64,000 nucleotides of DNA from Petrolisthes cinctipes (Eukaryota > Arthropoda > Malacostraca > Decapoda > Porcellanidae). Position 1 is the stretch's first letter. Each line of letters opens with the position of its first letter. The notes below the pieces were generated by a model. That model did not search any database and had not been told where the DNA came from. It saw nothing but the letters and a program-made list of their open reading frames with translations. The position numbers were made by a program, and so were the translations under genes. Positions 1 through 64,000 of the stretch are shown here, in pieces. The stretch covers positions 1,637,501 to 1,701,500 of the forward strand of contig JAWQEG010000526.1 of the NCBI GenBank assembly GCA_033782935.1, given 5' to 3'.

Positions 1-487
1 CATATATATAAAGTGTTGGTCTATTTTCAGACATGTCTACACTTCAAAGACAACCATGGGTTGAAACATGAGGTTTCAGAGTTCGTAAGTTTGCAACTTT
101 AACTGGGTAACCACAAGATATTATAAGCTATGGTTATGACAACATTAACCATAGCATAGTTAGCTTAGTAACTTATTCTTTTCTTTGCTTCCTACAGAAA
201 AGAAGTGTAAGAAGCAAGGAGGGAAGACTAAGGGATGAAAGGATGGGTTGGAAGAAGCTTTAATACTGTAAGATGCATATTTAGTTTTGCATACCTTATG
301 GCATAATATGCATTCTAACTTGTGTAGGGTCACAATATTATTATTATTCACTATATGTATTCATTATGTATGAGTGATAAATTTGTCTTTTCAATCCCTA
401 GCTTTGGCTACAGTACCCTGTGAAATACAAATGTAACTCATTAGTCAAGTTAAACTAATTTGTTGAAATAATTATTTATCTTTTCAG
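1..487 (+). other. Intron-like sequence ending in a 3' splice site
   Basis: No convincing coding region is seen. The stretch ends in a pyrimidine-rich tract followed by AG at 486-487. This looks like a 3' splice acceptor feeding the SWIM-domain exon that follows, so the segment is probably an intron of a gene that begins outside the window. Confidence 0.45.
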
Positions 488-1458
488 ATGTAAAGCTATC
501 AACACAATCCAGCTTGTTGTCTTCATGACAGATATATTTGACCTGTACATGAAACAGCGACTGGTGGATATTGCACTTGGTCGGCGGCGAGTGAAGCCGG
601 TGCCGGTCAGTGTAGGCAGCCTACATGTTGAAGGGGTGACATCACTTGGGGATGGTAAATTCTCAGTACACAGCCAGAGTGACCCAGATCAAACCTACAT
701 TGTGGACATTACTGTTGGAACCTGCACTTGTTGTAGGGGTGAAAATGGTGCCATCTGCAAGCATCAGATTGTCTGTGCAGAGCACAATATGACGGTTGTG
801 CCCCAAATGTTTGTTGTGAACAGTGTCAATAGACGGTGGCTGGTAGCTCTAGCTCCTGGGGAGCAGAAAACCCCTGATGAGAATTTTTTTTAAAGATTGA
901 AAGACGTGAAAATTCAGAGTCACGAAGTGCATGAAAATGTTGTACCAGTCTCATACAGTGATTTTAATGAAGAAACGGTGATGAAGCAAATTAACAGACC
1001 TCAGCCTTCTAAAGACAGTGACTTTGATGATTTTCATGAACCTATACCAGTAGCTGCACCTGCACCTCAACATAGCTCTAATGTTACTCTTAAACAAACT
1101 TCACATGACTTGGCTGAGGCAATCATTAGTGCTACACCGTTAAGGAGATGAAAACTCTAAGACTGCTTTAAAGAAGGCTCTTCAGAAAGTCGGATCCTTG
1201 AAAACTCCAAATGAGTTTAATAGCTTTTTTAGTGGTTTAGGAACAGCAGTCAAAAATGGTGGAGCTGGACGAGGTGAAATTCCTTACCAACCAACAACTA
1301 TTGCAAGGAGAAGTGTTGGAACTCCAAGAGGAGCAGCCGCACCGTGTAAAGGTAGACGACCCAAATCAATAACTGTTCATGCCAAAAGACCCCGTAATTT
1401 AAGTTACAATATTAGCCAAGATCAAGCAAATGCAAAATCACATGGCATTGGCCATTAA
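488..1458 (+). pseudogene. Terminal exon of a MULE-type SWIM zinc-finger protein, broken
   Basis: The reading frame is open from the splice acceptor at 487 (first full codon 489; first ATG 525). It encodes a SWIM zinc finger, CxC...CxH, seen as CTCC-RGENGAI-CKH at about 724-765. SWIM fingers sit after the DDE domain in Mutator-like transposases and their domesticated relatives. The frame stops at TAA 891-893, right after a run of eight T. It is open again in the same frame (894-1151), then continues after a shift near 1142-1146 in another frame to 1458. That last part has a basic tail with IPYQPTTIARR, like the C-terminal tail I associate with arthropod MULE proteins. One stop plus one frameshift suggests a decayed gene, although the stop follows a homopolymer and could be a sequencing error. 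The upstream DDE portion is not in the window. Confidence 0.6.
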
Positions 1459-2123
1459 TTAAACCCTATAGGCTACATTGCAATACAGAGAAAAAAACAT
1501 AAACCCTGTCAGTGAAACAGTTAGCACCAGTGGTTGCTCTGCCATTTACTGTAGTGGGTGTGTGGAGGCTGTGGCAAGTGTTGGTCAGCCTCTCATGTCA
1601 AGGTGATCCTTGATTTTGTGGACTGGTCTCGTGGTTTAGGTGTTTGGTAGGTGTGATGGCAGCTGTGCAGCCTGTGATTATTTGGGGGGATTTGTTCTGG
1701 AGGGTGTTGTGGTGTGTTTCGGTGAGGTTGGAGGCACAAGCAGGTCTTGCATACTCCATCACTTACCAGATGTTGATGAATATTATACAATATATTTTAA
1801 TAAAATTTTATTTTCAAAGGTGTTTTGACTTACCTTTGTGCCCTATCTGTATCTCGAACAGTATCCAGACAATGACTGTGATAGCAACCTTATCACACTG
1901 CCTGTAGCATCATAAAAATTTTGTAGGTTAATACAAGAATGACAACATACATCTTGCTATAGGCCAAATAAATGCAAGGTTAAAGCAATTAAGGTTAACA
2001 TATATCCATAACTTAATACATCATGATTATTTATTCAGTTGCAATGATGGAAAATATAGTTCTTATGTGCTATACTTATGGTAGTGTATTGGGTTTTGTA
2101 TCATCGGTATACAGATTGTGTAG
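1459..2123. other. Noncoding spacer with a possible poly(A) signal
   Basis: No supported gene. An AATAAA at 1799-1804 could serve as the poly(A) signal of the upstream SWIM gene, about 340 bases after its last codon. Only short, unconserved open frames occur here. Confidence 0.3.
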
Positions 2124-2140
2124 CTATCTATCTATCTATA
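2124..2140 (-). repeat. Short (TAGA)n tail of LINE fragment
   Basis: A run of TATC units on the plus strand, TAGA on the minus strand, abuts the 3' end of the minus-strand LINE. Short simple-repeat tails are common at the 3' ends of several non-LTR clades. Confidence 0.5.
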
Positions 2141-4390
2141 GCTCCGACGCCTCGTTCCCTCCGGGAACTCCCACCAAGGGGGTAGCCACGGCAGAAGAGT
2201 CTCCAGTTTTCCCTGGTCCAGCACTCCCTCCTCACTTTCTCCATCCCCCCTCCCCCCCTCACACTTCTCTTTCTCACATACTCTTCCACTCTGTTCTGTC
2301 ATCTAACCGGAGGTCTACCTCTCACACCAGGTCCCACAACTTCACTATCGTACACCTTCTTTACAAACTCCACACTTTGCATTCTCTCTACATGTCCAAA
2401 CCATCTCAGTGTATTACGCTTCACTCTCTCAACCACTCCACACTCAATACCAATTGCCTTCTCACTCATACCACATCTCTCATACACACTCTCATTATTT
2501 TCTCCATCCCACCTATTAAGTCCACATCCTCCTCTCAAGTAACTCATTTCCACAGCACCTATTCTCGACTGATGAGCCCTACTCCATGTCCATGTCTCCA
2601 ACGCATATGTCAGTGTTGGTCGGATTATACTATTTCTCAGTCCATTTTTCACTTCCATACTCACACTTCTACCCTTCATAATCCTCCCCAGTGCACCTAT
2701 GACCTACCTGCCCCTCACTGCTCTCTCCCTGATTTCTCCTTCCATACTTCCACATACACAGAACTGTTCCCAGATACTTGAATTCCCTCACCTCCTCCAT
2801 CCTCTCACCCCCTAAAGTTATCTCACACTCCGTCCCAGTTGATACAGCCACTCTATAGGTTGTAGCAAAGTCAATTACTTCTGTTTTGGTCCTCTCAAAT
2901 ACCATCACTTTACTCTTACCAACATTCACTTTCAGTTGTCTTCGCTTAAACACAGACTGGAACTCATCCACCACCCTCTGTAACTCCCTTCCACTCTCAG
3001 CCATCAACACAGTGTCATCCGCAAATAACCTTGCCACCAAGGACCAATTTGCTTCATTCAGCCTCAATTTTACCCCTAGGCCATTCACATTGGCTTTCAT
3101 CTCTCTCATACAACCATCCATATATATATATATATTGAACAGCCATGGTGACATAACACATCCCTGTCTCAGCCTTACACCAATATCAAAACTCTCACTT
3201 AGATCGCCCTCTACCCGTACACATGCTGTTGCCTCTGCATAAAAGGCCTCAATGCCTTTCAGCAAGGACCCCCAACACCATAAATTCTCAACACCTCTGA
3301 CATAGCTTTCCTATCAACTCTATCGTATGCCTTCTCCAAGTCCATGAAGGCAGCATACAACTTTCTACTCTTCCCAATATATTTCTCCACTATTGATTTT
3401 AATGCAAATATTTGGTCCACACATCCTCTACCCTTTCTGAACCCTCCCTGCTCCTAACTTTATTCTCTGTTACTTCAATCAGTCTCTCAGTAAGAACTTT
3501 CCCATACACCTTCCCCGGTACACTAAGAAGGCTTATTCCCCTATAGCTACCACACTCCTCCTTACTCCCCTTCCCCTTATACAAAGGTACAATTATAGCT
3601 CTTCTTCAATCCTCTGGCACCTCTCCCTGCCTCCAAGCTAATGTGCATATAAGCAACATCCACTCCACCACTACGTCCCCCCCACACTTTAACATTTCAG
3701 CAGGTATCCCATCCACCCCCGGTGCCTTTCCCATCTTCAACTTTCCTATTGCTTTCCTAACCTCTTTCCTTCCTAATTCTCCCTGTACATCCTGTCGTCT
3801 ACCACCTGCCTCCATCCCCATGCATGTCACCACCGCCTCCCCTCCCGTCCCCCCATTCATCAGACCATCAAAATGTCTCTTCTACACTTCTTTCACTTCC
3901 TCACTTCTACTCACAGTAACTCCATCCTCTCTCTTCATTCTCGCACTACCAGACTTTCCTTCTCCTCTTTCTCTCTTCACCTCCTTCCAGAATAACTTCT
4001 TGTTCTCTTTAAACTTTTCACTCAGTTTCCTACCAAACTCCTCATCCACTCTCCTTTTAATCTCACTCACCATCCTTTTCACTTGTCTCTTACATACGTT
4101 ATATGCTCTCTTCCATCTCTCTCTCACTATCCGACACATTCATCTGTAATGTCCTCCTATATGCCTTCCTTTTCTTCTCTACGGCATCTTTCACTTCTTC
4201 TGACCACCAAGCACTCCCTTTCTTGCCCCTCTTCTGTGTCTTATATCCCACTGCCTCTGCTGCTGTCCTCAATACTATTGTCTTAAACACTTCATACACA
4301 GCATTCACTCCCACTCCCTCCCCTATCCCCATCCTTGCATCCCCCAGCACCTCACCCACCCTCCTCTTATATTCCTCCCTATGTGTAGCC
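2141..4390 (-). mobile_element. 5'-truncated, frameshifted non-LTR retrotransposon (LINE)
   Basis: Minus-strand fragments read as one decayed reverse transcriptase. From 5' to 3', the linker with WWSEEVKDAVEKK is at 4099-4359 and a basic segment is at 3882-4139. RT motif GKAPGVDGIPAEMLK is at 3606-3860, and a strand with YRGISLL is at 3399-3584. The catalytic segment is at 2669-3265, with RQGCVMSPWLFNIY and FADDTVL. The thumb and C-terminal part is at 2299-2679, with ETWTW and RWFGHVER. Successive pieces lie in different frames, so several frameshifts have accumulated. No apurinic endonuclease domain is present, so the copy is 5' truncated. I cannot assign the clade with confidence. The long plus-strand open frame across 2023-2781 is an antisense shadow. 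Confidence 0.85.
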
Positions 4391-5573
4391 TAAATCAATT
4401 GCGTATTAGGAAAAGTACTACAGTACTTGCCTGTATACTTGAAATGTGCATATGTAGCCAAAACCGAGAAAGATTACTGATATTAATAAATAGGTAACAA
4501 ACCCCTTGTCATTATATCTTATTTTCTCTTAAGTGGATAAGGTGATGCAACAAAACTTTAAAATTGCCCAATTATTACCTCCAGAGAAAGATTTAAAAAG
4601 TGAACTTACCGAGTGTTTGTTACAAGGAGTAGTGAACCCTTTGGGCCTTTATTGATTCCTTCTGCCTTGTGAGAATATAAGTACTGTACTGTATTTGGGA
4701 GTCGAGTGAGTTAAGTTAGCTGGTAAAGTAGAATTAAATACGAAGCTGTTGGTTGGCTTGGTGCACTGTTTGCAGCACAGTGGGTAAAAATGGTAAATAG
4801 GGATAATGAAAACACAATCATGTAATAAGCCTGTGAATTTTACCATACAGGGCGCATTATGCCACCTCTGTTTATAAAATATTTGGGTAAAGTACGATGG
4901 TACTGTACAGTACAGTAGTTACGGCCTATAGATTGGCTAAATAGTTACCTCACTCGTAACATTTTTATACGATGTACACTCGCCAGCACTGCCGCGTGGA
5001 CAGGGGCTCACACATATTCAGAGATGTAGCACCACTGTGATTATTTAGCTCGAAACAATCTACGTGTGTGAGATGAAGTATCCTCGATAAACAGCACATA
5101 AAGTGAACTTTGTTGCATAAGGAACTGAATCACTTAAATCTCTTAAACATGTGAGCCCCTGTACCACGCAGCAGTGCTGGCGACTGTACGCCTCTAAGCC
5201 AGTTTTGCATAAACGGTTTCTCTTTTCCAGTCTGTTTCCCTCCAGACTTACGTAAAGTTGCTAGTATTTTTCGAGTCCATGACTCACCTTAGTCACCTAA
5301 CAATAATATTTTGATTTGTAATAGGAGAGTTCGGAGTCTATACAAGTCAAACAAACAGTAGAGCTTGTAAACCTGAACCATAATATATATTACTGCTTTT
5401 GTTGATATTCACGAACTATTCTATGCAATGAAAAGTCTATTGTATTACTTGATTGTGCTCTGTCACCGAGTTATCAACATAAGCCGAATATAATATACAC
5501 ACCAAAACATGTGGACAGTGTTGCCACAACGCTGTAAAAACAAACCTCACCACCATCTCCCAGATTTATGTTA
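4391..5573. other. Noncoding interval
   Basis: No supported coding region. It contains several TACTGTACAGTA-like palindromic strings (for example around 4905-4916) and one small foldback repeat listed separately. Confidence 0.35.
4974..5189. repeat. Small foldback (MITE-like) inverted repeat
   Basis: The left arm 4974-5013 and right arm 5147-5189 are inverted copies. Both share CGCCAGCACTG, CGCGTGG or GCGTGG, and CAGGGGCTCACA, with a few mismatches and one indel. The unpaired centre is about 135 bases and has no open frame. This fits a small non-autonomous DNA transposon, but no clear target duplication was found. Confidence 0.5.
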
Positions 5574-7401
5574 CTGGGGCCGGATGCACGAAAGACCTTA
5601 GCGGCCGTTAAGTTACCTTAGCCGCCATTTTTGCCCTTAACTCACTATGGTGGTATGCACGAAACACCTTAGCAGCAATTGTGGCGGCCATCTTTAACCT
5701 TACGGCTAAGGGTGGTCGAGAGCACCCTTTAGACGACCATAGGGTTGAGTAGTGGAGCGTTGTGCTGCCCACCTGCCCAAATTATCGTACAGTAATACCG
5801 AAATTATGGTACGCTGTGCACATCAATTATGGTATTATTGTTGTACTGTGCTAATCATTACTAATAAGCAAATTTTTAATAACCAAGTTATATTATAGGC
5901 CTACTATAAAAGAGGAAAATCACATAGGTTAAAAATGCGTTTATTTGTTATTATTTTTAAATTATATCCTTGAATAGATGCTCTTTTCTTACCATAATTA
6001 TTTATTGTGTATGTTCCGACATTGTATTGGTCTACTACAACTACCACCATTGTCCTACCACAACAACAAACATTACACAGGGAATGGTAAGTTTGGAAAA
6101 TCATCTAAACGGGAATCATCACCACCACATTCACTACTACCACAACTATAACCTTCACATAAATAGAGAAGAAAAGTAGACAGTAAGAGCGGAATTAAGG
6201 TGGTCAGAAATCTCGGCATACTCTGGTTGTAATAGCTAGGCCTAGGCCCATGTTATGAAGTCGGCAAATTCAATGTTTCTCAATCCTCCAAACTATGCTA
6301 GGAAACAAATGACCCTATAGCCTACATACTAAATCAACGTGTATTCTGGTGTGATGTGGACGAATGGTAGGCACCAGAAAATGTGTTCTCTTTTTTTCCT
6401 TTCAGTTATCATAATCATGAGTTCTTCATCAGCTGCAGTATAATTTGCAATCTTGCAAGCTTAGTAGGAGGCTCTTCTGCCATATCAAGTAATTAAATGC
6501 CAAAATAATACTTCTATGCTCAAGAAATATCACACAATGTTCACCTCCCACTTCACGCAATGAAAATGAGTCATTTGTTTGTTTTCTGTGATAAGCTGTC
6601 ATCCCAACTGACTTCTGATTGGCTTATGTTGCCTAACGTGTCAATAAAGCAGCCCTCTCATTGGCCCAGAGAATGTCAGCTGGTGGTCCATAGTCGGAAG
6701 GGAATGGAACGAAACAAACATGGCCGACTGCTAAGATCACCTAAGGGAACACTAAGGTTGATGTTAACCCCTCCGGGACGGGGCAAGAATGGAATTACGC
6801 GCTGTGGGTACGGGCCCAATACTAACTTTTATCCTGCCTGTCCGGGTATTTCCCGGAAAATCACTCTACTTCTCTTACTCCCTACGTCTAAACTACAATA
6901 CTGAACAACTTAAATTTGATTGTGTACTCACCATCAACTCCTCCTCTTTCCATTAAAACCAACCCCAGCTCTCTAGGACACTCCATTGCCGAGAAATCAA
7001 GTGAGGAATGGAGGTCACTTTTCCCGTGAGAGCGAGGCTGCGTTCGCTTTGTGAGCGTGGCTCTGACAAGGACTGGCGGGGGTGGAGGAAAGATGGCCGC
7101 CGGCAGAATGACGCAACACTTGCCTCCCCCGGGCGACACGTCGTACGGTTCGTGTGCATCCTACCATTACAGCCCCTGTATTATTTGTGTGGTTAGCTGA
7201 CCATTCCAGAGTGGTTTTATGCCCTGGAGAGAAGCGTGGGAGTTATGTACAGTATTTACGCGAAACATTTTCAGTGTCATTCGCACCATTTGTTCATGTT
7301 CAACGTAAATATAAATGTGTCACTATCACTGTTATCCTTATTTTCTATATATTTTTGTATTTTGTTGTTTTAAATTTTTTATTATCATTTTTTCTATGCG
7401 T

Positions 7402-7610
7402 AAATGTGTCACTCTCACTTTTCTTATAGCCTAATATGTACAAATGTGTCACTATCACGTCACTACAGCCTAAAATATATGTACAAATGTGTCACTCTCA
7501 CTTTTCTTATAGCCTAATAAGTACAAATGTGTCACTATCACGTCACTACAGCCGAAAATATATGTACAAATGTGTCACTCTCACTTTTCTTATAGCCTAA
7601 ATAGTGTCAC
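7402..7610. repeat. 83-bp tandem repeat, about 2.5 copies
   Basis: AAATGTGTCACTCTCAC recurs at 7402, 7485 and 7568, a constant 83-base period. Each unit has two halves, one containing GTCACTCTCACTTTTCTTATAG and one containing GTCACTATCACGTCACTACAG. Diverged partial units flank the block. It lies between the transposase stop codon and the left piggyBac end, so it is a 3' untranslated or subterminal repeat of the element. Confidence 0.8.
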
Positions 7611-7663
7611 TGTCACCAAGTGTCACTGTCACTTTATTCGCATACTCCCATCACTTCCTGCTT

Positions 7664-10033
7664 CTATATATATTCCAATATATGGTAGTCTGAGAAGCAG
7701 TTTCCAGGGCATAACGGCACACAACATTCCTTGCACCAGAAGCGAGTTTCCTTGGACTTCTGGGGGTGACGTGTTGTGTGCCTGCAAACATAGCAGCGAC
7801 GAGAGCCTGGACGTCCTGACGGCAACGGTGGCAGATTAGTAAGGTAGTGGCGAGCCATATAGCCACTCTGCTGCAACCTGTCAGGCCGTTGTGCCGCTGC
7901 CTGTCTGCCTTGCTGTGGTTGCACAGTGCTGAACCTCTCCAGGAGCTGAGATATCAACTCTAGCTCGAATTCCCGGAGTGCCAACTTGGAGTCAGGGTGA
8001 TGCTGGAGGTAGAGTATATAACAGTTCAGCACTGTGACATCAAGAAGGTGGAAGAAAGCCTTCTTGTACCACTTACAAGTTTTTCTCAGACAATCGATGG
8101 AACTCACCATCATGTCTGACTTATCGACGAGTCTCATATTGATGTTATAATCGAGCACAGCATCAGGCTTGTAGATGGTATCACCTGTGCCGCGCTCAGT
8201 CTTCCCAGAATCCTGCATCACGCCCCTGTTCACGGTGGTGAGCATATTGACAGGGCGTTTATCGTGCCATTTGATGGCCAGCATGTTCCCACATTTCTTC
8301 TTGATGCAGTCGCCCCTCCGGGTGAGAGGGAATGCTGGCCACCCCTTCCTGTTGACACGAATAGTTCCGCAGGATCCTGTTTGGTGCTGCAGGAGAAACT
8401 GGCTAAGTGCTGGAGAGGTGTAATAGTTATCAGTGTACAGGATGTGGTTGTTGTCAAGGTAATCCCCCATGAGTGCCTTGACAACACTCCCGCTGAAGCC
8501 AAGAGGGTCGTCAGCCGGGACATCCACATCCGTACCTGAATAGAGTATAAAATCCAACACATAGCCAGTCTTACAGTCGCAGATGACATAGAATTTGATG
8601 CCAAATCTATGCCTCTTTGACGGGATGTACTGGATGAAGGACAGTCTTCCCCTGAACAGCACCAGAGACTCGTCGATAACCACTTTCTGGAATGGTCGAA
8701 AAAATGCTCGTATTTTCTCCTGGAGGATAGACATTACTGGCCTAATTTTCCACAGCCTGTCGTTCGGGTGTGGACCCATGTTGGGGGCGAAGTGCAGGTA
8801 GGACAAAATGTCCCTATATCTGTCCCTGGACATGTATTTCCCGAACGCAGGTGTGGATATCAGGGCGTGTGTGCTCCAGAAGTCCTTGAGGCGATGTTTC
8901 TTGACATGAGGCATCATCATGGTCAAAGCTAACCACACATACAACTCAGCAATATCGACGTCAGCCCATTGCAACATCTTACTATGTTCCCTGCCTGGTC
9001 TATTGCTGAGTTGCACAGAGAGTTGTTTGAAGGTGTTTATCTCCTGCATCATGTAAGTCATCAATATTATATCAAAAAAGGCAGTGAAATAATCTAATAT
9101 TGATGACCTCTGACGACAGGGAAATGCGGCCTGTATACCTGAATGACTGTCGTCAAAGGCAGGTATATCAGGCGCAAATTCATCGCAATCCGTCCACACA
9201 TAGGGATCAGCGGGTCTATGACGAGGTGCGCCGCGTTGCTGTCGTTGTTGGCGTTGTTGTTGTGGTGGTGGTGGTGGTGGTGGTGGTGCAGCGGTACCAG
9301 GGGCAGGCGAGAGTGAGTCGTCAGGCACGAGAGGAGAGGGAGAGTGTGGTGGTGGGGGAGGTGGCGTCAGGTCACGGGGGGGCGGGCTATCAGGGTCAAC
9401 AGTAGGGGAGAGATAAGCTGCCTTTGTCCTCTTCCCCCTTCCTTTACCCTTCCCTCTTACTCCTACTCTCCTCCCTCTTACCACCACTGGTTGCGACGCA
9501 TCCTCGTCCGACGAGGAAGAGGAAGACGAAAAATCTAACCTCCTCCTCGGCCTCTTGCCCATGGGAGTGGAGACGTAGCGAGGTTTGGAGGTTGAAGCAG
9601 GAGTAGACCTCTTCCTGCCTCCCACGCCAGATGTTGTAGGAATGGGAGACAAGAGAGTGTCTCCCAAACTACCTCCCACCCCACTGGTGGACGGAATTGC
9701 AACAGGGGCTGTAACCTCTGACACATCATGCAAGGCTGAAGTTGAGGGAAGAGCTGTGATGGAAGTCACCGCTACACAGGCATCTTCCTCAGTTGATTCA
9801 TCAGCTTGCCATTCAGTATCAGAGTAGCTGTCCAGGTCGTCACTCCCATATGAAAGGTCTGCCAGATTCTCCAATTCCCGCCCTATTGCAGAATCTGACA
9901 ACCTTGCAGGTGCATGACGCAATCTAGCTGGTTGCACCCGCGGAGTGGAGGTTACAGGAGCGGGTGCGCCTGGCAGCGCGGTAGGATGCACCGAATCGAA
10001 CGAGCCCGTATTTTCTTCACTACGCCCAGCCAT
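7664..10033 (-). CDS. piggyBac-like (DDE_Tnp_1_7) transposase
   Basis: Catalyses cut-and-paste transposition at TTAA sites in the nucleus. The frame is open from 10138. I favour the ATG at 10033 (789 aa, MAGRSEE...) because the preceding 35 residues look untranslated, though the 824-aa form is possible. Residues 1-300 are low complexity, rich in acidic, Ser, Pro and Arg/Gly stretches. The catalytic core follows, with the DDD triad visible as D454 (VVIDES), D535 (LYTDNYY) and D637 (MRLVDKSD). The C-terminus has a cysteine-rich zinc-binding domain (CYVC...CKECC...LC...C), which piggyBac transposases use to bind their termini. There is no internal stop or frameshift, so the protein could be functional. 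It resembles the PGBD4-type group. Confidence 0.9.
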   Translation of the reverse strand: MAGRSEENTGSFDSVHPTALPGAPAPVTSTPRVQPARLRHAPARLSDSAIGRELENLADLSYGSDDLDSYSDTEWQADESTEEDACVAVTSITALPSTSALHDVSEVTAPVAIPSTSGVGGSLGDTLLSPIPTTSGVGGRKRSTPASTSKPRYVSTPMGKRPRRRLDFSSSSSSSDEDASQPVVVRGRRVGVRGKGKGRGKRTKAAYLSPTVDPDSPPPRDLTPPPPPPHSPSPLVPDDSLSPAPGTAAPPPPPPPPQQQRQQRQQRGAPRHRPADPYVWTDCDEFAPDIPAFDDSHSGIQAAFPCRQRSSILDYFTAFFDIILMTYMMQEINTFKQLSVQLSNRPGREHSKMLQWADVDIAELYVWLALTMMMPHVKKHRLKDFWSTHALISTPAFGKYMSRDRYRDILSYLHFAPNMGPHPNDRLWKIRPVMSILQEKIRAFFRPFQKVVIDESLVLFRGRLSFIQYIPSKRHRFGIKFYVICDCKTGYVLDFILYSGTDVDVPADDPLGFSGSVVKALMGDYLDNNHILYTDNYYTSPALSQFLLQHQTGSCGTIRVNRKGWPAFPLTRRGDCIKKKCGNMLAIKWHDKRPVNMLTTVNRGVMQDSGKTERGTGDTIYKPDAVLDYNINMRLVDKSDMMVSSIDCLRKTCKWYKKAFFHLLDVTVLNCYILYLQHHPDSKLALREFELELISQLLERFSTVQPQQGRQAAAQRPDRLQQSGYMARHYLTNLPPLPSGRPGSRRCYVCRHTTRHPQKSKETRFWCKECCVPLCPGNCFSDYHILEYI

Positions 10034-10149
10034 TGTCACGGTCAAGCACACACTGATTGAATGTGGGGATGAAAAGGTCTGGTGGTGAAGTATAGCCAGA
10101 TCAAAAAAAATCCCGACAAATTTGGCGTTTTTCCCCATAAATTACCAAA

Positions 10150-10250
10150 AGCGGGATTTCCCGCTGCCCGGACTCTGTCGACAGAGCGGGATTTCCCGCT
10201 GCCCGGCCTCTGTCGACCGAGCGGGAAATCCCGCTGCCCGGACTCTGGGG
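10150..10250. repeat. Three 35-bp subterminal repeats of the piggyBac element
   Basis: Units start at 10150, 10185 and 10220. Each contains GCGGGATTTCCCGC (GCGGGAAATCCCGC in the third), a near-perfect palindrome, then TGCCCGG and CTCTGTCGAC (CTCTGGGGG in the last). Period 35 bases is close to three helical turns plus, so the sites may be bound by transposase on a similar face. A related CCGGGTATTTCCCGG palindrome lies near the opposite end. Confidence 0.75.
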
Positions 10251-10365
10251 GTTAGGGCCAATAGAGCATACAACCATAGCAGCAACCTTACCATCCCCTT
10301 AGTGAAACTGCCTAAGGTTACCTTAACGGTCACTCCGCTAAGGTCTTTCGTGCATCCGGCCCCTG

Positions 10366-10560
10366 CATATTATTAAGTCAATAACAATGTAAATTATTGT
10401 TCACAATAATTATTACTGCTTTTTCATAAGGCTGAATCTATATAAAGATTGCGTAGGCGTTAATAGGGAGACTAGTTTTTTCCATCTAGGCATGGCAATA
10501 CTTACAGGCGGCTCGAATCGTCCAAAGTTGGTTAATATGCGAGAGGGCAGGCAGCGAGAG
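10366..10560. other. Noncoding spacer between the Harbinger-like and MULE-like elements
   Basis: No gene seen. The last nine bases, 10552-10560 (CAGCGAGAG), nearly match CAGCGGGAG at 17370-17378 and are a candidate target duplication of the next element. Confidence 0.35.
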
Positions 10561-10718
10561 GGAAGCGGATGGGGACGGCTGGCCATTCTTTGCTAATGGG
10601 TCTTGTGATTGGTGCAGCCAGCACCTCCAGTAAGCGCGTCCCTCATTGGTCCATCATTCCCCCCCCCCCCCCCCGCCAAGTGTCCCGTGCTCTTCAACAG
10701 CTGACAAACGTAAACAAA
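10561..10718 (+). promoter_or_regulatory. Left long TIR, probable promoter
   Basis: It contains two ATTGG boxes (inverted CCAAT) near 10608-10613 and 10645-10650 and a poly(C) run around 10659-10674. It ends 15 bases before the ATG of the enclosed gene, so transcription must start within or before it. In MuDR-type elements the TIRs carry promoters for inward-reading genes. No TATA box is visible. Confidence 0.5.
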
Positions 10719-11126
10719 CTGAGAACATAGCCATGGCGGGAGTGAATTCGCCTTTTCTTAAATGTAATTACTGTAACAAGGACTTCACAAGAAACAGTTA
10801 CAGGAAAGTGCATGAACAGAAATTTCACGGTGTATGTCCTAAAAGGAAAGAGTTAGTCGAGAAACCGGCTGATTCTTCCTTAGTGTGCAGCATTTGTGAT
10901 AAGCTTTTTACATAAGTTAGCAACAAGCGGACCCACGAGCGGAATATACACGGTGTAAAGCTTCCGCCTAGGCCTATACCATGTAAAGATGACGGTAGAT
11001 CTACTTTGGTTAAATGCAAAGAGTGCAATGAAGCCTACCCAACACTTAATAACTACCGAGAGCATCTCCTTGCACAACATCAGATTGAAACCCACAAAAC
11101 TCAGCATGAGTTCACCTCTGAAAAAG

Positions 11127-11495
11127 GTAAGCTTGAAGATGTTAAAAGGTAATGTTAGATGAGTAATACTTTATGAGAGCTCTGCCTCAATTTTTTGCAT
11201 ATGCATATATGCAAATATGCATGAAAATATATAAAATGTGGCAAAAATCCACGTGGACCTCTTGTAAAGAATTACCATGATATATACATATAATATGGTA
11301 AAGACAGTAGGAAAAATTTTGTTTCGCCTGAAAATTGGTTAGGCCAGGTCAGGTCAAGTCACGTAAAAACAAAGTTATCTCCTCACAATATTTTACACCC
11401 TGTTCCACCACTGTTCACTATGCAAGCATTGCACCACATATATATTTGACTTTAACCTAAGTACATGTACTGTATACTATTTTTTCTCCTTGCAG
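11127..11495 (+). other. Intron 1 of the MULE-derived gene
   Basis: Begins GTAAGC and ends in a pyrimidine tract plus TGCAG. Phase 1, 369 bases. No other feature seen. Confidence 0.65.
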
Positions 11496-12522
11496 AATTC
11501 TTGGCATGGAAAGGTTCTATAGAAATGGATGTAGGAGTTAACTACACAACTCATGGTGGATCCTGGAAGTCCAGTGAAGGAAAAAAACAGATCTTTTACT
11601 GTCGAAGATCTGGTGAGAAGTCGTCCACAAAGACACAAGATACTTCAGAAAAGAAACGTACTGAAAAAAGCCAAGGTATATACTGTACAGTATCATTTTC
11701 CTCTTTGAATGTGCCACCTTTACTGCTCATTTGATTCAGATCAGTTTTCTGGGAGACATAGAGGACTGCTCTCTTAACAGTATGATCAAGAGAAGAATTT
11801 CACTGACATATCAGATTCTAGGAAGTTGTGAGATCATATGTTGAAAGATGATTATAGGGCTGTAGGCCTAATATAATTACAGTAGACTATACTGATCAGC
11901 ATGTTATTTTCCTTTGGCTCTCAACAGGTACTTGTAAGTTGGGGCTTTACTGCACCTCATCAATGGAAGTTGTGAAAGCAGATGGACGGATTCGTGTAAC
12001 CTTTTACACTGACCATCATGATCACGAACTTGGATTTCCAAACTTAGTTCACATGGTACTGCCCAAGAGTGAGAAAGATAGAATTGCAGGTAATGTGACA
12101 GTTAACTACACAGTAGTTTTCAATGTTTATAAATGATACCAAAAACAAATAATGGAAGGACACATACCAGTATAGATATTTGATTCAGATTTTTTTAAAT
12201 GTAAATACCCATTAAAGTAGAATTCTGTACAAGAATGGGTCACTACTTGATATATGTACTGTACAGTACTTTATTGAACTGAAGGCAAATGCTGTATTCT
12301 ATAGGTTTAGATTTAAGTATACAGTACTATATTTCATTCTACTGTACAGTACTAGAGATTTGTAATTTTGTGTCATATTTTCACAAGGAATTGCAGTATT
12401 CAAACATAAGTGCATAATTCTTTATGTTTAAGAATTTATACAGACTACTTAAACTGATATATTTATTTTTTTTCTATGTGGTACAGTACTTTAATATCTA
12501 TGATCATCTTATTTCTTTTTAG

Positions 12523-12549
12523 CAAGCAAGAGCTCCTCATGTTCACAGA
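12523..12549 (+). CDS. Candidate 27-nt cassette microexon
   Basis: Within the long intron between 12089 and 14568, TTCTTTTTAG (ending at 12522) precedes 27 bases, followed by GTAAGTTG from 12550, a near-ideal donor. The length is a multiple of three and phase 1 is preserved, so inclusion would add nine residues (ASKSSSCSQ, shifting the junction residue) without a stop. It could be optional, because direct splicing 12089 to 14568 also keeps frame. Transcript data would be needed to show use. Confidence 0.4.
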
Positions 12550-12624
12550 GTAAGTTGGAATTAATTAATACCTGAATGCAATTTCTGCAATGTATTCTTT
12601 TGGCTGGGTGAAGATGGTGGTGCA

Positions 12625-12770
12625 CTTTTAGATTAATTTTACATTGCTGTGCTATATTCTAGTTGTAATATGGTTTATGTAATTTACTATAGTTGCTACA
12701 TAAGGCTGCATCTTATTCTATATATTGGGACTGCATTAAGCTTATGATCTTGTACAGTAGTTGCATGTGA
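12625..12770. repeat. Direct repeat, left copy, flanking the CR1-like fragment
   Basis: Shares long blocks with 14157-14290, including TTTACATTGCTGTGCTATAT, AGTTGCTACATAA and TGCATCTTATT, in the same orientation. The two copies bracket the intronic LINE fragment. They are much longer than any LINE target duplication, so they probably represent an earlier intronic tandem duplication. Confidence 0.7.
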
Positions 12771-12841
12771 ACCTCTGGCTGTGAATTGATTGTTTAACAT
12801 CATCTAGAACATTCTCCTCCTTTTGGTGCATTTTTTTACCG

Positions 12842-14156
12842 TAGATTACCGTAGACGTTGTACCGGAAGAGGCTCACGCCTGTAACTCCGGATCATCCCC
12901 CTCATCGTCACCAGCAATATAGCCCCGGCTTTGTTGGCGGCTGGGAGCGTTGGTTATTTGTTCTTTATAGTTAAATCTTTGTCCTTGATGTTTCCAATAT
13001 TTGTCTAATTTTGCCTCAAATTTCTCCACCGATACTGCACCCACCACCCAATCTGGCAGGTCATTCCAGTTATTAATCACCCGCTGAGAAAACGTATACT
13101 TCCTTACAATTCAGTCTTGTTCGCTTCTTATATATCTTCTTGATGTTACCTCGGGTGATATAATCTCCTCTCCTCTTGAATATCCCTTCTGTGCAGTCCT
13201 CGTCATATACACCTCCCACAATCTTAAAAGTCTCTATCATATCTCCTCGTGATCTTCTGTAGGTCAATGTAGGCAAATCCAGCTTCTTCAAGTGCTCTTC
13301 ATATGACAAATCTTTTAGTTGTGGTATCTGAACATTTTCGATAGCTTCTATATCTTTTACCAGATGTGGGCACCAAACCTGATTTGCATATTCAATATGA
13401 GGACGTACTAGCGCTGTATATAAGCCCTTGAATATTTCAGGGTCTAAATTTACAAATGTCCGCCTGATAATACCCATAATCTGATTTGCCTTATTTATTT
13501 TTTCAGAGAGATGCTCAGAGAATGACAATCTATCATCCACAATCACACCAATATCCTTTTCCGAGGAGGTCTTGACTATCTTTGATTGCAGGATGTATTC
13601 CTGTTCTGCAACCTTTGATTTCCCTATCCTCATTTGTTTGCTCTTAGCAGGGTGAAAGTGCAACATCCACATTTTTGTCCACTCATGGATTTCATTTAAG
13701 TCCTCTTGCAATTTTCTACAATCATCCTCATTCTTTATCCTACTGAACACTTTTGTGTCATCAGCATATAAGTATACTTCACTGTTGTTCTTTACTACTT
13801 CAGGGAGATCATTAATAAAAATCACAAACAACAGAGGTCCCAGTACAGATCCCCGAGGAATACCACTGGTAACATTTTCCCAATCTGATGCAGTACCATT
13901 TACTATTACCTTCTGTTTCCTTCCAGTTAGGAAGCTCCTTATCCATTCAAGGCACTTTCCCTCAATTCTATAACTAGCCACTTTCTCCATCAATTTTCTA
14001 TGTGGGACACGGTCAAATGCCTTGATGAAATCACAGTACAGTATATCTATAGCTTCACCATCATCTAAAGCCTCCGTCCAACTATCAAGTACTTTAATTA
14101 GTTGCAGTACTGTTGACTTTCCATGAATAAATCCAAACTGTTTCTTACTAAATAAG
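12842..14156 (-). mobile_element. 5'-truncated CR1-like LINE fragment in an intron
   Basis: The minus strand encodes the RT C-terminal half: 13073-13993 has GIPRGSVLGPLLF, YLYADDTKVF and SEKDIGVIVDDRLSF, and after a frameshift near 13080 the last part RVINNWNDLPDWVV is at 12874-13080. The stretch IENVQ-IPQL lacks the usual basic RRATK-type residues, suggesting a small deletion. Endonuclease and the RT fingers are missing. The 3' tail reads CTACGGTAATCTACGGTAA, two copies of a short repeat, as CR1-type tails do. The piece is antisense to the host gene and sits in its last intron. Confidence 0.85.
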
Positions 14157-14290
14157 TGATTTTTAGATTAAGTTTACATTGCTGTGCTATATTTTTATGG
14201 TAATATGGCTTATGAAATGTACTGTAGTTGCTACATAATACTGCATCTTATTATGTCAATCGGGACTGCTTTGAGCTAAATGGTTGTGCA
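14157..14290. repeat. Direct repeat, right copy, flanking the CR1-like fragment
   Basis: Partner of 12625-12770, roughly 85 percent alike by eye. Its right edge runs into unique intron sequence before exon 4. Confidence 0.7.
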
Positions 14291-15259
14291 TTACAATCAT
14301 TATCTTATGCTAGTTTTCAAGAAAGAGATATTTTATTGTGTGTTCTTAACCATAAAACTGTATACAATACTGTAAATTGTCCAATAGATTATTGACTGAC
14401 TAATAGTGTACTTTACAGTACCTGTACTGTATATATATTTGCCAGAACTAGTTGCTGTTTAAATCTGCTAGTTCTTTACTTTATTATTTTTAGTTGCTGC
14501 AGGTGAGATTATATTTTAACATATTAAATTAATTTCAGATATTGTGACTGTATATTTTGTTTTTCAGGTATGATTATGCAAGGGATAGAGCATCACAAAA
14601 TTCTAGAACGAGTACGGGAGACATCTGGACGAAATCGAACATCGATCCTGGAGAAGGACATAGAAAATATCATTGCTGCATATGGACTAAGTGTGAATCA
14701 GAGTCGTCACTCTGATGACAGCAAAAGTGTACGTCTGATTGCTCAAGATATGAAGGATGCTGGAGAACTTCTATACTTTAAAGATCCAAGCAAACCAAAG
14801 TCTCCCACCGAGGAAATTGAGATGATACAAAATATTGTGTGTAAGGAGGATAGCACTAGGTCACAAGTTGAGGAACAAATAACAGAAGTAAAGATGAAAC
14901 TGCAATCACTTCTCTCTGAATGTGATGAAATGAAAGACCTTGAAAGTGTTAAAGCATTAAACAACCATTTATCAAAAGCATATGGTATAGTACATGCTGG
15001 CAGAACATATCCTGCACAGTCAAATAACTTGCCTGTAGATACTTCTACTGTTTTAGAGCCAAGCAATAAAAATGTAGTGAAACAAGACAGATTGCATTCA
15101 ACAAAGAAGAGAAAGCGAAAGGATGAAGGGAAAAGCCTGAAAAAGCCTAGTGTTAGAGCAAGACAGGAGATTGTTGAAAGTCTGGCAAAGTCTCAGTCTG
15201 ATATCAGTTTTCCAATCCTGTCCACTGGTGCTATTTGTGATGAACATAGTTACTGCTGA

Positions 15260-17211
15260 ATTTACTGTTTTATAATAATAGACCTGGGAATAGTTCTGTG
15301 GAAACATGGGAGTATGGTTTGGGCATGTGGAGAGAATGCAGGATGTGGTATTTTGTCAGGAAGTGAAGTTGTGGGACATGGTGTGTGAGGCAGAACACTA
15401 GTCAGATGGGAGAACAGAGTTTTTTTATGTTGCAAATAGAACATATCCCATAAATTATGTTTATTTTTTGCCCCATATATTTGGGCGAGCTTTGATGAGA
15501 TTTTCTTTTTATATGCATTTTTATGGATCTATTTCTTAACCTTTTGATCTGTACATAATTTGGTATTTGAAAAAAATGCTTTACTTTTTACGAAATATAA
15601 TTGAAGGGCAACATTGTTCATTGGTTTTGTAGTTTAAAAAAAGACTTTTTCCAGTAGTACTGTAACTTTATTTCAACCCCTTATGTCTGGGGCCTTTATT
15701 CTTTCCTTGTATCCCTGGTGATTCCTTATACAATATAGAGTATTTGTACCTAACTTTTCAATTTCACCAGCTAAAACATAAACAATACCTCAAGCATAAA
15801 GAAATATTGCAGTACATCTACACTGCTAAATAAACAATTCTCCAATAAACATAACATATGAAAACATCTTCACTTCCCAGCTTTAAACCACGGTTTCATA
15901 TTTCTATTCATCCATATAGATTTACCTGCTGGCAAGATTTATGATAATAGGGTTTAATTTTGCAAGTAAGTTTTAAAGGTTAGAGAAAAAACCCCACAAG
16001 CGGTATTAGCCTACTGTATAAGAGGTCCATATGGCAAACATTTACAAAATGTGTATATTTCAAGAGAGAACAATGCATTATGATGATGTGTAATGAATTT
16101 AAGATGAGATTGCCCTCCCCCCCTTTTTCTTTGTCATAACAGTATATAGAAAATGACAGCTTTCCAGAGCCTAAGTCCAATGTTTTGCTGCCCCTGCACA
16201 CACTGGACAGTCCTGCTGGTAGTCTGCCCAGGTTAGGAGGTCCCCATAGTCTGCTTAATCTCACAGTATCTTACAGTAGATGGTGGGGAAAAAGGCAAAC
16301 TAGGCGTGTGTATGCAGCTCATTACCAACACCAGCACTTCTGCAGGTTTTCACTGGTGGTGGCCACACAACATTTTTATAATTCTGAATCTTGGCTTTGT
16401 AATCAAACTTCAATTCTTGCCTTCACCATACTCTATCAAGATTACTCTCAAACTTCTTTATAGATTCATAAGTGACCGCATACTGGGTCAGTGCTTTCCA
16501 TTCATTGACTATTACAAAAGCAATTTTTCCTTTTATCATGCCTAGTTCGTTCCTAATATTTTTTTTTTAAATGCCCTCTTGTTCTAGATTCTGCTCTCAT
16601 GGGAATGGTACATACCTGTGCATACATCCTCATCATACTTTCCTGACAATATCTTAAAAGTGTCAATTATACTTAAGTTATGTCCCGGTAGTTTGTTCAG
16701 GTTAGGTCGCGGCAGTTTGCCCAAGTTAGGTCCTGATTAAGATACATTGGGTCAGGGAAGAACCTAACAAACGAAAATGACTGTGGAATCGGGGTATTAT
16801 TACAGAATAACTGGGTTTTTGGGTAGGCTTGAGCAGTATTACCACATTAGGCTAGGTCCTGGAAATTTGCCCCAGTCACTTTATGATAGTTTACATTGGT
16901 TATACCCGGTAGTTTGCCCAGGTTAGGTCCCGGTAGTCTGCTGAGGTCTAGGTTAGGTCAAGGCAAGTCAGACTAGTTTCCTAATTATGTTTGTAAACGG
17001 GGCATATCTCGAAAACGGAGCACTTCCGAGAGAAACACCATAGATGAAAAGTGTCTTAGAATGGTCCAAAATACTGGATAATGAAACTAATATATACAAT
17101 ATAGTGAACCCAGGTTTTCTGTAAATTTACCGGAATCGGCCCTATGTCTATTTTATCTGATGTTGAGACTTGAGAGGGGTGTACTGGAGTGGATGGAGGG
17201 ATCACAAGAAT
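15260..17211. other. 3' flank of the MULE-derived gene, noncoding
   Basis: No convincing gene on either strand, although a TIR-driven second gene would be expected to read leftward from 17211. Candidate poly(A) signals AATAAA lie at 15829 and 15844. A scattered short repeat combining GGTAGTTTGCCCAGG with TTAGGTC occurs near 16217, 16684, 16706, 16903 and 16925. Confidence 0.4.
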
Positions 17212-17369
17212 GTTTGTTTACGTTTGTCAGCTGTTGAAGAGCGCGGGACGCTTGGCGGGGGGGGGGGGAAGAATGATGGACCAATGAGGGACGCGCTTAC
17301 TGGAGGTGCTGGCTGCACCAATCACAAGACCCATTAGCAAAGAATGGCCAGCCGTCCCCATCCGCTTCA
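17212..17369 (-). repeat. Right long TIR of the MULE-like element
   Basis: Inverted copy of 10561-10718, ending at TACGTTTGTTTAC-type sequence on the inner side, where similarity stops abruptly. Differences from the left arm are a shorter poly(C), a TT insertion and two transitions. Confidence 0.75.
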
Positions 17370-17378
17370 CAGCGGGAG

Positions 17379-17723
17379 CGACATAACACGGAAGTATCAA
17401 TGGGGGACGGGCCTATGGGAAGGGGGGGTCGGGAACACAGAAAATGGGAGTATATCGGGAATGACTGAGTTAGAGTGAGCAGCGAATGGGGGTAGGGAGG
17501 GGAGGGTATGAGAAAGGAGGGTAAAATGGGGGTGTGGAATACAGAGCACGGCAGTCCCAAGGGGGGTGACTGAAGTAGAGTGTTGAGCGCGGGTAGCGAG
17601 TACAAAGGATGTCGGGCGTGGGGAAAAAAAGGAATAGGTTGAATACAATGAATAGGAATGTTACTGGGGGACAGGTAGGGAAAGCATAAATGGTGAAGGA
17701 TGTATTGGGTACAGTATGACAGG
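17379..17723. other. G-rich spacer, possible Penelope 3' remnant
   Basis: The plus strand is strongly G-rich, with many runs of three or more G. The minus strand has a weak open frame (17470-17736) without recognisable motifs. By position it may be the continuation of the Penelope-like element interrupted at 26.6 kb, but I cannot prove this from sequence. Confidence 0.25.
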
Positions 17724-17725
17724 TA

Positions 17726-18139
17726 CTATCGGCCACAGGTATTCGTACCCACCCCAGTTTTGCCTCAAGCAGATTTCATCTGGTAACACTGAACCCCGTC
17801 CCCCATGTCCAGATGTATGATAATCCTCTATTTCCTACTTCACTTTCCTTTCACATTCTCGTAGTTATTTACTGTATATACCTTGAAGTAATATTATATG
17901 AATATTGTGGTTTATCCATCTATTCAGTCAAACTGTATTTACTGGGAAATTAGAATGATTTTATTGATGAATATTAAGGTTTCCGTTTCCCGTCCCCCTC
18001 CTCCTCTCCCTCTCTGTCTCCTGCTCCTTTCATCCCCCCTCTCCGTCTCCTGTGCTACCTCCCTCCCTCTCTGTCTCCCCTGCTACCTTCCTCGCTCCCC
18101 CTACCAGTCTCTCACTGCTCCCTACCTCCCTCCCTCGAT

Positions 18140-18194
<55 letters not shown>

Positions 18195-18200
18195 GTGTGT
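17726..18200 (+). repeat. Left long TIR of the Tc1/mariner-like element
   Basis: The outer 65 bases are highly similar to the right end. The inner part is diverged but keeps CTTCACTTTCC, TATTTACTGTATA-like and ATTGTGG blocks in the same order, then a pyrimidine-rich tract from about 17990. Confidence 0.55.
18142..18192. repeat. (CT)n microsatellite
   Basis: About 25 uninterrupted CT units at the end of the pyrimidine-rich tract. Confidence 0.95.
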
Positions 18201-18871
18201 GTTATTTAGTTATAATTCCCATTCTGAGCACAAACTTCAGTATTAGCCACATTATTTTTTTCGCCTAAAATTTAATGAAGCCATTTCAAACTTTTGCAAA
18301 CACTCGACAACCCTGGTTAAAGCACATGACCTTTGTTTACCGGAAACTAATAATTACGAATGTTTACGTTTTTGCATAAAAAATATTTGTTCAACATAGC
18401 TGCACAAGTATTACTGTTCCCATTTTAGACATTGGTGTGCTCTGGTTTCCTTAAACTAATATAAACCTAGGGAAGAGATTTTAACATGAGTAAGCACAGA
18501 ACCATTCATTCTCGGAAAAGAGGTTTTAATACACCTGCCAGGATCGTTTTCAGATAAGGTATGCTCCGCCAAGTCGGTTGACATATTGTAATCTAGTATC
18601 TTAATATTATCGGGTTTATGATCCTACGAATGTGTATTTCCCTTTTGTTCTATCCCGACCAACTTTGCTAATCACGGGGAGTATTGACGGCAGCCAAGGA
18701 CAGAGAACCACATAATATTGAATATGAACCTTTACGCTTCAACCCTAGAGATTCAAAAGATTCATGCAGCCGAACGAAGTCGATAACAAATGCGATTCGT
18801 CCACCTCTGGTCACTCCGTGCCTTGCCCACCGTTTGTCCTCAGCAGCTCTCTCTCTGATTAGCCTACAAGT

Positions 18872-20444
18872 ATGGAAGCCTCCGCTGCCAAGATGACATT
18901 AAGGGGACGCATAGTTGGTATGCGAGACCAAGGTGCATCAGTTTCAGCCATTGCACGTGAACTTGGGGTGACAAGAAAAACTGTTCATAAGTGGTGTAAT
19001 AGGTGGGAGGAAGCTGGAGATCTACAGGATCAGCGTAGATGTGGAGGACCAAGGAAAACTTCTGCTGCAGATGATCAGAGAGTTGTGGACGAAGTTAGAA
19101 GAAATCCACTCACAACTGCTGTTGCAGTTCGTAATGCCTTGCGCCTAGATGTGTCAAATGAAACTGTGCGAAGGCGTCTCCATGAGTCAGGTGTTCATCA
19201 CAGAACCCCTGCGTTGAAAGGAAAACTAGAGGAACGACACCGTCTCGCTCGACTGGAGTTTGCTCAACGCTATGCCCAGGAAGGACTGGAGTTTTGGGGC
19301 AGAGTGATCTTTTCAGATGAAAAGACATTCCGGTCTAACACCCACGGCCGGCTGCACTGCTGGAGGCCAAATAACACAAGATATAATAGAGAGAACATCT
19401 ATGAAGAAGCCAAGAGTGGGCATGTTACTTGTAACACCTGGGGGTGGGTTCATTTATTCGGGATTGGAGAACTGGCAGACATCGACGGTCGCTTCACAGC
19501 AGAAAAATACATTGAAATTCTTGATGAAGTAATGCTGCCCACTGTTCGTGCCATGGCTCTGTCAGAAGAACAGATGATATTTATGCACGTAAGAATCCTT
19601 AAACAAAAGTAGGGAATTTTAGACCTGTGTCAACCACTTTCAGATATTTATATGTCCTCTTTATTCCTGCCATAATTTTTCCCAAGTCTCGCCCGGCAGA
19701 GAGAAGTGTGAACCAAAATAAAAGAAAATTTTGCCGGGGTTATAGGATAATCATTAAATTTGTCTGATTGATTTCCCAACTCATTTTAACATCTTACAAT
19801 TAATAACAGTAACCATAACCTATCGTATCCTTACCTAGCGGGATCAACCTTACCGGGCGAGACTTGGAACTTGGGGAACCAAGGTGGAATGGAGGGAGAC
19901 ACCCTATTCCTGCTTAGTTCCCATGTTGCAAGGTTCTCATGGTAAAGATTCCAATCACCAGTAATATAATATACTGTAATTTACAAAAAGGTAAAACTGC
20001 ATGGAAGATAACTCATTTCTTGTGATGCATAAACGAAGTTTTTATAAATACGAAAAATTCACCTGGTTAACCAAAAGATAATATACACCATTACACCTAC
20101 TATATAATGGAAGGTAGTAAACTTTTGATGTTATATTTCAGGACAACTGCCCAATTCACACAGCCAGAGTTGTGACCCAATGGTTCGAAGAACACCCACA
20201 TATAGAAGTGCTGAAGTGGCCAGCCCACAGCCCTGATCTCAATCCCATCGAGAACTGCTGGGGTGCTATTGTGAACTCGTTGGAGGCAGGTCAGGAGAGA
20301 ACATCCCAACAGCTTCTACAACACACTATGACAGAGTGGGAACGATTTAGAAGAAATCAGAACATTATTTACAAACTTGTCGCTTCTGTTCCTGACAGAC
20401 TGCAGGAAGTGATAATGAACAATGGTGGCTGGACTCATTATTAA
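18872..20444 (+). CDS. Tc1/mariner-like DD35E transposase with one intron
   Basis: Two exons, 18872-19588 and 20142-20444, give 339 aa in phase 0. The N-terminus has paired-type helix-turn-helix DNA binding (GASVSAIARELGVTRKTVHKW, then TVRRRLHESG). The catalytic D149 is in IFSDEKTF. The second Asp (D240) is the first codon of exon 2, in FMH-DNCPIHTA. The Glu (E276) is in SPDLNPIENCW, with 35 residues between them, so DD35E. Splicing exactly restores the conserved DNCPIHTA motif. Without splicing, the frame ends at 19612. The length and both halves are intact, so the gene may still be expressible. Tc1/mariner transposases usually have no intron. The start could instead be the ATG at 18893. Confidence 0.88.
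19589..20141 (+). other. Spliceosomal-type intron in the transposase gene
   Basis: Begins GTAAGAATCC and ends TTATATTTCAG, phase 0, 553 bases. It lies immediately before the codon of the second catalytic Asp. It contains a small TIR element. Confidence 0.8.
19682..19867. repeat. MITE-like insertion inside the transposase intron
   Basis: The ends CCAAGTCTCGCCCGGCA and, inverted, CCAAGTCTCGCCCGGTA enclose 186 bases with no coding capacity. No convincing target duplication is visible. Confidence 0.55.
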
Positions 20445-20554
20445 TTTTTATTCCTTTGTAACATCAATGTTACCACACCCACTCTCGGCTTCTTTATAGA
20501 TATTCTCTATTATATCTTGTGTTATTTGTGGCCTCCAGCAGTGCAGCCGGCCGT

Positions 20555-20581
20555 GAGAGAGAGAGAGAGAGAGAGAGAGAG
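20555..20581. repeat. (GA)n microsatellite, left of the CR1-like LINE
   Basis: GA repeats directly abut the 3' end of the minus-strand LINE. The LINE's other end is also abutted by (GA)n. Confidence 0.95.
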
Positions 20582-20724
20582 TTACAAGGAGTTACAAGGA
20601 AAAGAAGTACCCTAGGGGACCTTACGATCCATACAAAGAGGGTACCTGTGGGTTTAGTTGCGCAAGTAGGCGACCGTCCTCGAATGTGTCATGTGAAACC
20701 ATCAAGGAACACTCGCACAACGGC

Positions 20725-23499
20725 TTAAACACCTAGACGGTGATTTAAGGCTTTGTCTAATCTGGACTTGAACTGATCCACAGAGTTGCTGTTGACTACA
20801 TCAGCAGGAAGCGCGTTCCAAGTACCGCAGATGCTGTATGTAAAGAATTTACCACACAGATCACGGTTGTATCGCTTCAGTTCAAGTTTGTAGCCATGAT
20901 TCCTGGTTGTGCCCTCACTGAGTTGGAAAATGTCCCTGTAGTCTACATTGTCAAAGCCTCGTAGTATTTTAAACACTTCGATAAGCTGACCACGCAGTCT
21001 CCGGGTTTCCAAAGAGAACAGGTCGAGTTCTACCAACCGATCTTTATAGCTCTTGTGTCTAAGAGAGGGTATAAGTTTGGTTGCCCTGGCTTGCACTCGT
21101 TCCAATCTCGCGATATCCTTTCGGTAAGAAGGACTCCAAAACTGGACTGCATACTCCAGGTGCGATCGGACAAGGGAATTGTACAGACAAAGTACTATCT
21201 CCTTGTTCCGGTATCCAAACTGTCGCTTTATGTACCCTAACATCCTTTGGGCTTTCTTCTCAGCCTCAATACACTGCTTTGAGAACTTGAGGTCGCTGGT
21301 GATAGTTACACCCAAGTCTTTCTCAGTATCAGTGCTTACGAGAGCATTGCCCTTAAGATTATACTCTGTTCGGGGGTTTCTGTGGCCTATATGCATAACT
21401 TTGCATTTGTTCACGTCAAATGGCATTTGCCACATGTCAGACCACTCCCCGATCTTCCTAAGATCTTCTTGTAAGCGGGTAGTATTTCCTTCTTTCGCGA
21501 CATTCATACCAAGCTTAGTATCATCGGCGAATTTGGAAATCTTGGCAACCATGTCACCATCCACGTCATTAACATAGATGATAAACAGTAGTGGTCCCAG
21601 AACAGAACCTTGGGGAACACCGCTAGTAACGGGCACCCACTCTGAAGCCTGTCCATTCACTACCACCCGCTGCCGTCTGTCACTTAGCCAGTTCTCTATC
21701 CAATTTGCCACATTTCCGTCTATGCCCAGTGCACGCACTTTCCGAAGGAGGCGGCGGTGGGATACCTTATCAAAGGCTTTCTGAAAGTCTAAGTAGACAA
21801 CATCGACCGCTTTATCCCGATCATGCTCACTGAAAACAAAATGGAAGAATTCCACCAGATTTGTGAGGCATGACCGGTGCTGCCGGAACCCATGCTGGGA
21901 ACCCCTTAGTAGCAAATTTGATTCTAAGTGTGCTGTTATTTTGTCCACCATGATGCTCTCCATGAGTTTACAGACTATTGAGGTTAAACTGATGGGTCTG
22001 TAGTTTGATGGTTGGCTAGCATCTCCCTTCTTGAAGATAGGAGTCACCTCTGCCTCACGCCAGTCTCTAGGAACGCATCCAGTCTGGATTACCCTGTTGA
22101 AGACCATGCACAGGTGCCATGATACTTCACCATGCACTTCTTTCAACACTCTAGGTAAGAACCCATCCGGACCGGGGGATTTGTTTGCTTTTAATTCGAT
22201 TATTTTTCTCTCGATTTCTTCTTGGGTGAAGACCATTGACTCCAACTTCTCACTGGAGGAGTCCAAAGGTTCGGGAATGGGACCACTCTCCTCAGAGAAC
22301 ACTGAAGAGAAGTACTCATTTAAGAGGTTAGCATTTTCTGCATCAGAGTGCATCAATGCTCCATCCTCATTCACCAAGGGACCGATCCTGCGTCGGATTG
22401 GTTTACGGCCATTCACATAACTGAAAAACTCCTTGGGGTTCTCTTTGCAGAGTCTAGCCACACGGACCTCCTCAGCACGCTTAGCAGCCCTTATTTTGGA
22501 CTTCACGTTTCGATTCAGTCTTCTATGACCGTCAAAGTCCCCAGATGCCTTCGCTCGACGATACGCAGTTCTCCTCTCCCTTAGTAGGTTACAGATTTCC
22601 CGATTAAACCACTTCGGTTGAAGGAACTTCTGACCTGTTCCCTTCAGAGGAATAAAGTGCGACTGAAGTTCCATGAAGGAAGACAAGAATGACCTCCACA
22701 GATCATCAGCACTCTCTCCCTCTTCTAGTTCCATTTCAGCAACGCCTTCATGAAGACCTGCAAAGTTCGCTCTCCCCATGTCTAATTTTCTATGCACCGG
22801 GGTCACGGTCTCCATATTAGGGACCTTAACTGAGAATCTTATAAGCTTGTGGTCGCTTCCGCCTATTTCTTCGTTTACAGAGAGGTCATGAATGATGTCA
22901 TCCTCGGAGGTGAGGACCAAGTCGAGTATGTTAGCACCTCTTGTTGGCTCCCTTACCCATTGAGTGAGGAATTCATCATTTACAAACTCCAAGAGTGGTG
23001 TGTTCTCGGCAGAGGGCTCTCTGGTTTCCCAGTCAACATGTGTGTTGAAGTCCCCCATAAGGATGCACACCCTGCCGTCCACTAGTTCACCCAGCAACTG
23101 GTATAGGTCCCTGTCCATCTCATTGAGTTGTCCAGGGGGTCTATAAAGCAGCAGGGTTCTGTATTTTGCAGTGCCTATTTCTAGGTCAACTCCAAGGAGC
23201 TCGTGGTTCGATGTGATGTTGCAGGTCATCGATTTGATAGAGTTCTTCACATACAACAGCACACCACCACCCCCTCTGTCCTCTCTATCTTTGTGGAAGA
23301 GTTGGTAGCCTGGAATCACGAATTCCCCTTCAAGATCTCTGTCTGAGGTTCTCAACCATGACTCCGTTATGGCCACTATCTCGGGTTCCTCTGTCGCAAC
23401 GAGGGCCCGCAGTTCCAAAAACTTGTTTCGGATGGACCTGGCGTTGAACAATAGAACCTTCAGGGAACCCCCAACTGCAGGGCTCCCTATACTCTTCTG
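20725..23499 (-). CDS. CR1-like LINE ORF2: endonuclease and reverse transcriptase
   Basis: Open to a stop at 20725-20727. The conserved part begins at 23451 (FNARSIRNK), but the frame is open upstream to overlap the ORF1 end, with SIGSPAVGG before it. No ATG precedes the endonuclease, so translation may depend on ORF1 coupling. The apurinic-type endonuclease has E in AITESW, MGDFNTHVDW and GSDHKL. RT motifs include SPGPDGFLP, YRPISLTS, GFRQHRS, YLDFQKAFD, GVPQGSVLGPLLF and FADDTKLG (FADD at residues 641-644 counted from 23451). The C-terminus ends TWNALPADVV...LDKALN, standard for the group. About 908 aa with no disruption, so potentially active. Confidence 0.9.
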   Translation of the reverse strand, partial: QKSIGSPAVGGSLKVLLFNARSIRNKFLELRALVATEEPEIVAITESWLRTSDRDLEGEFVIPGYQLFHKDREDRGGGGVLLYVKNSIKSMTCNITSNHELLGVDLEIGTAKYRTLLLYRPPGQLNEMDRDLYQLLGELVDGRVCILMGDFNTHVDWETREPSAENTPLLEFVNDEFLTQWVREPTRGANILDLVLTSEDDIIHDLSVNEEIGGSDHKLIRFSVKVPNMETVTPVHRKLDMGRANFAGLHEGVAEMELEEGESADDLWRSFLSSFMELQSHFIPLKGTGQKFLQPKWFNREICNLLRERRTAYRRAKASGDFDGHRRLNRNVKSKIRAAKRAEEVRVARLCKENPKEFFSYVNGRKPIRRRIGPLVNEDGALMHSDAENANLLNEYFSSVFSEESGPIPEPLDSSSEKLESMVFTQEEIERKIIELKANKSPGPDGFLPRVLKEVHGEVSWHLCMVFNRVIQTGCVPRDWREAEVTPIFKKGDASQPSNYRPISLTSIVCKLMESIMVDKITAHLESNLLLRGSQHGFRQHRSCLTNLVEFFHFVFSEHDRDKAVDVVYLDFQKAFDKVSHRRLLRKVRALGIDGNVANWIENWLSDRRQRVVVNGQASEWVPVTSGVPQGSVLGPLLFIIYVNDVDGDMVAKISKFADDTKLGMNVAKEGNTTRLQEDLRKIGEWSDMWQMPFDVNKCKVMHIGHRNPRTEYNLKGNALVSTDTEKDLGVTITSDLKFSKQCIEAEKKAQRMLGYIKRQFGYRNKEIVLCLYNSLVRSHLEYAVQFWSPSYRKDIARLERVQARATKLIPSLRHKSYKDRLVELDLFSLETRRLRGQLIEVFKILRGFDNVDYRDIFQLSEGTTRNHGYKLELKRYNRDLCGKFFTYSICGTWNALPADVVNSNSVDQFKSRLDKALNHRLGV

Positions 23500-24751
23500 T
23501 TTCCCGGTTTGGTCATTGTCTTGGTAGTGCTGGGGATATCCTTCTTCAGGATCTCAGCGAATGTCTTCTCTGGGGTCACTCTAGCATAGCGACGAGGGCT
23601 CTCCTCCACGCTCGGTCGAGTGCTCCTGAGACATCGTCGGACGGCGTCTTCCATTAATTTGGAAAGCACTTCTTTCCCCTTTAGTGAGAGTGTGTGCCAT
23701 CCCTCTGGTAGAGGTCGTCTCTACCAAAGAGTGAGGTGTAGGGGTCCACAAAGAACACCCCCTCAGCAGTACACAAATCAGCCAGGCGCTGATTTACTGC
23801 AATGTTCTTTGACAGAGCAGTCCCTAAAGGGCCTCTCCTTGGGAGCATGCCAACAACTACCCTTCTGCGGGTTTTTAACCCACAGTCATCTACTGCCCCG
23901 AGCACATCCGAGAGGACTCCTTCGGTCATGCCTACTCTACCATTTCTCAGGTAGATGTCATTACCACTCACCATGAGTGCAATGACAGCAGATCTGGACG
24001 TTTGGATCCTCTCAGCTTCCTTTCGGAGGTCAGCATTGCCACAACCTGGCAAACAATTCACCTTCACAGAAGTGTGAAGGCGATCTGTCATTAGGGGTTG
24101 CAGCCCTCGTGCCTGGGAATCACCTACAATGTGTATATCCACAGGCCTCTCCTTGGTAGGAGCACGAGATGCTTTGTGAGGAACCCGAGAGTGTTTTGAA
24201 TTCCTGCCGGGCTCGTCACTTCCTCCAGGTTGCTTCTTCTTCTTCTTCTTTTCCTTCTTCATTTTCTTTTCCTTCTTATTTGATTCCTCACTTTCCTCTA
24301 CTGTCTTCTTGGGTTTTTCTCCCTTCTCCATATTCCCCTCCTCTTTTCCATCACACTTTTCTGCAGTCTCTTTTCCTTCTGCAGTCTCTTTTCCCTCTTC
24401 ATTGTTGTTGTTCTTCTTCTTCTTGTTCTTTTTCTTGTTCTTCTTCTTGTTCTTTTTCTTCTTATTCTTTACCGCCATGGTGGAGCTCTCCGGTGAAGAG
24501 GCTCCTTGGACTGCCTTGTCTCTCACATGGCAGTCACACCTCTGTGAGTCCATTCGGAGAACTTCCTCCTTTAGGGAGTTGTTCTCCTTCGTGAGCAGTG
24601 AGATGTGCTTCATCAACCTCTCCTCGAGTTTGCAAAAGTCGCAGACACTCGAGGAGTCTAGGTCGCTCGCACTCCTCCCGCTGAAGTCCTCACACCAGCG
24701 GTACACCTTGCATGTAGTACATGTAAATTTTCTTGCTGATGGACCAGTCAT
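23487..24751 (-). CDS. CR1-like LINE ORF1: zinc-binding, coiled-coil, SGNH esterase
   Basis: The main frame is 24751 to 23681 (356 aa). The N-terminus has a Cys-rich PHD-like motif (CTTC...C...CDFC), then a coiled coil (LLTKENNSLKEEVLRM), a very Lys-rich linker and an SGNH hydrolase domain. The nucleophile is in VGDSQARG (S at about 212), then GCGNAD, VSGNDI and a final DGTH block. A one-base shift near 23685 moves the end of the domain (KGKEVLSKLMEDAVRR) into the 23487-23669 frame. The domain is otherwise complete, so the disruption is minor. Esterase-bearing ORF1 proteins are known in CR1 LINEs and are thought to aid membrane or RNP association. Confidence 0.8.
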
Positions 24752-25619
24752 CTCGCTCTAATTCAATTTAAGACCAATAATACAAAAGAAAGGGTAATGT
24801 GATTTGGTCTCGCATAAGTCTCATCCGCCTACTTCCAGAAGGTTTTCGGTCGTTCGGCCAACAGAAACCCTTATGAGCCAAGCACACCAACCCTAAGGTC
24901 TCCCCTGGGCCGGACGGCCCCAATCGTGCCGCAGCTCCCAACTGAGCAGCACAAGAGTCCTAAGTAAATGGGACTCTGATTTTTCGACAGGGGTGCTTGA
25001 AGTGTAACCATCGTCCTACTAATCCCTACTAATCCTCCGTCCGCGGCCAAACTTAAAGCAAATAGTAAAACTAAATGTCCACGACTTAATCCGAGATCTT
25101 TTACTGGCCTGGCAGCCAGCGAGGCACGAAAGCTCTCTCACCAAAGAGCAGTCGAGCCTTTAGGCACCTAAGAACGGTCACAGGGAGCTGGTCAGGCTTA
25201 TTAATCTAAGAGAATACCTACGGGGGTCCTGAGGCATCTCCATTACTCGTACCCCACACGCCTGAGATCCCTTCAATCTCAGCCCTTTCGAAACCTGTGA
25301 GCGTTAAAAGGCGTTGTTTTAGGAGGTTCCAAAGCCTCCCTTCTCACACGGCATAAGGTAGCTGGTGAGGTCCTTAACAATAAAAACTTATATCGAAAGT
25401 GATGAAGATTTTTTTTGTTTTTTTGTTTTTTTGTTAGGACAATTGAAGAGCAGTTGTGAAACTTAATATTAACATGAAGATTTGACAACTCTTAGTCAGG
25501 ATCCTAATAACGCTACCTTTCTGGCACGGGTAACCCAACTGGACTAAATGTCCCCCAGCATAGCTAGCAAAATTCAAACAGATCACACAAGCTCTCTCAC
25601 CGACGGCAAGGTGGTTGTC
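24752..25619 (-). promoter_or_regulatory. 5' leader of the CR1-like LINE
   Basis: About 870 bases upstream of ORF1 without a long open frame, including an A-rich run on the minus strand near 25405-25437. An internal promoter is expected for this LINE type, but no specific motif was identified. Confidence 0.35.
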
Positions 25620-25650
<31 letters not shown>

Positions 25651-25671
25651 TGTGTGTGTGTGTGTGTGTGT
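25620..25671. repeat. (GA)n(GT)n compound microsatellite
   Basis: About 14 GA units run into about 12 GT units. The GA part is the right partner of the run at 20555-20581 across the LINE insertion. Confidence 0.95.
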
Positions 25672-26029
25672 AGTTTGAATAAATTAGTCATGCACATTAC
25701 TGTTATATGACATTTATTATCCTATTTGCATCATAACAAAAAAAATTACAATTCAGTTACCAAATTGTGTTAAAGAGAGAAAAAAAAAAAAAAAAAACAT
25801 TTGGAGACCATCAAGAAACAAATGTGAAACTCAAGGAAAAAATTGCACTAAAATTAGGGATGACATAGTAACAGTATTTATACATTAAAAATAAACAAGA
25901 AACATAACACTAAGAAATACCAATCAGACAAAACATAAATGGCTTTCATAAACCATGGGGTAAATGGAAAAGGTTAAGAAACGCTACTCCTAGATAAAAG
26001 CATAAAATACTAACATTCGAATTCAAAGC
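25672..26029. other. AT-rich noncoding stretch
   Basis: No gene. An A run of about 18 lies at 25780-25797. Confidence 0.4.
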
Positions 26030-26617
26030 GAGGTGAATCGCTTGAGTATGAGAGTGACTGGGATAGAAGACAGTGTGATGAGTAAGTGGAAAGAAGTGAA
26101 TAGAGATAGAGCGAGTTGGAGGATAAGGGAATATGGGAAGAGAGGTAGAGAGGGAGGAAGGGAACAGGGGAGAGAGAGGGAGAGGGGGATAGAAGGCACA
26201 TGGCACATAGGGAGGGAAGGGAGGGAGCAGTGGAGAGAAAGAGGGGGGAGGGAGGGAGCAGTGGAAAGAAAGAGGGAGGAGTGATAAAGCAGGGGACCTA
26301 GAGGAAGGAAGGAGGAACCTGGGGAGAGACGGAGGGGGACCAGTTCTCTTATTATTCAACACAAAAAAGTAACATCAGAGTAAATAGTCTGATTGAAGGA
26401 AGGGCTAATTGACACTAATCATAGAATATCGCCACAATGTAAGTAAATAATTGCCATTTATTATCTCCTCAATGTAAATAAATAGCTATAGTCATGTGAA
26501 GGGAAAGTGAAGAGGGGGAACAGAAGGATATCGTACATCTGCCATGCTGATCAATGTTACCAGCTGAAATCTGCGTGAGGCAAAACTCGGGTGGGTACGA
26601 ATACCTGTGGCCGATAG
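26030..26617 (-). repeat. Right long TIR of the Tc1/mariner-like element, with purine-rich tract
   Basis: The outer end 26553-26617 closely matches the left TIR. Inward similarity is weaker, and the inner 26090-26340 portion is purine-rich (GGGAGGGAGG-type), the inverted counterpart of the pyrimidine-rich tract at 17990-18200. Confidence 0.55.
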
Positions 26618-26619
26618 TA

Positions 26620-26655
26620 CACAGGGTGTGATAATGACAACGTGGGAAATACAGG
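26620..26655 (-). other. 36-bp remnant between two insertions
   Basis: A short segment separates the TA duplications of the Tc1-like and foldback elements. It is probably leftover Penelope-like sequence, since the Penelope frame ends exactly at the foldback boundary on the other side. Confidence 0.35.
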
Positions 26656-26657
26656 TA

Positions 26658-27858
26658 CTATTGCGGACAAAAGTTTCTTTCTACTCCGGGTGATAAGTCC
26701 TCACGACTGCTGCCCCTTTTCTGGCCGGCAGGTTGCTGTTGGCTCGAGAACTACATCACCGCGTAAACCAGCAACCGAACAGTTCACTGTCTCGGATTCG
26801 GATAGGAAGTAATTCCCCCCCCCCCCTCTCTCTCATGTGTATAGCATATACAGTAAATAAATGCATTAGATGATAGGTAATATCAGGTGCAAAACAAAAT
26901 AATGACTATTGCACAAGAAGATAACCCAGTACTACTATTTGTCAGAAATCACACAGAAGCTGAAATATTACTAGAATAAACTGAATCATAGTTCATACTA
27001 ATGTGATTTTAAGCCCACAGAAGCATGCAGTAAAATGAACAATGATATACCTCATTTAAAATGCAATGGGAACAATGATCCTTTGAAAGTAATGTTGGCT
27101 GTGTTCACTATTATGGTATCTTTTCAAAGACTCGGTCTGTAGCATACGGCTGTCTCATGACCGGACCACTGTTCGATTCATGCACTTAGATTTTCTCCAT
27201 ATAACCTGTAGTTCTATATTTGCAGCACCTATATGTAATATATCCATTTATATATGTTTTTATATTTACTTTTTAAGTCAGTCATGTTTCCACTAGTTAA
27301 AAGAAAGTAACTTTTTTTCCCCCTGACAGTCCATAGGACATCTTATTCACAAAAGCAAAGTTCATTCTTTCTTAAGATAATAATTATTTTCTTCTTAAGC
27401 GTTCATTCATGCTCCGAAATCAAAATATAAACTCATACTAATAGAATAGCAACACCATTCACTGTTTCGAAATAAGCCTGAAACACTATGGGAGATCAGT
27501 AATGCAAGCATACGAGTAAGTGCAAACTCTGATATGCCTAGTGAATACAGGCCCTGGCTACGTGTAAAAGGAAAATGGTATATTATTGATACAGTCAGCG
27601 TTCAAGATGTTAAATACTAGTAATGGCATTTTCTTCTTGTTTAGTTATTACTTGCTTTGCACCTGATATTACCTATCAACTAATGCATCTATTTATATGC
27701 TATACATTTCCTATCCGAATCCGAGACAGTCAACTGTTCGGTTGCTGGTTTACGCGGTGGTGTAGTTCTCGAGCAAGCAGCAACCTGCCGGCCAGAAATG
27801 GGCCAGCAGTCGTGTGGACTTATCACCCGGAGTAGAAAGAAACTTTTGTCCGCAATAG
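26658..27858. mobile_element. 1.2-kb foldback element with TA duplication
   Basis: The ends begin CTATTGCGGACAAAAG and are inverted. TA flanks at 26656-26657 and 27859-27860. The arms match well for about 230 bases (26658-26890 against 27630-27858), including CTGGCCGGCAGGTTGCTG and GATAGGTAATATCAGGTGCA, and more weakly toward the centre. There is no coding capacity. The CTAT start resembles the neighbouring Tc1-like element, so it may be a non-autonomous relative. Confidence 0.65.
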
Positions 27859-28635
27859 TATATACCATTGTTTAAGTTCATATTAATATTTTCTGTGTGT
27901 TTAATAAAACTTGACTCTATGATGTTTCTATTTACGGATGAATTACAAGACATGATTGCCGAAGCATTATCCCAGTCAATACAATGATTATTGTCTCTCA
28001 TATGAATAAATAAAGCATTAGATTCTAGTCCTGTCCTAACACTATATTTATGCTGTTTGACCCTGGTTGAAAGGCCTTTTACGGTTTGTCCTATATAGAA
28101 CATATTACATTCTTTACAAGGTACTTTGTAGATACACCCACATGAGGAATTGGGTGAATTTTTGATCAACATTTTCTTGACTGTGTTATCATTGCAGAAG
28201 GCAACATTAACATTCCATGTTTTTAGAAGATGAGGGATTTGGGCAAATTTATCACTGTTGGGTAATATCAGTAAGTTTTTATTGTCACGGGGTAGGGGAG
28301 GTTCAACCCTATAAAATGATGTTCTTGCCAATTTTAAGGCTTTATCCAAAAATGGTTTGGGGTATTTTAATTTTGTTCCAATGTCAGAGATAAATCCAAA
28401 TTCCTCATCCATGAATTCAGGACTACATACACGTAGAGCACGTAAGTATATGGAGGAGAAAACAGACAGTTTGACTTTATCGTGGTGTGCAGAGTAAAAA
28501 TGAATATATGACAAAACATTGGTTGGTTTCCTGTATATGCTAAACTTAAAAGTGTTGGAGTGGTAATTCACAATGACGTGAAGAGCAGCATGCTAAGAAA
28601 AACCCACTTTTTATAGACAAAAAGTATTTAATATG

Positions 28636-28667
28636 GACGTTTCGGAGGCAACTACCTCCCTCTTCAG
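28636..28667 (-). ncRNA. Hammerhead-ribozyme-like core, minus-strand copy
   Basis: On the minus strand CTGAAGA is followed by a GGAGG-UAGUUG-CCUCC hairpin and GAAAC, matching the CUGANGA / stem II / GAAA core order. One unpaired G precedes stem II. Helices I and III are not obvious, so cleavage is unproven. Confidence 0.45.
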
Positions 28668-28930
28668 CAGTACAGAGTTGAATGAATCAGTATGTATACA
28701 GCACTATAAAAACTTTAACTTAAATGAAGGTATGTTCAAACTAGATCCATTAATGAGAGCACTAGTGGTCAAATCCCTCCCAGATGTGGGGTCGGATCCC
28801 TGAGGAATGGCCAGGTCAGGTCGGTTGGGTGAGGTGAGGTGTGGTATGTCTGTCATCAGAACACACCTTGTCCCTCCCTCCCCCTGTCAGCTACTTATTT
28901 TCCTTTCATGTTTCATTCAACTCTGTACTG

Positions 28931-28962
28931 CTGAAGAGGGAGGTAGTTGCCTCCGAAACGTC
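28931..28962 (+). ncRNA. Hammerhead-ribozyme-like core, plus-strand copy
   Basis: The same CTGAAGA, stem II hairpin and GAAACGTC as the copy at 28636-28667, in inverted orientation. The palindromic ACGT after GAAA could form helix III only in a dimer, as proposed for minimal Penelope hammerheads. Confidence 0.45.
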
Positions 28963-29540
28963 CATATTAAATACTTTTTGTCTATAAAAAGTGGGTTTTT
29001 CTTAGCATTAAAAGTGTTGCCTACCCTGTGAATCAGGCAATCCAAAAATGGCAATTTTCCATCCTCCTCAATTTCAGTGGTAAAATTAATGGAAGGGGCT
29101 AAGTTGTTAAGCAATGGCAGAAAGTTATCTAGATTTTCAGTACATGGCCAGAGGCAAAGTACGTCATCTACGTACCTGTACCATACAGCATTACTGGGTA
29201 AAATGTTATTAAGCAGTTTCTTCTCAAAAAACTCCATGTACAAATTGCTCAAAACTGGGGAGAGTGGATTGCCCATTGCCATACCAAATTTTTGCTCAAA
29301 ATATTCATCTTGAAAAACAAATTTGCAGTCTTTAATGCATAGCTTAATCAATTTTAGGATAGCATTTTTGGTGATAGGGAGAGGGATGTTATCAAGTATT
29401 TCATCAAGATAATCCAAAAGGTCGTCAACAGGAACTTTGGTAAATAGAGATTTAACATCAAAACTCACAAGCTTAAATGCACCAGTTACCTGTAAACTGT
29501 TAAGTTTTTCTACTAAGTCAACTGCTATTCCTTAATGATA

Positions 29541-29712
29541 ATCTCAGGTTTAGAGGTCATGTCAGGTTTGATGAGAGTTGGGTCAGGTAGTTAATCCTTG
29601 TATGCACCATATGGGTGTGTATTGCTTTAAACTCGTAGTGGCAACACCTTCAGGTTGCCAGTTAGTTATTAATTGTATCGGTATATAAGGTGCCTCTCGG
29701 CAACCATTCTTC
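29541..29712 (+). promoter_or_regulatory. 5' flank of the LINE array, with TATA-like box and target site
   Basis: TATATAA lies at 29682-29688. The target sequence CCATTCTTC (29704-29712) follows it by 15 bases. With the array removed the flank would continue into TCAATCATTATG (59287 onward). The spacing of TATA to CATTC or to TCAATC (about 24-33 bases) is that of a core promoter and start site. No coding sequence was recognised upstream. Confidence 0.35.
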
Positions 29713-30051
29713 GGGGGAGACTTTGAGACTGGGTCGTGGAGAGAGAGGCTGTATGATTTTATGCTCTCTCCTCTAGCTGCCAGGGCCTGCCGCACCGGCA
29801 GTAGTTTCTTTTTTTTCGCCCTTCTGGTGACGACTAGGCTTAGCTAGTATTCATTCCCTCCATAGCTGGTAGTAGATATAGTAGGTGTCTATATCTTTAT
29901 ATTGAGATCAACTTTGCCTCCTGCCTATGGTGGACTCCCCCACTGATAGCTCTGGGTGTGGTTAATTAGTTAATTAGGGCTGGTATAAATCCCTCTCTGG
30001 TGTTTTCTTTTCCTCTTCTCACTTCCCCCCATCTTGGGGGAAGTGGTTACT

Positions 30052-31365
30052 ATGTTGCCTTCCCTCCCAACCCCTCCTCCGTATAGCGGAGGAGGCGGCC
30101 ATGACCGACCACCACCACGAACCGACGGACGAACCGAGACTCGAACACCCCTTGACATAGACGTGAAAAATGCTTCGTTTGTTATGTTACATGCCACTGG
30201 TTCGGCCCCACTAGCCGGCCTCAATCCTTTCATTGTTCAAAAGGTAATTGATGGCTGGGCTGGTGTGGTTGAATCTGTAAAAAAACTTGCCTCTGGAGAT
30301 CTCTTAGTCAAAACATTTAATTCAAAACAAGTAGCCACTTTGCTAAAATTACGTCAGATCCACAATTATGAAGTAGAAGCCAAGATTCCTCAAGCCATGA
30401 ATTCCTGCAGGGGAGTAATCACCTGTAGGGATTTAATGATGATGGAAGAAACGGAAATAATTGAGGAAATGAAAAATCAAGATATCATTGACGCTAGATT
30501 CATTACACGTTTAGAGGATGGTATAAGGAAGAAGACTGCAACCCTAATTTTGACTTTTGGCAAAGTTTCACTTCCTGAAACTGTCAAAATTGGATATGAA
30601 ATCGTTAAAGTAAGACCCTTTATCCCCAACCCTCTTAGATGCTTGAACTGTCAGATTTATGGACATGGAAATCGAACTTGTAAGGCTTCTTCTCCAATGT
30701 GTGGCAGGTGCGCGACGCCTGGCCATGTTGAGGAAAAGTGCACATCAGTGGAGCTCTCCTGCTTTCATTGTAAGGGTACTCACTCCACTTCCTCGAGGGA
30801 TTGTCCCAAGTGGAAGCTGGAGAAGGAGGTCTGCTCAGTGAAGGCAGTGCGAGGTATCTCTTATCATGATGCGAGGAAGGCGGTGATGGGATCGCAAGCG
30901 ACCCCATCACCCAATGTCTCGTATGCATCGGCGGTGATATCTCGACCCGTGATGTGTACTATCAGTACTCAGACTGAGTCAGAGCCGAGCGAACAGGCTG
31001 ATCACTCTACTACTACACCTACTATTATTACCCCCTCTAAGACTATTACCAAATCTACTAACTCCTATTCTCAGGCTGCAGCTGCTTTGCAGTCAGAGAA
31101 ACCAAAGAAGAAGTCAGACAAGAAAGATAAAGTTAACTACACCACCCTAAAACCAAAGTCACTTCCTTGCACACACCCTACTCCCACTTCATCGGGGGAG
31201 AGAAGGGATAGCTCTTCCTCGGTGGAGTCTGGGAGACTCACCATTGATGAGGAAGCAATGGATGTCTCCGGACGCAAGAACCGGGAAAGGTCCCCCGGTA
31301 GCTACTCGCCACGCGGCGGGCGGCACAAGAAGACTAAGCACGCAGGCCGACCCCGTAACTCTTAA
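30052..31365 (+). CDS. Unit 1 ORF1, gag-like zinc-knuckle RNA-binding protein
   Basis: 437 aa from the ATG at 30052 (MLPSLPTPPPYSGGGG). The frame is open a few codons upstream, but only through TTG. Residues about 50-190 form the conserved gag-like domain with LNPFIVQKV, RGVITCRDL and PETVKIGYEIVKVRPFIP. Three CCHC-type knuckles follow from residue 197: CLNCQIYGHGNRTC, CGRCATPGHVEEKC and CFHCKGTHSTSSRDC. The C-terminus is Ser/Thr and Lys rich with a basic end, probably nuclear targeting. It would coat the LINE RNA. Compared with other units it has M instead of V before the second knuckle (SPMC) and V in GHVEEK. Confidence 0.93.
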   Translation: MLPSLPTPPPYSGGGGHDRPPPRTDGRTETRTPLDIDVKNASFVMLHATGSAPLAGLNPFIVQKVIDGWAGVVESVKKLASGDLLVKTFNSKQVATLLKLRQIHNYEVEAKIPQAMNSCRGVITCRDLMMMEETEIIEEMKNQDIIDARFITRLEDGIRKKTATLILTFGKVSLPETVKIGYEIVKVRPFIPNPLRCLNCQIYGHGNRTCKASSPMCGRCATPGHVEEKCTSVELSCFHCKGTHSTSSRDCPKWKLEKEVCSVKAVRGISYHDARKAVMGSQATPSPNVSYASAVISRPVMCTISTQTESEPSEQADHSTTTPTIITPSKTITKSTNSYSQAAAALQSEKPKKKSDKKDKVNYTTLKPKSLPCTHPTPTSSGERRDSSSSVESGRLTIDEEAMDVSGRKNRERSPGSYSPRGGRHKKTKHAGRPRNS

Positions 31366-31371
31366 ATCGCC

Positions 31372-34300
31372 ATGTTCACTGTACTACAGTGGAATTGTAG
31401 AAGTCTTGGGAATAAATTGAACAACATATCAATATTATTACACACACACAGGCCAGACGTCGTCTGTCTACAGGAGACAGGGTTGGAGAATCACTCTGAC
31501 CCAACACAATTTAAACACTACAACGCATACAGGAGAAACGATGGACACGGAGTAGCAATATACACACACAAATCACATCCACAGACACAAATAACATTAA
31601 ACACTACTCTGGAAGCCGTTGCTTGCAGAGTGAAATTACACAACACCTACATATCCATCTGCTCTCTTTACTGTCCGCCACGCGGCCCCATTGACAGTGA
31701 TTTATTTCATAATTTATTTGGTCAACTAACTGGTAAAAAATTAATACTGGGCGATTTTAATGCCCATCACTGTCAGTGGGGAAGCTTAAGAACTGATGCT
31801 CGCGGAGGGCAGATGGCAGACATTATATTACAATCCAACCTCTGCCTCCTGAACGATGGCCAAGCCACCAGGGTTGACGATCGTTCTGGCAACTTTTCGG
31901 CCATCGATTTGTCTCTGGCCTCCCCGGATATACACCAGGATTTTTCTTGGCATCCTGAGTCCGACTCCCTTGGTAGTGACCACTTTCCCATCTGTCTCTC
32001 TTATTCAAGTCATACTGTTTCGGCCCCTTTGGTGCCAAAGTTTAGTTTTAAGAGAGCAGATTGGGGGTCTTTCGGGAGGATCGTCGACCTAGATATGTCC
32101 GGGGAGACCATAGATGAAAAGATGCGAAATGTAACACAAAACATTTTACACGCAGCTGAGGTTGCTATTCCCAAAACCTCTATAATTCGAAATAAGCGTG
32201 AAGCACATTGGTGGTCAACGGATTGCCGAGAGGCATTAAGGAAACGTAATAGGAGATACAGGATTTTTGACAAACAGCCCACTCAGAACAACTTTATAGC
32301 TTACAAACGGGCGAGAGCTGAGGCAAGGAGAGTAATTAATAGAGCTAAAAGGGACTCTTGGCGGTCGTTTGTGTCCACGGTGAATCGTTTTACACCACTT
32401 ACAAAAGTCTGGTCCACTATAAAGATACTAAATAACAAACGCCCGTATACCCCCATCACCACTCTTCAAGTGGACAACAACATCTACGACGATCCCGTGG
32501 ACGTAGCAAACGTACTTGCCAGGAGTTTCTCAAAAGTAAGTAGTTCAGCCAATTACGACCAACGTTTTCTCCATCACAAACGTACGGCTGAACTACAAGA
32601 GATAGACTTTGCCACAGAAGACGTAGACTACCCATACAACCGGGAGTTTACGATTGACGAACTTCTCCTTGCCCTAAGATCCTGTAAAGACACCAGTCCT
32701 GGACCTGACACCATCACGTACGGTATGATCCGGCATCTTGGCCAGGATAACCTGGTCAAGTTGCTAGCACTGTATAATGAGATTTGGGTGTCTAACACCT
32801 TCCCAAACTCATGGCACTTTGCGTGGATCATACCGATACCTAAACAGTCTGGTCGTCTTATGAATCCCAGTTCATTTCGACCTATTGCGTTGACTTCCTG
32901 CCTCTGTAAAGTCATGGAAAGAATGATAAATAATAGGCTACTTTTTGTTTTAGAAGCGAAGGGTTTATTGAGTGATCGACAATGTGGCTTCCGGAAACAC
33001 CGGAGCACAGTTGATCACTTGATGAACCTGGAACATTGCATTTCAAAGGCATTTGCCAATAAAGAATTCATGGTAGGGGTGTTCTTGGACATCCATAAAG
33101 CCTATGACATGACATGGCGACACAGTATTCTGATGAAGCTTCACGGTTATGGTTTAAGAGGTAATTTGCCCATTTTCATCAACAACTTTTTGCGTGACAG
33201 AACCTTTTCTGTCACCCTTCCCTGTAATGTAACATCGGACATTTTTGTCCAAGAGAACGGGGTGCCACAGGGAAGCGTGCTTAGTCCTACACTTTTTAAC
33301 ATCATGATCAATGATATTCTGTCATCAGCTCTAGTTCCCAGGAATCTTAAATACTCGTTGTATGCTGATGATTGTGCAATGTGGCACTCGTCACGTAATG
33401 CACAGTTTTCAGTAGGACGGATTCAAGCAGCGCTTGATTCTGTCCACCAATGGGCCTTACAGTGGGGCTTTAAGTTTTCCGTTCCTAAGTGTACCGGAGT
33501 AATTTTTAGTAAACGTAGAGTACCTCAAATTAACGTAACGTTAGATGGCCAACCGGTACCATTTCATAATTCTGTTAAATTTTTAGGAATTCATTTTGAC
33601 CAAAGATTAAATTTTACACATCATATTAATAACTTGCTTGTTCGTTGTGAAAAACCTTTAAATGTCCTTAAGTACCTATCAGGTACCACATGGGGAGCCG
33701 ACAGGAAATCTTTATTAATGGTGTATAAAACCCTAATTCGTACAAAGCTAGACTATGGCTCACAGGTGTATGGATCGGCATCAGATACAACATTAGGGAG
33801 ATTGGATGTGTACCAGAATAAATGTTTACGTGTGTGTTTGGGAGCTCTGAAGTGTACACGTGTAGCTAGGATGGAGGTGGAGGCGAACATACCTCCTCTC
33901 CGACTTCGACGGGATCAAATCGCCATCAACACTGCCATGTCCACCATCAGGAAGTCGGAGATCGGTAACGTAGCCAGTGCCTCCCTTCAACAACATCACT
34001 ACCTTCACCACGGAAGACGGAGGCCACTGGCTGTCCGCCTCCACCAGCTAGAACAACAACTGCAAATAGACCTCGGGGACTGCGACAAGTTCATCACCAC
34101 CAAGATACCACCGTGGGAGACACCCAACTTCGGCGTCAACACATCGTGGTTACCATCATCAAAAGAAAAGGCGCCGGAGTTGGAGATACACCACCTGTTT
34201 GGTGGTATAGTACGCAGTCACCTGGGGTCTCATCACGTGTACACTGACGGCTCCAAGTCAGATGAAAGTGTGGGTTCGAGTGTATGGTCGAGTGAATGTG

Positions 34301-35052
34301 AAATTAGGTACAGATTGCCGATACATACATCTGTGTTTACAGCAGAACTTTTTGCAATTGACAAAGCCATAGACTATGCACTAAATTCTCGTTATAATTC
34401 AATAGTCATTTTCTCAGACTCCAAGTCAGCCCTTCAGGCAATTAACTCATGTCAAACTATTTCTAATGAAATCCAGGGTCGCATCATTAATAAGTTGCAC
34501 TTATGCAACAAGTCCTTCACTCTGATCTGGGTGCCCGGGCATTGTCGTATTTATGGCAATGAACGGGCAGACTTACTTGCAAAATCGGCTGTAGAGCTCG
34601 AGGTTACTTGGGACGTCCCTCGTGATTTACAGTCGTGTCTATCCCTCGGAAAGAAATCAATTAATCTTCTGTGGCAAGGTCAGTGGACCAGACTAAACAT
34701 CTCTACCATCAAGCCTCAACTGGGTAATTGGGCCACTGCCAACCGGCCCAATAGACTAGAAGAAAGAATCCTCGCAAGAGTGCGAACCAACTGCACCAGG
34801 ATAACACACCTAGAACCATATATAGACAAACGTTTTCCACCGCATTGTAACACCTGCAATGCGGTGTTATCTATCAGTCATATCATCCTGCATTGTCGGC
34901 GATTTGTGGGGGAACGTGCTTCCCTCATAAGTTACTGCGATGCAGTAAAAGTCCCCTTCACACTCTCAGCTCTCTTAGGTGATGGGGATGGTGGTGTGAC
35001 TGATAAATTGATGACTTTCTTGAGGGAGACCGAACTGATCAGAGTGATGTGA
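31372..35052 (+). CDS. Unit 1 ORF2, endonuclease-RT-RNase H polyprotein
   Basis: 1226 aa, starting six bases after the ORF1 stop. The APE-type endonuclease is at residues 1-215, with E35 (LQETG), D128/N130 (LGDFNAHH) and D203/H204 (GSDHFPI). The RT spans about 400-760, with PGPDTITY, FRPIALTS, D573 (FLDIHKAYD), GVPQGSVLSPTLF and YADD at 664-667. RNase H spans about 955-1075, with D959 (YTDGSK), E992 (TAELFAID), D1016 (FSDSKSAL) and D1067 (ERADLLAK). A C-terminal zinc motif starts at C1159 (HCNTC...SHIILHC). All catalytic residues I can place are present. Its role is target-site nicking, reverse transcription on the nicked DNA, and RNA removal. Confidence 0.95.
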   Translation: MFTVLQWNCRSLGNKLNNISILLHTHRPDVVCLQETGLENHSDPTQFKHYNAYRRNDGHGVAIYTHKSHPQTQITLNTTLEAVACRVKLHNTYISICSLYCPPRGPIDSDLFHNLFGQLTGKKLILGDFNAHHCQWGSLRTDARGGQMADIILQSNLCLLNDGQATRVDDRSGNFSAIDLSLASPDIHQDFSWHPESDSLGSDHFPICLSYSSHTVSAPLVPKFSFKRADWGSFGRIVDLDMSGETIDEKMRNVTQNILHAAEVAIPKTSIIRNKREAHWWSTDCREALRKRNRRYRIFDKQPTQNNFIAYKRARAEARRVINRAKRDSWRSFVSTVNRFTPLTKVWSTIKILNNKRPYTPITTLQVDNNIYDDPVDVANVLARSFSKVSSSANYDQRFLHHKRTAELQEIDFATEDVDYPYNREFTIDELLLALRSCKDTSPGPDTITYGMIRHLGQDNLVKLLALYNEIWVSNTFPNSWHFAWIIPIPKQSGRLMNPSSFRPIALTSCLCKVMERMINNRLLFVLEAKGLLSDRQCGFRKHRSTVDHLMNLEHCISKAFANKEFMVGVFLDIHKAYDMTWRHSILMKLHGYGLRGNLPIFINNFLRDRTFSVTLPCNVTSDIFVQENGVPQGSVLSPTLFNIMINDILSSALVPRNLKYSLYADDCAMWHSSRNAQFSVGRIQAALDSVHQWALQWGFKFSVPKCTGVIFSKRRVPQINVTLDGQPVPFHNSVKFLGIHFDQRLNFTHHINNLLVRCEKPLNVLKYLSGTTWGADRKSLLMVYKTLIRTKLDYGSQVYGSASDTTLGRLDVYQNKCLRVCLGALKCTRVARMEVEANIPPLRLRRDQIAINTAMSTIRKSEIGNVASASLQQHHYLHHGRRRPLAVRLHQLEQQLQIDLGDCDKFITTKIPPWETPNFGVNTSWLPSSKEKAPELEIHHLFGGIVRSHLGSHHVYTDGSKSDESVGSSVWSSECEIRYRLPIHTSVFTAELFAIDKAIDYALNSRYNSIVIFSDSKSALQAINSCQTISNEIQGRIINKLHLCNKSFTLIWVPGHCRIYGNERADLLAKSAVELEVTWDVPRDLQSCLSLGKKSINLLWQGQWTRLNISTIKPQLGNWATANRPNRLEERILARVRTNCTRITHLEPYIDKRFPPHCNTCNAVLSISHIILHCRRFVGERASLISYCDAVKVPFTLSALLGDGDGGVTDKLMTFLRETELIRVM

Positions 35053-35375
35053 CTTTTTATTACTATTGTTACCATTTTGTATGACTATTTCTCAATTATG
35101 AATATTATAAATTATGTGTTGTATATATTGTATATTATGATGTATTAGCTAGGTTTAGCGATTGTCTAAAATAGGTTTAGCGATTTGTCTGTCTAGGTTT
35201 AGCGATTGGCTGGAATAGGTATTAGTCTAGTTAGCTATTGGTTGAGTAGGTACATAGATTAGTTTATTAGCTAGGATGTAAGATTAAGAAATTTTATTTG
35301 TATGAATGTACAAAACAAAAATTGTATATGGTTTAGTTAAAATGTAATAATAATAATAATAATAATGATAATAAC

Positions 35376-35424
<49 letters not shown>

Positions 35425-35567
35425 TATGCATAAAAATAATATGCAAAAATTTAAAAATAAAATATTAATAAATAAATAAAATAAAAAAAAAATAAAAAAA
35501 TAAAAGGCCTTAATGACCAACACCAAGGTCGATAGGCCAGGAAAAAAAAAAAAAAAAAAAAAAAAAA
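35053..35567 (+). repeat. Unit 1 3' UTR: TAGGTTTAGCGATT repeats, (TAA)n, stem-loop, poly(A)
   Basis: Three spaced copies of TAGGTTTAGCGATT lie at about 35148-35210. A (TAA)n tract is at 35346-35423. A stem-loop at 35506-35538 (GGCCT/AGGCC outside, GACC/GGTC inside) ends three bases before A26. The same order recurs in every unit. Confidence 0.85.
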
Positions 35568-35575
35568 CATTCTTC
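35568..35575 (+). repeat. Target duplication CATTCTTC between units 1 and 2
   Basis: Sits exactly between the poly(A) of unit 1 and the G-run of unit 2, and matches the sequence before unit 1. Confidence 0.8.
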
Positions 35576-35958
35576 GGGGACTTTGAGACTGGGTCGTGGA
35601 GAGAGAGGTCGTATGTTTTTATGCTCTCTCCTCTAGCTGCCAGGGCCTGCCGCACCGGCAGTAGTTTCTTTTTTTTCGCCCTTCTGGTGACGACTAGGCT
35701 TAGCTAGTATTCATTCCCTCCATAGCTGGTAGTAGATATAGTAGGTGTCTATATCTTTATATTGAGATCAACTTTGCCTCCTGCCTAAGGTGGACTCCCC
35801 CACTGATAGCTCTGGGTGTGGTTGAACACAGTCGGACCACCTTAGTGTGGGTTGAGAGGTTGATCTCAATCATTAGTTAATTAGGGCTGGTATAAATCCC
35901 TCTCTGGTGTTTTCTTTTCCTCTTCCCACTTCCCCCCATCTTGGGGGAAGTGGTTACT

Positions 35959-37275
35959 ATGTTGCCTTCCCTCCCAACCCCTCCTCCGTATAGCGGAGGA
36001 GGCGGCCATGACCGACCACCACCACGAACCGACGGACGATACGAGACTCGAACACCCCTTGACATAGACGTGAAAAATGCTTCGTTTGTTATGTTACATG
36101 CCACTGGTTCGGCCCCACTAGCCGGCCTCAATCCTTTCATTGTTCAAAAGGTAGTTGATGGCTGGGCTGGTGTGGTTGAATCTGTAAAAAAACTTGCCTC
36201 TGGAGATCTCTTAGTCAAAACATTTAATTCAAAACAAGTAGCCACTTTGCTAAAATTACGTCAGATCCACAATTATGAAGTTGAAGCCAAGATTCCTCAA
36301 GCCATGAATTCCTGCAGGGGAGTAATCACCTGTAGGGATTTAATGATGATGGAAGAAACTGAAATAATTGAGGAAATGAAAAATCAAGATATCATTGACG
36401 CTAGATTTATTACACGATTAGAGGATGGTATAAGGAAGAAGACTGCAACCCTAATTTTGACTTTTGGCAAAGTTTCACTTCCTGAAACTGTCAAAATAGG
36501 TTATGAAATCGTTAAAGTAAGACCCTTTATCCCCAACCCTCTTAGATGCTTGAACTGTCAGATTTATGGACACGGAAATCGAACTTGTAAGGCTTCTTCT
36601 CCAGTGTGTGGCAGGTGCGCGACGCCTGGCCATGCTGAGGAAAAGTGCACATCAGTGGAGCTCTCCTGCTTTCATTGTAAGGGTACTCACTCCACTTCCT
36701 CGAGGGATTGTCCCAAGTGGAAGCTGGAGAAGGAGGTCTGCTCAGTGAAGGCAGTGCGAGGTATCTCCTATCATGATGCGAGGAAGGCGGTGATGGGATC
36801 GCAAGCGACCCCATCACCCAATGTCTCGTATGCATCGGCGGTGATATCTCGACCCGTGATGTGTACCATTAGTACTCAGACTGAGTCAGAGCCGAGCAAA
36901 CAGGCTGATCACTCTACTACTACACCTACTATTATTACCCCCTCTAAGACTATTACCAAATCTACTAACTCCTATTCTCAGGCTGCAGCTGCTTTGCAGT
37001 CAGAGAAACCACAAAAGAAGAAGTCAGACAAGAAAGATAAAGTAAACTACACCACCCTAAAACCTAAGTCACTTCCTTGCACACACCCTACTCCCACTTC
37101 ATCGGGGGAGAGAAGGGATAGCTCTTCCTCGGTGGAGTCTGGGAGACTCACCATTGATGAGGAAGCAATGGATGTCTCCGGACGCAAGAACCGGGAAAGG
37201 TCCCCCGGTAGCTACTCGCCACGCGGCGGGCGGCACAAGAAGACTAAGCACGCAGGCCGACCCCGTAACTCTTAA
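35959..37275 (+). CDS. Unit 2 ORF1, gag-like protein
   Basis: 438 aa from ATG 35959, with the same domain order as unit 1 ORF1. The N-terminal region reads TDGRYETR. It differs by SKQADHS (SEQADHS elsewhere) and EKPQKKKSD. The three zinc knuckles are intact, with SPVC and GHAEEK. Confidence 0.93.
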   Translation: MLPSLPTPPPYSGGGGHDRPPPRTDGRYETRTPLDIDVKNASFVMLHATGSAPLAGLNPFIVQKVVDGWAGVVESVKKLASGDLLVKTFNSKQVATLLKLRQIHNYEVEAKIPQAMNSCRGVITCRDLMMMEETEIIEEMKNQDIIDARFITRLEDGIRKKTATLILTFGKVSLPETVKIGYEIVKVRPFIPNPLRCLNCQIYGHGNRTCKASSPVCGRCATPGHAEEKCTSVELSCFHCKGTHSTSSRDCPKWKLEKEVCSVKAVRGISYHDARKAVMGSQATPSPNVSYASAVISRPVMCTISTQTESEPSKQADHSTTTPTIITPSKTITKSTNSYSQAAAALQSEKPQKKKSDKKDKVNYTTLKPKSLPCTHPTPTSSGERRDSSSSVESGRLTIDEEAMDVSGRKNRERSPGSYSPRGGRHKKTKHAGRPRNS

Positions 37276-37281
37276 ATCGCC

Positions 37282-40200
37282 ATGTTCACTGTACTACAGT
37301 GGAATTGTAGAAGTCTTGGGAATAAATTGAACAACATATCAATATTATTACACACACACAGGCCAGACGTCGTCTGTTTACAGGAGACAGGGTTGGAGAA
37401 TCACTCTGACCCAACACAATTTAAACATTACAACGCATACAGGAGAAACGATGGACACGGAGTAGCAATATACACACACAAATCACATCCACAGACACAA
37501 ATAACATTAAACACTACTCTGGAAGCCGTTGCTTGCAGAGTGAAATTACACAACACCTACATATCCATCTGCTCTCTTTACTGTCCGCCACGCGTCCCCA
37601 TTGACAGTGATTCATTGCTTAATTTATTTAGTCAACTAACTGGTAAAAAATTAATACTGGGCGATTTTAATGCCCATCACTGTCAGTGGGGAAGCTTAAG
37701 AACTGATGCTCGCGGAGGGCAGATGGCAGACATTATACTACAATCCAACCTCTGCCTCCTGAACGATGGCCAAGCCACCAGGGTTGACGATCGTTCTGGC
37801 AACTTTTCGGCCATCGATTTGTCTCTGGCCTCCCCGGATATACACCAGGATTTTTCTTGGCATCCTGAGTCCGACTCCCTTGGTAGTGACCACTTTCCCA
37901 TCTGTCTCTCTTATTCAAGTCATACTATTCCGGCCCCTTTGGTGCCAAAGTTCAATTTTAAGAGAGCAGATTGGGGGTCTTTCGGGAGGATCGTCGACCT
38001 AGATATATCTGGGGAGACCATAGATGAAAAGATGCGAAATGTAACACAAAACATTTTACACGCAGCTGAGGTTGCTATTCCCAAAACCTCTATAATTCGA
38101 AATAAGCGTGAAGCACATTGGTGGTCAACGGATTGCCGAGAGGCATTAAGGAAACGTAATAGGAGATACAGGATTTTTGACAAACAGCCCACTCAGAACA
38201 ACTTTATAGCTTACAAACGGGCGAGGGCTGAGGCAAGGAGAGTAATTAATAGAGCTAAAAGGGACTCTTGGCGGTCGTTTGTGTCCACGGTGAATCGTTT
38301 TACACCACTTACAAAAGTCTGGTCCACTATAAAGATATTAAATAACAAACGCCCGTATACTCCTATCACCACTCTTCAAGTGGATAATAACATCTACGAC
38401 GATCCCGTGGACGTAGCAAATGTACTTGCCAGGAGTTTCTCAAAAGTAAGTAGTTCAGCCAATTACGACCAACGTTTTCTCCATCACAAACGTACGGCTG
38501 AACTACAAGAGATAGACTTTGCCACAGAAGACGTAGACTACCCATACAACCGGGAGTTTACGATAGACGAACTTCTCCTTGCTCTAAGATCCTGTAAAGA
38601 CACCAGTCCTGGACCTGACACCATCACGTACGGTATGATCCGGCATCTTGGCCAGGATAACCTGGTCAAGTTGCTAGCAGTGTACAATGAGATTTGGGTG
38701 TCTAACATCTTCCCAAACTCATGGCACTTTGCGTGGGTCATACCGATACCTAAACAGTCTGGTCGTCTTATGAATCCCAGTTCATTTCGACCTATTGCGT
38801 TGACTTCTTGCCTCTGTAAAGTCATGGAAAGAATGATAAATAATAGGCTACTTTTTGTTTTAGAAGCGAAGGGTTTATTGAGTGATCGACAATGTGGCTT
38901 CCGGAAACACCGGAGCACAGTTGATCACTTGATGAACCTGGAACATTGCATTTCAAAGGCATTTGCCAATAAAGAATTCATGGTAGGGGTGTTCTTGGAC
39001 ATCCATAAAGCCTATGACATGACATGGCGACACGGTATTCTGATGAAGCTTCACGGTTATGGTTTAAGAGGTAATTTGCCCATTTTCATCAACAACTTTT
39101 TGCGTGACAGAACCTTTTCTGTCACCCTTCCCTGTAACGTAACATCGGACATTTTTGTCCAAGAGAACGGGGTGCCACAGGGAAGCGTGCTTAGTCCTAC
39201 ACTTTTTAACATCATGATCAATGATATTCTGTCATCAGCTCTAGTTCCCAGGAATCTTAAATACTCGTTGTATGCTGATGATTGTGCAATGTGGCACTCG
39301 TCACCTAATGCACAGTTTTCAGTAGGACGGATTCAAGCAGCGCTTGAATCTGTCCACCAATGGGCCTTACAGTGGGGCTTTAAGTTTTCCGTTCCTAAGT
39401 GTACCGGAGTAATTTTCAGTAAACGTAGAGTACCTCAAATTAACGTAACGTTAGATGGCCAACCGGTACCATTTCATAATTCTGTTAAATTTTTAGGAAT
39501 TCATTTTGACCAAAGGTTAAATTTTACACATCATATTAATAATTTGCTTGTTCGTTGTGAAAAACCTTTAAATGTCCTTAAGTACCTATCAGGTACCACA
39601 TGGGGAGCCGACAGGAAATCTTTATTAATGGTGTATAAGACCCTTATTCGTACAAAGCTAGACTATGGCTCACAGGTGTATGGATCGGCATCAGATACAA
39701 CACTAGGAAGATTGGATGTATTTCAGAATAAATGTTTACGTGTGTGTTTGGGAGCTCTGAAGTGTACACGTGTAGCTAGGATGGAGGTGGAGGCGAACAT
39801 AACTCCTCTCCGACTTCGACGGGATCAACTCGCACTCAACACCGCTATGTCAACGATCCGGAAGTCGGAGATCGGCAACGTAGCCAGTGCCTCCCTCCAA
39901 CAACATCACCACCTTCAACACGGAAGACGGAGGCCACTGGCTGTGCGCCTCCACCTGCTAGCCGAACAACTACAAATAGACCTTGGGGACTGCGACAAGT
40001 TTACCATCAACGAGATACCACCGTGGGAGACACCCAACTTCGGCGTCAACACATCGTGGTTACCATCATCAAAAGAAAAGGCGCCGGAGTTGGAGATACA
40101 CCACCTGTTTGGTGGTATCATCCGCAGTCACCTGGGGTCTCATCACGTGTACACTGACGGCTCCAAGTCAGATGAATGTGTGGGTGCGAGTGTATGGTCG

Positions 40201-40962
40201 AGTGAATGTGAACATAGGTACAGATTGCCGATACATACATCTGTGTTTACAGCAGAACTTTTCGCTATAGACAAAGCCATAGACTATGCACTGAATTCTC
40301 TTCATAATTCAATAGTCATTTTCTCAGACTCCAAGTCAGCCCTTCAGGCAATTAACTCATGTCAAACTATTTCCAATGAAATCCAGGGTCGCATCATTAA
40401 TAAGTTGCACTTATGCAACAAGTCCTTCACTCTGATCTGGGTGCCCGGGCATTGTCGTATTTATGGCAATGCACGGGCAGACTTACTTGCAAAATCGGCT
40501 GTAGAGCTCGAGGTTACTTGGGACGTCCCTCGTGATTTACAGTCGTGTCTATCCCTCGGAAAGAAATCAATTAATCTTCTGTGGCAAGGTCAGTGGACCA
40601 GACTAAACATCTCTACCATCAAGCCTCAACTGGGTGATTGGGCCACTGCCAACCGGCCCAATCGACTAGAAGAAAGAATACTGGCAAGAATAAGAACAAA
40701 CTGCACCAGGATAACTCATTTAGAACCATATATAGACAAACGTTTTCCACCGCATTGTAACACCTGCAATGCGGTGTTATCTATCAGTCATATCATCCTG
40801 CATTGTCGGCGATTTGTGGGGGAACGTGCTTCCCTCATAAGTTACTGTGATGCAGTAAAAGTCCCCTTCACACTCTCAGCTCTCTTAGGTGATGGGGATG
40901 GTGGTGTGACTGATAAATTGATGACTTTCTTGAGGGAGACCGAACTGATCAGAGTGATGTGA
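37282..40962 (+). CDS. Unit 2 ORF2, endonuclease-RT-RNase H
   Basis: 1226 aa, uninterrupted, six bases after ORF1. Catalytic residues match unit 1. Differences include PPRVPIDSDSLLN in the endonuclease, FAWVIPIPK in RT, SPNAQ after YADD, and E1064A next to the RNase H Asp (GNARADLL instead of GNERADLL). That substitution touches a conserved residue and could weaken RNase H. The C-terminal third (EANITPL, DECVGASV, NSLHNS) matches unit 4 rather than units 3 or 5. Confidence 0.95.
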   Translation: MFTVLQWNCRSLGNKLNNISILLHTHRPDVVCLQETGLENHSDPTQFKHYNAYRRNDGHGVAIYTHKSHPQTQITLNTTLEAVACRVKLHNTYISICSLYCPPRVPIDSDSLLNLFSQLTGKKLILGDFNAHHCQWGSLRTDARGGQMADIILQSNLCLLNDGQATRVDDRSGNFSAIDLSLASPDIHQDFSWHPESDSLGSDHFPICLSYSSHTIPAPLVPKFNFKRADWGSFGRIVDLDISGETIDEKMRNVTQNILHAAEVAIPKTSIIRNKREAHWWSTDCREALRKRNRRYRIFDKQPTQNNFIAYKRARAEARRVINRAKRDSWRSFVSTVNRFTPLTKVWSTIKILNNKRPYTPITTLQVDNNIYDDPVDVANVLARSFSKVSSSANYDQRFLHHKRTAELQEIDFATEDVDYPYNREFTIDELLLALRSCKDTSPGPDTITYGMIRHLGQDNLVKLLAVYNEIWVSNIFPNSWHFAWVIPIPKQSGRLMNPSSFRPIALTSCLCKVMERMINNRLLFVLEAKGLLSDRQCGFRKHRSTVDHLMNLEHCISKAFANKEFMVGVFLDIHKAYDMTWRHGILMKLHGYGLRGNLPIFINNFLRDRTFSVTLPCNVTSDIFVQENGVPQGSVLSPTLFNIMINDILSSALVPRNLKYSLYADDCAMWHSSPNAQFSVGRIQAALESVHQWALQWGFKFSVPKCTGVIFSKRRVPQINVTLDGQPVPFHNSVKFLGIHFDQRLNFTHHINNLLVRCEKPLNVLKYLSGTTWGADRKSLLMVYKTLIRTKLDYGSQVYGSASDTTLGRLDVFQNKCLRVCLGALKCTRVARMEVEANITPLRLRRDQLALNTAMSTIRKSEIGNVASASLQQHHHLQHGRRRPLAVRLHLLAEQLQIDLGDCDKFTINEIPPWETPNFGVNTSWLPSSKEKAPELEIHHLFGGIIRSHLGSHHVYTDGSKSDECVGASVWSSECEHRYRLPIHTSVFTAELFAIDKAIDYALNSLHNSIVIFSDSKSALQAINSCQTISNEIQGRIINKLHLCNKSFTLIWVPGHCRIYGNARADLLAKSAVELEVTWDVPRDLQSCLSLGKKSINLLWQGQWTRLNISTIKPQLGDWATANRPNRLEERILARIRTNCTRITHLEPYIDKRFPPHCNTCNAVLSISHIILHCRRFVGERASLISYCDAVKVPFTLSALLGDGDGGVTDKLMTFLRETELIRVM

Positions 40963-41269
40963 CTTTTTATTTCTATTGTTACCATTTTGTATGACTATTT
41001 TTCAATTATGAATATTATAAATTATGTGTTGTATATATTGTAAATTATGATGTATTAGCTAGGTTTAGCGATTGTCTAATATAGGTTTAGCGATTTGTCT
41101 GTCTAGGTTTAGCGATTGGCTGGAATAGGTATTAGTCTAGTTAGCTATTGGTTGAGTAGGTACATAGATTAGTTTATTAGCTAGGATGTACAATTTTGTA
41201 TATAAAGTTACAAAAGAAAACCAAAAACAATTAGTATATAAGTATAATTTTAAGTTTAAATGTAACAGA

Positions 41270-41310
<41 letters not shown>

Positions 41311-41472
41311 TAAATGCATAAAATAATATGCAAGATGTTCAATTTAAAATAATAATAAATAAATAAAATAACAAATAAATTTCAAAAATAAATAAAATAA
41401 AATAAAATAAAGGCCTTAATGACCAACACCAAGGTCGATAGGCCAGGAAAAAAAAAAAAAAAAAAAAAAAAA

Positions 41473-41480
41473 CATTCTTC
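41473..41480 (+). repeat. Target duplication CATTCTTC between units 2 and 3
   Basis: Same octamer, directly after A25 and before GGACTTTGAG. Confidence 0.8.
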
Positions 41481-41861
41481 GGACTTTGAGACTGGGTCGT
41501 GGAGAGAGTAGACGTATGATTTGTGCTCTCTCCTCTAGCTGCCAGGGCCTGCCGCACCGGCAGTAGCTTCTTTTTTTTCGCCCTTCTGGTGACGACTAGG
41601 TTTAGCTAGTATTCATTCCCTCCATAGCTGGTAGTAGATATAGTAGGTGTCTATATCTTTATATTGAGATCAACTTTGCCTCCTGCCTATGGTGGACTCC
41701 CCCACTGATAGCTCTGGGTGTGGTTAAACACAGACGGACCACCTTAGTGTGGGTTGAGAGGTTGATCTCAAACATTAGTTGATTAGGGCTGGTTATTATC
41801 CTTTTCTGGTGTTTTCTTTTCTCCTTCCCACTTCCCCCCATCCTTGGGGGAAGTGGTTACT

Positions 41862-43193
41862 ATGTTGCCTTCCCTCCCAACCCCTCCTCCGTATAGCGGA
41901 GGAGGCGGCCATGACCGACCACCACCACGAAATAACGAACCACGGAATGACGGACGAACCGAGACTCGAACACCCCTTGACATAGACGTTAAAAATGCAT
42001 CATTTGTTATGTTACATGCCACTGGTTCGGCCCCACTAGCCGGCCTCAATCCTTTCATTGTTCAAAAGGTAATTGATGGCTGGGCTGGTGTGGTTGAATC
42101 AGTAAAAAAACTTGCATCTGGAGACCTCCTAGTAAAAACATTTAATTCAAAACAAGTAGCCACTTTGCTAAAATTACGTCAGATCCACAATTATGAAGTA
42201 GAAGCCAAGATTCCTCAAGCCATGAATTCCTGCAGGGGAGTAATCACCTGTAGGGATTTAATGATGATGGAAGAAACGGAAATAATTGAGGAAATGAAAA
42301 ATCAAGATATCATTGACGCTAGATTCATTACACGTTTAGAGGATGGTATAAGGAAGAAGACTGCAACCCTAATTTTGACTTTTGGCAAAGTTTCACTTCC
42401 TGAAACTGTCAAAATAGGTTATGAAATTGTTAAAGTAAGACCCTTTATCCCCAACCCTCTTAGATGCTTGAACTGTCAGATTTATGGACACGGAAATCGA
42501 ACTTGTAAGGCTTCTTCTCCAGTGTGTGGCAGGTGCGCGACGCCTGGCCATGCTGAGGAAAAGTGCACATCAGTGGAGCTCTCCTGCTTTCATTGTAAGG
42601 GTACTCACTCCACTTCCTCGAGGGATTGTCCCAAGTGGAAGCTGGAGAAGGAGGTCTGCTCAGTGAAGGCGGTGCGAGGTATCTCCTATCATGATGCGAG
42701 GAAGGCGGTGATGGGATCGCAAGCGACCCCATCACCCAATGTCTCGTATGCATCGGCGGTGATATCTCGACCCGTGATGTGTACCATTAGTACTCAGACT
42801 GAGTCAGAGCCGAGCGAACAGGCTGATCACTCTACTTCTACACCTACTATCATTACCCCCTCTAAGACTATTACAAAATCTACTAACTCCTATTCTCAGG
42901 CTGCAGCTGCTTTGCAGTCAGAGAAACAACAAAAGAAGAAGTCAGACAAGAAAGATAAAGTAAACTACACCACCCTAAAACCAAAGTCACTTCCTTGCAC
43001 ACACCCTACTCCCACTTCATCGGGGGAGAGAAGGGATAGCTCTTCCTCGGTGGAGTCTGGGAGACTCACCATTGATGAGGAAGCAATGGATGTCTCCGGA
43101 CGCAAGAACCGGGAAAGGTCCCCCGGTAGCTACTCGCCACGCGGCGGGCGGCACAAGAAGACTAAGCACGCAGGCCGACCCCGTAACTCTTAA
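41862..43193 (+). CDS. Unit 3 ORF1, gag-like protein
   Basis: 443 aa from ATG 41862. Its N-terminus has an insertion, PPPRNNEPRNDGRTETR, compared with PPPRTDGR in other units, which looks like a small duplication in the GACGAACC-type repeats. Knuckles are intact. STSTPTI and EKQQKKK match unit 4. Confidence 0.93.
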   Translation: MLPSLPTPPPYSGGGGHDRPPPRNNEPRNDGRTETRTPLDIDVKNASFVMLHATGSAPLAGLNPFIVQKVIDGWAGVVESVKKLASGDLLVKTFNSKQVATLLKLRQIHNYEVEAKIPQAMNSCRGVITCRDLMMMEETEIIEEMKNQDIIDARFITRLEDGIRKKTATLILTFGKVSLPETVKIGYEIVKVRPFIPNPLRCLNCQIYGHGNRTCKASSPVCGRCATPGHAEEKCTSVELSCFHCKGTHSTSSRDCPKWKLEKEVCSVKAVRGISYHDARKAVMGSQATPSPNVSYASAVISRPVMCTISTQTESEPSEQADHSTSTPTIITPSKTITKSTNSYSQAAAALQSEKQQKKKSDKKDKVNYTTLKPKSLPCTHPTPTSSGERRDSSSSVESGRLTIDEEAMDVSGRKNRERSPGSYSPRGGRHKKTKHAGRPRNS

Positions 43194-43199
43194 ATCGCC

Positions 43200-46100
43200 A
43201 TGTTCACTGTACTACAGTGGAATTGTAGAAGTCTTGGGAATAAATTGAACAACATATCAATATTATTACACACACACAGGCCAGACGTCGTCTGTTTACA
43301 GGAGACAGGGTTGGAGAATCACTCTGACCCAACACAATTTAAACATTACAACGCATACAGGAGAAACGATGGACACGGAGTAGCAATATACACACACAAA
43401 TCACATCCACAGACACAAATAACATTAAACACTACTCTGGAAGCCGTTGCTTGCAGAGTGAAATTACACAACACCTACATATCCATCTGCTCTCTTTACT
43501 GTCCGCCACGCGGCCCCATTGACAGTGATTTATTTCATAATTTATTTGGTCAACTAACTGGTAAAAAATTAATACTGGGCGATTTTAATGCCCATCACTG
43601 TCAGTGGGGAAGCTTAAGAACTGATGCTCGCGGAGGGCAGATGGCAGACATTATATTACAATCCAACCTCTGCCTCCTGAACGATGGCCAAGCCACCAGG
43701 GTTGACGATCGTTCTGGCAACTTTTCGGCCATCGATTTGTCTCTGGCCTCCCCGGATATACACCAGGATTTTTCTTGGCATCCTGAGTCCGACTCCCTTG
43801 GTAGTGACCACTTTCCCATCTGTCTCTCTTATTCAAGTCATACTGTTTCGGCCCCTTTGGTGCCAAAGTTTAGTTTTAAGAGAGCAGATTGGGGGTCTTT
43901 CGGGAGGATCGTCGACCTAGATATGTCCGGGGAGACCATAGATGAAAAGATGCGAAATTTAACACAAAACATTTTACACGCAGCTGAGGTTGCTATTCCC
44001 AAAACCTCTATAATTCGAAATAAGCGTGAAGCACATTGGTGGTCAACGGATTGCCGAGAGGCATTAAGGAAGCGTAATAGGAGATACAGGATTTTTGACA
44101 AACAGCCCACTCAGAACAACTTTATAGCTTACAAACGGGCGAGGGCTGAGGCAAGGAGAGTAATTAATAGAGCTAAAAGGGACTCTTGGCGGTCGTTTGT
44201 GTCCACGGTGAATCGTTTTACACCACTTACAAAAGTCTGGTCCACTATAAAGATATTAAATAACAAACGCCCGTATACACCTATCACCACTCTTCAAGTG
44301 GATAATAACATCTACGACGATCCCGTGGACGTAGCAAACGTACTTGCTAGGAGTTTCTCAAAAGTAAGTAGTTCAGCAAATTACGATCAACGTTTTCTCC
44401 ATCACAAACGTATGGCTGAACTACAAGAAATAGACTTTGCCACAGAAGACGTAGACTACCCATACAACCGGGAGTTTACGATAGACGAACTTCTCCTTGC
44501 CCTAAGATCCTGTAAAGACACCAGTCCTGGACCTGACACCATAACGTACGGTATGATCCGGCATCTTGGCCAGGATAACCTGGTCAAGTTGCTAGCACTG
44601 TACAATGAGATTTGGGTGTCTAACATCTTCCCAAACTCATGGCACTTTGCGTGGATCATACCGATACCTAAACAGTCTGGTCGTCTTGTGAATCCCAGTT
44701 CATTTCGACCTATTGCGTTGACTTCTTGCCTCTGTAAAGTCATGGAAAGAATGATAAATAATAGGCTACTTTTTGTTTTAGAAGCGAAGGGTTTATTGAG
44801 TGATCGACAATGTGGCTTCCGGAAACACCGGAGCACAGTTGATCACTTGATGAACCTGGAACATTGCATTTCAAAGGCATTTGCCAATAAAGAATTCATG
44901 GTAGGGGTGTTCTTGGACATCCATAAAGCCTATGACATGACATGGCGACACGGTATTCTGATGAAGCTTCACGGTTATGGTTTAAGAGGTAATTTGCCCA
45001 TTTTCATTAACAACTTTTTGCGTGACAGAACCTTTTCTTTCACCCTTCCCTGTAATGTAACATCGGACATTTTTGTCCAAGAGAACGGGGTGCCACAGGG
45101 AAGCGTGCTTAGTCCTACACTTTTTAACATCATGATCAATGATATTCTGTCATCAGCTCTAGTTCCCAGGAATCTTAAATACTCGTTGTATGCTGATGAT
45201 TGTGCAATGTGGCACTCGTCACGTAATGCACAGTTTTCAGTAGGACGGATTCAAGCAGCGCTTGATTCTGTCCACCAATGGGCCTTACAGTGGGGCTTTA
45301 AGTTTTCCGTTCCTAAGTGTACCGGAGTAATTTTCAGTAAACGTAGAGTACCTCAAATTAACGTAACGTTAGATGGCCAACCGGTACCATTTCATAATTC
45401 TGTTAAATTTTTAGGAATTCATTTTGACCAAAGATTAAATTTTACACATCATGTTAATAATTTGCTTGTTCGTTGTGAAAAACCTTTAAATGTCCTTAAG
45501 TACCTATCAGGTACCACATGGGGAGCCGACAGGAAATCTTTATTAATGGTGTATAAGACCCTTATTCGTACAAAGCTAGACTATGGCTCACAGGTGTATG
45601 GATCGGAATCAGATACAACATTAGGAAGATTGGATGTGTACCAGAATAAATGTTTACGTGTGTGTTTGGGAGCTCTGAAGTGTACACGTGTAGCTAGGAT
45701 GGAGGTGGAGGCGAACATACCTCCTCTCCGACTTCGACGGGATCAACTCGCACTCAACACCGCTATGGCAACGATCCGGAAGTCGGAGATCGGTAACGTG
45801 GCCAGTGCCTCCCTTCAACAACATCACTACCTTCACCACGGAAGACGGAGGCCACTGGCTGTGCGCCTCCACCAGCTAGAACAACAACTACAAATTGACC
45901 TCGGGGACTGCGACAAATTTACCATCTGCAAGATACCACCGTGGGAGACACCCAACTTCGGCGTCAACACATCGTGGTTACCATCATCGAAAGAAAAGGC
46001 GCCGGAGTTGGAGATACACCACCTGTTTGGTGGTATCATTCGCAGTCACCTGGGGTCTCACCACGTGTACACTGACGGCTCCAAGTCGGATGAAAGCGTG

Positions 46101-46880
46101 GGTTCGAGTGTATGGTCGAGTGAATGTGAACTTAGGTACAGATTGCCGATACATACATCTGTGTTTACAGCAGAACTTTTTGCAATTGACAAAGCCATAG
46201 ACTATGCACTAAATTCTCGTTATAATTCAATAGTCATTTTCTCAGACTCCAAGTCAGCCCTTCAGGCAATTAACTCATGTCAAACTATTTCTAATGAAAT
46301 ACAGGGTCGCATCATTAATAAGTTGCACTTATGCAACAAGTCCTTCACTCTGATCTGGGTGCCCGGGCATTGTCGTATTTATGGCAATGAACGGGCAGAC
46401 TTACTTGCAAAATCGGCTGTAGAGCTCGAGGTTACTTGGGACGTCCCTCGTGATTTACAGTCGTGTCTATCCCTCGGAAAGAAATCAATTCATCTTCTGT
46501 GGCAAGGTCAGTGGACCAGACTTAACATCAACACCATCAAGCCTCAACTGGGTAATTGGGCCACTGCCAACCGGCCCAACCGTTTAGAAGAACGAATCCT
46601 GGCAAGAATAAGAACAAACTGCACCAGAATAACTCATCTAGAACCATATATAGACAAACGTTTTCCACCGCATTGTAACACCTGCAATGCGGTGTTATCT
46701 ATCAGTCATATCATCCTGCATTGTCGGCGATTTGTGGGGGAACGTGCTTCCCTCATAAGTTACTGTGATGCAGTAAAAGTCCCTTTCACACTCTCAGCTC
46801 TCTTAGGTGATGGGGATGGTGGTGTGACTGATAAATTGATGACTTTCTTGAGGGAGACCGAACTGATCAGAGTGATGTGA
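43200..46880 (+). CDS. Unit 3 ORF2, endonuclease-RT-RNase H
   Basis: 1226 aa and intact. The first half resembles unit 1 (DLFHNLFGQLTGKKL, VPKFSFKR). The C-terminal third (EANIPPL, AMATIRKS, TICKIPP, ECELRY) matches unit 5. Distinct changes are RTFSFTLPCN, YGSESDTTL and KSIHLLWQ. All visible catalytic residues are conserved. Confidence 0.95.
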   Translation: MFTVLQWNCRSLGNKLNNISILLHTHRPDVVCLQETGLENHSDPTQFKHYNAYRRNDGHGVAIYTHKSHPQTQITLNTTLEAVACRVKLHNTYISICSLYCPPRGPIDSDLFHNLFGQLTGKKLILGDFNAHHCQWGSLRTDARGGQMADIILQSNLCLLNDGQATRVDDRSGNFSAIDLSLASPDIHQDFSWHPESDSLGSDHFPICLSYSSHTVSAPLVPKFSFKRADWGSFGRIVDLDMSGETIDEKMRNLTQNILHAAEVAIPKTSIIRNKREAHWWSTDCREALRKRNRRYRIFDKQPTQNNFIAYKRARAEARRVINRAKRDSWRSFVSTVNRFTPLTKVWSTIKILNNKRPYTPITTLQVDNNIYDDPVDVANVLARSFSKVSSSANYDQRFLHHKRMAELQEIDFATEDVDYPYNREFTIDELLLALRSCKDTSPGPDTITYGMIRHLGQDNLVKLLALYNEIWVSNIFPNSWHFAWIIPIPKQSGRLVNPSSFRPIALTSCLCKVMERMINNRLLFVLEAKGLLSDRQCGFRKHRSTVDHLMNLEHCISKAFANKEFMVGVFLDIHKAYDMTWRHGILMKLHGYGLRGNLPIFINNFLRDRTFSFTLPCNVTSDIFVQENGVPQGSVLSPTLFNIMINDILSSALVPRNLKYSLYADDCAMWHSSRNAQFSVGRIQAALDSVHQWALQWGFKFSVPKCTGVIFSKRRVPQINVTLDGQPVPFHNSVKFLGIHFDQRLNFTHHVNNLLVRCEKPLNVLKYLSGTTWGADRKSLLMVYKTLIRTKLDYGSQVYGSESDTTLGRLDVYQNKCLRVCLGALKCTRVARMEVEANIPPLRLRRDQLALNTAMATIRKSEIGNVASASLQQHHYLHHGRRRPLAVRLHQLEQQLQIDLGDCDKFTICKIPPWETPNFGVNTSWLPSSKEKAPELEIHHLFGGIIRSHLGSHHVYTDGSKSDESVGSSVWSSECELRYRLPIHTSVFTAELFAIDKAIDYALNSRYNSIVIFSDSKSALQAINSCQTISNEIQGRIINKLHLCNKSFTLIWVPGHCRIYGNERADLLAKSAVELEVTWDVPRDLQSCLSLGKKSIHLLWQGQWTRLNINTIKPQLGNWATANRPNRLEERILARIRTNCTRITHLEPYIDKRFPPHCNTCNAVLSISHIILHCRRFVGERASLISYCDAVKVPFTLSALLGDGDGGVTDKLMTFLRETELIRVM

Positions 46881-47214
46881 CTTTATATTATTATTGTTCT
46901 TACAATTTTGTATATATTTTTTGCAATTATGATTATTATATGTGTTGTGTTGTGTATTGTGTTTATATATATGATGTATTAGCTAGGTTTAGCGATTGTC
47001 TAAAATAGGTTTAGCGATTTGTCTGTCTAGGTTTAGCGATTGGCTGGAATAGGTATTAGTCTAGTTAGCTATTGGTTGAGTAGGCACATAGATTAGTTTA
47101 TTAGCTAGGATGTTAAATTAAGGTATATTTTTATTTGTATAAAGTTACAAAACAAAACAACTAGTATATAAGTTTAATTTTAAGTTTGAATGTAATAATA
47201 ATAATAATAATAAC

Positions 47215-47251
<37 letters not shown>

Positions 47252-47376
47252 GCATAAAATAATATGCAGAAAGTTAAAATTAAATTAATAATAAATAAAT
47301 AAAATAAAAATAAAAATAAATAAAAAAAAATAAAATAAAAGGCCTTAATGACCAACACCAAGGTCGATAGGCCAGG

Positions 47377-47423
<47 letters not shown>

Positions 47424-47425
<2 letters not shown>

Positions 47426-47432
47426 ATTCTTC
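47424..47432 (+). repeat. Target duplication CCATTCTTC between units 3 and 4
   Basis: Here the duplicated block shows two C, identical to the flank before unit 1. Confidence 0.8.
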
Positions 47433-47813
47433 GGACTTTGAGACTGGGTCGTGGAGAGAGTAGACGTATGATTTGTGCTCTCTCCTCTAGCTGCCAGGGC
47501 CTGCCGCACCGGCAGTAGTTTCTTTTTTTTCGCCCTTCTGGTGACCACTAGGATTAACTAGTATTCATTCCCTCCATAGCTGGTAGTAGATATAGTAGGT
47601 GTCTATATCTTTATATTGAGATCAACTTTGCCTCCTGCCTATGGTGGACTCCCCCACTGATAGCTCTGGGTGTGGTTAAACACAGACGGACCACCTTAGT
47701 GTGGGTTGAGAGGTTGATCTCAAACATTAGTTGATTAGGGCTGGTTATTATCCTTTTCTGGTGTTTTCTTTTCTCCTTCCCACTTCCCCCCATCCTTGGG
47801 GGAAGTGGTTACT

Positions 47814-49130
47814 ATGTTGCCTTCCCTCCCAACCCCTCCTCCGTATAGCGGAGGAGGCGGCCATGACCGACCACCACCACGAACCGACGGACGATACGAG
47901 ACTCGAACACCCCTCGACATAGACGTTAAAAATGCTTCGTTTGTAATGTTACATGCCACTGGTTCGGCCCCACTAGCCGGCCTCAATCCTTTCATTGTTC
48001 AAAAGGTAGTTGATGGCTGGGCTGGTGTGGTTGAATCTGTTAAAAAACTTGCCTCTGGAGATCTCTTAGTCAAAACATTTAATTCGAAACAAGTAGCCAC
48101 TTTGCTAAAATTACGTCAGATCCACAATTATGAAGTAGAAGCCAAGATTCCTCAAGCCATGAATTCCTGCAGGGGAGTAATCACCTGTAGGGATTTAATG
48201 ATGATGGAAGAAACTGAAATAATTGAGGAAATGAAAAATCAAGATATCATTGACGCTAGATTCATTACACGTTTAGAGGATGGTATAAGGAAGAAGACTG
48301 CAACCCTAATTTTGACTTTTGGCAAAGTTTCACTTCCTGAAACTGTCAAAATAGGTTATGAAATTGTTAAAGTAAGACCCTTTATCCCCAACCCTCTTAG
48401 ATGCTTGAACTGTCAGATTTATGGACACGGAAATCGAACTTGTAAGGCTTCTTCTCCAGTGTGTGGCAGGTGCGCGACGCCTGGCCATGCTGAGGAAAAG
48501 TGCACATCAGTGGAGCTCTCCTGCTTTCATTGTAAGGGTACTCACTCCACTTCCTCGAGGGATTGTCCCAAGTGGAAGCTGGAGAAGGAGGTCTGCTCAG
48601 TGAAGGCGGTGCGAGGTATCTCCTATCATGATGCGAGGAAGGCGGTGATGGGATCGCAAGCGACCCCATCACCCAATGTCTCGTATGCATCGGCGGTGAT
48701 ATCTCGACCCGTGATGTGTACCATTAGTACGCAGACTGAGTCAGAGCCGAGCGAACAGGCTGATCACTCTACTTCTACACCTACTATCATTACCCCCTCT
48801 AAGACTATTACAAAATCTACTAACTCCTATTCTCAGGCTGCAGCTGCTTTGCAGTCAGAGAAACAACAAAAGAAGAAGTCAGACAAGAAAGATAAAGTAA
48901 ACTACACCACCCTAAAACCTAAGTCACTTCCTTGCACACACCCTACTCCCACTTCATCGGGGGAGAGAAGGGATAGCTCTTCCTCGGTGGAGTCTGGGAG
49001 ACTCACCATTGATGAGGAAGCAATGGATGTCTCCGGACGCAAGAACCGGGAAAGGTCCCCCGGTAGCTACTCGCCACGCGGCGGGCGGCACAAGAAGACT
49101 AAGCACGCAGGCCGACCCCGTAACTCTTAA
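47814..49130 (+). CDS. Unit 4 ORF1, gag-like protein
   Basis: 438 aa from ATG 47814, TDGRYETR leader, intact knuckles. STSTPTI and EKQQKKK are shared with unit 3, so its 5' half is closer to unit 3 than to unit 2. Confidence 0.93.
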   Translation: MLPSLPTPPPYSGGGGHDRPPPRTDGRYETRTPLDIDVKNASFVMLHATGSAPLAGLNPFIVQKVVDGWAGVVESVKKLASGDLLVKTFNSKQVATLLKLRQIHNYEVEAKIPQAMNSCRGVITCRDLMMMEETEIIEEMKNQDIIDARFITRLEDGIRKKTATLILTFGKVSLPETVKIGYEIVKVRPFIPNPLRCLNCQIYGHGNRTCKASSPVCGRCATPGHAEEKCTSVELSCFHCKGTHSTSSRDCPKWKLEKEVCSVKAVRGISYHDARKAVMGSQATPSPNVSYASAVISRPVMCTISTQTESEPSEQADHSTSTPTIITPSKTITKSTNSYSQAAAALQSEKQQKKKSDKKDKVNYTTLKPKSLPCTHPTPTSSGERRDSSSSVESGRLTIDEEAMDVSGRKNRERSPGSYSPRGGRHKKTKHAGRPRNS

Positions 49131-49136
49131 ATCGCC

Positions 49137-52100
49137 ATGTTCACTGTACTACAGTGGAATTGTAGAAGTCTTGGGAATAAATTGAACAACATATCAATAT
49201 TATTACACACACACAGGCCAGACGTCGTCTGTTTACAGGAGACAGGGTTGGAGAATCACTCTGACCCAACACAATTTAAACATTACAACGCATACAGGAG
49301 AAACGATGGACACGGAGTAGCAATATACACACACAAATCACATCCACAGACACAAATAACATTAAACACTACTCTGGAAGCCGTTGTTTGCAGAGTGAAA
49401 ATACACAACACCTACATATCCATCTGCTCTCTTTACTGTCCGCCACGCGGCCCCATTGACAGTGATTTATTTCATAATTTATTTAGACAACTGCATGGTA
49501 AAAAATTGGTACTGGGCGATTTTAATGCCCATCACTGTCAGTGGGGAAGCTTAAGAACTGATGCTCGCGGAGGGCAGATGGCAGACATTATACAACAATC
49601 CAACCTCTGCCTCCTGAACGATGGTCAAGCCACCAGGGTTGACGATCGTTCTGGCAACTTTTCGGCCATCGATTTGTCTCTGGCCTCCCCGGATATACAC
49701 CAGGATTTTTCTTGGCATCCTGAGTCCGACTCCCTTGGTAGTGACCACTTTCCCATCTGTCTCTCTTATTCAAGTCATACTGTTTCGGCCCCTTTGGTGC
49801 CAAAGTTCAATTTTAAGAGAGCAGATTGGGGGTCTTTCGGGAGGATCGTCGACCTAGATATGTCCGGGGAGACCATAGATGAAAAGATGCGAAATTTAAC
49901 ACAAAACATTTTACACGCAGCTGAGGTTGCTATTCCCAAAACCTCTATAATTCGAAATAAGCGTGAAGCACATTGGTGGTCAACGGATTGCCGAGAGGCA
50001 TTAAGGAAGCGTAATAGGAGATACAGGATTTTTGACAAACAGCCCACTCAAAACAACTTTATAGCTTACAAACGGGCGAGGGCTGAGGCAAGGAGAGTAA
50101 TTAATAGAGCTAAAAGGGACTCTTGGCGGTCGTTTGTGTCCACGGTGAATCGTTTTACACCACTTACAAAAGTCTGGTCCACTATAAAGATATTAAATAA
50201 CAAACGCCCGTATACTCCCATCACCACTCTTCAAGTGGACAATAACATCTACGACGATCCCGTGGACGTAGCAAACGTACTTGCTAGGAGTTTCTCAAAA
50301 GTAAGTAGTTCAGCCAATTACGATCAACGTTTTCTCCATCACAAACGTATGGCTGAACTACAAGAGATAGACTTTGCCACAGAAGACGTAGACTACCCAT
50401 ACAACCGGGAGTTTACGATAGACGAACTTCTCCTTGCCCTAAGATCCTGTAAAGACACCAGTCCTGGACCTGACATCATTACGTACGGTATGATCCGGCA
50501 TCTTGGCCAGAATAACCTGGTCAAGTTGCTAGCACTGTATAATGAGATTTGGGTGTCTAACACCTTCCCAGACTCATGGCACTTTGCGTGGATCATACCG
50601 ATACCTAAACAGTCTGGTCGTCTTGTGAATCCCAGTTCATTTCGACCTATTGCGTTGACTTCTTGCCTCTGTAAAGTCATGGAAAGAATGATAAATAATA
50701 GGCTACTTTTTGTTTTAGAAGCGAAGGGTTTATTGAGTGATCGACAATGTGGCTTCCGGAAACACCGGAGCACAGTTGATCACTTGATGAACCTGGAACA
50801 TTGCATTTCAAAGGCATTTGCCAATAAAGAATTCATGGTAGGGGTGTTCTTGGACATCCATAAAGCCTATGACATGACATGGCGACACGGTATTCTGATG
50901 AAGCTTCACGGTTATGGTTTAAGAGGTAATTTGCCCATTTTCATCAACAACTTTTTGCGTGACAGAACCTTTTCTGTCACCCTTCCCTGTAATGTAACAT
51001 CGGACATTTTTGTCCAAGAGAACGGGGTGCCACAGGGAAGCATGCTTAGTCCTACACTTTTTAACATCATGATCAATGATATTCTGTCATCAGCTCTAGT
51101 TCCCAGGAATCTTAAATACTCGTTGTATGCTGATGATTGTGCAATGTGGCACTCGTCACCTAATGCACAGTTTTCAGTAGGACGGATTCAAGCAGCGCTT
51201 GAATCTGTCCACCAATGGGCCTTACAGTGGGGCTTTAAGTTTTCCGTTCCTAAGTGTACCGGAGTAATTTTCAGTAAACGTAGAGTACCTCAAATTAACG
51301 TAACGTTAGATGGCCAACCGGTACCATTTCATAATTCTGTTAAATTTTTAGGAATTCATTTTGACCAAAGGTTAAATTTTACACATCATGTTAATAATTT
51401 GCTTGTTCGTTGTGAAAAACCTTTAAATGTCCTTAAGTACCTATCAGGTACCACATGGGGAGCCGACAGGAAATCTTTATTAATGGTGTATAAAACCCTA
51501 ATTCGTACAAAGCTAGACTATGGCTCACAGGTGTATGGGTCGGCATCAGATACAACACTAGGAAGATTGGATGTATTTCAGAACAAATGTTTACGTGTGT
51601 GTTTGGGAGCTCTGAAGTGTACACGTGTAGCTAGGATGGAGGTGGAGGCGAACATAACTCCTCTCCGACTTCGACGGGATCAACTCGCACTCAACACCGC
51701 TATGTCAACGATCCGGAAGTCGGAGATCGGCAACGTAGCCAGTGCCTCCCTCCAACAACATCACCACCTTCAACACGGAAGACGGAGGCCACTGGCTGTG
51801 CGCCTCCACCTGCTAGCCGAACAACTACAAATAGACCTTGGGGACTGCGACAAGTTTACCATCAACGAGATACCACCGTGGGAGACACCCAACTTCGGCG
51901 TCAACACATCGTGGTTACCATCATCAAAAGAAAAGGCGCCGGAGTTGGAGATACACCACCTGTTTGGTGGTATCATCCGCAGTCACCTGGGGTCTCATCA
52001 CGTGTACACTGACGGCTCCAAGTCAGATGAATGTGTGGGTGCGAGTGTATGGTCGAGTGAATGTGAACATAGGTACAGATTGCCGATACATACATCTGTG

Positions 52101-52817
52101 TTTACAGCAGAACTTTTCGCTATAGACAAAGCCATAGACTATGCACTGAATTCTCTTCATAATTCAATAGTCATTTTCTCAGACTCCAAGTCAGCCCTTC
52201 AGGCAATTAACTCATGTCAAACTATTTCCAATGAAATCCAGGGTCGCATCATTAATAAGTTGCACTTATGCAACAAGTCCTTTACTCTGATCTGGGTGCC
52301 CGGGCATTGTCGTATTTATGGCAATGAACGGGCAGACTTACTTGCAAAATCGGCTGTAGAGCTCGAGGTTACTTGGGACGTCCCTCGTGATTTACAGTCG
52401 TGTCTATCCCTCGGAAAGAAATCAATTAATCTTCTGTGGCAAGGTCAGTGGACCAGACTAAACATCTCTACCATCAAGCCTCAACTGGGTGATTGGGCCA
52501 CTGCCAACCGGCCCAATCGACTAGAAGAAAGAATACTGGCAAGAATAAGAACAAACTGCACCAGGATAACTCATTTAGAACCATATATAGACAAACGTTT
52601 TCCACCGCATTGTAACACCTGCAATGCGGTGTTATCTATCAGTCATATCATCCTGCATTGTCGGCGATTTGTGGGGGAACGTGCTTCCCTCATAAGTTAC
52701 TGTGATGCAGTAAAAGTCCCCTTCACACTCTCAGCTCTCTTAGGTGATGGGGATGGTGGTGTGACTGATAAATTGATGACTTTCTTGAGGGAGACCGAAC
52801 TGATCAGAGTGATGTGA
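49137..52817 (+). CDS. Unit 4 ORF2, endonuclease-RT-RNase H
   Basis: 1226 aa and intact. It carries the most private endonuclease changes: EAVVCRVKIHN, FRQLHGKKLVLGD and ADIIQQSN. In RT it has PGPDIITY, GQNNLVK, FPDSW and V636M in PQGSMLSPTLF. The C-terminal third matches unit 2 (EANITPL, DECVGASV). RNase H has the usual GNERADLL. Confidence 0.95.
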   Translation: MFTVLQWNCRSLGNKLNNISILLHTHRPDVVCLQETGLENHSDPTQFKHYNAYRRNDGHGVAIYTHKSHPQTQITLNTTLEAVVCRVKIHNTYISICSLYCPPRGPIDSDLFHNLFRQLHGKKLVLGDFNAHHCQWGSLRTDARGGQMADIIQQSNLCLLNDGQATRVDDRSGNFSAIDLSLASPDIHQDFSWHPESDSLGSDHFPICLSYSSHTVSAPLVPKFNFKRADWGSFGRIVDLDMSGETIDEKMRNLTQNILHAAEVAIPKTSIIRNKREAHWWSTDCREALRKRNRRYRIFDKQPTQNNFIAYKRARAEARRVINRAKRDSWRSFVSTVNRFTPLTKVWSTIKILNNKRPYTPITTLQVDNNIYDDPVDVANVLARSFSKVSSSANYDQRFLHHKRMAELQEIDFATEDVDYPYNREFTIDELLLALRSCKDTSPGPDIITYGMIRHLGQNNLVKLLALYNEIWVSNTFPDSWHFAWIIPIPKQSGRLVNPSSFRPIALTSCLCKVMERMINNRLLFVLEAKGLLSDRQCGFRKHRSTVDHLMNLEHCISKAFANKEFMVGVFLDIHKAYDMTWRHGILMKLHGYGLRGNLPIFINNFLRDRTFSVTLPCNVTSDIFVQENGVPQGSMLSPTLFNIMINDILSSALVPRNLKYSLYADDCAMWHSSPNAQFSVGRIQAALESVHQWALQWGFKFSVPKCTGVIFSKRRVPQINVTLDGQPVPFHNSVKFLGIHFDQRLNFTHHVNNLLVRCEKPLNVLKYLSGTTWGADRKSLLMVYKTLIRTKLDYGSQVYGSASDTTLGRLDVFQNKCLRVCLGALKCTRVARMEVEANITPLRLRRDQLALNTAMSTIRKSEIGNVASASLQQHHHLQHGRRRPLAVRLHLLAEQLQIDLGDCDKFTINEIPPWETPNFGVNTSWLPSSKEKAPELEIHHLFGGIIRSHLGSHHVYTDGSKSDECVGASVWSSECEHRYRLPIHTSVFTAELFAIDKAIDYALNSLHNSIVIFSDSKSALQAINSCQTISNEIQGRIINKLHLCNKSFTLIWVPGHCRIYGNERADLLAKSAVELEVTWDVPRDLQSCLSLGKKSINLLWQGQWTRLNISTIKPQLGDWATANRPNRLEERILARIRTNCTRITHLEPYIDKRFPPHCNTCNAVLSISHIILHCRRFVGERASLISYCDAVKVPFTLSALLGDGDGGVTDKLMTFLRETELIRVM

Positions 52818-53296
52818 CTTTTTATTACTATTGTTACCATTTTGTATGACTATTTTTCAATTATGAATATTATAAATTATGTGTTGTATATATTGTATAT
52901 TATGATGTATTAGCTAGGTTTAGCGATTGTCTAATATAGGTTTAGCGATTTGTCTGTCTAGGTTTAGCGATTGGCTGGTATAGGTATTAGTCTAGTTAGC
53001 TATTGGTTGAGTAGGTACATAGATTAGTTTATTAGCTAGGATGTACAATTTTGTATATAAAGTTACAAAAGAAAACCAAAAACAATTAGTATATAAGTAT
53101 AATTTTAAGTTTAAATGTAACAGAAATAATTATAATAATAATAAAAATAATAATAAAAATAAATGCATAAAATAATATGCAAGATGTTCAATTTAAAATA
53201 ATAATAAATAAATAAAATAACAAATAAATTTCAAAAATAAATAAAATAAAATAAAATAAAGGCCTTAATGACCAACACCAAGGTCGATAGGCCAGG

Positions 53297-53342
<46 letters not shown>

Positions 53343-53344
<2 letters not shown>

Positions 53345-53351
53345 ATTCTTC
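53343..53351 (+). repeat. Target duplication CCATTCTTC between units 4 and 5
   Basis: Same nonamer as the original left flank, followed by TGGGACTTTGAG. Confidence 0.8.
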
Positions 53352-53734
53352 TGGGACTTTGAGACTGGGTCGTGGAGAGAGAGGTCGTATGCTTTTTGCT
53401 CTCTCCTCTAGCTGCCAGGGCCTGCCGCACCGGCAGTAGCTTCTTTTTTTTCGCCCTTCTGGTGACCACTAGGTTTAGCTAGTAGTCATTCCCTCCATAG
53501 CTGGTAGTAGATATAGTAGGTGTCTATATCTTTATATTGAGATCAACTTTGCCTCCTGCCTATGGTGGACTCCCCCACTGATAGCTCTGGGTGTGGTTAA
53601 ACACAGACGGACCACCTTAGTGTGGGTTGAGAGGTTGATCTCAAACATTAGTTGATTAGGGCTGGTTATTATCCTTTTCTGGTGTTTTCTTTTCTCCTTC
53701 CCACTTCCCCCTATCCTTGGGGGAAGTGGTTACT

Positions 53735-55048
53735 ATGTTGCCTTCCCTCCCAACCCCTCCTCCGTATAGCGGAGGAGGCGGCCATGACCGACCACCACCA
53801 CGAACCGACGGACGATACGAGACTCGAACACCCCTCGACATAGACGTTAAAAATGCTTCGTTTGTAATGTTACATGCCACTGGTTCGGCCCCACTAGCCG
53901 GCCTCAATCCTTTCATTGTTCAAAAGGTAGTTGATGGCTGGGCTGGTGTGGTTGAATCTGTTAAAAAACTTGCCTCTGGAGATCTCTTAGTCAAAACATT
54001 TAATTCGAAACAAGTAGCCACTTTGCTAAAATTACGTCAGATCCACAATTATGAAGTAGAAGCCAAGATTCCTCAAGCCATGAATTCCTGCAGGGGAGTA
54101 ATCACCTGTAGGGATTTAATGATGATGGAAGAAACTGAAATAATTGAGGAAATGAAAAATCAAGATATCATTGACGCTAGATTCATTACACGTTTAGAGG
54201 ATGGTATAAGGAAGAAGACTGCAACCCTAATTTTGACTTTTGGCAAAGTTTCACTTCCTGAAACTGTCAAAATAGGTTATGAAATTGTTAAAGTAAGACC
54301 CTTTATCCCCAACCCTCTTAGATGCTTGAACTGTCAGATTTATGGACACGGAAATCGAACTTGTAAGGCTTCTTCTCCAGTGTGTGGCAGGTGCGCGACG
54401 CCTGGCCATGCTGAGGAAAAGTGCACATCAGTGGAGCTCTCCTGCTTTCATTGTAAGGGTACTCACTCCACTTCCTCGAGGGATTGTCCCAAGTGGAAGC
54501 TGGAGAAGGAGGTCTGCTCAGTGAAGGCAGTGCGAGGTATCTCCTATCATGATGCGAGGAAGGCGGTGATGGGATCGCAAGCGACCCCATCACCCAATGT
54601 CTCGTATGCATCGGCGGTGATATCTCGACCCGTGATGTGTACCATTAGTACTCAGACTGAGTCAGAGCCGAGCGAACAGGCTGATCACTCTACTACTACA
54701 CCTACTATCATTACCCCCTCTAAGACTATTACCAAATCTACTAACTCCTATTCTCAGGCTGCAGCTGCTTTGCAGTCAGAGAAACAAAAGAAGAAGTCAG
54801 ACAAGAAAGATAAAGTAAACTACACCACCCTAAAACCAAAGTCACTTCCTTGCACACACCCTACTCCCACTTCATCGGGGGAGAGAAGGGATAGCTCTTC
54901 CTCGGTGGAGTCTGGGAGACTCACCATTGATGAGGAAGCAATGGATGTCTCCGGACGCAAGAACCGGGAAAGGTCCCCCGGTAGCTACTCGCCACGCGGC
55001 GGGCGGCACAAGAAGACTAAGCACGCAGGCCGACCCCGTAACTCTTAA
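53735..55048 (+). CDS. Unit 5 ORF1, gag-like protein
   Basis: 437 aa from ATG 53735. TDGRYETR leader as in units 2 and 4, EKQKKKSD and STTTPTI. Zinc knuckles are intact. Confidence 0.93.
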   Translation: MLPSLPTPPPYSGGGGHDRPPPRTDGRYETRTPLDIDVKNASFVMLHATGSAPLAGLNPFIVQKVVDGWAGVVESVKKLASGDLLVKTFNSKQVATLLKLRQIHNYEVEAKIPQAMNSCRGVITCRDLMMMEETEIIEEMKNQDIIDARFITRLEDGIRKKTATLILTFGKVSLPETVKIGYEIVKVRPFIPNPLRCLNCQIYGHGNRTCKASSPVCGRCATPGHAEEKCTSVELSCFHCKGTHSTSSRDCPKWKLEKEVCSVKAVRGISYHDARKAVMGSQATPSPNVSYASAVISRPVMCTISTQTESEPSEQADHSTTTPTIITPSKTITKSTNSYSQAAAALQSEKQKKKSDKKDKVNYTTLKPKSLPCTHPTPTSSGERRDSSSSVESGRLTIDEEAMDVSGRKNRERSPGSYSPRGGRHKKTKHAGRPRNS

Positions 55049-55054
55049 ATCGCC

Positions 55055-58000
55055 ATGTTCACTGTACTACAGTGGAATTGTAGAAGTCTTGGGAATAAAT
55101 TGAACAACATATCAATATTATTACACACACACAGGCCAGACGTCGTCTGTTTACAGGAGACAGGGTTGGAGAATCACTCTGACCCAACACAATTTAAACA
55201 CTACAACGCATACAGGAGAAACGATGGACACGGAGTAGCAATATACACACACAAATCATATCCACAAACACAAATAACATTAAACACTACTCTGGAAGCC
55301 GTTGCTTGCAGAGTGAAATTACACAACACCTACATATCCATCTGCTCTCTTTACTGTCCGCCACGCGGCCCCATTGACAGTGATTTATTTCATAATCTAT
55401 TCAGTCAACTAACAGGTAAAAGATTAATACTGGGCGACTTTAATGCCCATCACTGTCAGTGGGGAAGCTTAAGAACTGATGCTCGCGGAGGGCAGATGGC
55501 AGACATTATACTACAATCCAACCTCTGCCTCCTGAACGATGGCCAAGCCACCAGGGTTGACGATCGTTCTGGCAACTTTTCGTCTATCGATTTGTCTCTG
55601 GCCTCCCCGGATATACACCAGGATTTTTCTTGGCATCCTGAGTCCGACTCCCTTGGTAGTGACCACTTTCCCATCTGTCTCTCTTATTCAAGTCATACTG
55701 TTTCGGCCCCTTTGGTGCCAAAGTTCAATTTTAAGAGAGCAGATTGGGGGTCTTTCGGGAGGATCGTCGACCTGGATATATCCGGGGAGACCATAGATGA
55801 AAAGATGCGAAATGTAACACAAAACATTTTACACGCAGCTGAGGTTGCTATTCCCAAAACCTCTATAATTCGAAATAAGCGTGAAGCACATTGGTGGTCA
55901 ACGGATTGCCGAGAGGCATTAAGGAAGCGTAATAGGAGATACAGGATTTTTGACAAACAGCCCACTCAGAACAACTTTATAGCTTACAAACGGGCGAGGG
56001 CTGAGGCAAGGAGAGTAATTAATAGAGCTAAAAGGGACTCTTGGCGGTCGTTTGTGTCCACGGTGAATCGTTTTACACCACTTACAAAAGTCTGGTCCAC
56101 TATAAAGATATTAAATAACAAACGCCCGTATACTCCCATCACCACTCTTCAAGTGGACAACAACATCTACGACGATCCCGTGGACGTAGCAAACGTACTT
56201 GCCAGGAGTTTCTCAAAAGTAAGTAGTTCAGCCAATTACGACCAACGTTTTCTCCATCACAAACGTATGGCTGAACTACAAGAGATAGACTTTGCCACAG
56301 AAGACGTAGACTACCCATACAACCGGGAGTTTACGATAGACGAACTTCTCCTTGCCCTAAGATCCTGTAAAGACACCAGTCCTGGACCTGACACCATCAC
56401 GTACGGTATGATCCGGCATCTTGGCCAGGATAACCTGGTCAAGTTGCTAGCACTGTACAATGAGATTTGGGTGTCTAACATCTTCCCAAACTCATGGCAC
56501 TTTGCGTGGATCATACCGATACCTAAACAGTCTGGTCGTCTTGTGAATCCCAGTTCATTTCGACCTATTGCGTTGACTTCTTGCCTCTGTAAAGTCATGG
56601 AAAGAATGATAAATAATAGGCTACTTTTTGTTTTAGAAGCGAAGGGTTTATTGAGTGATCGACAATGTGGCTTCCGGAGACACCGGAGCACAGTTGATCA
56701 CTTGATGAACCTGGAACATTGTATTTCAAAGGCATTTGCCAATAAAGAATTCATGGTAGGGGTGTTCTTGGACATCCATAAAGCCTATGACATGACATGG
56801 CGACACGGTATTCTGATGAAGCTTCACGGTTATGGTTTAAGAGGTAATTTGCCCATTTTCATCAACAACTTTTTGCGTGACAGAACCTTTTCTGTCACCC
56901 TTCCCTGTAATGTAACATCGGACATTTTTGTCCAAGAGAACGGGGTGCCACAGGGAAGCGTGCTTAGTTCTACACTTTTTAACATCATGATCAATGATAT
57001 TCTGTCATCAGCTCTAGTTCCCAAGAATCTTAAATACTCGTTGTATGCTGATGATTGTGCAATGTGGCACTCGTCACGTAATGCACAGTTTTCAGTAGGA
57101 CGGATTCAAGCAGCGCTTGATTCTGTCCACCAATGGGCCTTACAGTGGGGCTTTAAGTTTTCCGTTCCTAAGTGTACCGGAGTAATTTTTAGTAAACGTA
57201 GAGTACCTCAAATTAACGTAACGTTAGATGGCCAACCGGTACCATTTCATAATTCTGTTAAATTTTTAGGAATTCATTTTGACCAGAGATTAAATTTTAC
57301 ACATCATATTAATAACTTGCTTGTTCGTTGTGAAAAACCTTTAAATGTCCTTAAGTACCTATCAGGTACCACATGGGGAGCCGACAGGAAATCTTTATTA
57401 ATGGTGTATAAGACCCTTATTCGTACAAAGCTAGACTATGGCTCACAGGTGTATGGATCGGCATCAGATACAACATTAGGAAGATTGGATGTGTACCAGA
57501 ATAAATGTTTACGTGTGTGTTTGGGAGCTCTGAAGTGTACACGTGTAGCTAGGATGGAGGTGGAGGCGAACATACCTCCTCTCCGACTTCGACGGGATCA
57601 ACTCGCACTCAACACCGCTATGGCAACGATCCGGAAGTCGGAGATCGGTAACGTGGCCAGTGCCTCCCTTCAACAACATCACTACCTTCACCACGGAAGA
57701 CGGAGGCCACTGGCTGTGCGCCTCCACCAGCTAGAACAACAACTACAAATTGACCTCGGGGACTGCGACAAATTTACCATCTGCAAGATACCACCGTGGG
57801 AGACACCCAACTTCGGCGTCAACACATCGTGGTTACCATCATCGAAAGAAAAGGCGCCGGAGTTGGAGATACACCACCTGTTTGGTGATATCATTCGCAG
57901 TCACCTGGGGTCTCACCACGTGTACACTGACGGCTCCAAGTCGGATGAAAGCGTGGGTTCGAGTGTATGGTCGAGTGAATGTGAACTTAGGTACAGATTG

Positions 58001-58735
58001 CCGATACATACATCTGTGTTTACAGCAGAACTTTTTGCAATTGACAAAGCCATAGACTATGCACTAAATTCTCGTTATAATTCAATAGTCATTTTCTCAG
58101 ACTCCAAGTCAGCCCTTCAGGCAATTAACTCATGTCAAACTATTTCTAATGAAATCCAGGGTCGCATCATTAATAAGTTGCACTTATGCAACAAGTCCTT
58201 CACTCTGATCTGGGTGCCCGGGCATTGTCGTATTTATGGCAATGAACGGGCAGACTTACTTGCGAAATCGGCTGTAGAGCTCGAGGTTACTTGGGACGTC
58301 CCTCGTGATCTACAGTCGTGTCTATCCCTCGGAAAGAAATCAATTAATCTTCTGTGGCAAGGTCAGTGGACCAGACTTAACATCAACACCATCAAGCCTC
58401 AACTAGGTAATTGGGCCACTGCCAACCGGCCCAATCGATTAGAAGAACGTATCCTGGCAAGACTGAGAACAAACTGCACCAGAATAACTCATCTAGAACC
58501 ATATATAGACAAACGTTTTCCACCGCATTGTAACACCTGCAATGCGGTGTTATCTATCAGTCATATCATCCTGCATTGTCGGCGATTTGTGGGGGAACGT
58601 GCTTCCCTCATAAGTTACTGTGATGCAGTAAAAGTCCCCTTCACACTCTCAGCTCTCTTAGGTGATGGGGATGGTGGTGTGACTGATAAATTGATGACTT
58701 TCTTGAGGGAGACCGAACTGATCAGAGTGATGTGA
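55055..58735 (+). CDS. Unit 5 ORF2, endonuclease-RT-RNase H
   Basis: 1226 aa, uninterrupted. P639S changes the conserved RT motif to PQGSVLSSTLF, which may impair the enzyme. Other private changes are HKSYPQT, GKRLILGD, GNFSSIDL, GFRRHRS and HLFGDIIRS. The C-terminal third matches unit 3. YADD and the RNase H residues are intact. Confidence 0.95.
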   Translation: MFTVLQWNCRSLGNKLNNISILLHTHRPDVVCLQETGLENHSDPTQFKHYNAYRRNDGHGVAIYTHKSYPQTQITLNTTLEAVACRVKLHNTYISICSLYCPPRGPIDSDLFHNLFSQLTGKRLILGDFNAHHCQWGSLRTDARGGQMADIILQSNLCLLNDGQATRVDDRSGNFSSIDLSLASPDIHQDFSWHPESDSLGSDHFPICLSYSSHTVSAPLVPKFNFKRADWGSFGRIVDLDISGETIDEKMRNVTQNILHAAEVAIPKTSIIRNKREAHWWSTDCREALRKRNRRYRIFDKQPTQNNFIAYKRARAEARRVINRAKRDSWRSFVSTVNRFTPLTKVWSTIKILNNKRPYTPITTLQVDNNIYDDPVDVANVLARSFSKVSSSANYDQRFLHHKRMAELQEIDFATEDVDYPYNREFTIDELLLALRSCKDTSPGPDTITYGMIRHLGQDNLVKLLALYNEIWVSNIFPNSWHFAWIIPIPKQSGRLVNPSSFRPIALTSCLCKVMERMINNRLLFVLEAKGLLSDRQCGFRRHRSTVDHLMNLEHCISKAFANKEFMVGVFLDIHKAYDMTWRHGILMKLHGYGLRGNLPIFINNFLRDRTFSVTLPCNVTSDIFVQENGVPQGSVLSSTLFNIMINDILSSALVPKNLKYSLYADDCAMWHSSRNAQFSVGRIQAALDSVHQWALQWGFKFSVPKCTGVIFSKRRVPQINVTLDGQPVPFHNSVKFLGIHFDQRLNFTHHINNLLVRCEKPLNVLKYLSGTTWGADRKSLLMVYKTLIRTKLDYGSQVYGSASDTTLGRLDVYQNKCLRVCLGALKCTRVARMEVEANIPPLRLRRDQLALNTAMATIRKSEIGNVASASLQQHHYLHHGRRRPLAVRLHQLEQQLQIDLGDCDKFTICKIPPWETPNFGVNTSWLPSSKEKAPELEIHHLFGDIIRSHLGSHHVYTDGSKSDESVGSSVWSSECELRYRLPIHTSVFTAELFAIDKAIDYALNSRYNSIVIFSDSKSALQAINSCQTISNEIQGRIINKLHLCNKSFTLIWVPGHCRIYGNERADLLAKSAVELEVTWDVPRDLQSCLSLGKKSINLLWQGQWTRLNINTIKPQLGNWATANRPNRLEERILARLRTNCTRITHLEPYIDKRFPPHCNTCNAVLSISHIILHCRRFVGERASLISYCDAVKVPFTLSALLGDGDGGVTDKLMTFLRETELIRVM

Positions 58736-59055
58736 CTTTTTATTTCTATTGTTACCATTTTTGTATGCTTATTTTTCAATTATGAATGCTATAAATTATG
58801 TGTTGTATATATTGTATATTATGATGTATTAGCTAGGTTTAGCGATTGTCTAATATAGGTTTAGCGATTTGTCTGTCTAGGTTTAGCGATTGGCTGGAAT
58901 AGGTATTAGTCTAGTTAGCTATTGGTTGAGTAGGTACATAGATTAGTTTATTAGCTAGGATGTTAAATTAAGAAATATTATTTGTATGAAAGTACAAAAT
59001 ACGAAAATTATTATATATGTTTAGTTTTAAGTTTCAATGTAATAATAATAATAAT

Positions 59056-59103
<48 letters not shown>

Positions 59104-59241
59104 CATAGAAATAATATGCAAAAAGTTAAAATTAAAATAATAATAAATAAATAAAATAAAAAAACAAATAAATAAATTTAAAATAAAAAAAAAAATAAAA
59201 AAAAAGGCCTTAATGACCAACACCATGGTCGATAGGCCAGG

Positions 59242-59278
<37 letters not shown>

Positions 59279-59279
<1 letters not shown>

Positions 59280-59286
59280 ATTCTTC
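59279..59286 (+). repeat. Terminal target duplication CATTCTTC after unit 5
   Basis: The right-hand copy of the target. It is followed by TCAATCATTATGCG, which is not LINE unit sequence and so may be original flank. Confidence 0.75.
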
Positions 59287-59966
59287 TCAATCATTATGCG
59301 TCCAGACTTTGTTGTGTCCAGACCTCGTCCTCGTTGTGCATAGCAACAACAGACTACAGTATTGTTCGTGGAGTTACCTTGGTGTACCGAGGCCTCTTAC
59401 CGGCAGTACTCTGTTGTTTCTTTGCCTAGTTAAAGTAATATTGTAAAGTAAATTTGCAGCGTTTTGCTGCACTGCTGTGTACACCTTCAGTGATTTGTTT
59501 TTTGCTGGAGGACAACCAGTAGTATATGGTAGATAGTAGTTAGTTGTTCCCTACACCAGACCCGCAGCACTCACTGCCTCAGGGGAAACCCTGTGGTAGG
59601 GGGGCCCAGTAGTCTGGTGCGTCATTTGGGCACCTCTTTTTCTTAAACTACTTTTTCTTCAATATTTTCCGTGCGACCTCCTGGGCCTACGGTTGTCTCT
59701 TGGCTGAGCAACGGTATTCGCTTGGGAGGTGGGTTCCTACTACACCACCCCTCGCATTAGGCAGGTTCGGTGGTGGGGAAGTTCCTTCCGCACAAACTCC
59801 GATCCCCTAGCTGGTACTGGAGAACGCCGCCAGGCTACCGCTGGGGGGGGGGGGGGGGCGAGTAAAGGTAACTTTTATTCCCTAAATTATTGTCCATTTT
59901 TGGGGGTTGATACAATAGTTCAGGGAGGTAGGTGAGTGTGCGAGGAGAGGGGTCGGACGTAGTCCG

Positions 59967-61331
59967 ATGCCCCGGATGGATGAACCCCCGACTAGCCTCC
60001 CTCCTCCTCAAGGAGGGAGGTTAACGACCAAGGACCAAACTAGGACAATGGCTGACAGTAATGGAACCCCTACGGCAGACAGACAAAGACAACCTGATGT
60101 TAAAATTCCTCCAATGAATGCTCGTTATGTAAATATTAGATGTGTAGATGAGGGTCAGTCTCTCAAAAACTTTAACCCCTTTATCGTCAAAAAGGTCCTT
60201 GATGGTCAAGTGGGTGGCAGTCTTGCTGCTGCTAACAAGTTGCGTGATGGTAGTATCCTGGTGAAAGTACTGAAGGCATCCCAGGTTAAGGATCTCCTTA
60301 AACTGACGCAAATTCATAACTTTAAGGTGAAAGCCACCATTCCAGTGGGGCCGAATACCTGTAAGGGCGTCATTTTCCATAGGGATTTGGCCGCTCTGGA
60401 TGAGGCTGAAATTTTGGAAGGAATGAAGGACCAAGGCGTTGTTGATGTACAAAGTATGACCAGGATGAGAGGGAACAAGAGAGAGAAATTTGGCTTGTGT
60501 TTCCTGACTTTTGCTTCAGCCCAGATTCCGGAAACGGTAAAGATTGGATACGAAATAGTTCACGTTAGACCATACATTCAGAAACCGATGCGTTGTTTCC
60601 GTTGCCAGAAATTCGGACACACAGCATTGAGGTGTTTCAATAAAGATTCATTCACTTGTGGTAAATGTGCAGGTAGACACGAGACTGAGTTGTGTTCAGA
60701 GACAGTCTTCAGGTGTGCTAATTGTGGCGGCCCCCACCAGGCAAGTGCAGGTGACTGCAGGAGCCTTAAAGTGGAGACTGAAGCAATGGCATACATGAGG
60801 GCTCATGATGTTAGTTATGGTGAGGCAAAGAGGAAGGTGGAGGGGGTTAACCAAACTCCCACAGTTTCCTATGCTGCAGCTATGACTGGCACCACTGCTC
60901 CTGTATCTACAACAAATGTTAACGTGGCTATCCAAGCTAAAGATAACGAAATTAAAGACTTGAAGGATACTGTTAGTAAATTAACGTTGCTAGTAGAAAG
61001 TTTGACAAAGAAATTAGAAGTTGTTGAATCAACCCAGCAAAAGAAGCACCACAAAGCTGATGATACCGTATCAGCTTCTAAATCTCATGTTCTCGCTCAG
61101 GTGACTCCCATGAAGCCTACATCCGGGAGTCGTCCGGTTCGTCGCGAGACGAGCCGTTCGAGGACTGGCTCTGTACCTCATGGAGAGGAACAGGCGATGG
61201 AGACTACCGTCGCGAAACCTGCCCGCGGGAGGTCCCCGGGAAGTGCAGAGGAGGAAGAGGGTCTTCCCTCCCAGCACAAAAAGGTTCGGCCAGACGAACA
61301 AGGCTCCAAGAAACCCCATAAACAGCGATAA
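59967..61331 (+). CDS. Sixth LINE ORF1, gag-like zinc-knuckle protein
   Basis: 454 aa from a true ATG. Conserved with units 1-5 at FNPFIVKKVLDG, KGVIFHRDL and PETVKIGYEIVHVRPYI. Knuckles are CFRCQKFGHTALRC, CGKCAGRHETELC and CANCGGPHQASAGDC, of which the second is shortened. Unlike units 1-5 it has a coiled coil (about residues 330-350, NEIKDLKDTVSKLTLLVESL). The tail is basic and Ser/Arg rich. The frame is intact. Confidence 0.9.
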   Translation: MPRMDEPPTSLPPPQGGRLTTKDQTRTMADSNGTPTADRQRQPDVKIPPMNARYVNIRCVDEGQSLKNFNPFIVKKVLDGQVGGSLAAANKLRDGSILVKVLKASQVKDLLKLTQIHNFKVKATIPVGPNTCKGVIFHRDLAALDEAEILEGMKDQGVVDVQSMTRMRGNKREKFGLCFLTFASAQIPETVKIGYEIVHVRPYIQKPMRCFRCQKFGHTALRCFNKDSFTCGKCAGRHETELCSETVFRCANCGGPHQASAGDCRSLKVETEAMAYMRAHDVSYGEAKRKVEGVNQTPTVSYAAAMTGTTAPVSTTNVNVAIQAKDNEIKDLKDTVSKLTLLVESLTKKLEVVESTQQKKHHKADDTVSASKSHVLAQVTPMKPTSGSRPVRRETSRSRTGSVPHGEEQAMETTVAKPARGRSPGSAEEEEGLPSQHKKVRPDEQGSKKPHKQR

Positions 61332-64000
61332 TCTTCGCGCTAACCATACTCCAATGGAACTGTCGAAGTCTTAGAGCTAGATTAAATGAACTTAAACTTT
61401 TGGCTTGTTCTTACGCTGCCGATATTATTGCCCTTCAGGAAACTCATCTGAACGACCAAGTCGAAGACGAGGTTGTTCAGCTTCGGAACTACGAGTTAAT
61501 TAGGAGGGACCGTGGGGGGAGGGGTGGAGGTGGAGTGGCAATCTACATCCGCCATAACCTCCCTTTCACTGATGTGCCATGTAATTTTCCTCTGGAAAGT
61601 GTCGCTTGCAGAGTAAAATTCGGTGGCACCTACCTGACTATCTGTTCTGTCTACTGTCCTCCTGATACAGTAACTTATGATGATGTTTTTGATCTACAGG
61701 ACAGTCTGCCCTTGTAGAAAATTAATTTTAGGAGATTTTAATGCTCATCATACGTTATGGGGTTCCCTGCAGGATGACAGAAAGGGGGAACAGATGGCTA
61801 GGCTAATCAGTGATTCCAATTTGGTTCTTCTGAACGACGGTAGTCCGACGAGAGTTGATGATAATACTGGTAATTTTAGCGTCCTTGACCTATCTCTGGT
61901 CTCCCCATCGATTGCAGCCTCTTGCCAGTGGCTACCCATTGATGACTCATTGGGAAGCGACCATTTTCCTATTGTGATTAAATTTAAAAGCGACACTATT
62001 AAAGAGCCTTCAGCACCTAAATTTAACGTAAAAAAAGCAGACTGGGTGTCCTTCACAAAGGGTGTCAATATTGAAATTGTTGGAGAAACCATTGATGATA
62101 AAGTAAATAATATTCAAGATAATATCCTCAAAGCCGCAATGGCAACAATTCCTAAGACTTCGGTAGATAGCGCAAAGCATAGAGTTCCATGGTGGACGCC
62201 AGATTGCCGCAGGGTACTGTGTGAGAGGAATAGAGCCTACAGGCTTTTCAAAAATCGCATTAGTGATGAGAACTTTCGCAAGTATAAACTTGCGAGAGCT
62301 AGGGCTCGTCGAACCATCAGACAAGCCAAACGAGACTCCTGGCGATGCTTTGTCTCTAGTATCAACAGTGAAACATCAATTTCCCAAGTCTGGTCCACTG
62401 TAAGAAAATTAAATAAGAAAAAAATCTCTAATAAAATTACCAACATCACTTTTAATAACATCAATTATGACGAACCTAGAGACATTGCTAACGCCCTCGC
62501 CAGGCAGTTCTCTTTTGCTAGTAGCTCTGAAAATTACCATCCAGCTTTCCTGCCCATCAAGGAAGCATCAGAGCTGCAGCATATTGACTTTGCCACAGGA
62601 GATGAATTAGATTACAACAGTGATCTAACAATGCAAGAGCTTGTCCAAGCCCTAGGAGCCTGTAGTGGGACATCCCCAGGGCCCGATGAGATTCGGTATG
62701 AGATGATAAAGCATCTTGATCATGATTCCATGATCAAGATGTTGCAAGTGTTTAACGAGATTTGGAGGGGTCACACCTTTCCAAACTCGTGGCACTTTGC
62801 ACATGTCATTCCCATACCGAAAGGAGGGGGGGACCCCAGATCGACTTCATCGTATCGCCCTATTGCGCTCACAAGTTGTTTATGCAAGGTCATGGAACGA
62901 ATTGTTAATCGTAGGCTATTGCATTTTTTAAATTCCAGGAATTTGCTGGTTGACGAGCAGTGTGGCTTCCGTAAAGGTCGCCAGACGCTCGATCAGCTAG
63001 TGAACCTGGAAGTTCAAATTCAAGAGGCATTTGCCAAAAAACAATTTTTGATTGCAGTATTTTTAGACATTGAAAAAGCCTACGACATGACTTGGCGACA
63101 TGGCCTCCTCAGGAAACTATATGCGATGGGATTACGCGGTAACCTGCCCTTTTTTGTTAAGAATTTCATTTCTGACAGAACTTTCTCTGTCAAGCTTTTT
63201 TCGGACACAGTCACTTTCTCGGACATATTTGTCCAGGCAAATGGGGTGCCCCAGGGGAGTGTTCTGTCTCCGACCTTATTTCTATGTATGATCAATGACA
63301 TTCTACCAGCTCCTCCTCGAAATCTTAAATACTCACTGTACGCCGACGACTGTGCGATATGGCACTCCAGCTGTAATGCAGAGTTTTCGGCAACTCGGAT
63401 CCAATTGGCACTGGATTTGATTCACAATTGGGGCCTCCAGTGGGGTTTTAAGTTTTCAGTAAGAAAGAGTGTAGGGGTTATTTTCACTCATAGAAAGAAG
63501 CCAGACGTCAGGCTGACTATGGGTGTCAACCCCCTACCTATTCAAAATTCTACTAAATTTCTTGGACTGCATTTTGACAGTCGATTGACATGGCGAGTCC
63601 ATGTCAGTCAGTTAAAAATTAAATGTTTAAAAGCACTCAATTTGCTGAAGTGCATTTCTGGTACTCAATGGGGAGCAGATAGGAAATCATTGCTAATGCT
63701 GTATAAATCCCTGATTAGATCTAGAGTAGATTATGGGTCAATAGTGTATGGTTCGGCATCTGAGTCTGTGTTGAAAGGTTTGGTTGTTGTACAGAATGCA
63801 TGTTTGCGTGTGTGTCTTGGAGCCCTACGTTGCACTCGAATCGAGCGTCTAGAGGTGGAGTCACAAGTGCCTCCCCTCCGATTGAGACGAGATCAACTAC
63901 TATTAGTATATTGTGCTAAAAAATCCAGGGTGCCGAGTCATCTTCCCGGGAATGCCTTGCTACGGCAACAGCACCCGGGGGGCCATGGCGCTAGGCCCCT
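61328..64000 (+). pseudogene. Sixth LINE ORF2, frameshifted, 3' end outside the window
   Basis: The first frame has TILQWNCRSL, ALQETH and SVYCPPD and ends at TAG 61715-61717. A one-base shift near 61700-61712 moves it to a second frame. That frame is open without a stop from 61713 to 64000 (762 codons), with LGDFNAHH, LGSDHFPI, SPGPDEIRY, YRPIALTS, FLDIEKAYD, GVPQGSVLSPTLF and YADDCAIW. No ATG lies in frame between the ORF1 stop and the endonuclease, where units 1-5 have ATG. RNase H would lie beyond the window. A single recent lesion in an otherwise conserved ORF suggests a young, disabled copy, or a sequencing indel. Confidence 0.85.

Follow-up and report, generated by a model that had tools for sequence, protein, structure and literature searches.

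Results

Five LINE units lie head to tail at one target

The window, as we call the 64-kb stretch of DNA analyzed here, contains five full-length units of a LINE, LINE-A, which follow one another head to tail on the plus strand with poly(A), (C)CATTCTTC and a G-run at each junction. Units 1 to 5 occupy positions 29713..35567, 35576..41472, 41481..47423, 47433..53342 and 53352..59278, and are 5855, 5897, 5943, 5910 and 5927 bp long without the octamer and any extra C. By sequence match, the octamer CATTCTTC begins on the plus strand at 29705, 35568, 41473, 47425, 53344 and 59279, which places the duplication at the left edge (29705..29712), at the four junctions (35568..35575, 41473..41480, 47424..47432 and 53343..53351) and at the right edge (59279..59286). 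Only at the junctions of units 3/4 and 4/5 does an extra C precede the octamer, giving CCATTCTTC. The poly(A) runs of units 1 to 5 measure 26, 25, 47, 46 and 37, and the additions ahead of the 5′ sequence ACTTTG are GGGGGAG, GGGG, GG, GG and TGGG; no two inner junctions are alike in tail length, extra C and 5′ addition taken together. A seventh octamer match in the window lies away from the array, on the minus strand at 17268.

Both reading frames are open in all five units. ORF1 (443-449 aa, with mechanically assigned starts) spans 30034-31365, 35941-37275, 41844-43193, 47796-49130 and 53717-55048, and ORF2 (1226 aa) spans 31372-35052, 37282-40962, 43200-46880, 49137-52817 and 55055-58735. 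Pfam domains found on ORF2 of unit 1, the unit scanned, are endonuclease, reverse transcriptase (RT) and RNase H. Together with the poly(A) tail and the target duplication, these identify LINE-A as an AP-endonuclease non-LTR retrotransposon with RNase H. Homologues among the matches listed bear no clade name. The octamer positions, the junctions and the open frames thus bear out the initial annotation, which had described five intact RNase-H LINEs stacked without spacer and the same octamer before unit 1 and after unit 5. Across nine long LINE-A units, one of them cut by a contig end, ORF2 is open in all and ORF1 is full length in eight. Since the window units differ pairwise by 46-103 substitutions in ORF2, it is unlikely that an assembly error multiplied a single unit. 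A candidate downstream promoter motif within LINE-A was also spotted by eye.

To the left of the array, on the minus strand at 27750..29468, lie remains of a Penelope-like element with an RT match above the cut-off (RVT_1, 6.7e-11) and a GIY-YIG match below it (0.0046). Alignment to flanks on contigs C379 and C883 assigns the left half of the target (29515..29704, plus strand) to the terminal region of a Penelope-like element present in high copy number. This region includes a TATA box, TATATAAG (29682..29689, plus strand), whose first T lies 31 nt from the last base of the octamer. On the right, the octamer directly adjoins the 5′ edge of a related LINE, LINE-B (59287..64000, plus strand), with an ORF1 at 59967-61331 and an ORF2 that is disrupted near 61700 and runs on into L015. 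When a target duplication was sought for LINE-B, its 3′ side was seen to be disturbed by an LTR element.

Several other kinds of element and target were considered. No Rfam match reached the gathering score in the window, which speaks against an rDNA-specific R element, and a tRNA target was rejected as the window has no tRNA. Runs of at least three TTAGG, TTAGGG or TCAGG are absent from the window and both array edges are internal to a contig, so LINE-A does not qualify as a telomeric LINE. The absence of telomeric and rDNA sequence had been remarked on initially and holds. CTGAAGATG...CGAAA in the terminal region of the Penelope-like element hinted at a hammerhead ribozyme, but seven loci gave no match at the gathering score, and no hammerhead family appears in the 43 matches obtained with E up to 5. 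Most of these 43 matches overlap a long inverted repeat. The search for relatives in viral contigs gave 30 pattern matches, of which none was confirmed, and DNA patterns gave no matches in the viral and prokaryote collections.

Units of the array were inserted separately

In late ORF2 and the 3′ end, LINE-A units from different loci are intermingled: the nearest relatives of units 2, 3 and 4 there are copies on other contigs, not their array neighbors. Unit 2 is closest there to the copy C379_near, and unit 3 is closest to C883_m over ORF2 and the 3′ end; at the 3′ end its difference is 0.12% from C883_m but exceeds 6% from the other units of its array. These affinities indicate that the five window units were inserted separately. 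The same reading had been put forward initially, as serial insertions that each recreate the target at the 5′ edge, and it gains further support from CATTCTTC arrays on C379 and C883. As in R1-type tandem arrays, the window array carries one duplication at all junctions and both edges between separately inserted units; the other arrays show this in part.

Unequal crossing over or tandem duplication would also produce a head-to-tail array, and two observations favor it: the units are mosaic in all seven trios, and ORF1 sequences group according to locus (2 of 756 labelings). Taken together, these suggest that local exchange between units probably took place in the ORF1 part. As the origin of the array, however, such recombination is highly unlikely. 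No such grouping by locus is seen in the 5′ UTR, ORF2 and 3′ UTR (146, 150, 202 of 756; 110 of 168), and neither the 3′ end of unit 3 nor the distinct inner junctions are what copying within the array predicts. Moreover, dN/dS below 0.4 and the lack of a single stop across 25 kb of ORFs suggest that the differences between units mostly predate insertion. The initial proposal that crossing over may expand the array is therefore retained for local exchange and disfavored, as well as unneeded, as the main cause.

Target duplications differ between arrays

At this locus, the duplicated octamer CATTCTTC derives from a single target, which is the terminal region of a Penelope-like element that is abundant, with 40 near-uninterrupted copies genome-wide. 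LINE-A occupies this target at the identical base on three contigs, in four Penelope copies (one on C525, two on C883 and one on C379), and two 5′-truncated LINE-A copies lie at that same base. Such recurrence would be expected if CATTCTTC or the Penelope terminal region were the strict target of LINE-A, as 28S is of R1. The genome holds 858 LINE-A 5′ ends, of which we read 100, a non-random sample consisting of the first 100 exact matches listed. Only 1 of these 100 ends elsewhere carries CATTCTTC, which refutes such specificity as a general rule, rules out the octamer as a universal LINE-A target and leaves this explanation barely credible. The expectation that CATTCTTC would prove to be the constant duplication of LINE-A consequently failed. 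Approximately two thirds of the sampled ends follow the tail of another LINE, and 52 of the 100 places fall in same-strand runs with a spacing of one or two unit lengths; LINE-A arrays are common. Those that we read have duplications of their own, for instance CATTCTTC, TTGAAGTC, TGACTGAACC and TGGGTCAATAG, of ∼6-11 bp.

A TATA box lies at a fixed distance from front edges outside C62

The TATA box of the window, which ends ∼15 bp ahead of the duplicated stretch, was recorded before the 100 ends were drawn. Flanks were grouped at 70% likeness over 60 nt, whereby three left-edge pairs merged, and TATA was scored as any TATA and as a stricter motif, starting between 28 and 46 nt upstream of ACTTTG. 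All 14 left-edge groups outside the C62 cluster carry TATA in this interval, and 12 of the 14 carry the strict motif, as against 0, 1 and 0 of 14 (strict motif) in three intervals of the same width farther upstream. Mononucleotide shuffling of the 14 groups (5000 shuffles) gave a mean of 0.25 and a maximum of 4. L130, which has TATAAAAGG at −33, brings the counts to 15 of 15 for any TATA and 13 of 15 for the strict motif; L101 and L119 still look related, hence the number of independent groups is slightly below 15. Only a weaker TATA is present at L082 and L119; L119 is part of a run, and its TATA flank is immediately preceded by a LINE-A tail. In all seven arrays or pairs with a readable edge, the distance from the TATA register to the end of the duplication is 30-33 nt.

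The C62 cluster does not fit this rule. It accounts for 16 of 33 left edges in five groups, none of which has the strict motif and one of which has any TATA in the expected interval. In addition, P0012 has a 5′-truncated LINE-A ORF1 within a LINE-B ORF2, which is probably an off-target insertion. Random flanks at other copies, which had been named as grounds for abandoning the initial reading, are not what we found outside C62: unrelated sites differ in sequence yet share TATA at a fixed position.

Discussion

The TATA box common to the front-edge flanks and its 30-33 nt spacing suggest that Pol II start sites are where LINE-A inserts. Very probably, this non-LTR retrotransposon has been active recently, integrates for the most part at TATA-type Pol II start sites and recreates the site at its own 5′ edge. 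Target-primed insertion would duplicate a short stretch just ahead of the start position, so that the TATA box and the duplicated stretch would stay intact ahead of the new copy and the next element could land at the same place. The copy would begin ∼31 nt past the TATA box, where transcription is expected to start, and arrays would grow at their 5′ edge. The extra C at two inner junctions only fits insertion beside the original CAACCATTCTTC, i.e. growth at this edge. The host TATA box would be faced by the front unit only and could drive transcription of that unit from the first base. Promoter activity, drive of the front unit and targeting through the initiation complex are what we infer from this arrangement. 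A more specific version has LINE-A target Pol II preinitiation complexes, nick DNA where the start site is melted, 31 nt from TATA, insert at +1 and capture the host TATA as its promoter at a site that stays reusable; arrays would then be promoter queues in which the newest unit alone is transcribed. We hold the balance on this version to be even.

The same spacing might arise if the LINE-A endonuclease itself had a preference for some shape or sequence of the DNA at sites containing TATA, with no involvement of the transcription machinery. Target-specific LINEs are described as recognizing DNA directly, and some LINE-A targets are repeated families, such as the Penelope terminal region. However, the duplicated sequences vary by array and the window TATA box ends well before the duplicated stretch, so this explanation, while possible, is the less likely one. 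Alternatively, insertion could be random, with only those copies downstream of a TATA box being transcribed, spreading and accumulating. A promoter-dependent LINE would indeed amplify from TATA sites, and C62 shows that other sites occur. Yet daughter copies would then be expected anywhere, whereas the sampled flank groups outside C62 share the spacing, and the two 5′-truncated copies are also at a TATA site; we therefore regard random insertion as unlikely. Integration directed to TATA-type start sites remains the reading that we prefer.

Known site-specific LINEs mostly recognize one repeated sequence. HeT-A, TART and TAHRE resemble LINE-A as LINEs that accumulate at one kind of place and stand in head-to-tail order, but they maintain chromosome ends, whereas a target duplication flanks the LINE-A array, which is internal. 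Tf1 of fission yeast and, at Pol III genes, Ty3 of budding yeast insert in connection with promoters or start sites; both, unlike LINE-A, are LTR elements. The subtelomeric LINE Hebe of rotifers, located in a retroelement chain (PMC2861651), is a weaker parallel. Drosophila R1 is described as carrying non-templated 5′ nucleotides and as forming tandem arrays in which 14 bp of duplicated target lie between units, an arrangement ascribed to new elements that enter the duplicated target at the 5′ end of a copy already present (PMC2718515). LINE-A shares the tandem arrays at one target, the duplication between units and the non-templated nucleotides; R1 uses one 28S sequence, however, and LINE-A many sequences with TATA and shorter duplications. 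LINEs that target other transposable elements are also described (PMC8869645, where Tx1L is cited for its endonuclease), and at the window locus the LINE-A target likewise lies inside such an element, although this is one of several targets, which have the TATA box in common. Dictyostelium TRE5-A, described as targeting tRNA genes at a distance (PMC5391098, PMC3706591), is similarly guided by the place of a site with respect to a transcription unit and not by its sequence, while LINE-A sites resemble Pol II TATA promoters, hit at ∼+1. Trypanosomatid LINEs such as L1Tc accumulate, as LINE-A appears to, where transcription starts, in their case in strand switch regions; they differ in having their own 5′ promoter, Pr77, and the available text of PMC4748587 makes no mention of a TATA-fixed position.

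Among the best-ranked open-licence papers, we found neither a LINE directed to TATA promoters by position nor anything relevant on tandem LINEs and Petrolisthes. If true, such targeting would be a new rule for this class of element and could explain how a LINE survives without a promoter of its own. LINE-A insertions would then be a natural record of start sites, and the element could supply a start-site-directed, RNA-templated insertion enzyme. For head-to-tail LINE arrays, we suggest as a general rule that a target whose recognized part lies ahead of the cleavage site survives insertion and may be used again.

Results

Sequence reading of the window bears out the five head-to-tail units of the retrotransposon LINE-A (29713-59278) and the six octamers placed by the initial annotation. 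All five units carry open ORF1 and ORF2, the latter with endonuclease, RT, and RNase H domains; the most similar named relative of ORF1 is a Petrolisthes manimaculis fragment (86% identity over 100 residues), which makes a decapod host close to this genus probable. Each unit ends in a stem-loop immediately 5′ of its poly(A) (z = -3.9 on folding of one form), and the poly(A) lengths are 26, 25, 47, 46, and 37. At the junctions, poly(A) is followed by the octamer CATTCTTC and then by a G-rich addition of variable make-up ahead of ACTTTG, the start of LINE-A; two of the four inner junctions have an extra C ahead of the octamer. The related element LINE-B (window 59287-64000, continuing in locus L015 1-1320) abuts the same octamer as the array. 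Its 5′ region is homologous to that of LINE-A, and its 3′ hairpin resembles LINE-A's with one pair changed on both sides. The window also contains a piggyBac-type (DDE_Tnp_1_7) transposase ORF (7664-10138, minus strand), another LINE without an RNase H match (20725-24751, minus strand), and a Tc/mariner-type helix-turn-helix ORF (18872-19612, plus strand).

We searched the genome (1.48 Gb, 9385 contigs; the window is C525:1637501-1701500) for the LINE-A 5′ end with at most two mismatches and found 858 matches (438 on one strand and 420 on the other); a reversed-pattern control gave 0. The 110 nt upstream were collected for a non-random sample, the first 100 of the 858 that were exact matches, in contig order. 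CATTCTTC, previously proposed as LINE-A's constant duplication, was found in only 1 of these 100 flanks (L129), and this proposal does not hold, since different arrays have different duplications of their own: TTGAAGTC on C40 (one junction, L071, has GAAGGC instead), TGACCGAACTT on C66, TGGGTCAATAG and TGACTGAACC on C102, TCATTGAGCAG on C193, and CACCAAGG on C119, the exact ends being blurred by the A-tail and 5′ additions. A G immediately precedes ACTTTG at 99 of the 100 sampled ends. By a text pattern, 66 lie behind another LINE tail and 34 are left edges (67/33 before L130 was moved to the left edges); an alternative text pattern finds poly(A) and a hairpin remnant ahead of 56. Judged by eye, the LINE tails are mostly LINE-A. 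LINE-B-type tails precede eight ends (L061, L067, L069, L070, L078, L106, L127, and L142), which implies mixed-family arrays, and three (L059, L063, and L107) follow a third related LINE type, whose 3′ end is GGTGATAGGC-like and carries poly(A). Same-strand runs at one- or two-unit-length spacing account for 52 of the 100 places; the longest has 10 (C102, with one double gap and the TATA flank L119 within) and the longest without a break has 7 (C40). At L119 (C102 4396069-4396184), the TATA flank lies directly 3′ of a LINE-A tail inside the run, implying either a rearrangement here or two hits.

The feature common to the sampled LINE-A left edges outside a cluster on contig C62 is a TATA box. 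Thirty-three left edges, 16 within a 1.3-Mb C62 cluster and 17 elsewhere, were reduced by similarity to 5 and 14 flank groups, respectively. TATA starts 28-46 nt upstream of ACTTTG in 14/14 non-C62 groups (15/15 with L130), and the strict motif TATAWA/TATATG occupies this position in 12/14 (13/15 with L130). For the three next upstream windows the strict motif was found in 0/14, 1/14, and 0/14 groups and any TATA in 1/14, 2/14, and 1/14; shuffled flanks gave a strict-motif mean of 0.25 and a maximum of 4 in 5000. The flanks of L101 and L119 look related. The window's own box, TATATAAG, had been recorded well before the flank sample was drawn. In the seven arrays or pairs whose inner junctions reveal the duplication, the stretch running from the start of the TATA register through the final base of the duplication measures 31, 31, 33, 32, 31, 30, and 32 nt (L119 register taken as AATATAAG). 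A distance of 30-33 nt is that of the textbook TATA box to the Pol II start site. The C62 cluster is at odds with this positional rule, with the strict motif in 0/5 flank groups and any TATA in 1/5 in the expected window. A 1.3-Mb stretch of this contig (G000 C62 9.35-10.61 Mb, L083-L099) accounts for 17 of the 100 5′ ends in the sample, 16 of them left edges.

The window array's target is a terminal region of a Penelope-like element. Next to it in the window lie an RT remnant and a weak GIY-YIG match, and at L029 the target is flanked by one RT-bearing ORF and the beginning of the following one. Same-orientation terminal regions at ∼2.67 kb spacing, at L029 and C463 6043162-6048840, probably reflect head-to-tail Penelope-like elements. 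A genome query with the target DNA gave 1329 first-look candidates; 40 of 42 scored matches span 341 or more of the 351 bases at 98-100%, the query favoring empty copies. The octamer was present in 34/34 TATA-bearing site readings (30 fetched loci, a few sites read twice, one reading being the occupied C379 site). In a pattern search, which misses extra-C junctions, two contigs besides the window's have the poly(A)-CATTCTTC-LINE-A junction. In the fetched regions, four target copies carry LINE-A at the identical base: the window array on C525; one full copy on C883; facing away from it, a 5′-truncated copy followed by another unit reaching the contig end; and, on C379, a truncated copy with two full units. 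The target's right half is present after LINE-A on C379 and C883 (one copy); in the window, LINE-B stands where it would follow. An empty target copy on C379, ∼450 bp off, reads TATATAAGG...CATTCTTCTACACTCTG. Outward-facing target pairs ∼350-450 bp apart (C379 1087958-1088404 and C883 1310868-1311190) are inverted Penelope terminal repeats, and the C883 pair has LINE-A in both copies.

Pairwise divergence among the window units is 1.25-2.8% in ORF2 and 1-10.7% in the 3′ UTR, with dN/dS of 0.03-0.37. With no stop codon across 25,059 bases of coding sequence, neutral post-insertion divergence is capped at ∼0.3% (indels ignored), below the differences actually seen. Nine long units were compared (five on C525, two each on C883 and C379; two truncated copies excluded). 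Unit 3 and the solitary C883 copy are 0.30% apart in early ORF2, 0.47% apart in late ORF2, and 0.12% apart at the 3′ end. Units 2 and 4 are 0.38-0.53% from one C379 unit in late ORF2 and the 3′ end, where they are 0.53-0.62% from each other, but are distant from that same unit in early ORF2 (2.26%). For other array mates, 3′-end differences reach 7.5%; units 1 and 5 have no near twin outside the array among the nine. Labelings clustering by locus at least as strongly numbered 146/756 for the 5′ UTR, 150/756 for early ORF2, 202/756 for late ORF2, and 110/168 for the 3′ UTR (one unit omitted). ORF1 is the exception (2/756); in the window array and L005-L014 it looks as if copied from, or converted by, an array neighbor. 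Mosaic units were detected in 7/7 trios tried (maximum chi-square test, permutation p 0.0005-0.007). The 3′-part near twins on C883 and C379 and the weak by-locus clustering outside ORF1 uphold the earlier view that units inserted separately. Taken together with the mosaicism, these comparisons indicate that the window units have several origins and that their 5′ part has undergone some local exchange.

Discussion

Our results suggest a model in which LINE-A inserts at the start site, duplicating ∼6-11 bp. Since the TATA box and duplication would stay ahead of the new copy, the site would be reusable and the array would extend at its 5′ edge, one copy after another. Growth of this kind agrees with the extra C seen at two inner junctions, whose simplest source would be the original CAACCATTCTTC, retained at the 5′ edge. 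Survivorship of promoter-driven copies could contribute to the TATA association; the two 5′-truncated LINE-A copies that also occupy the Penelope site, however, speak against it as the whole cause. Like the C62 cluster, a predicted protein (P0012, on a contig of 1,004,923 bases) counts against the model: it fuses LINE-B ORF2 to a 5′-truncated LINE-A ORF1, suggesting a LINE-A insertion within LINE-B coding sequence.

Reverse transcription of capped RNA is a possible origin of the G additions of LINE-A. In targeting, the element may read either the DNA itself or the initiation complex. The same logic of site reuse has been published for R1 (PMC2718515). What is new relative to R1 is that the reusable site of LINE-A is defined by its position relative to a TATA box rather than by one sequence.
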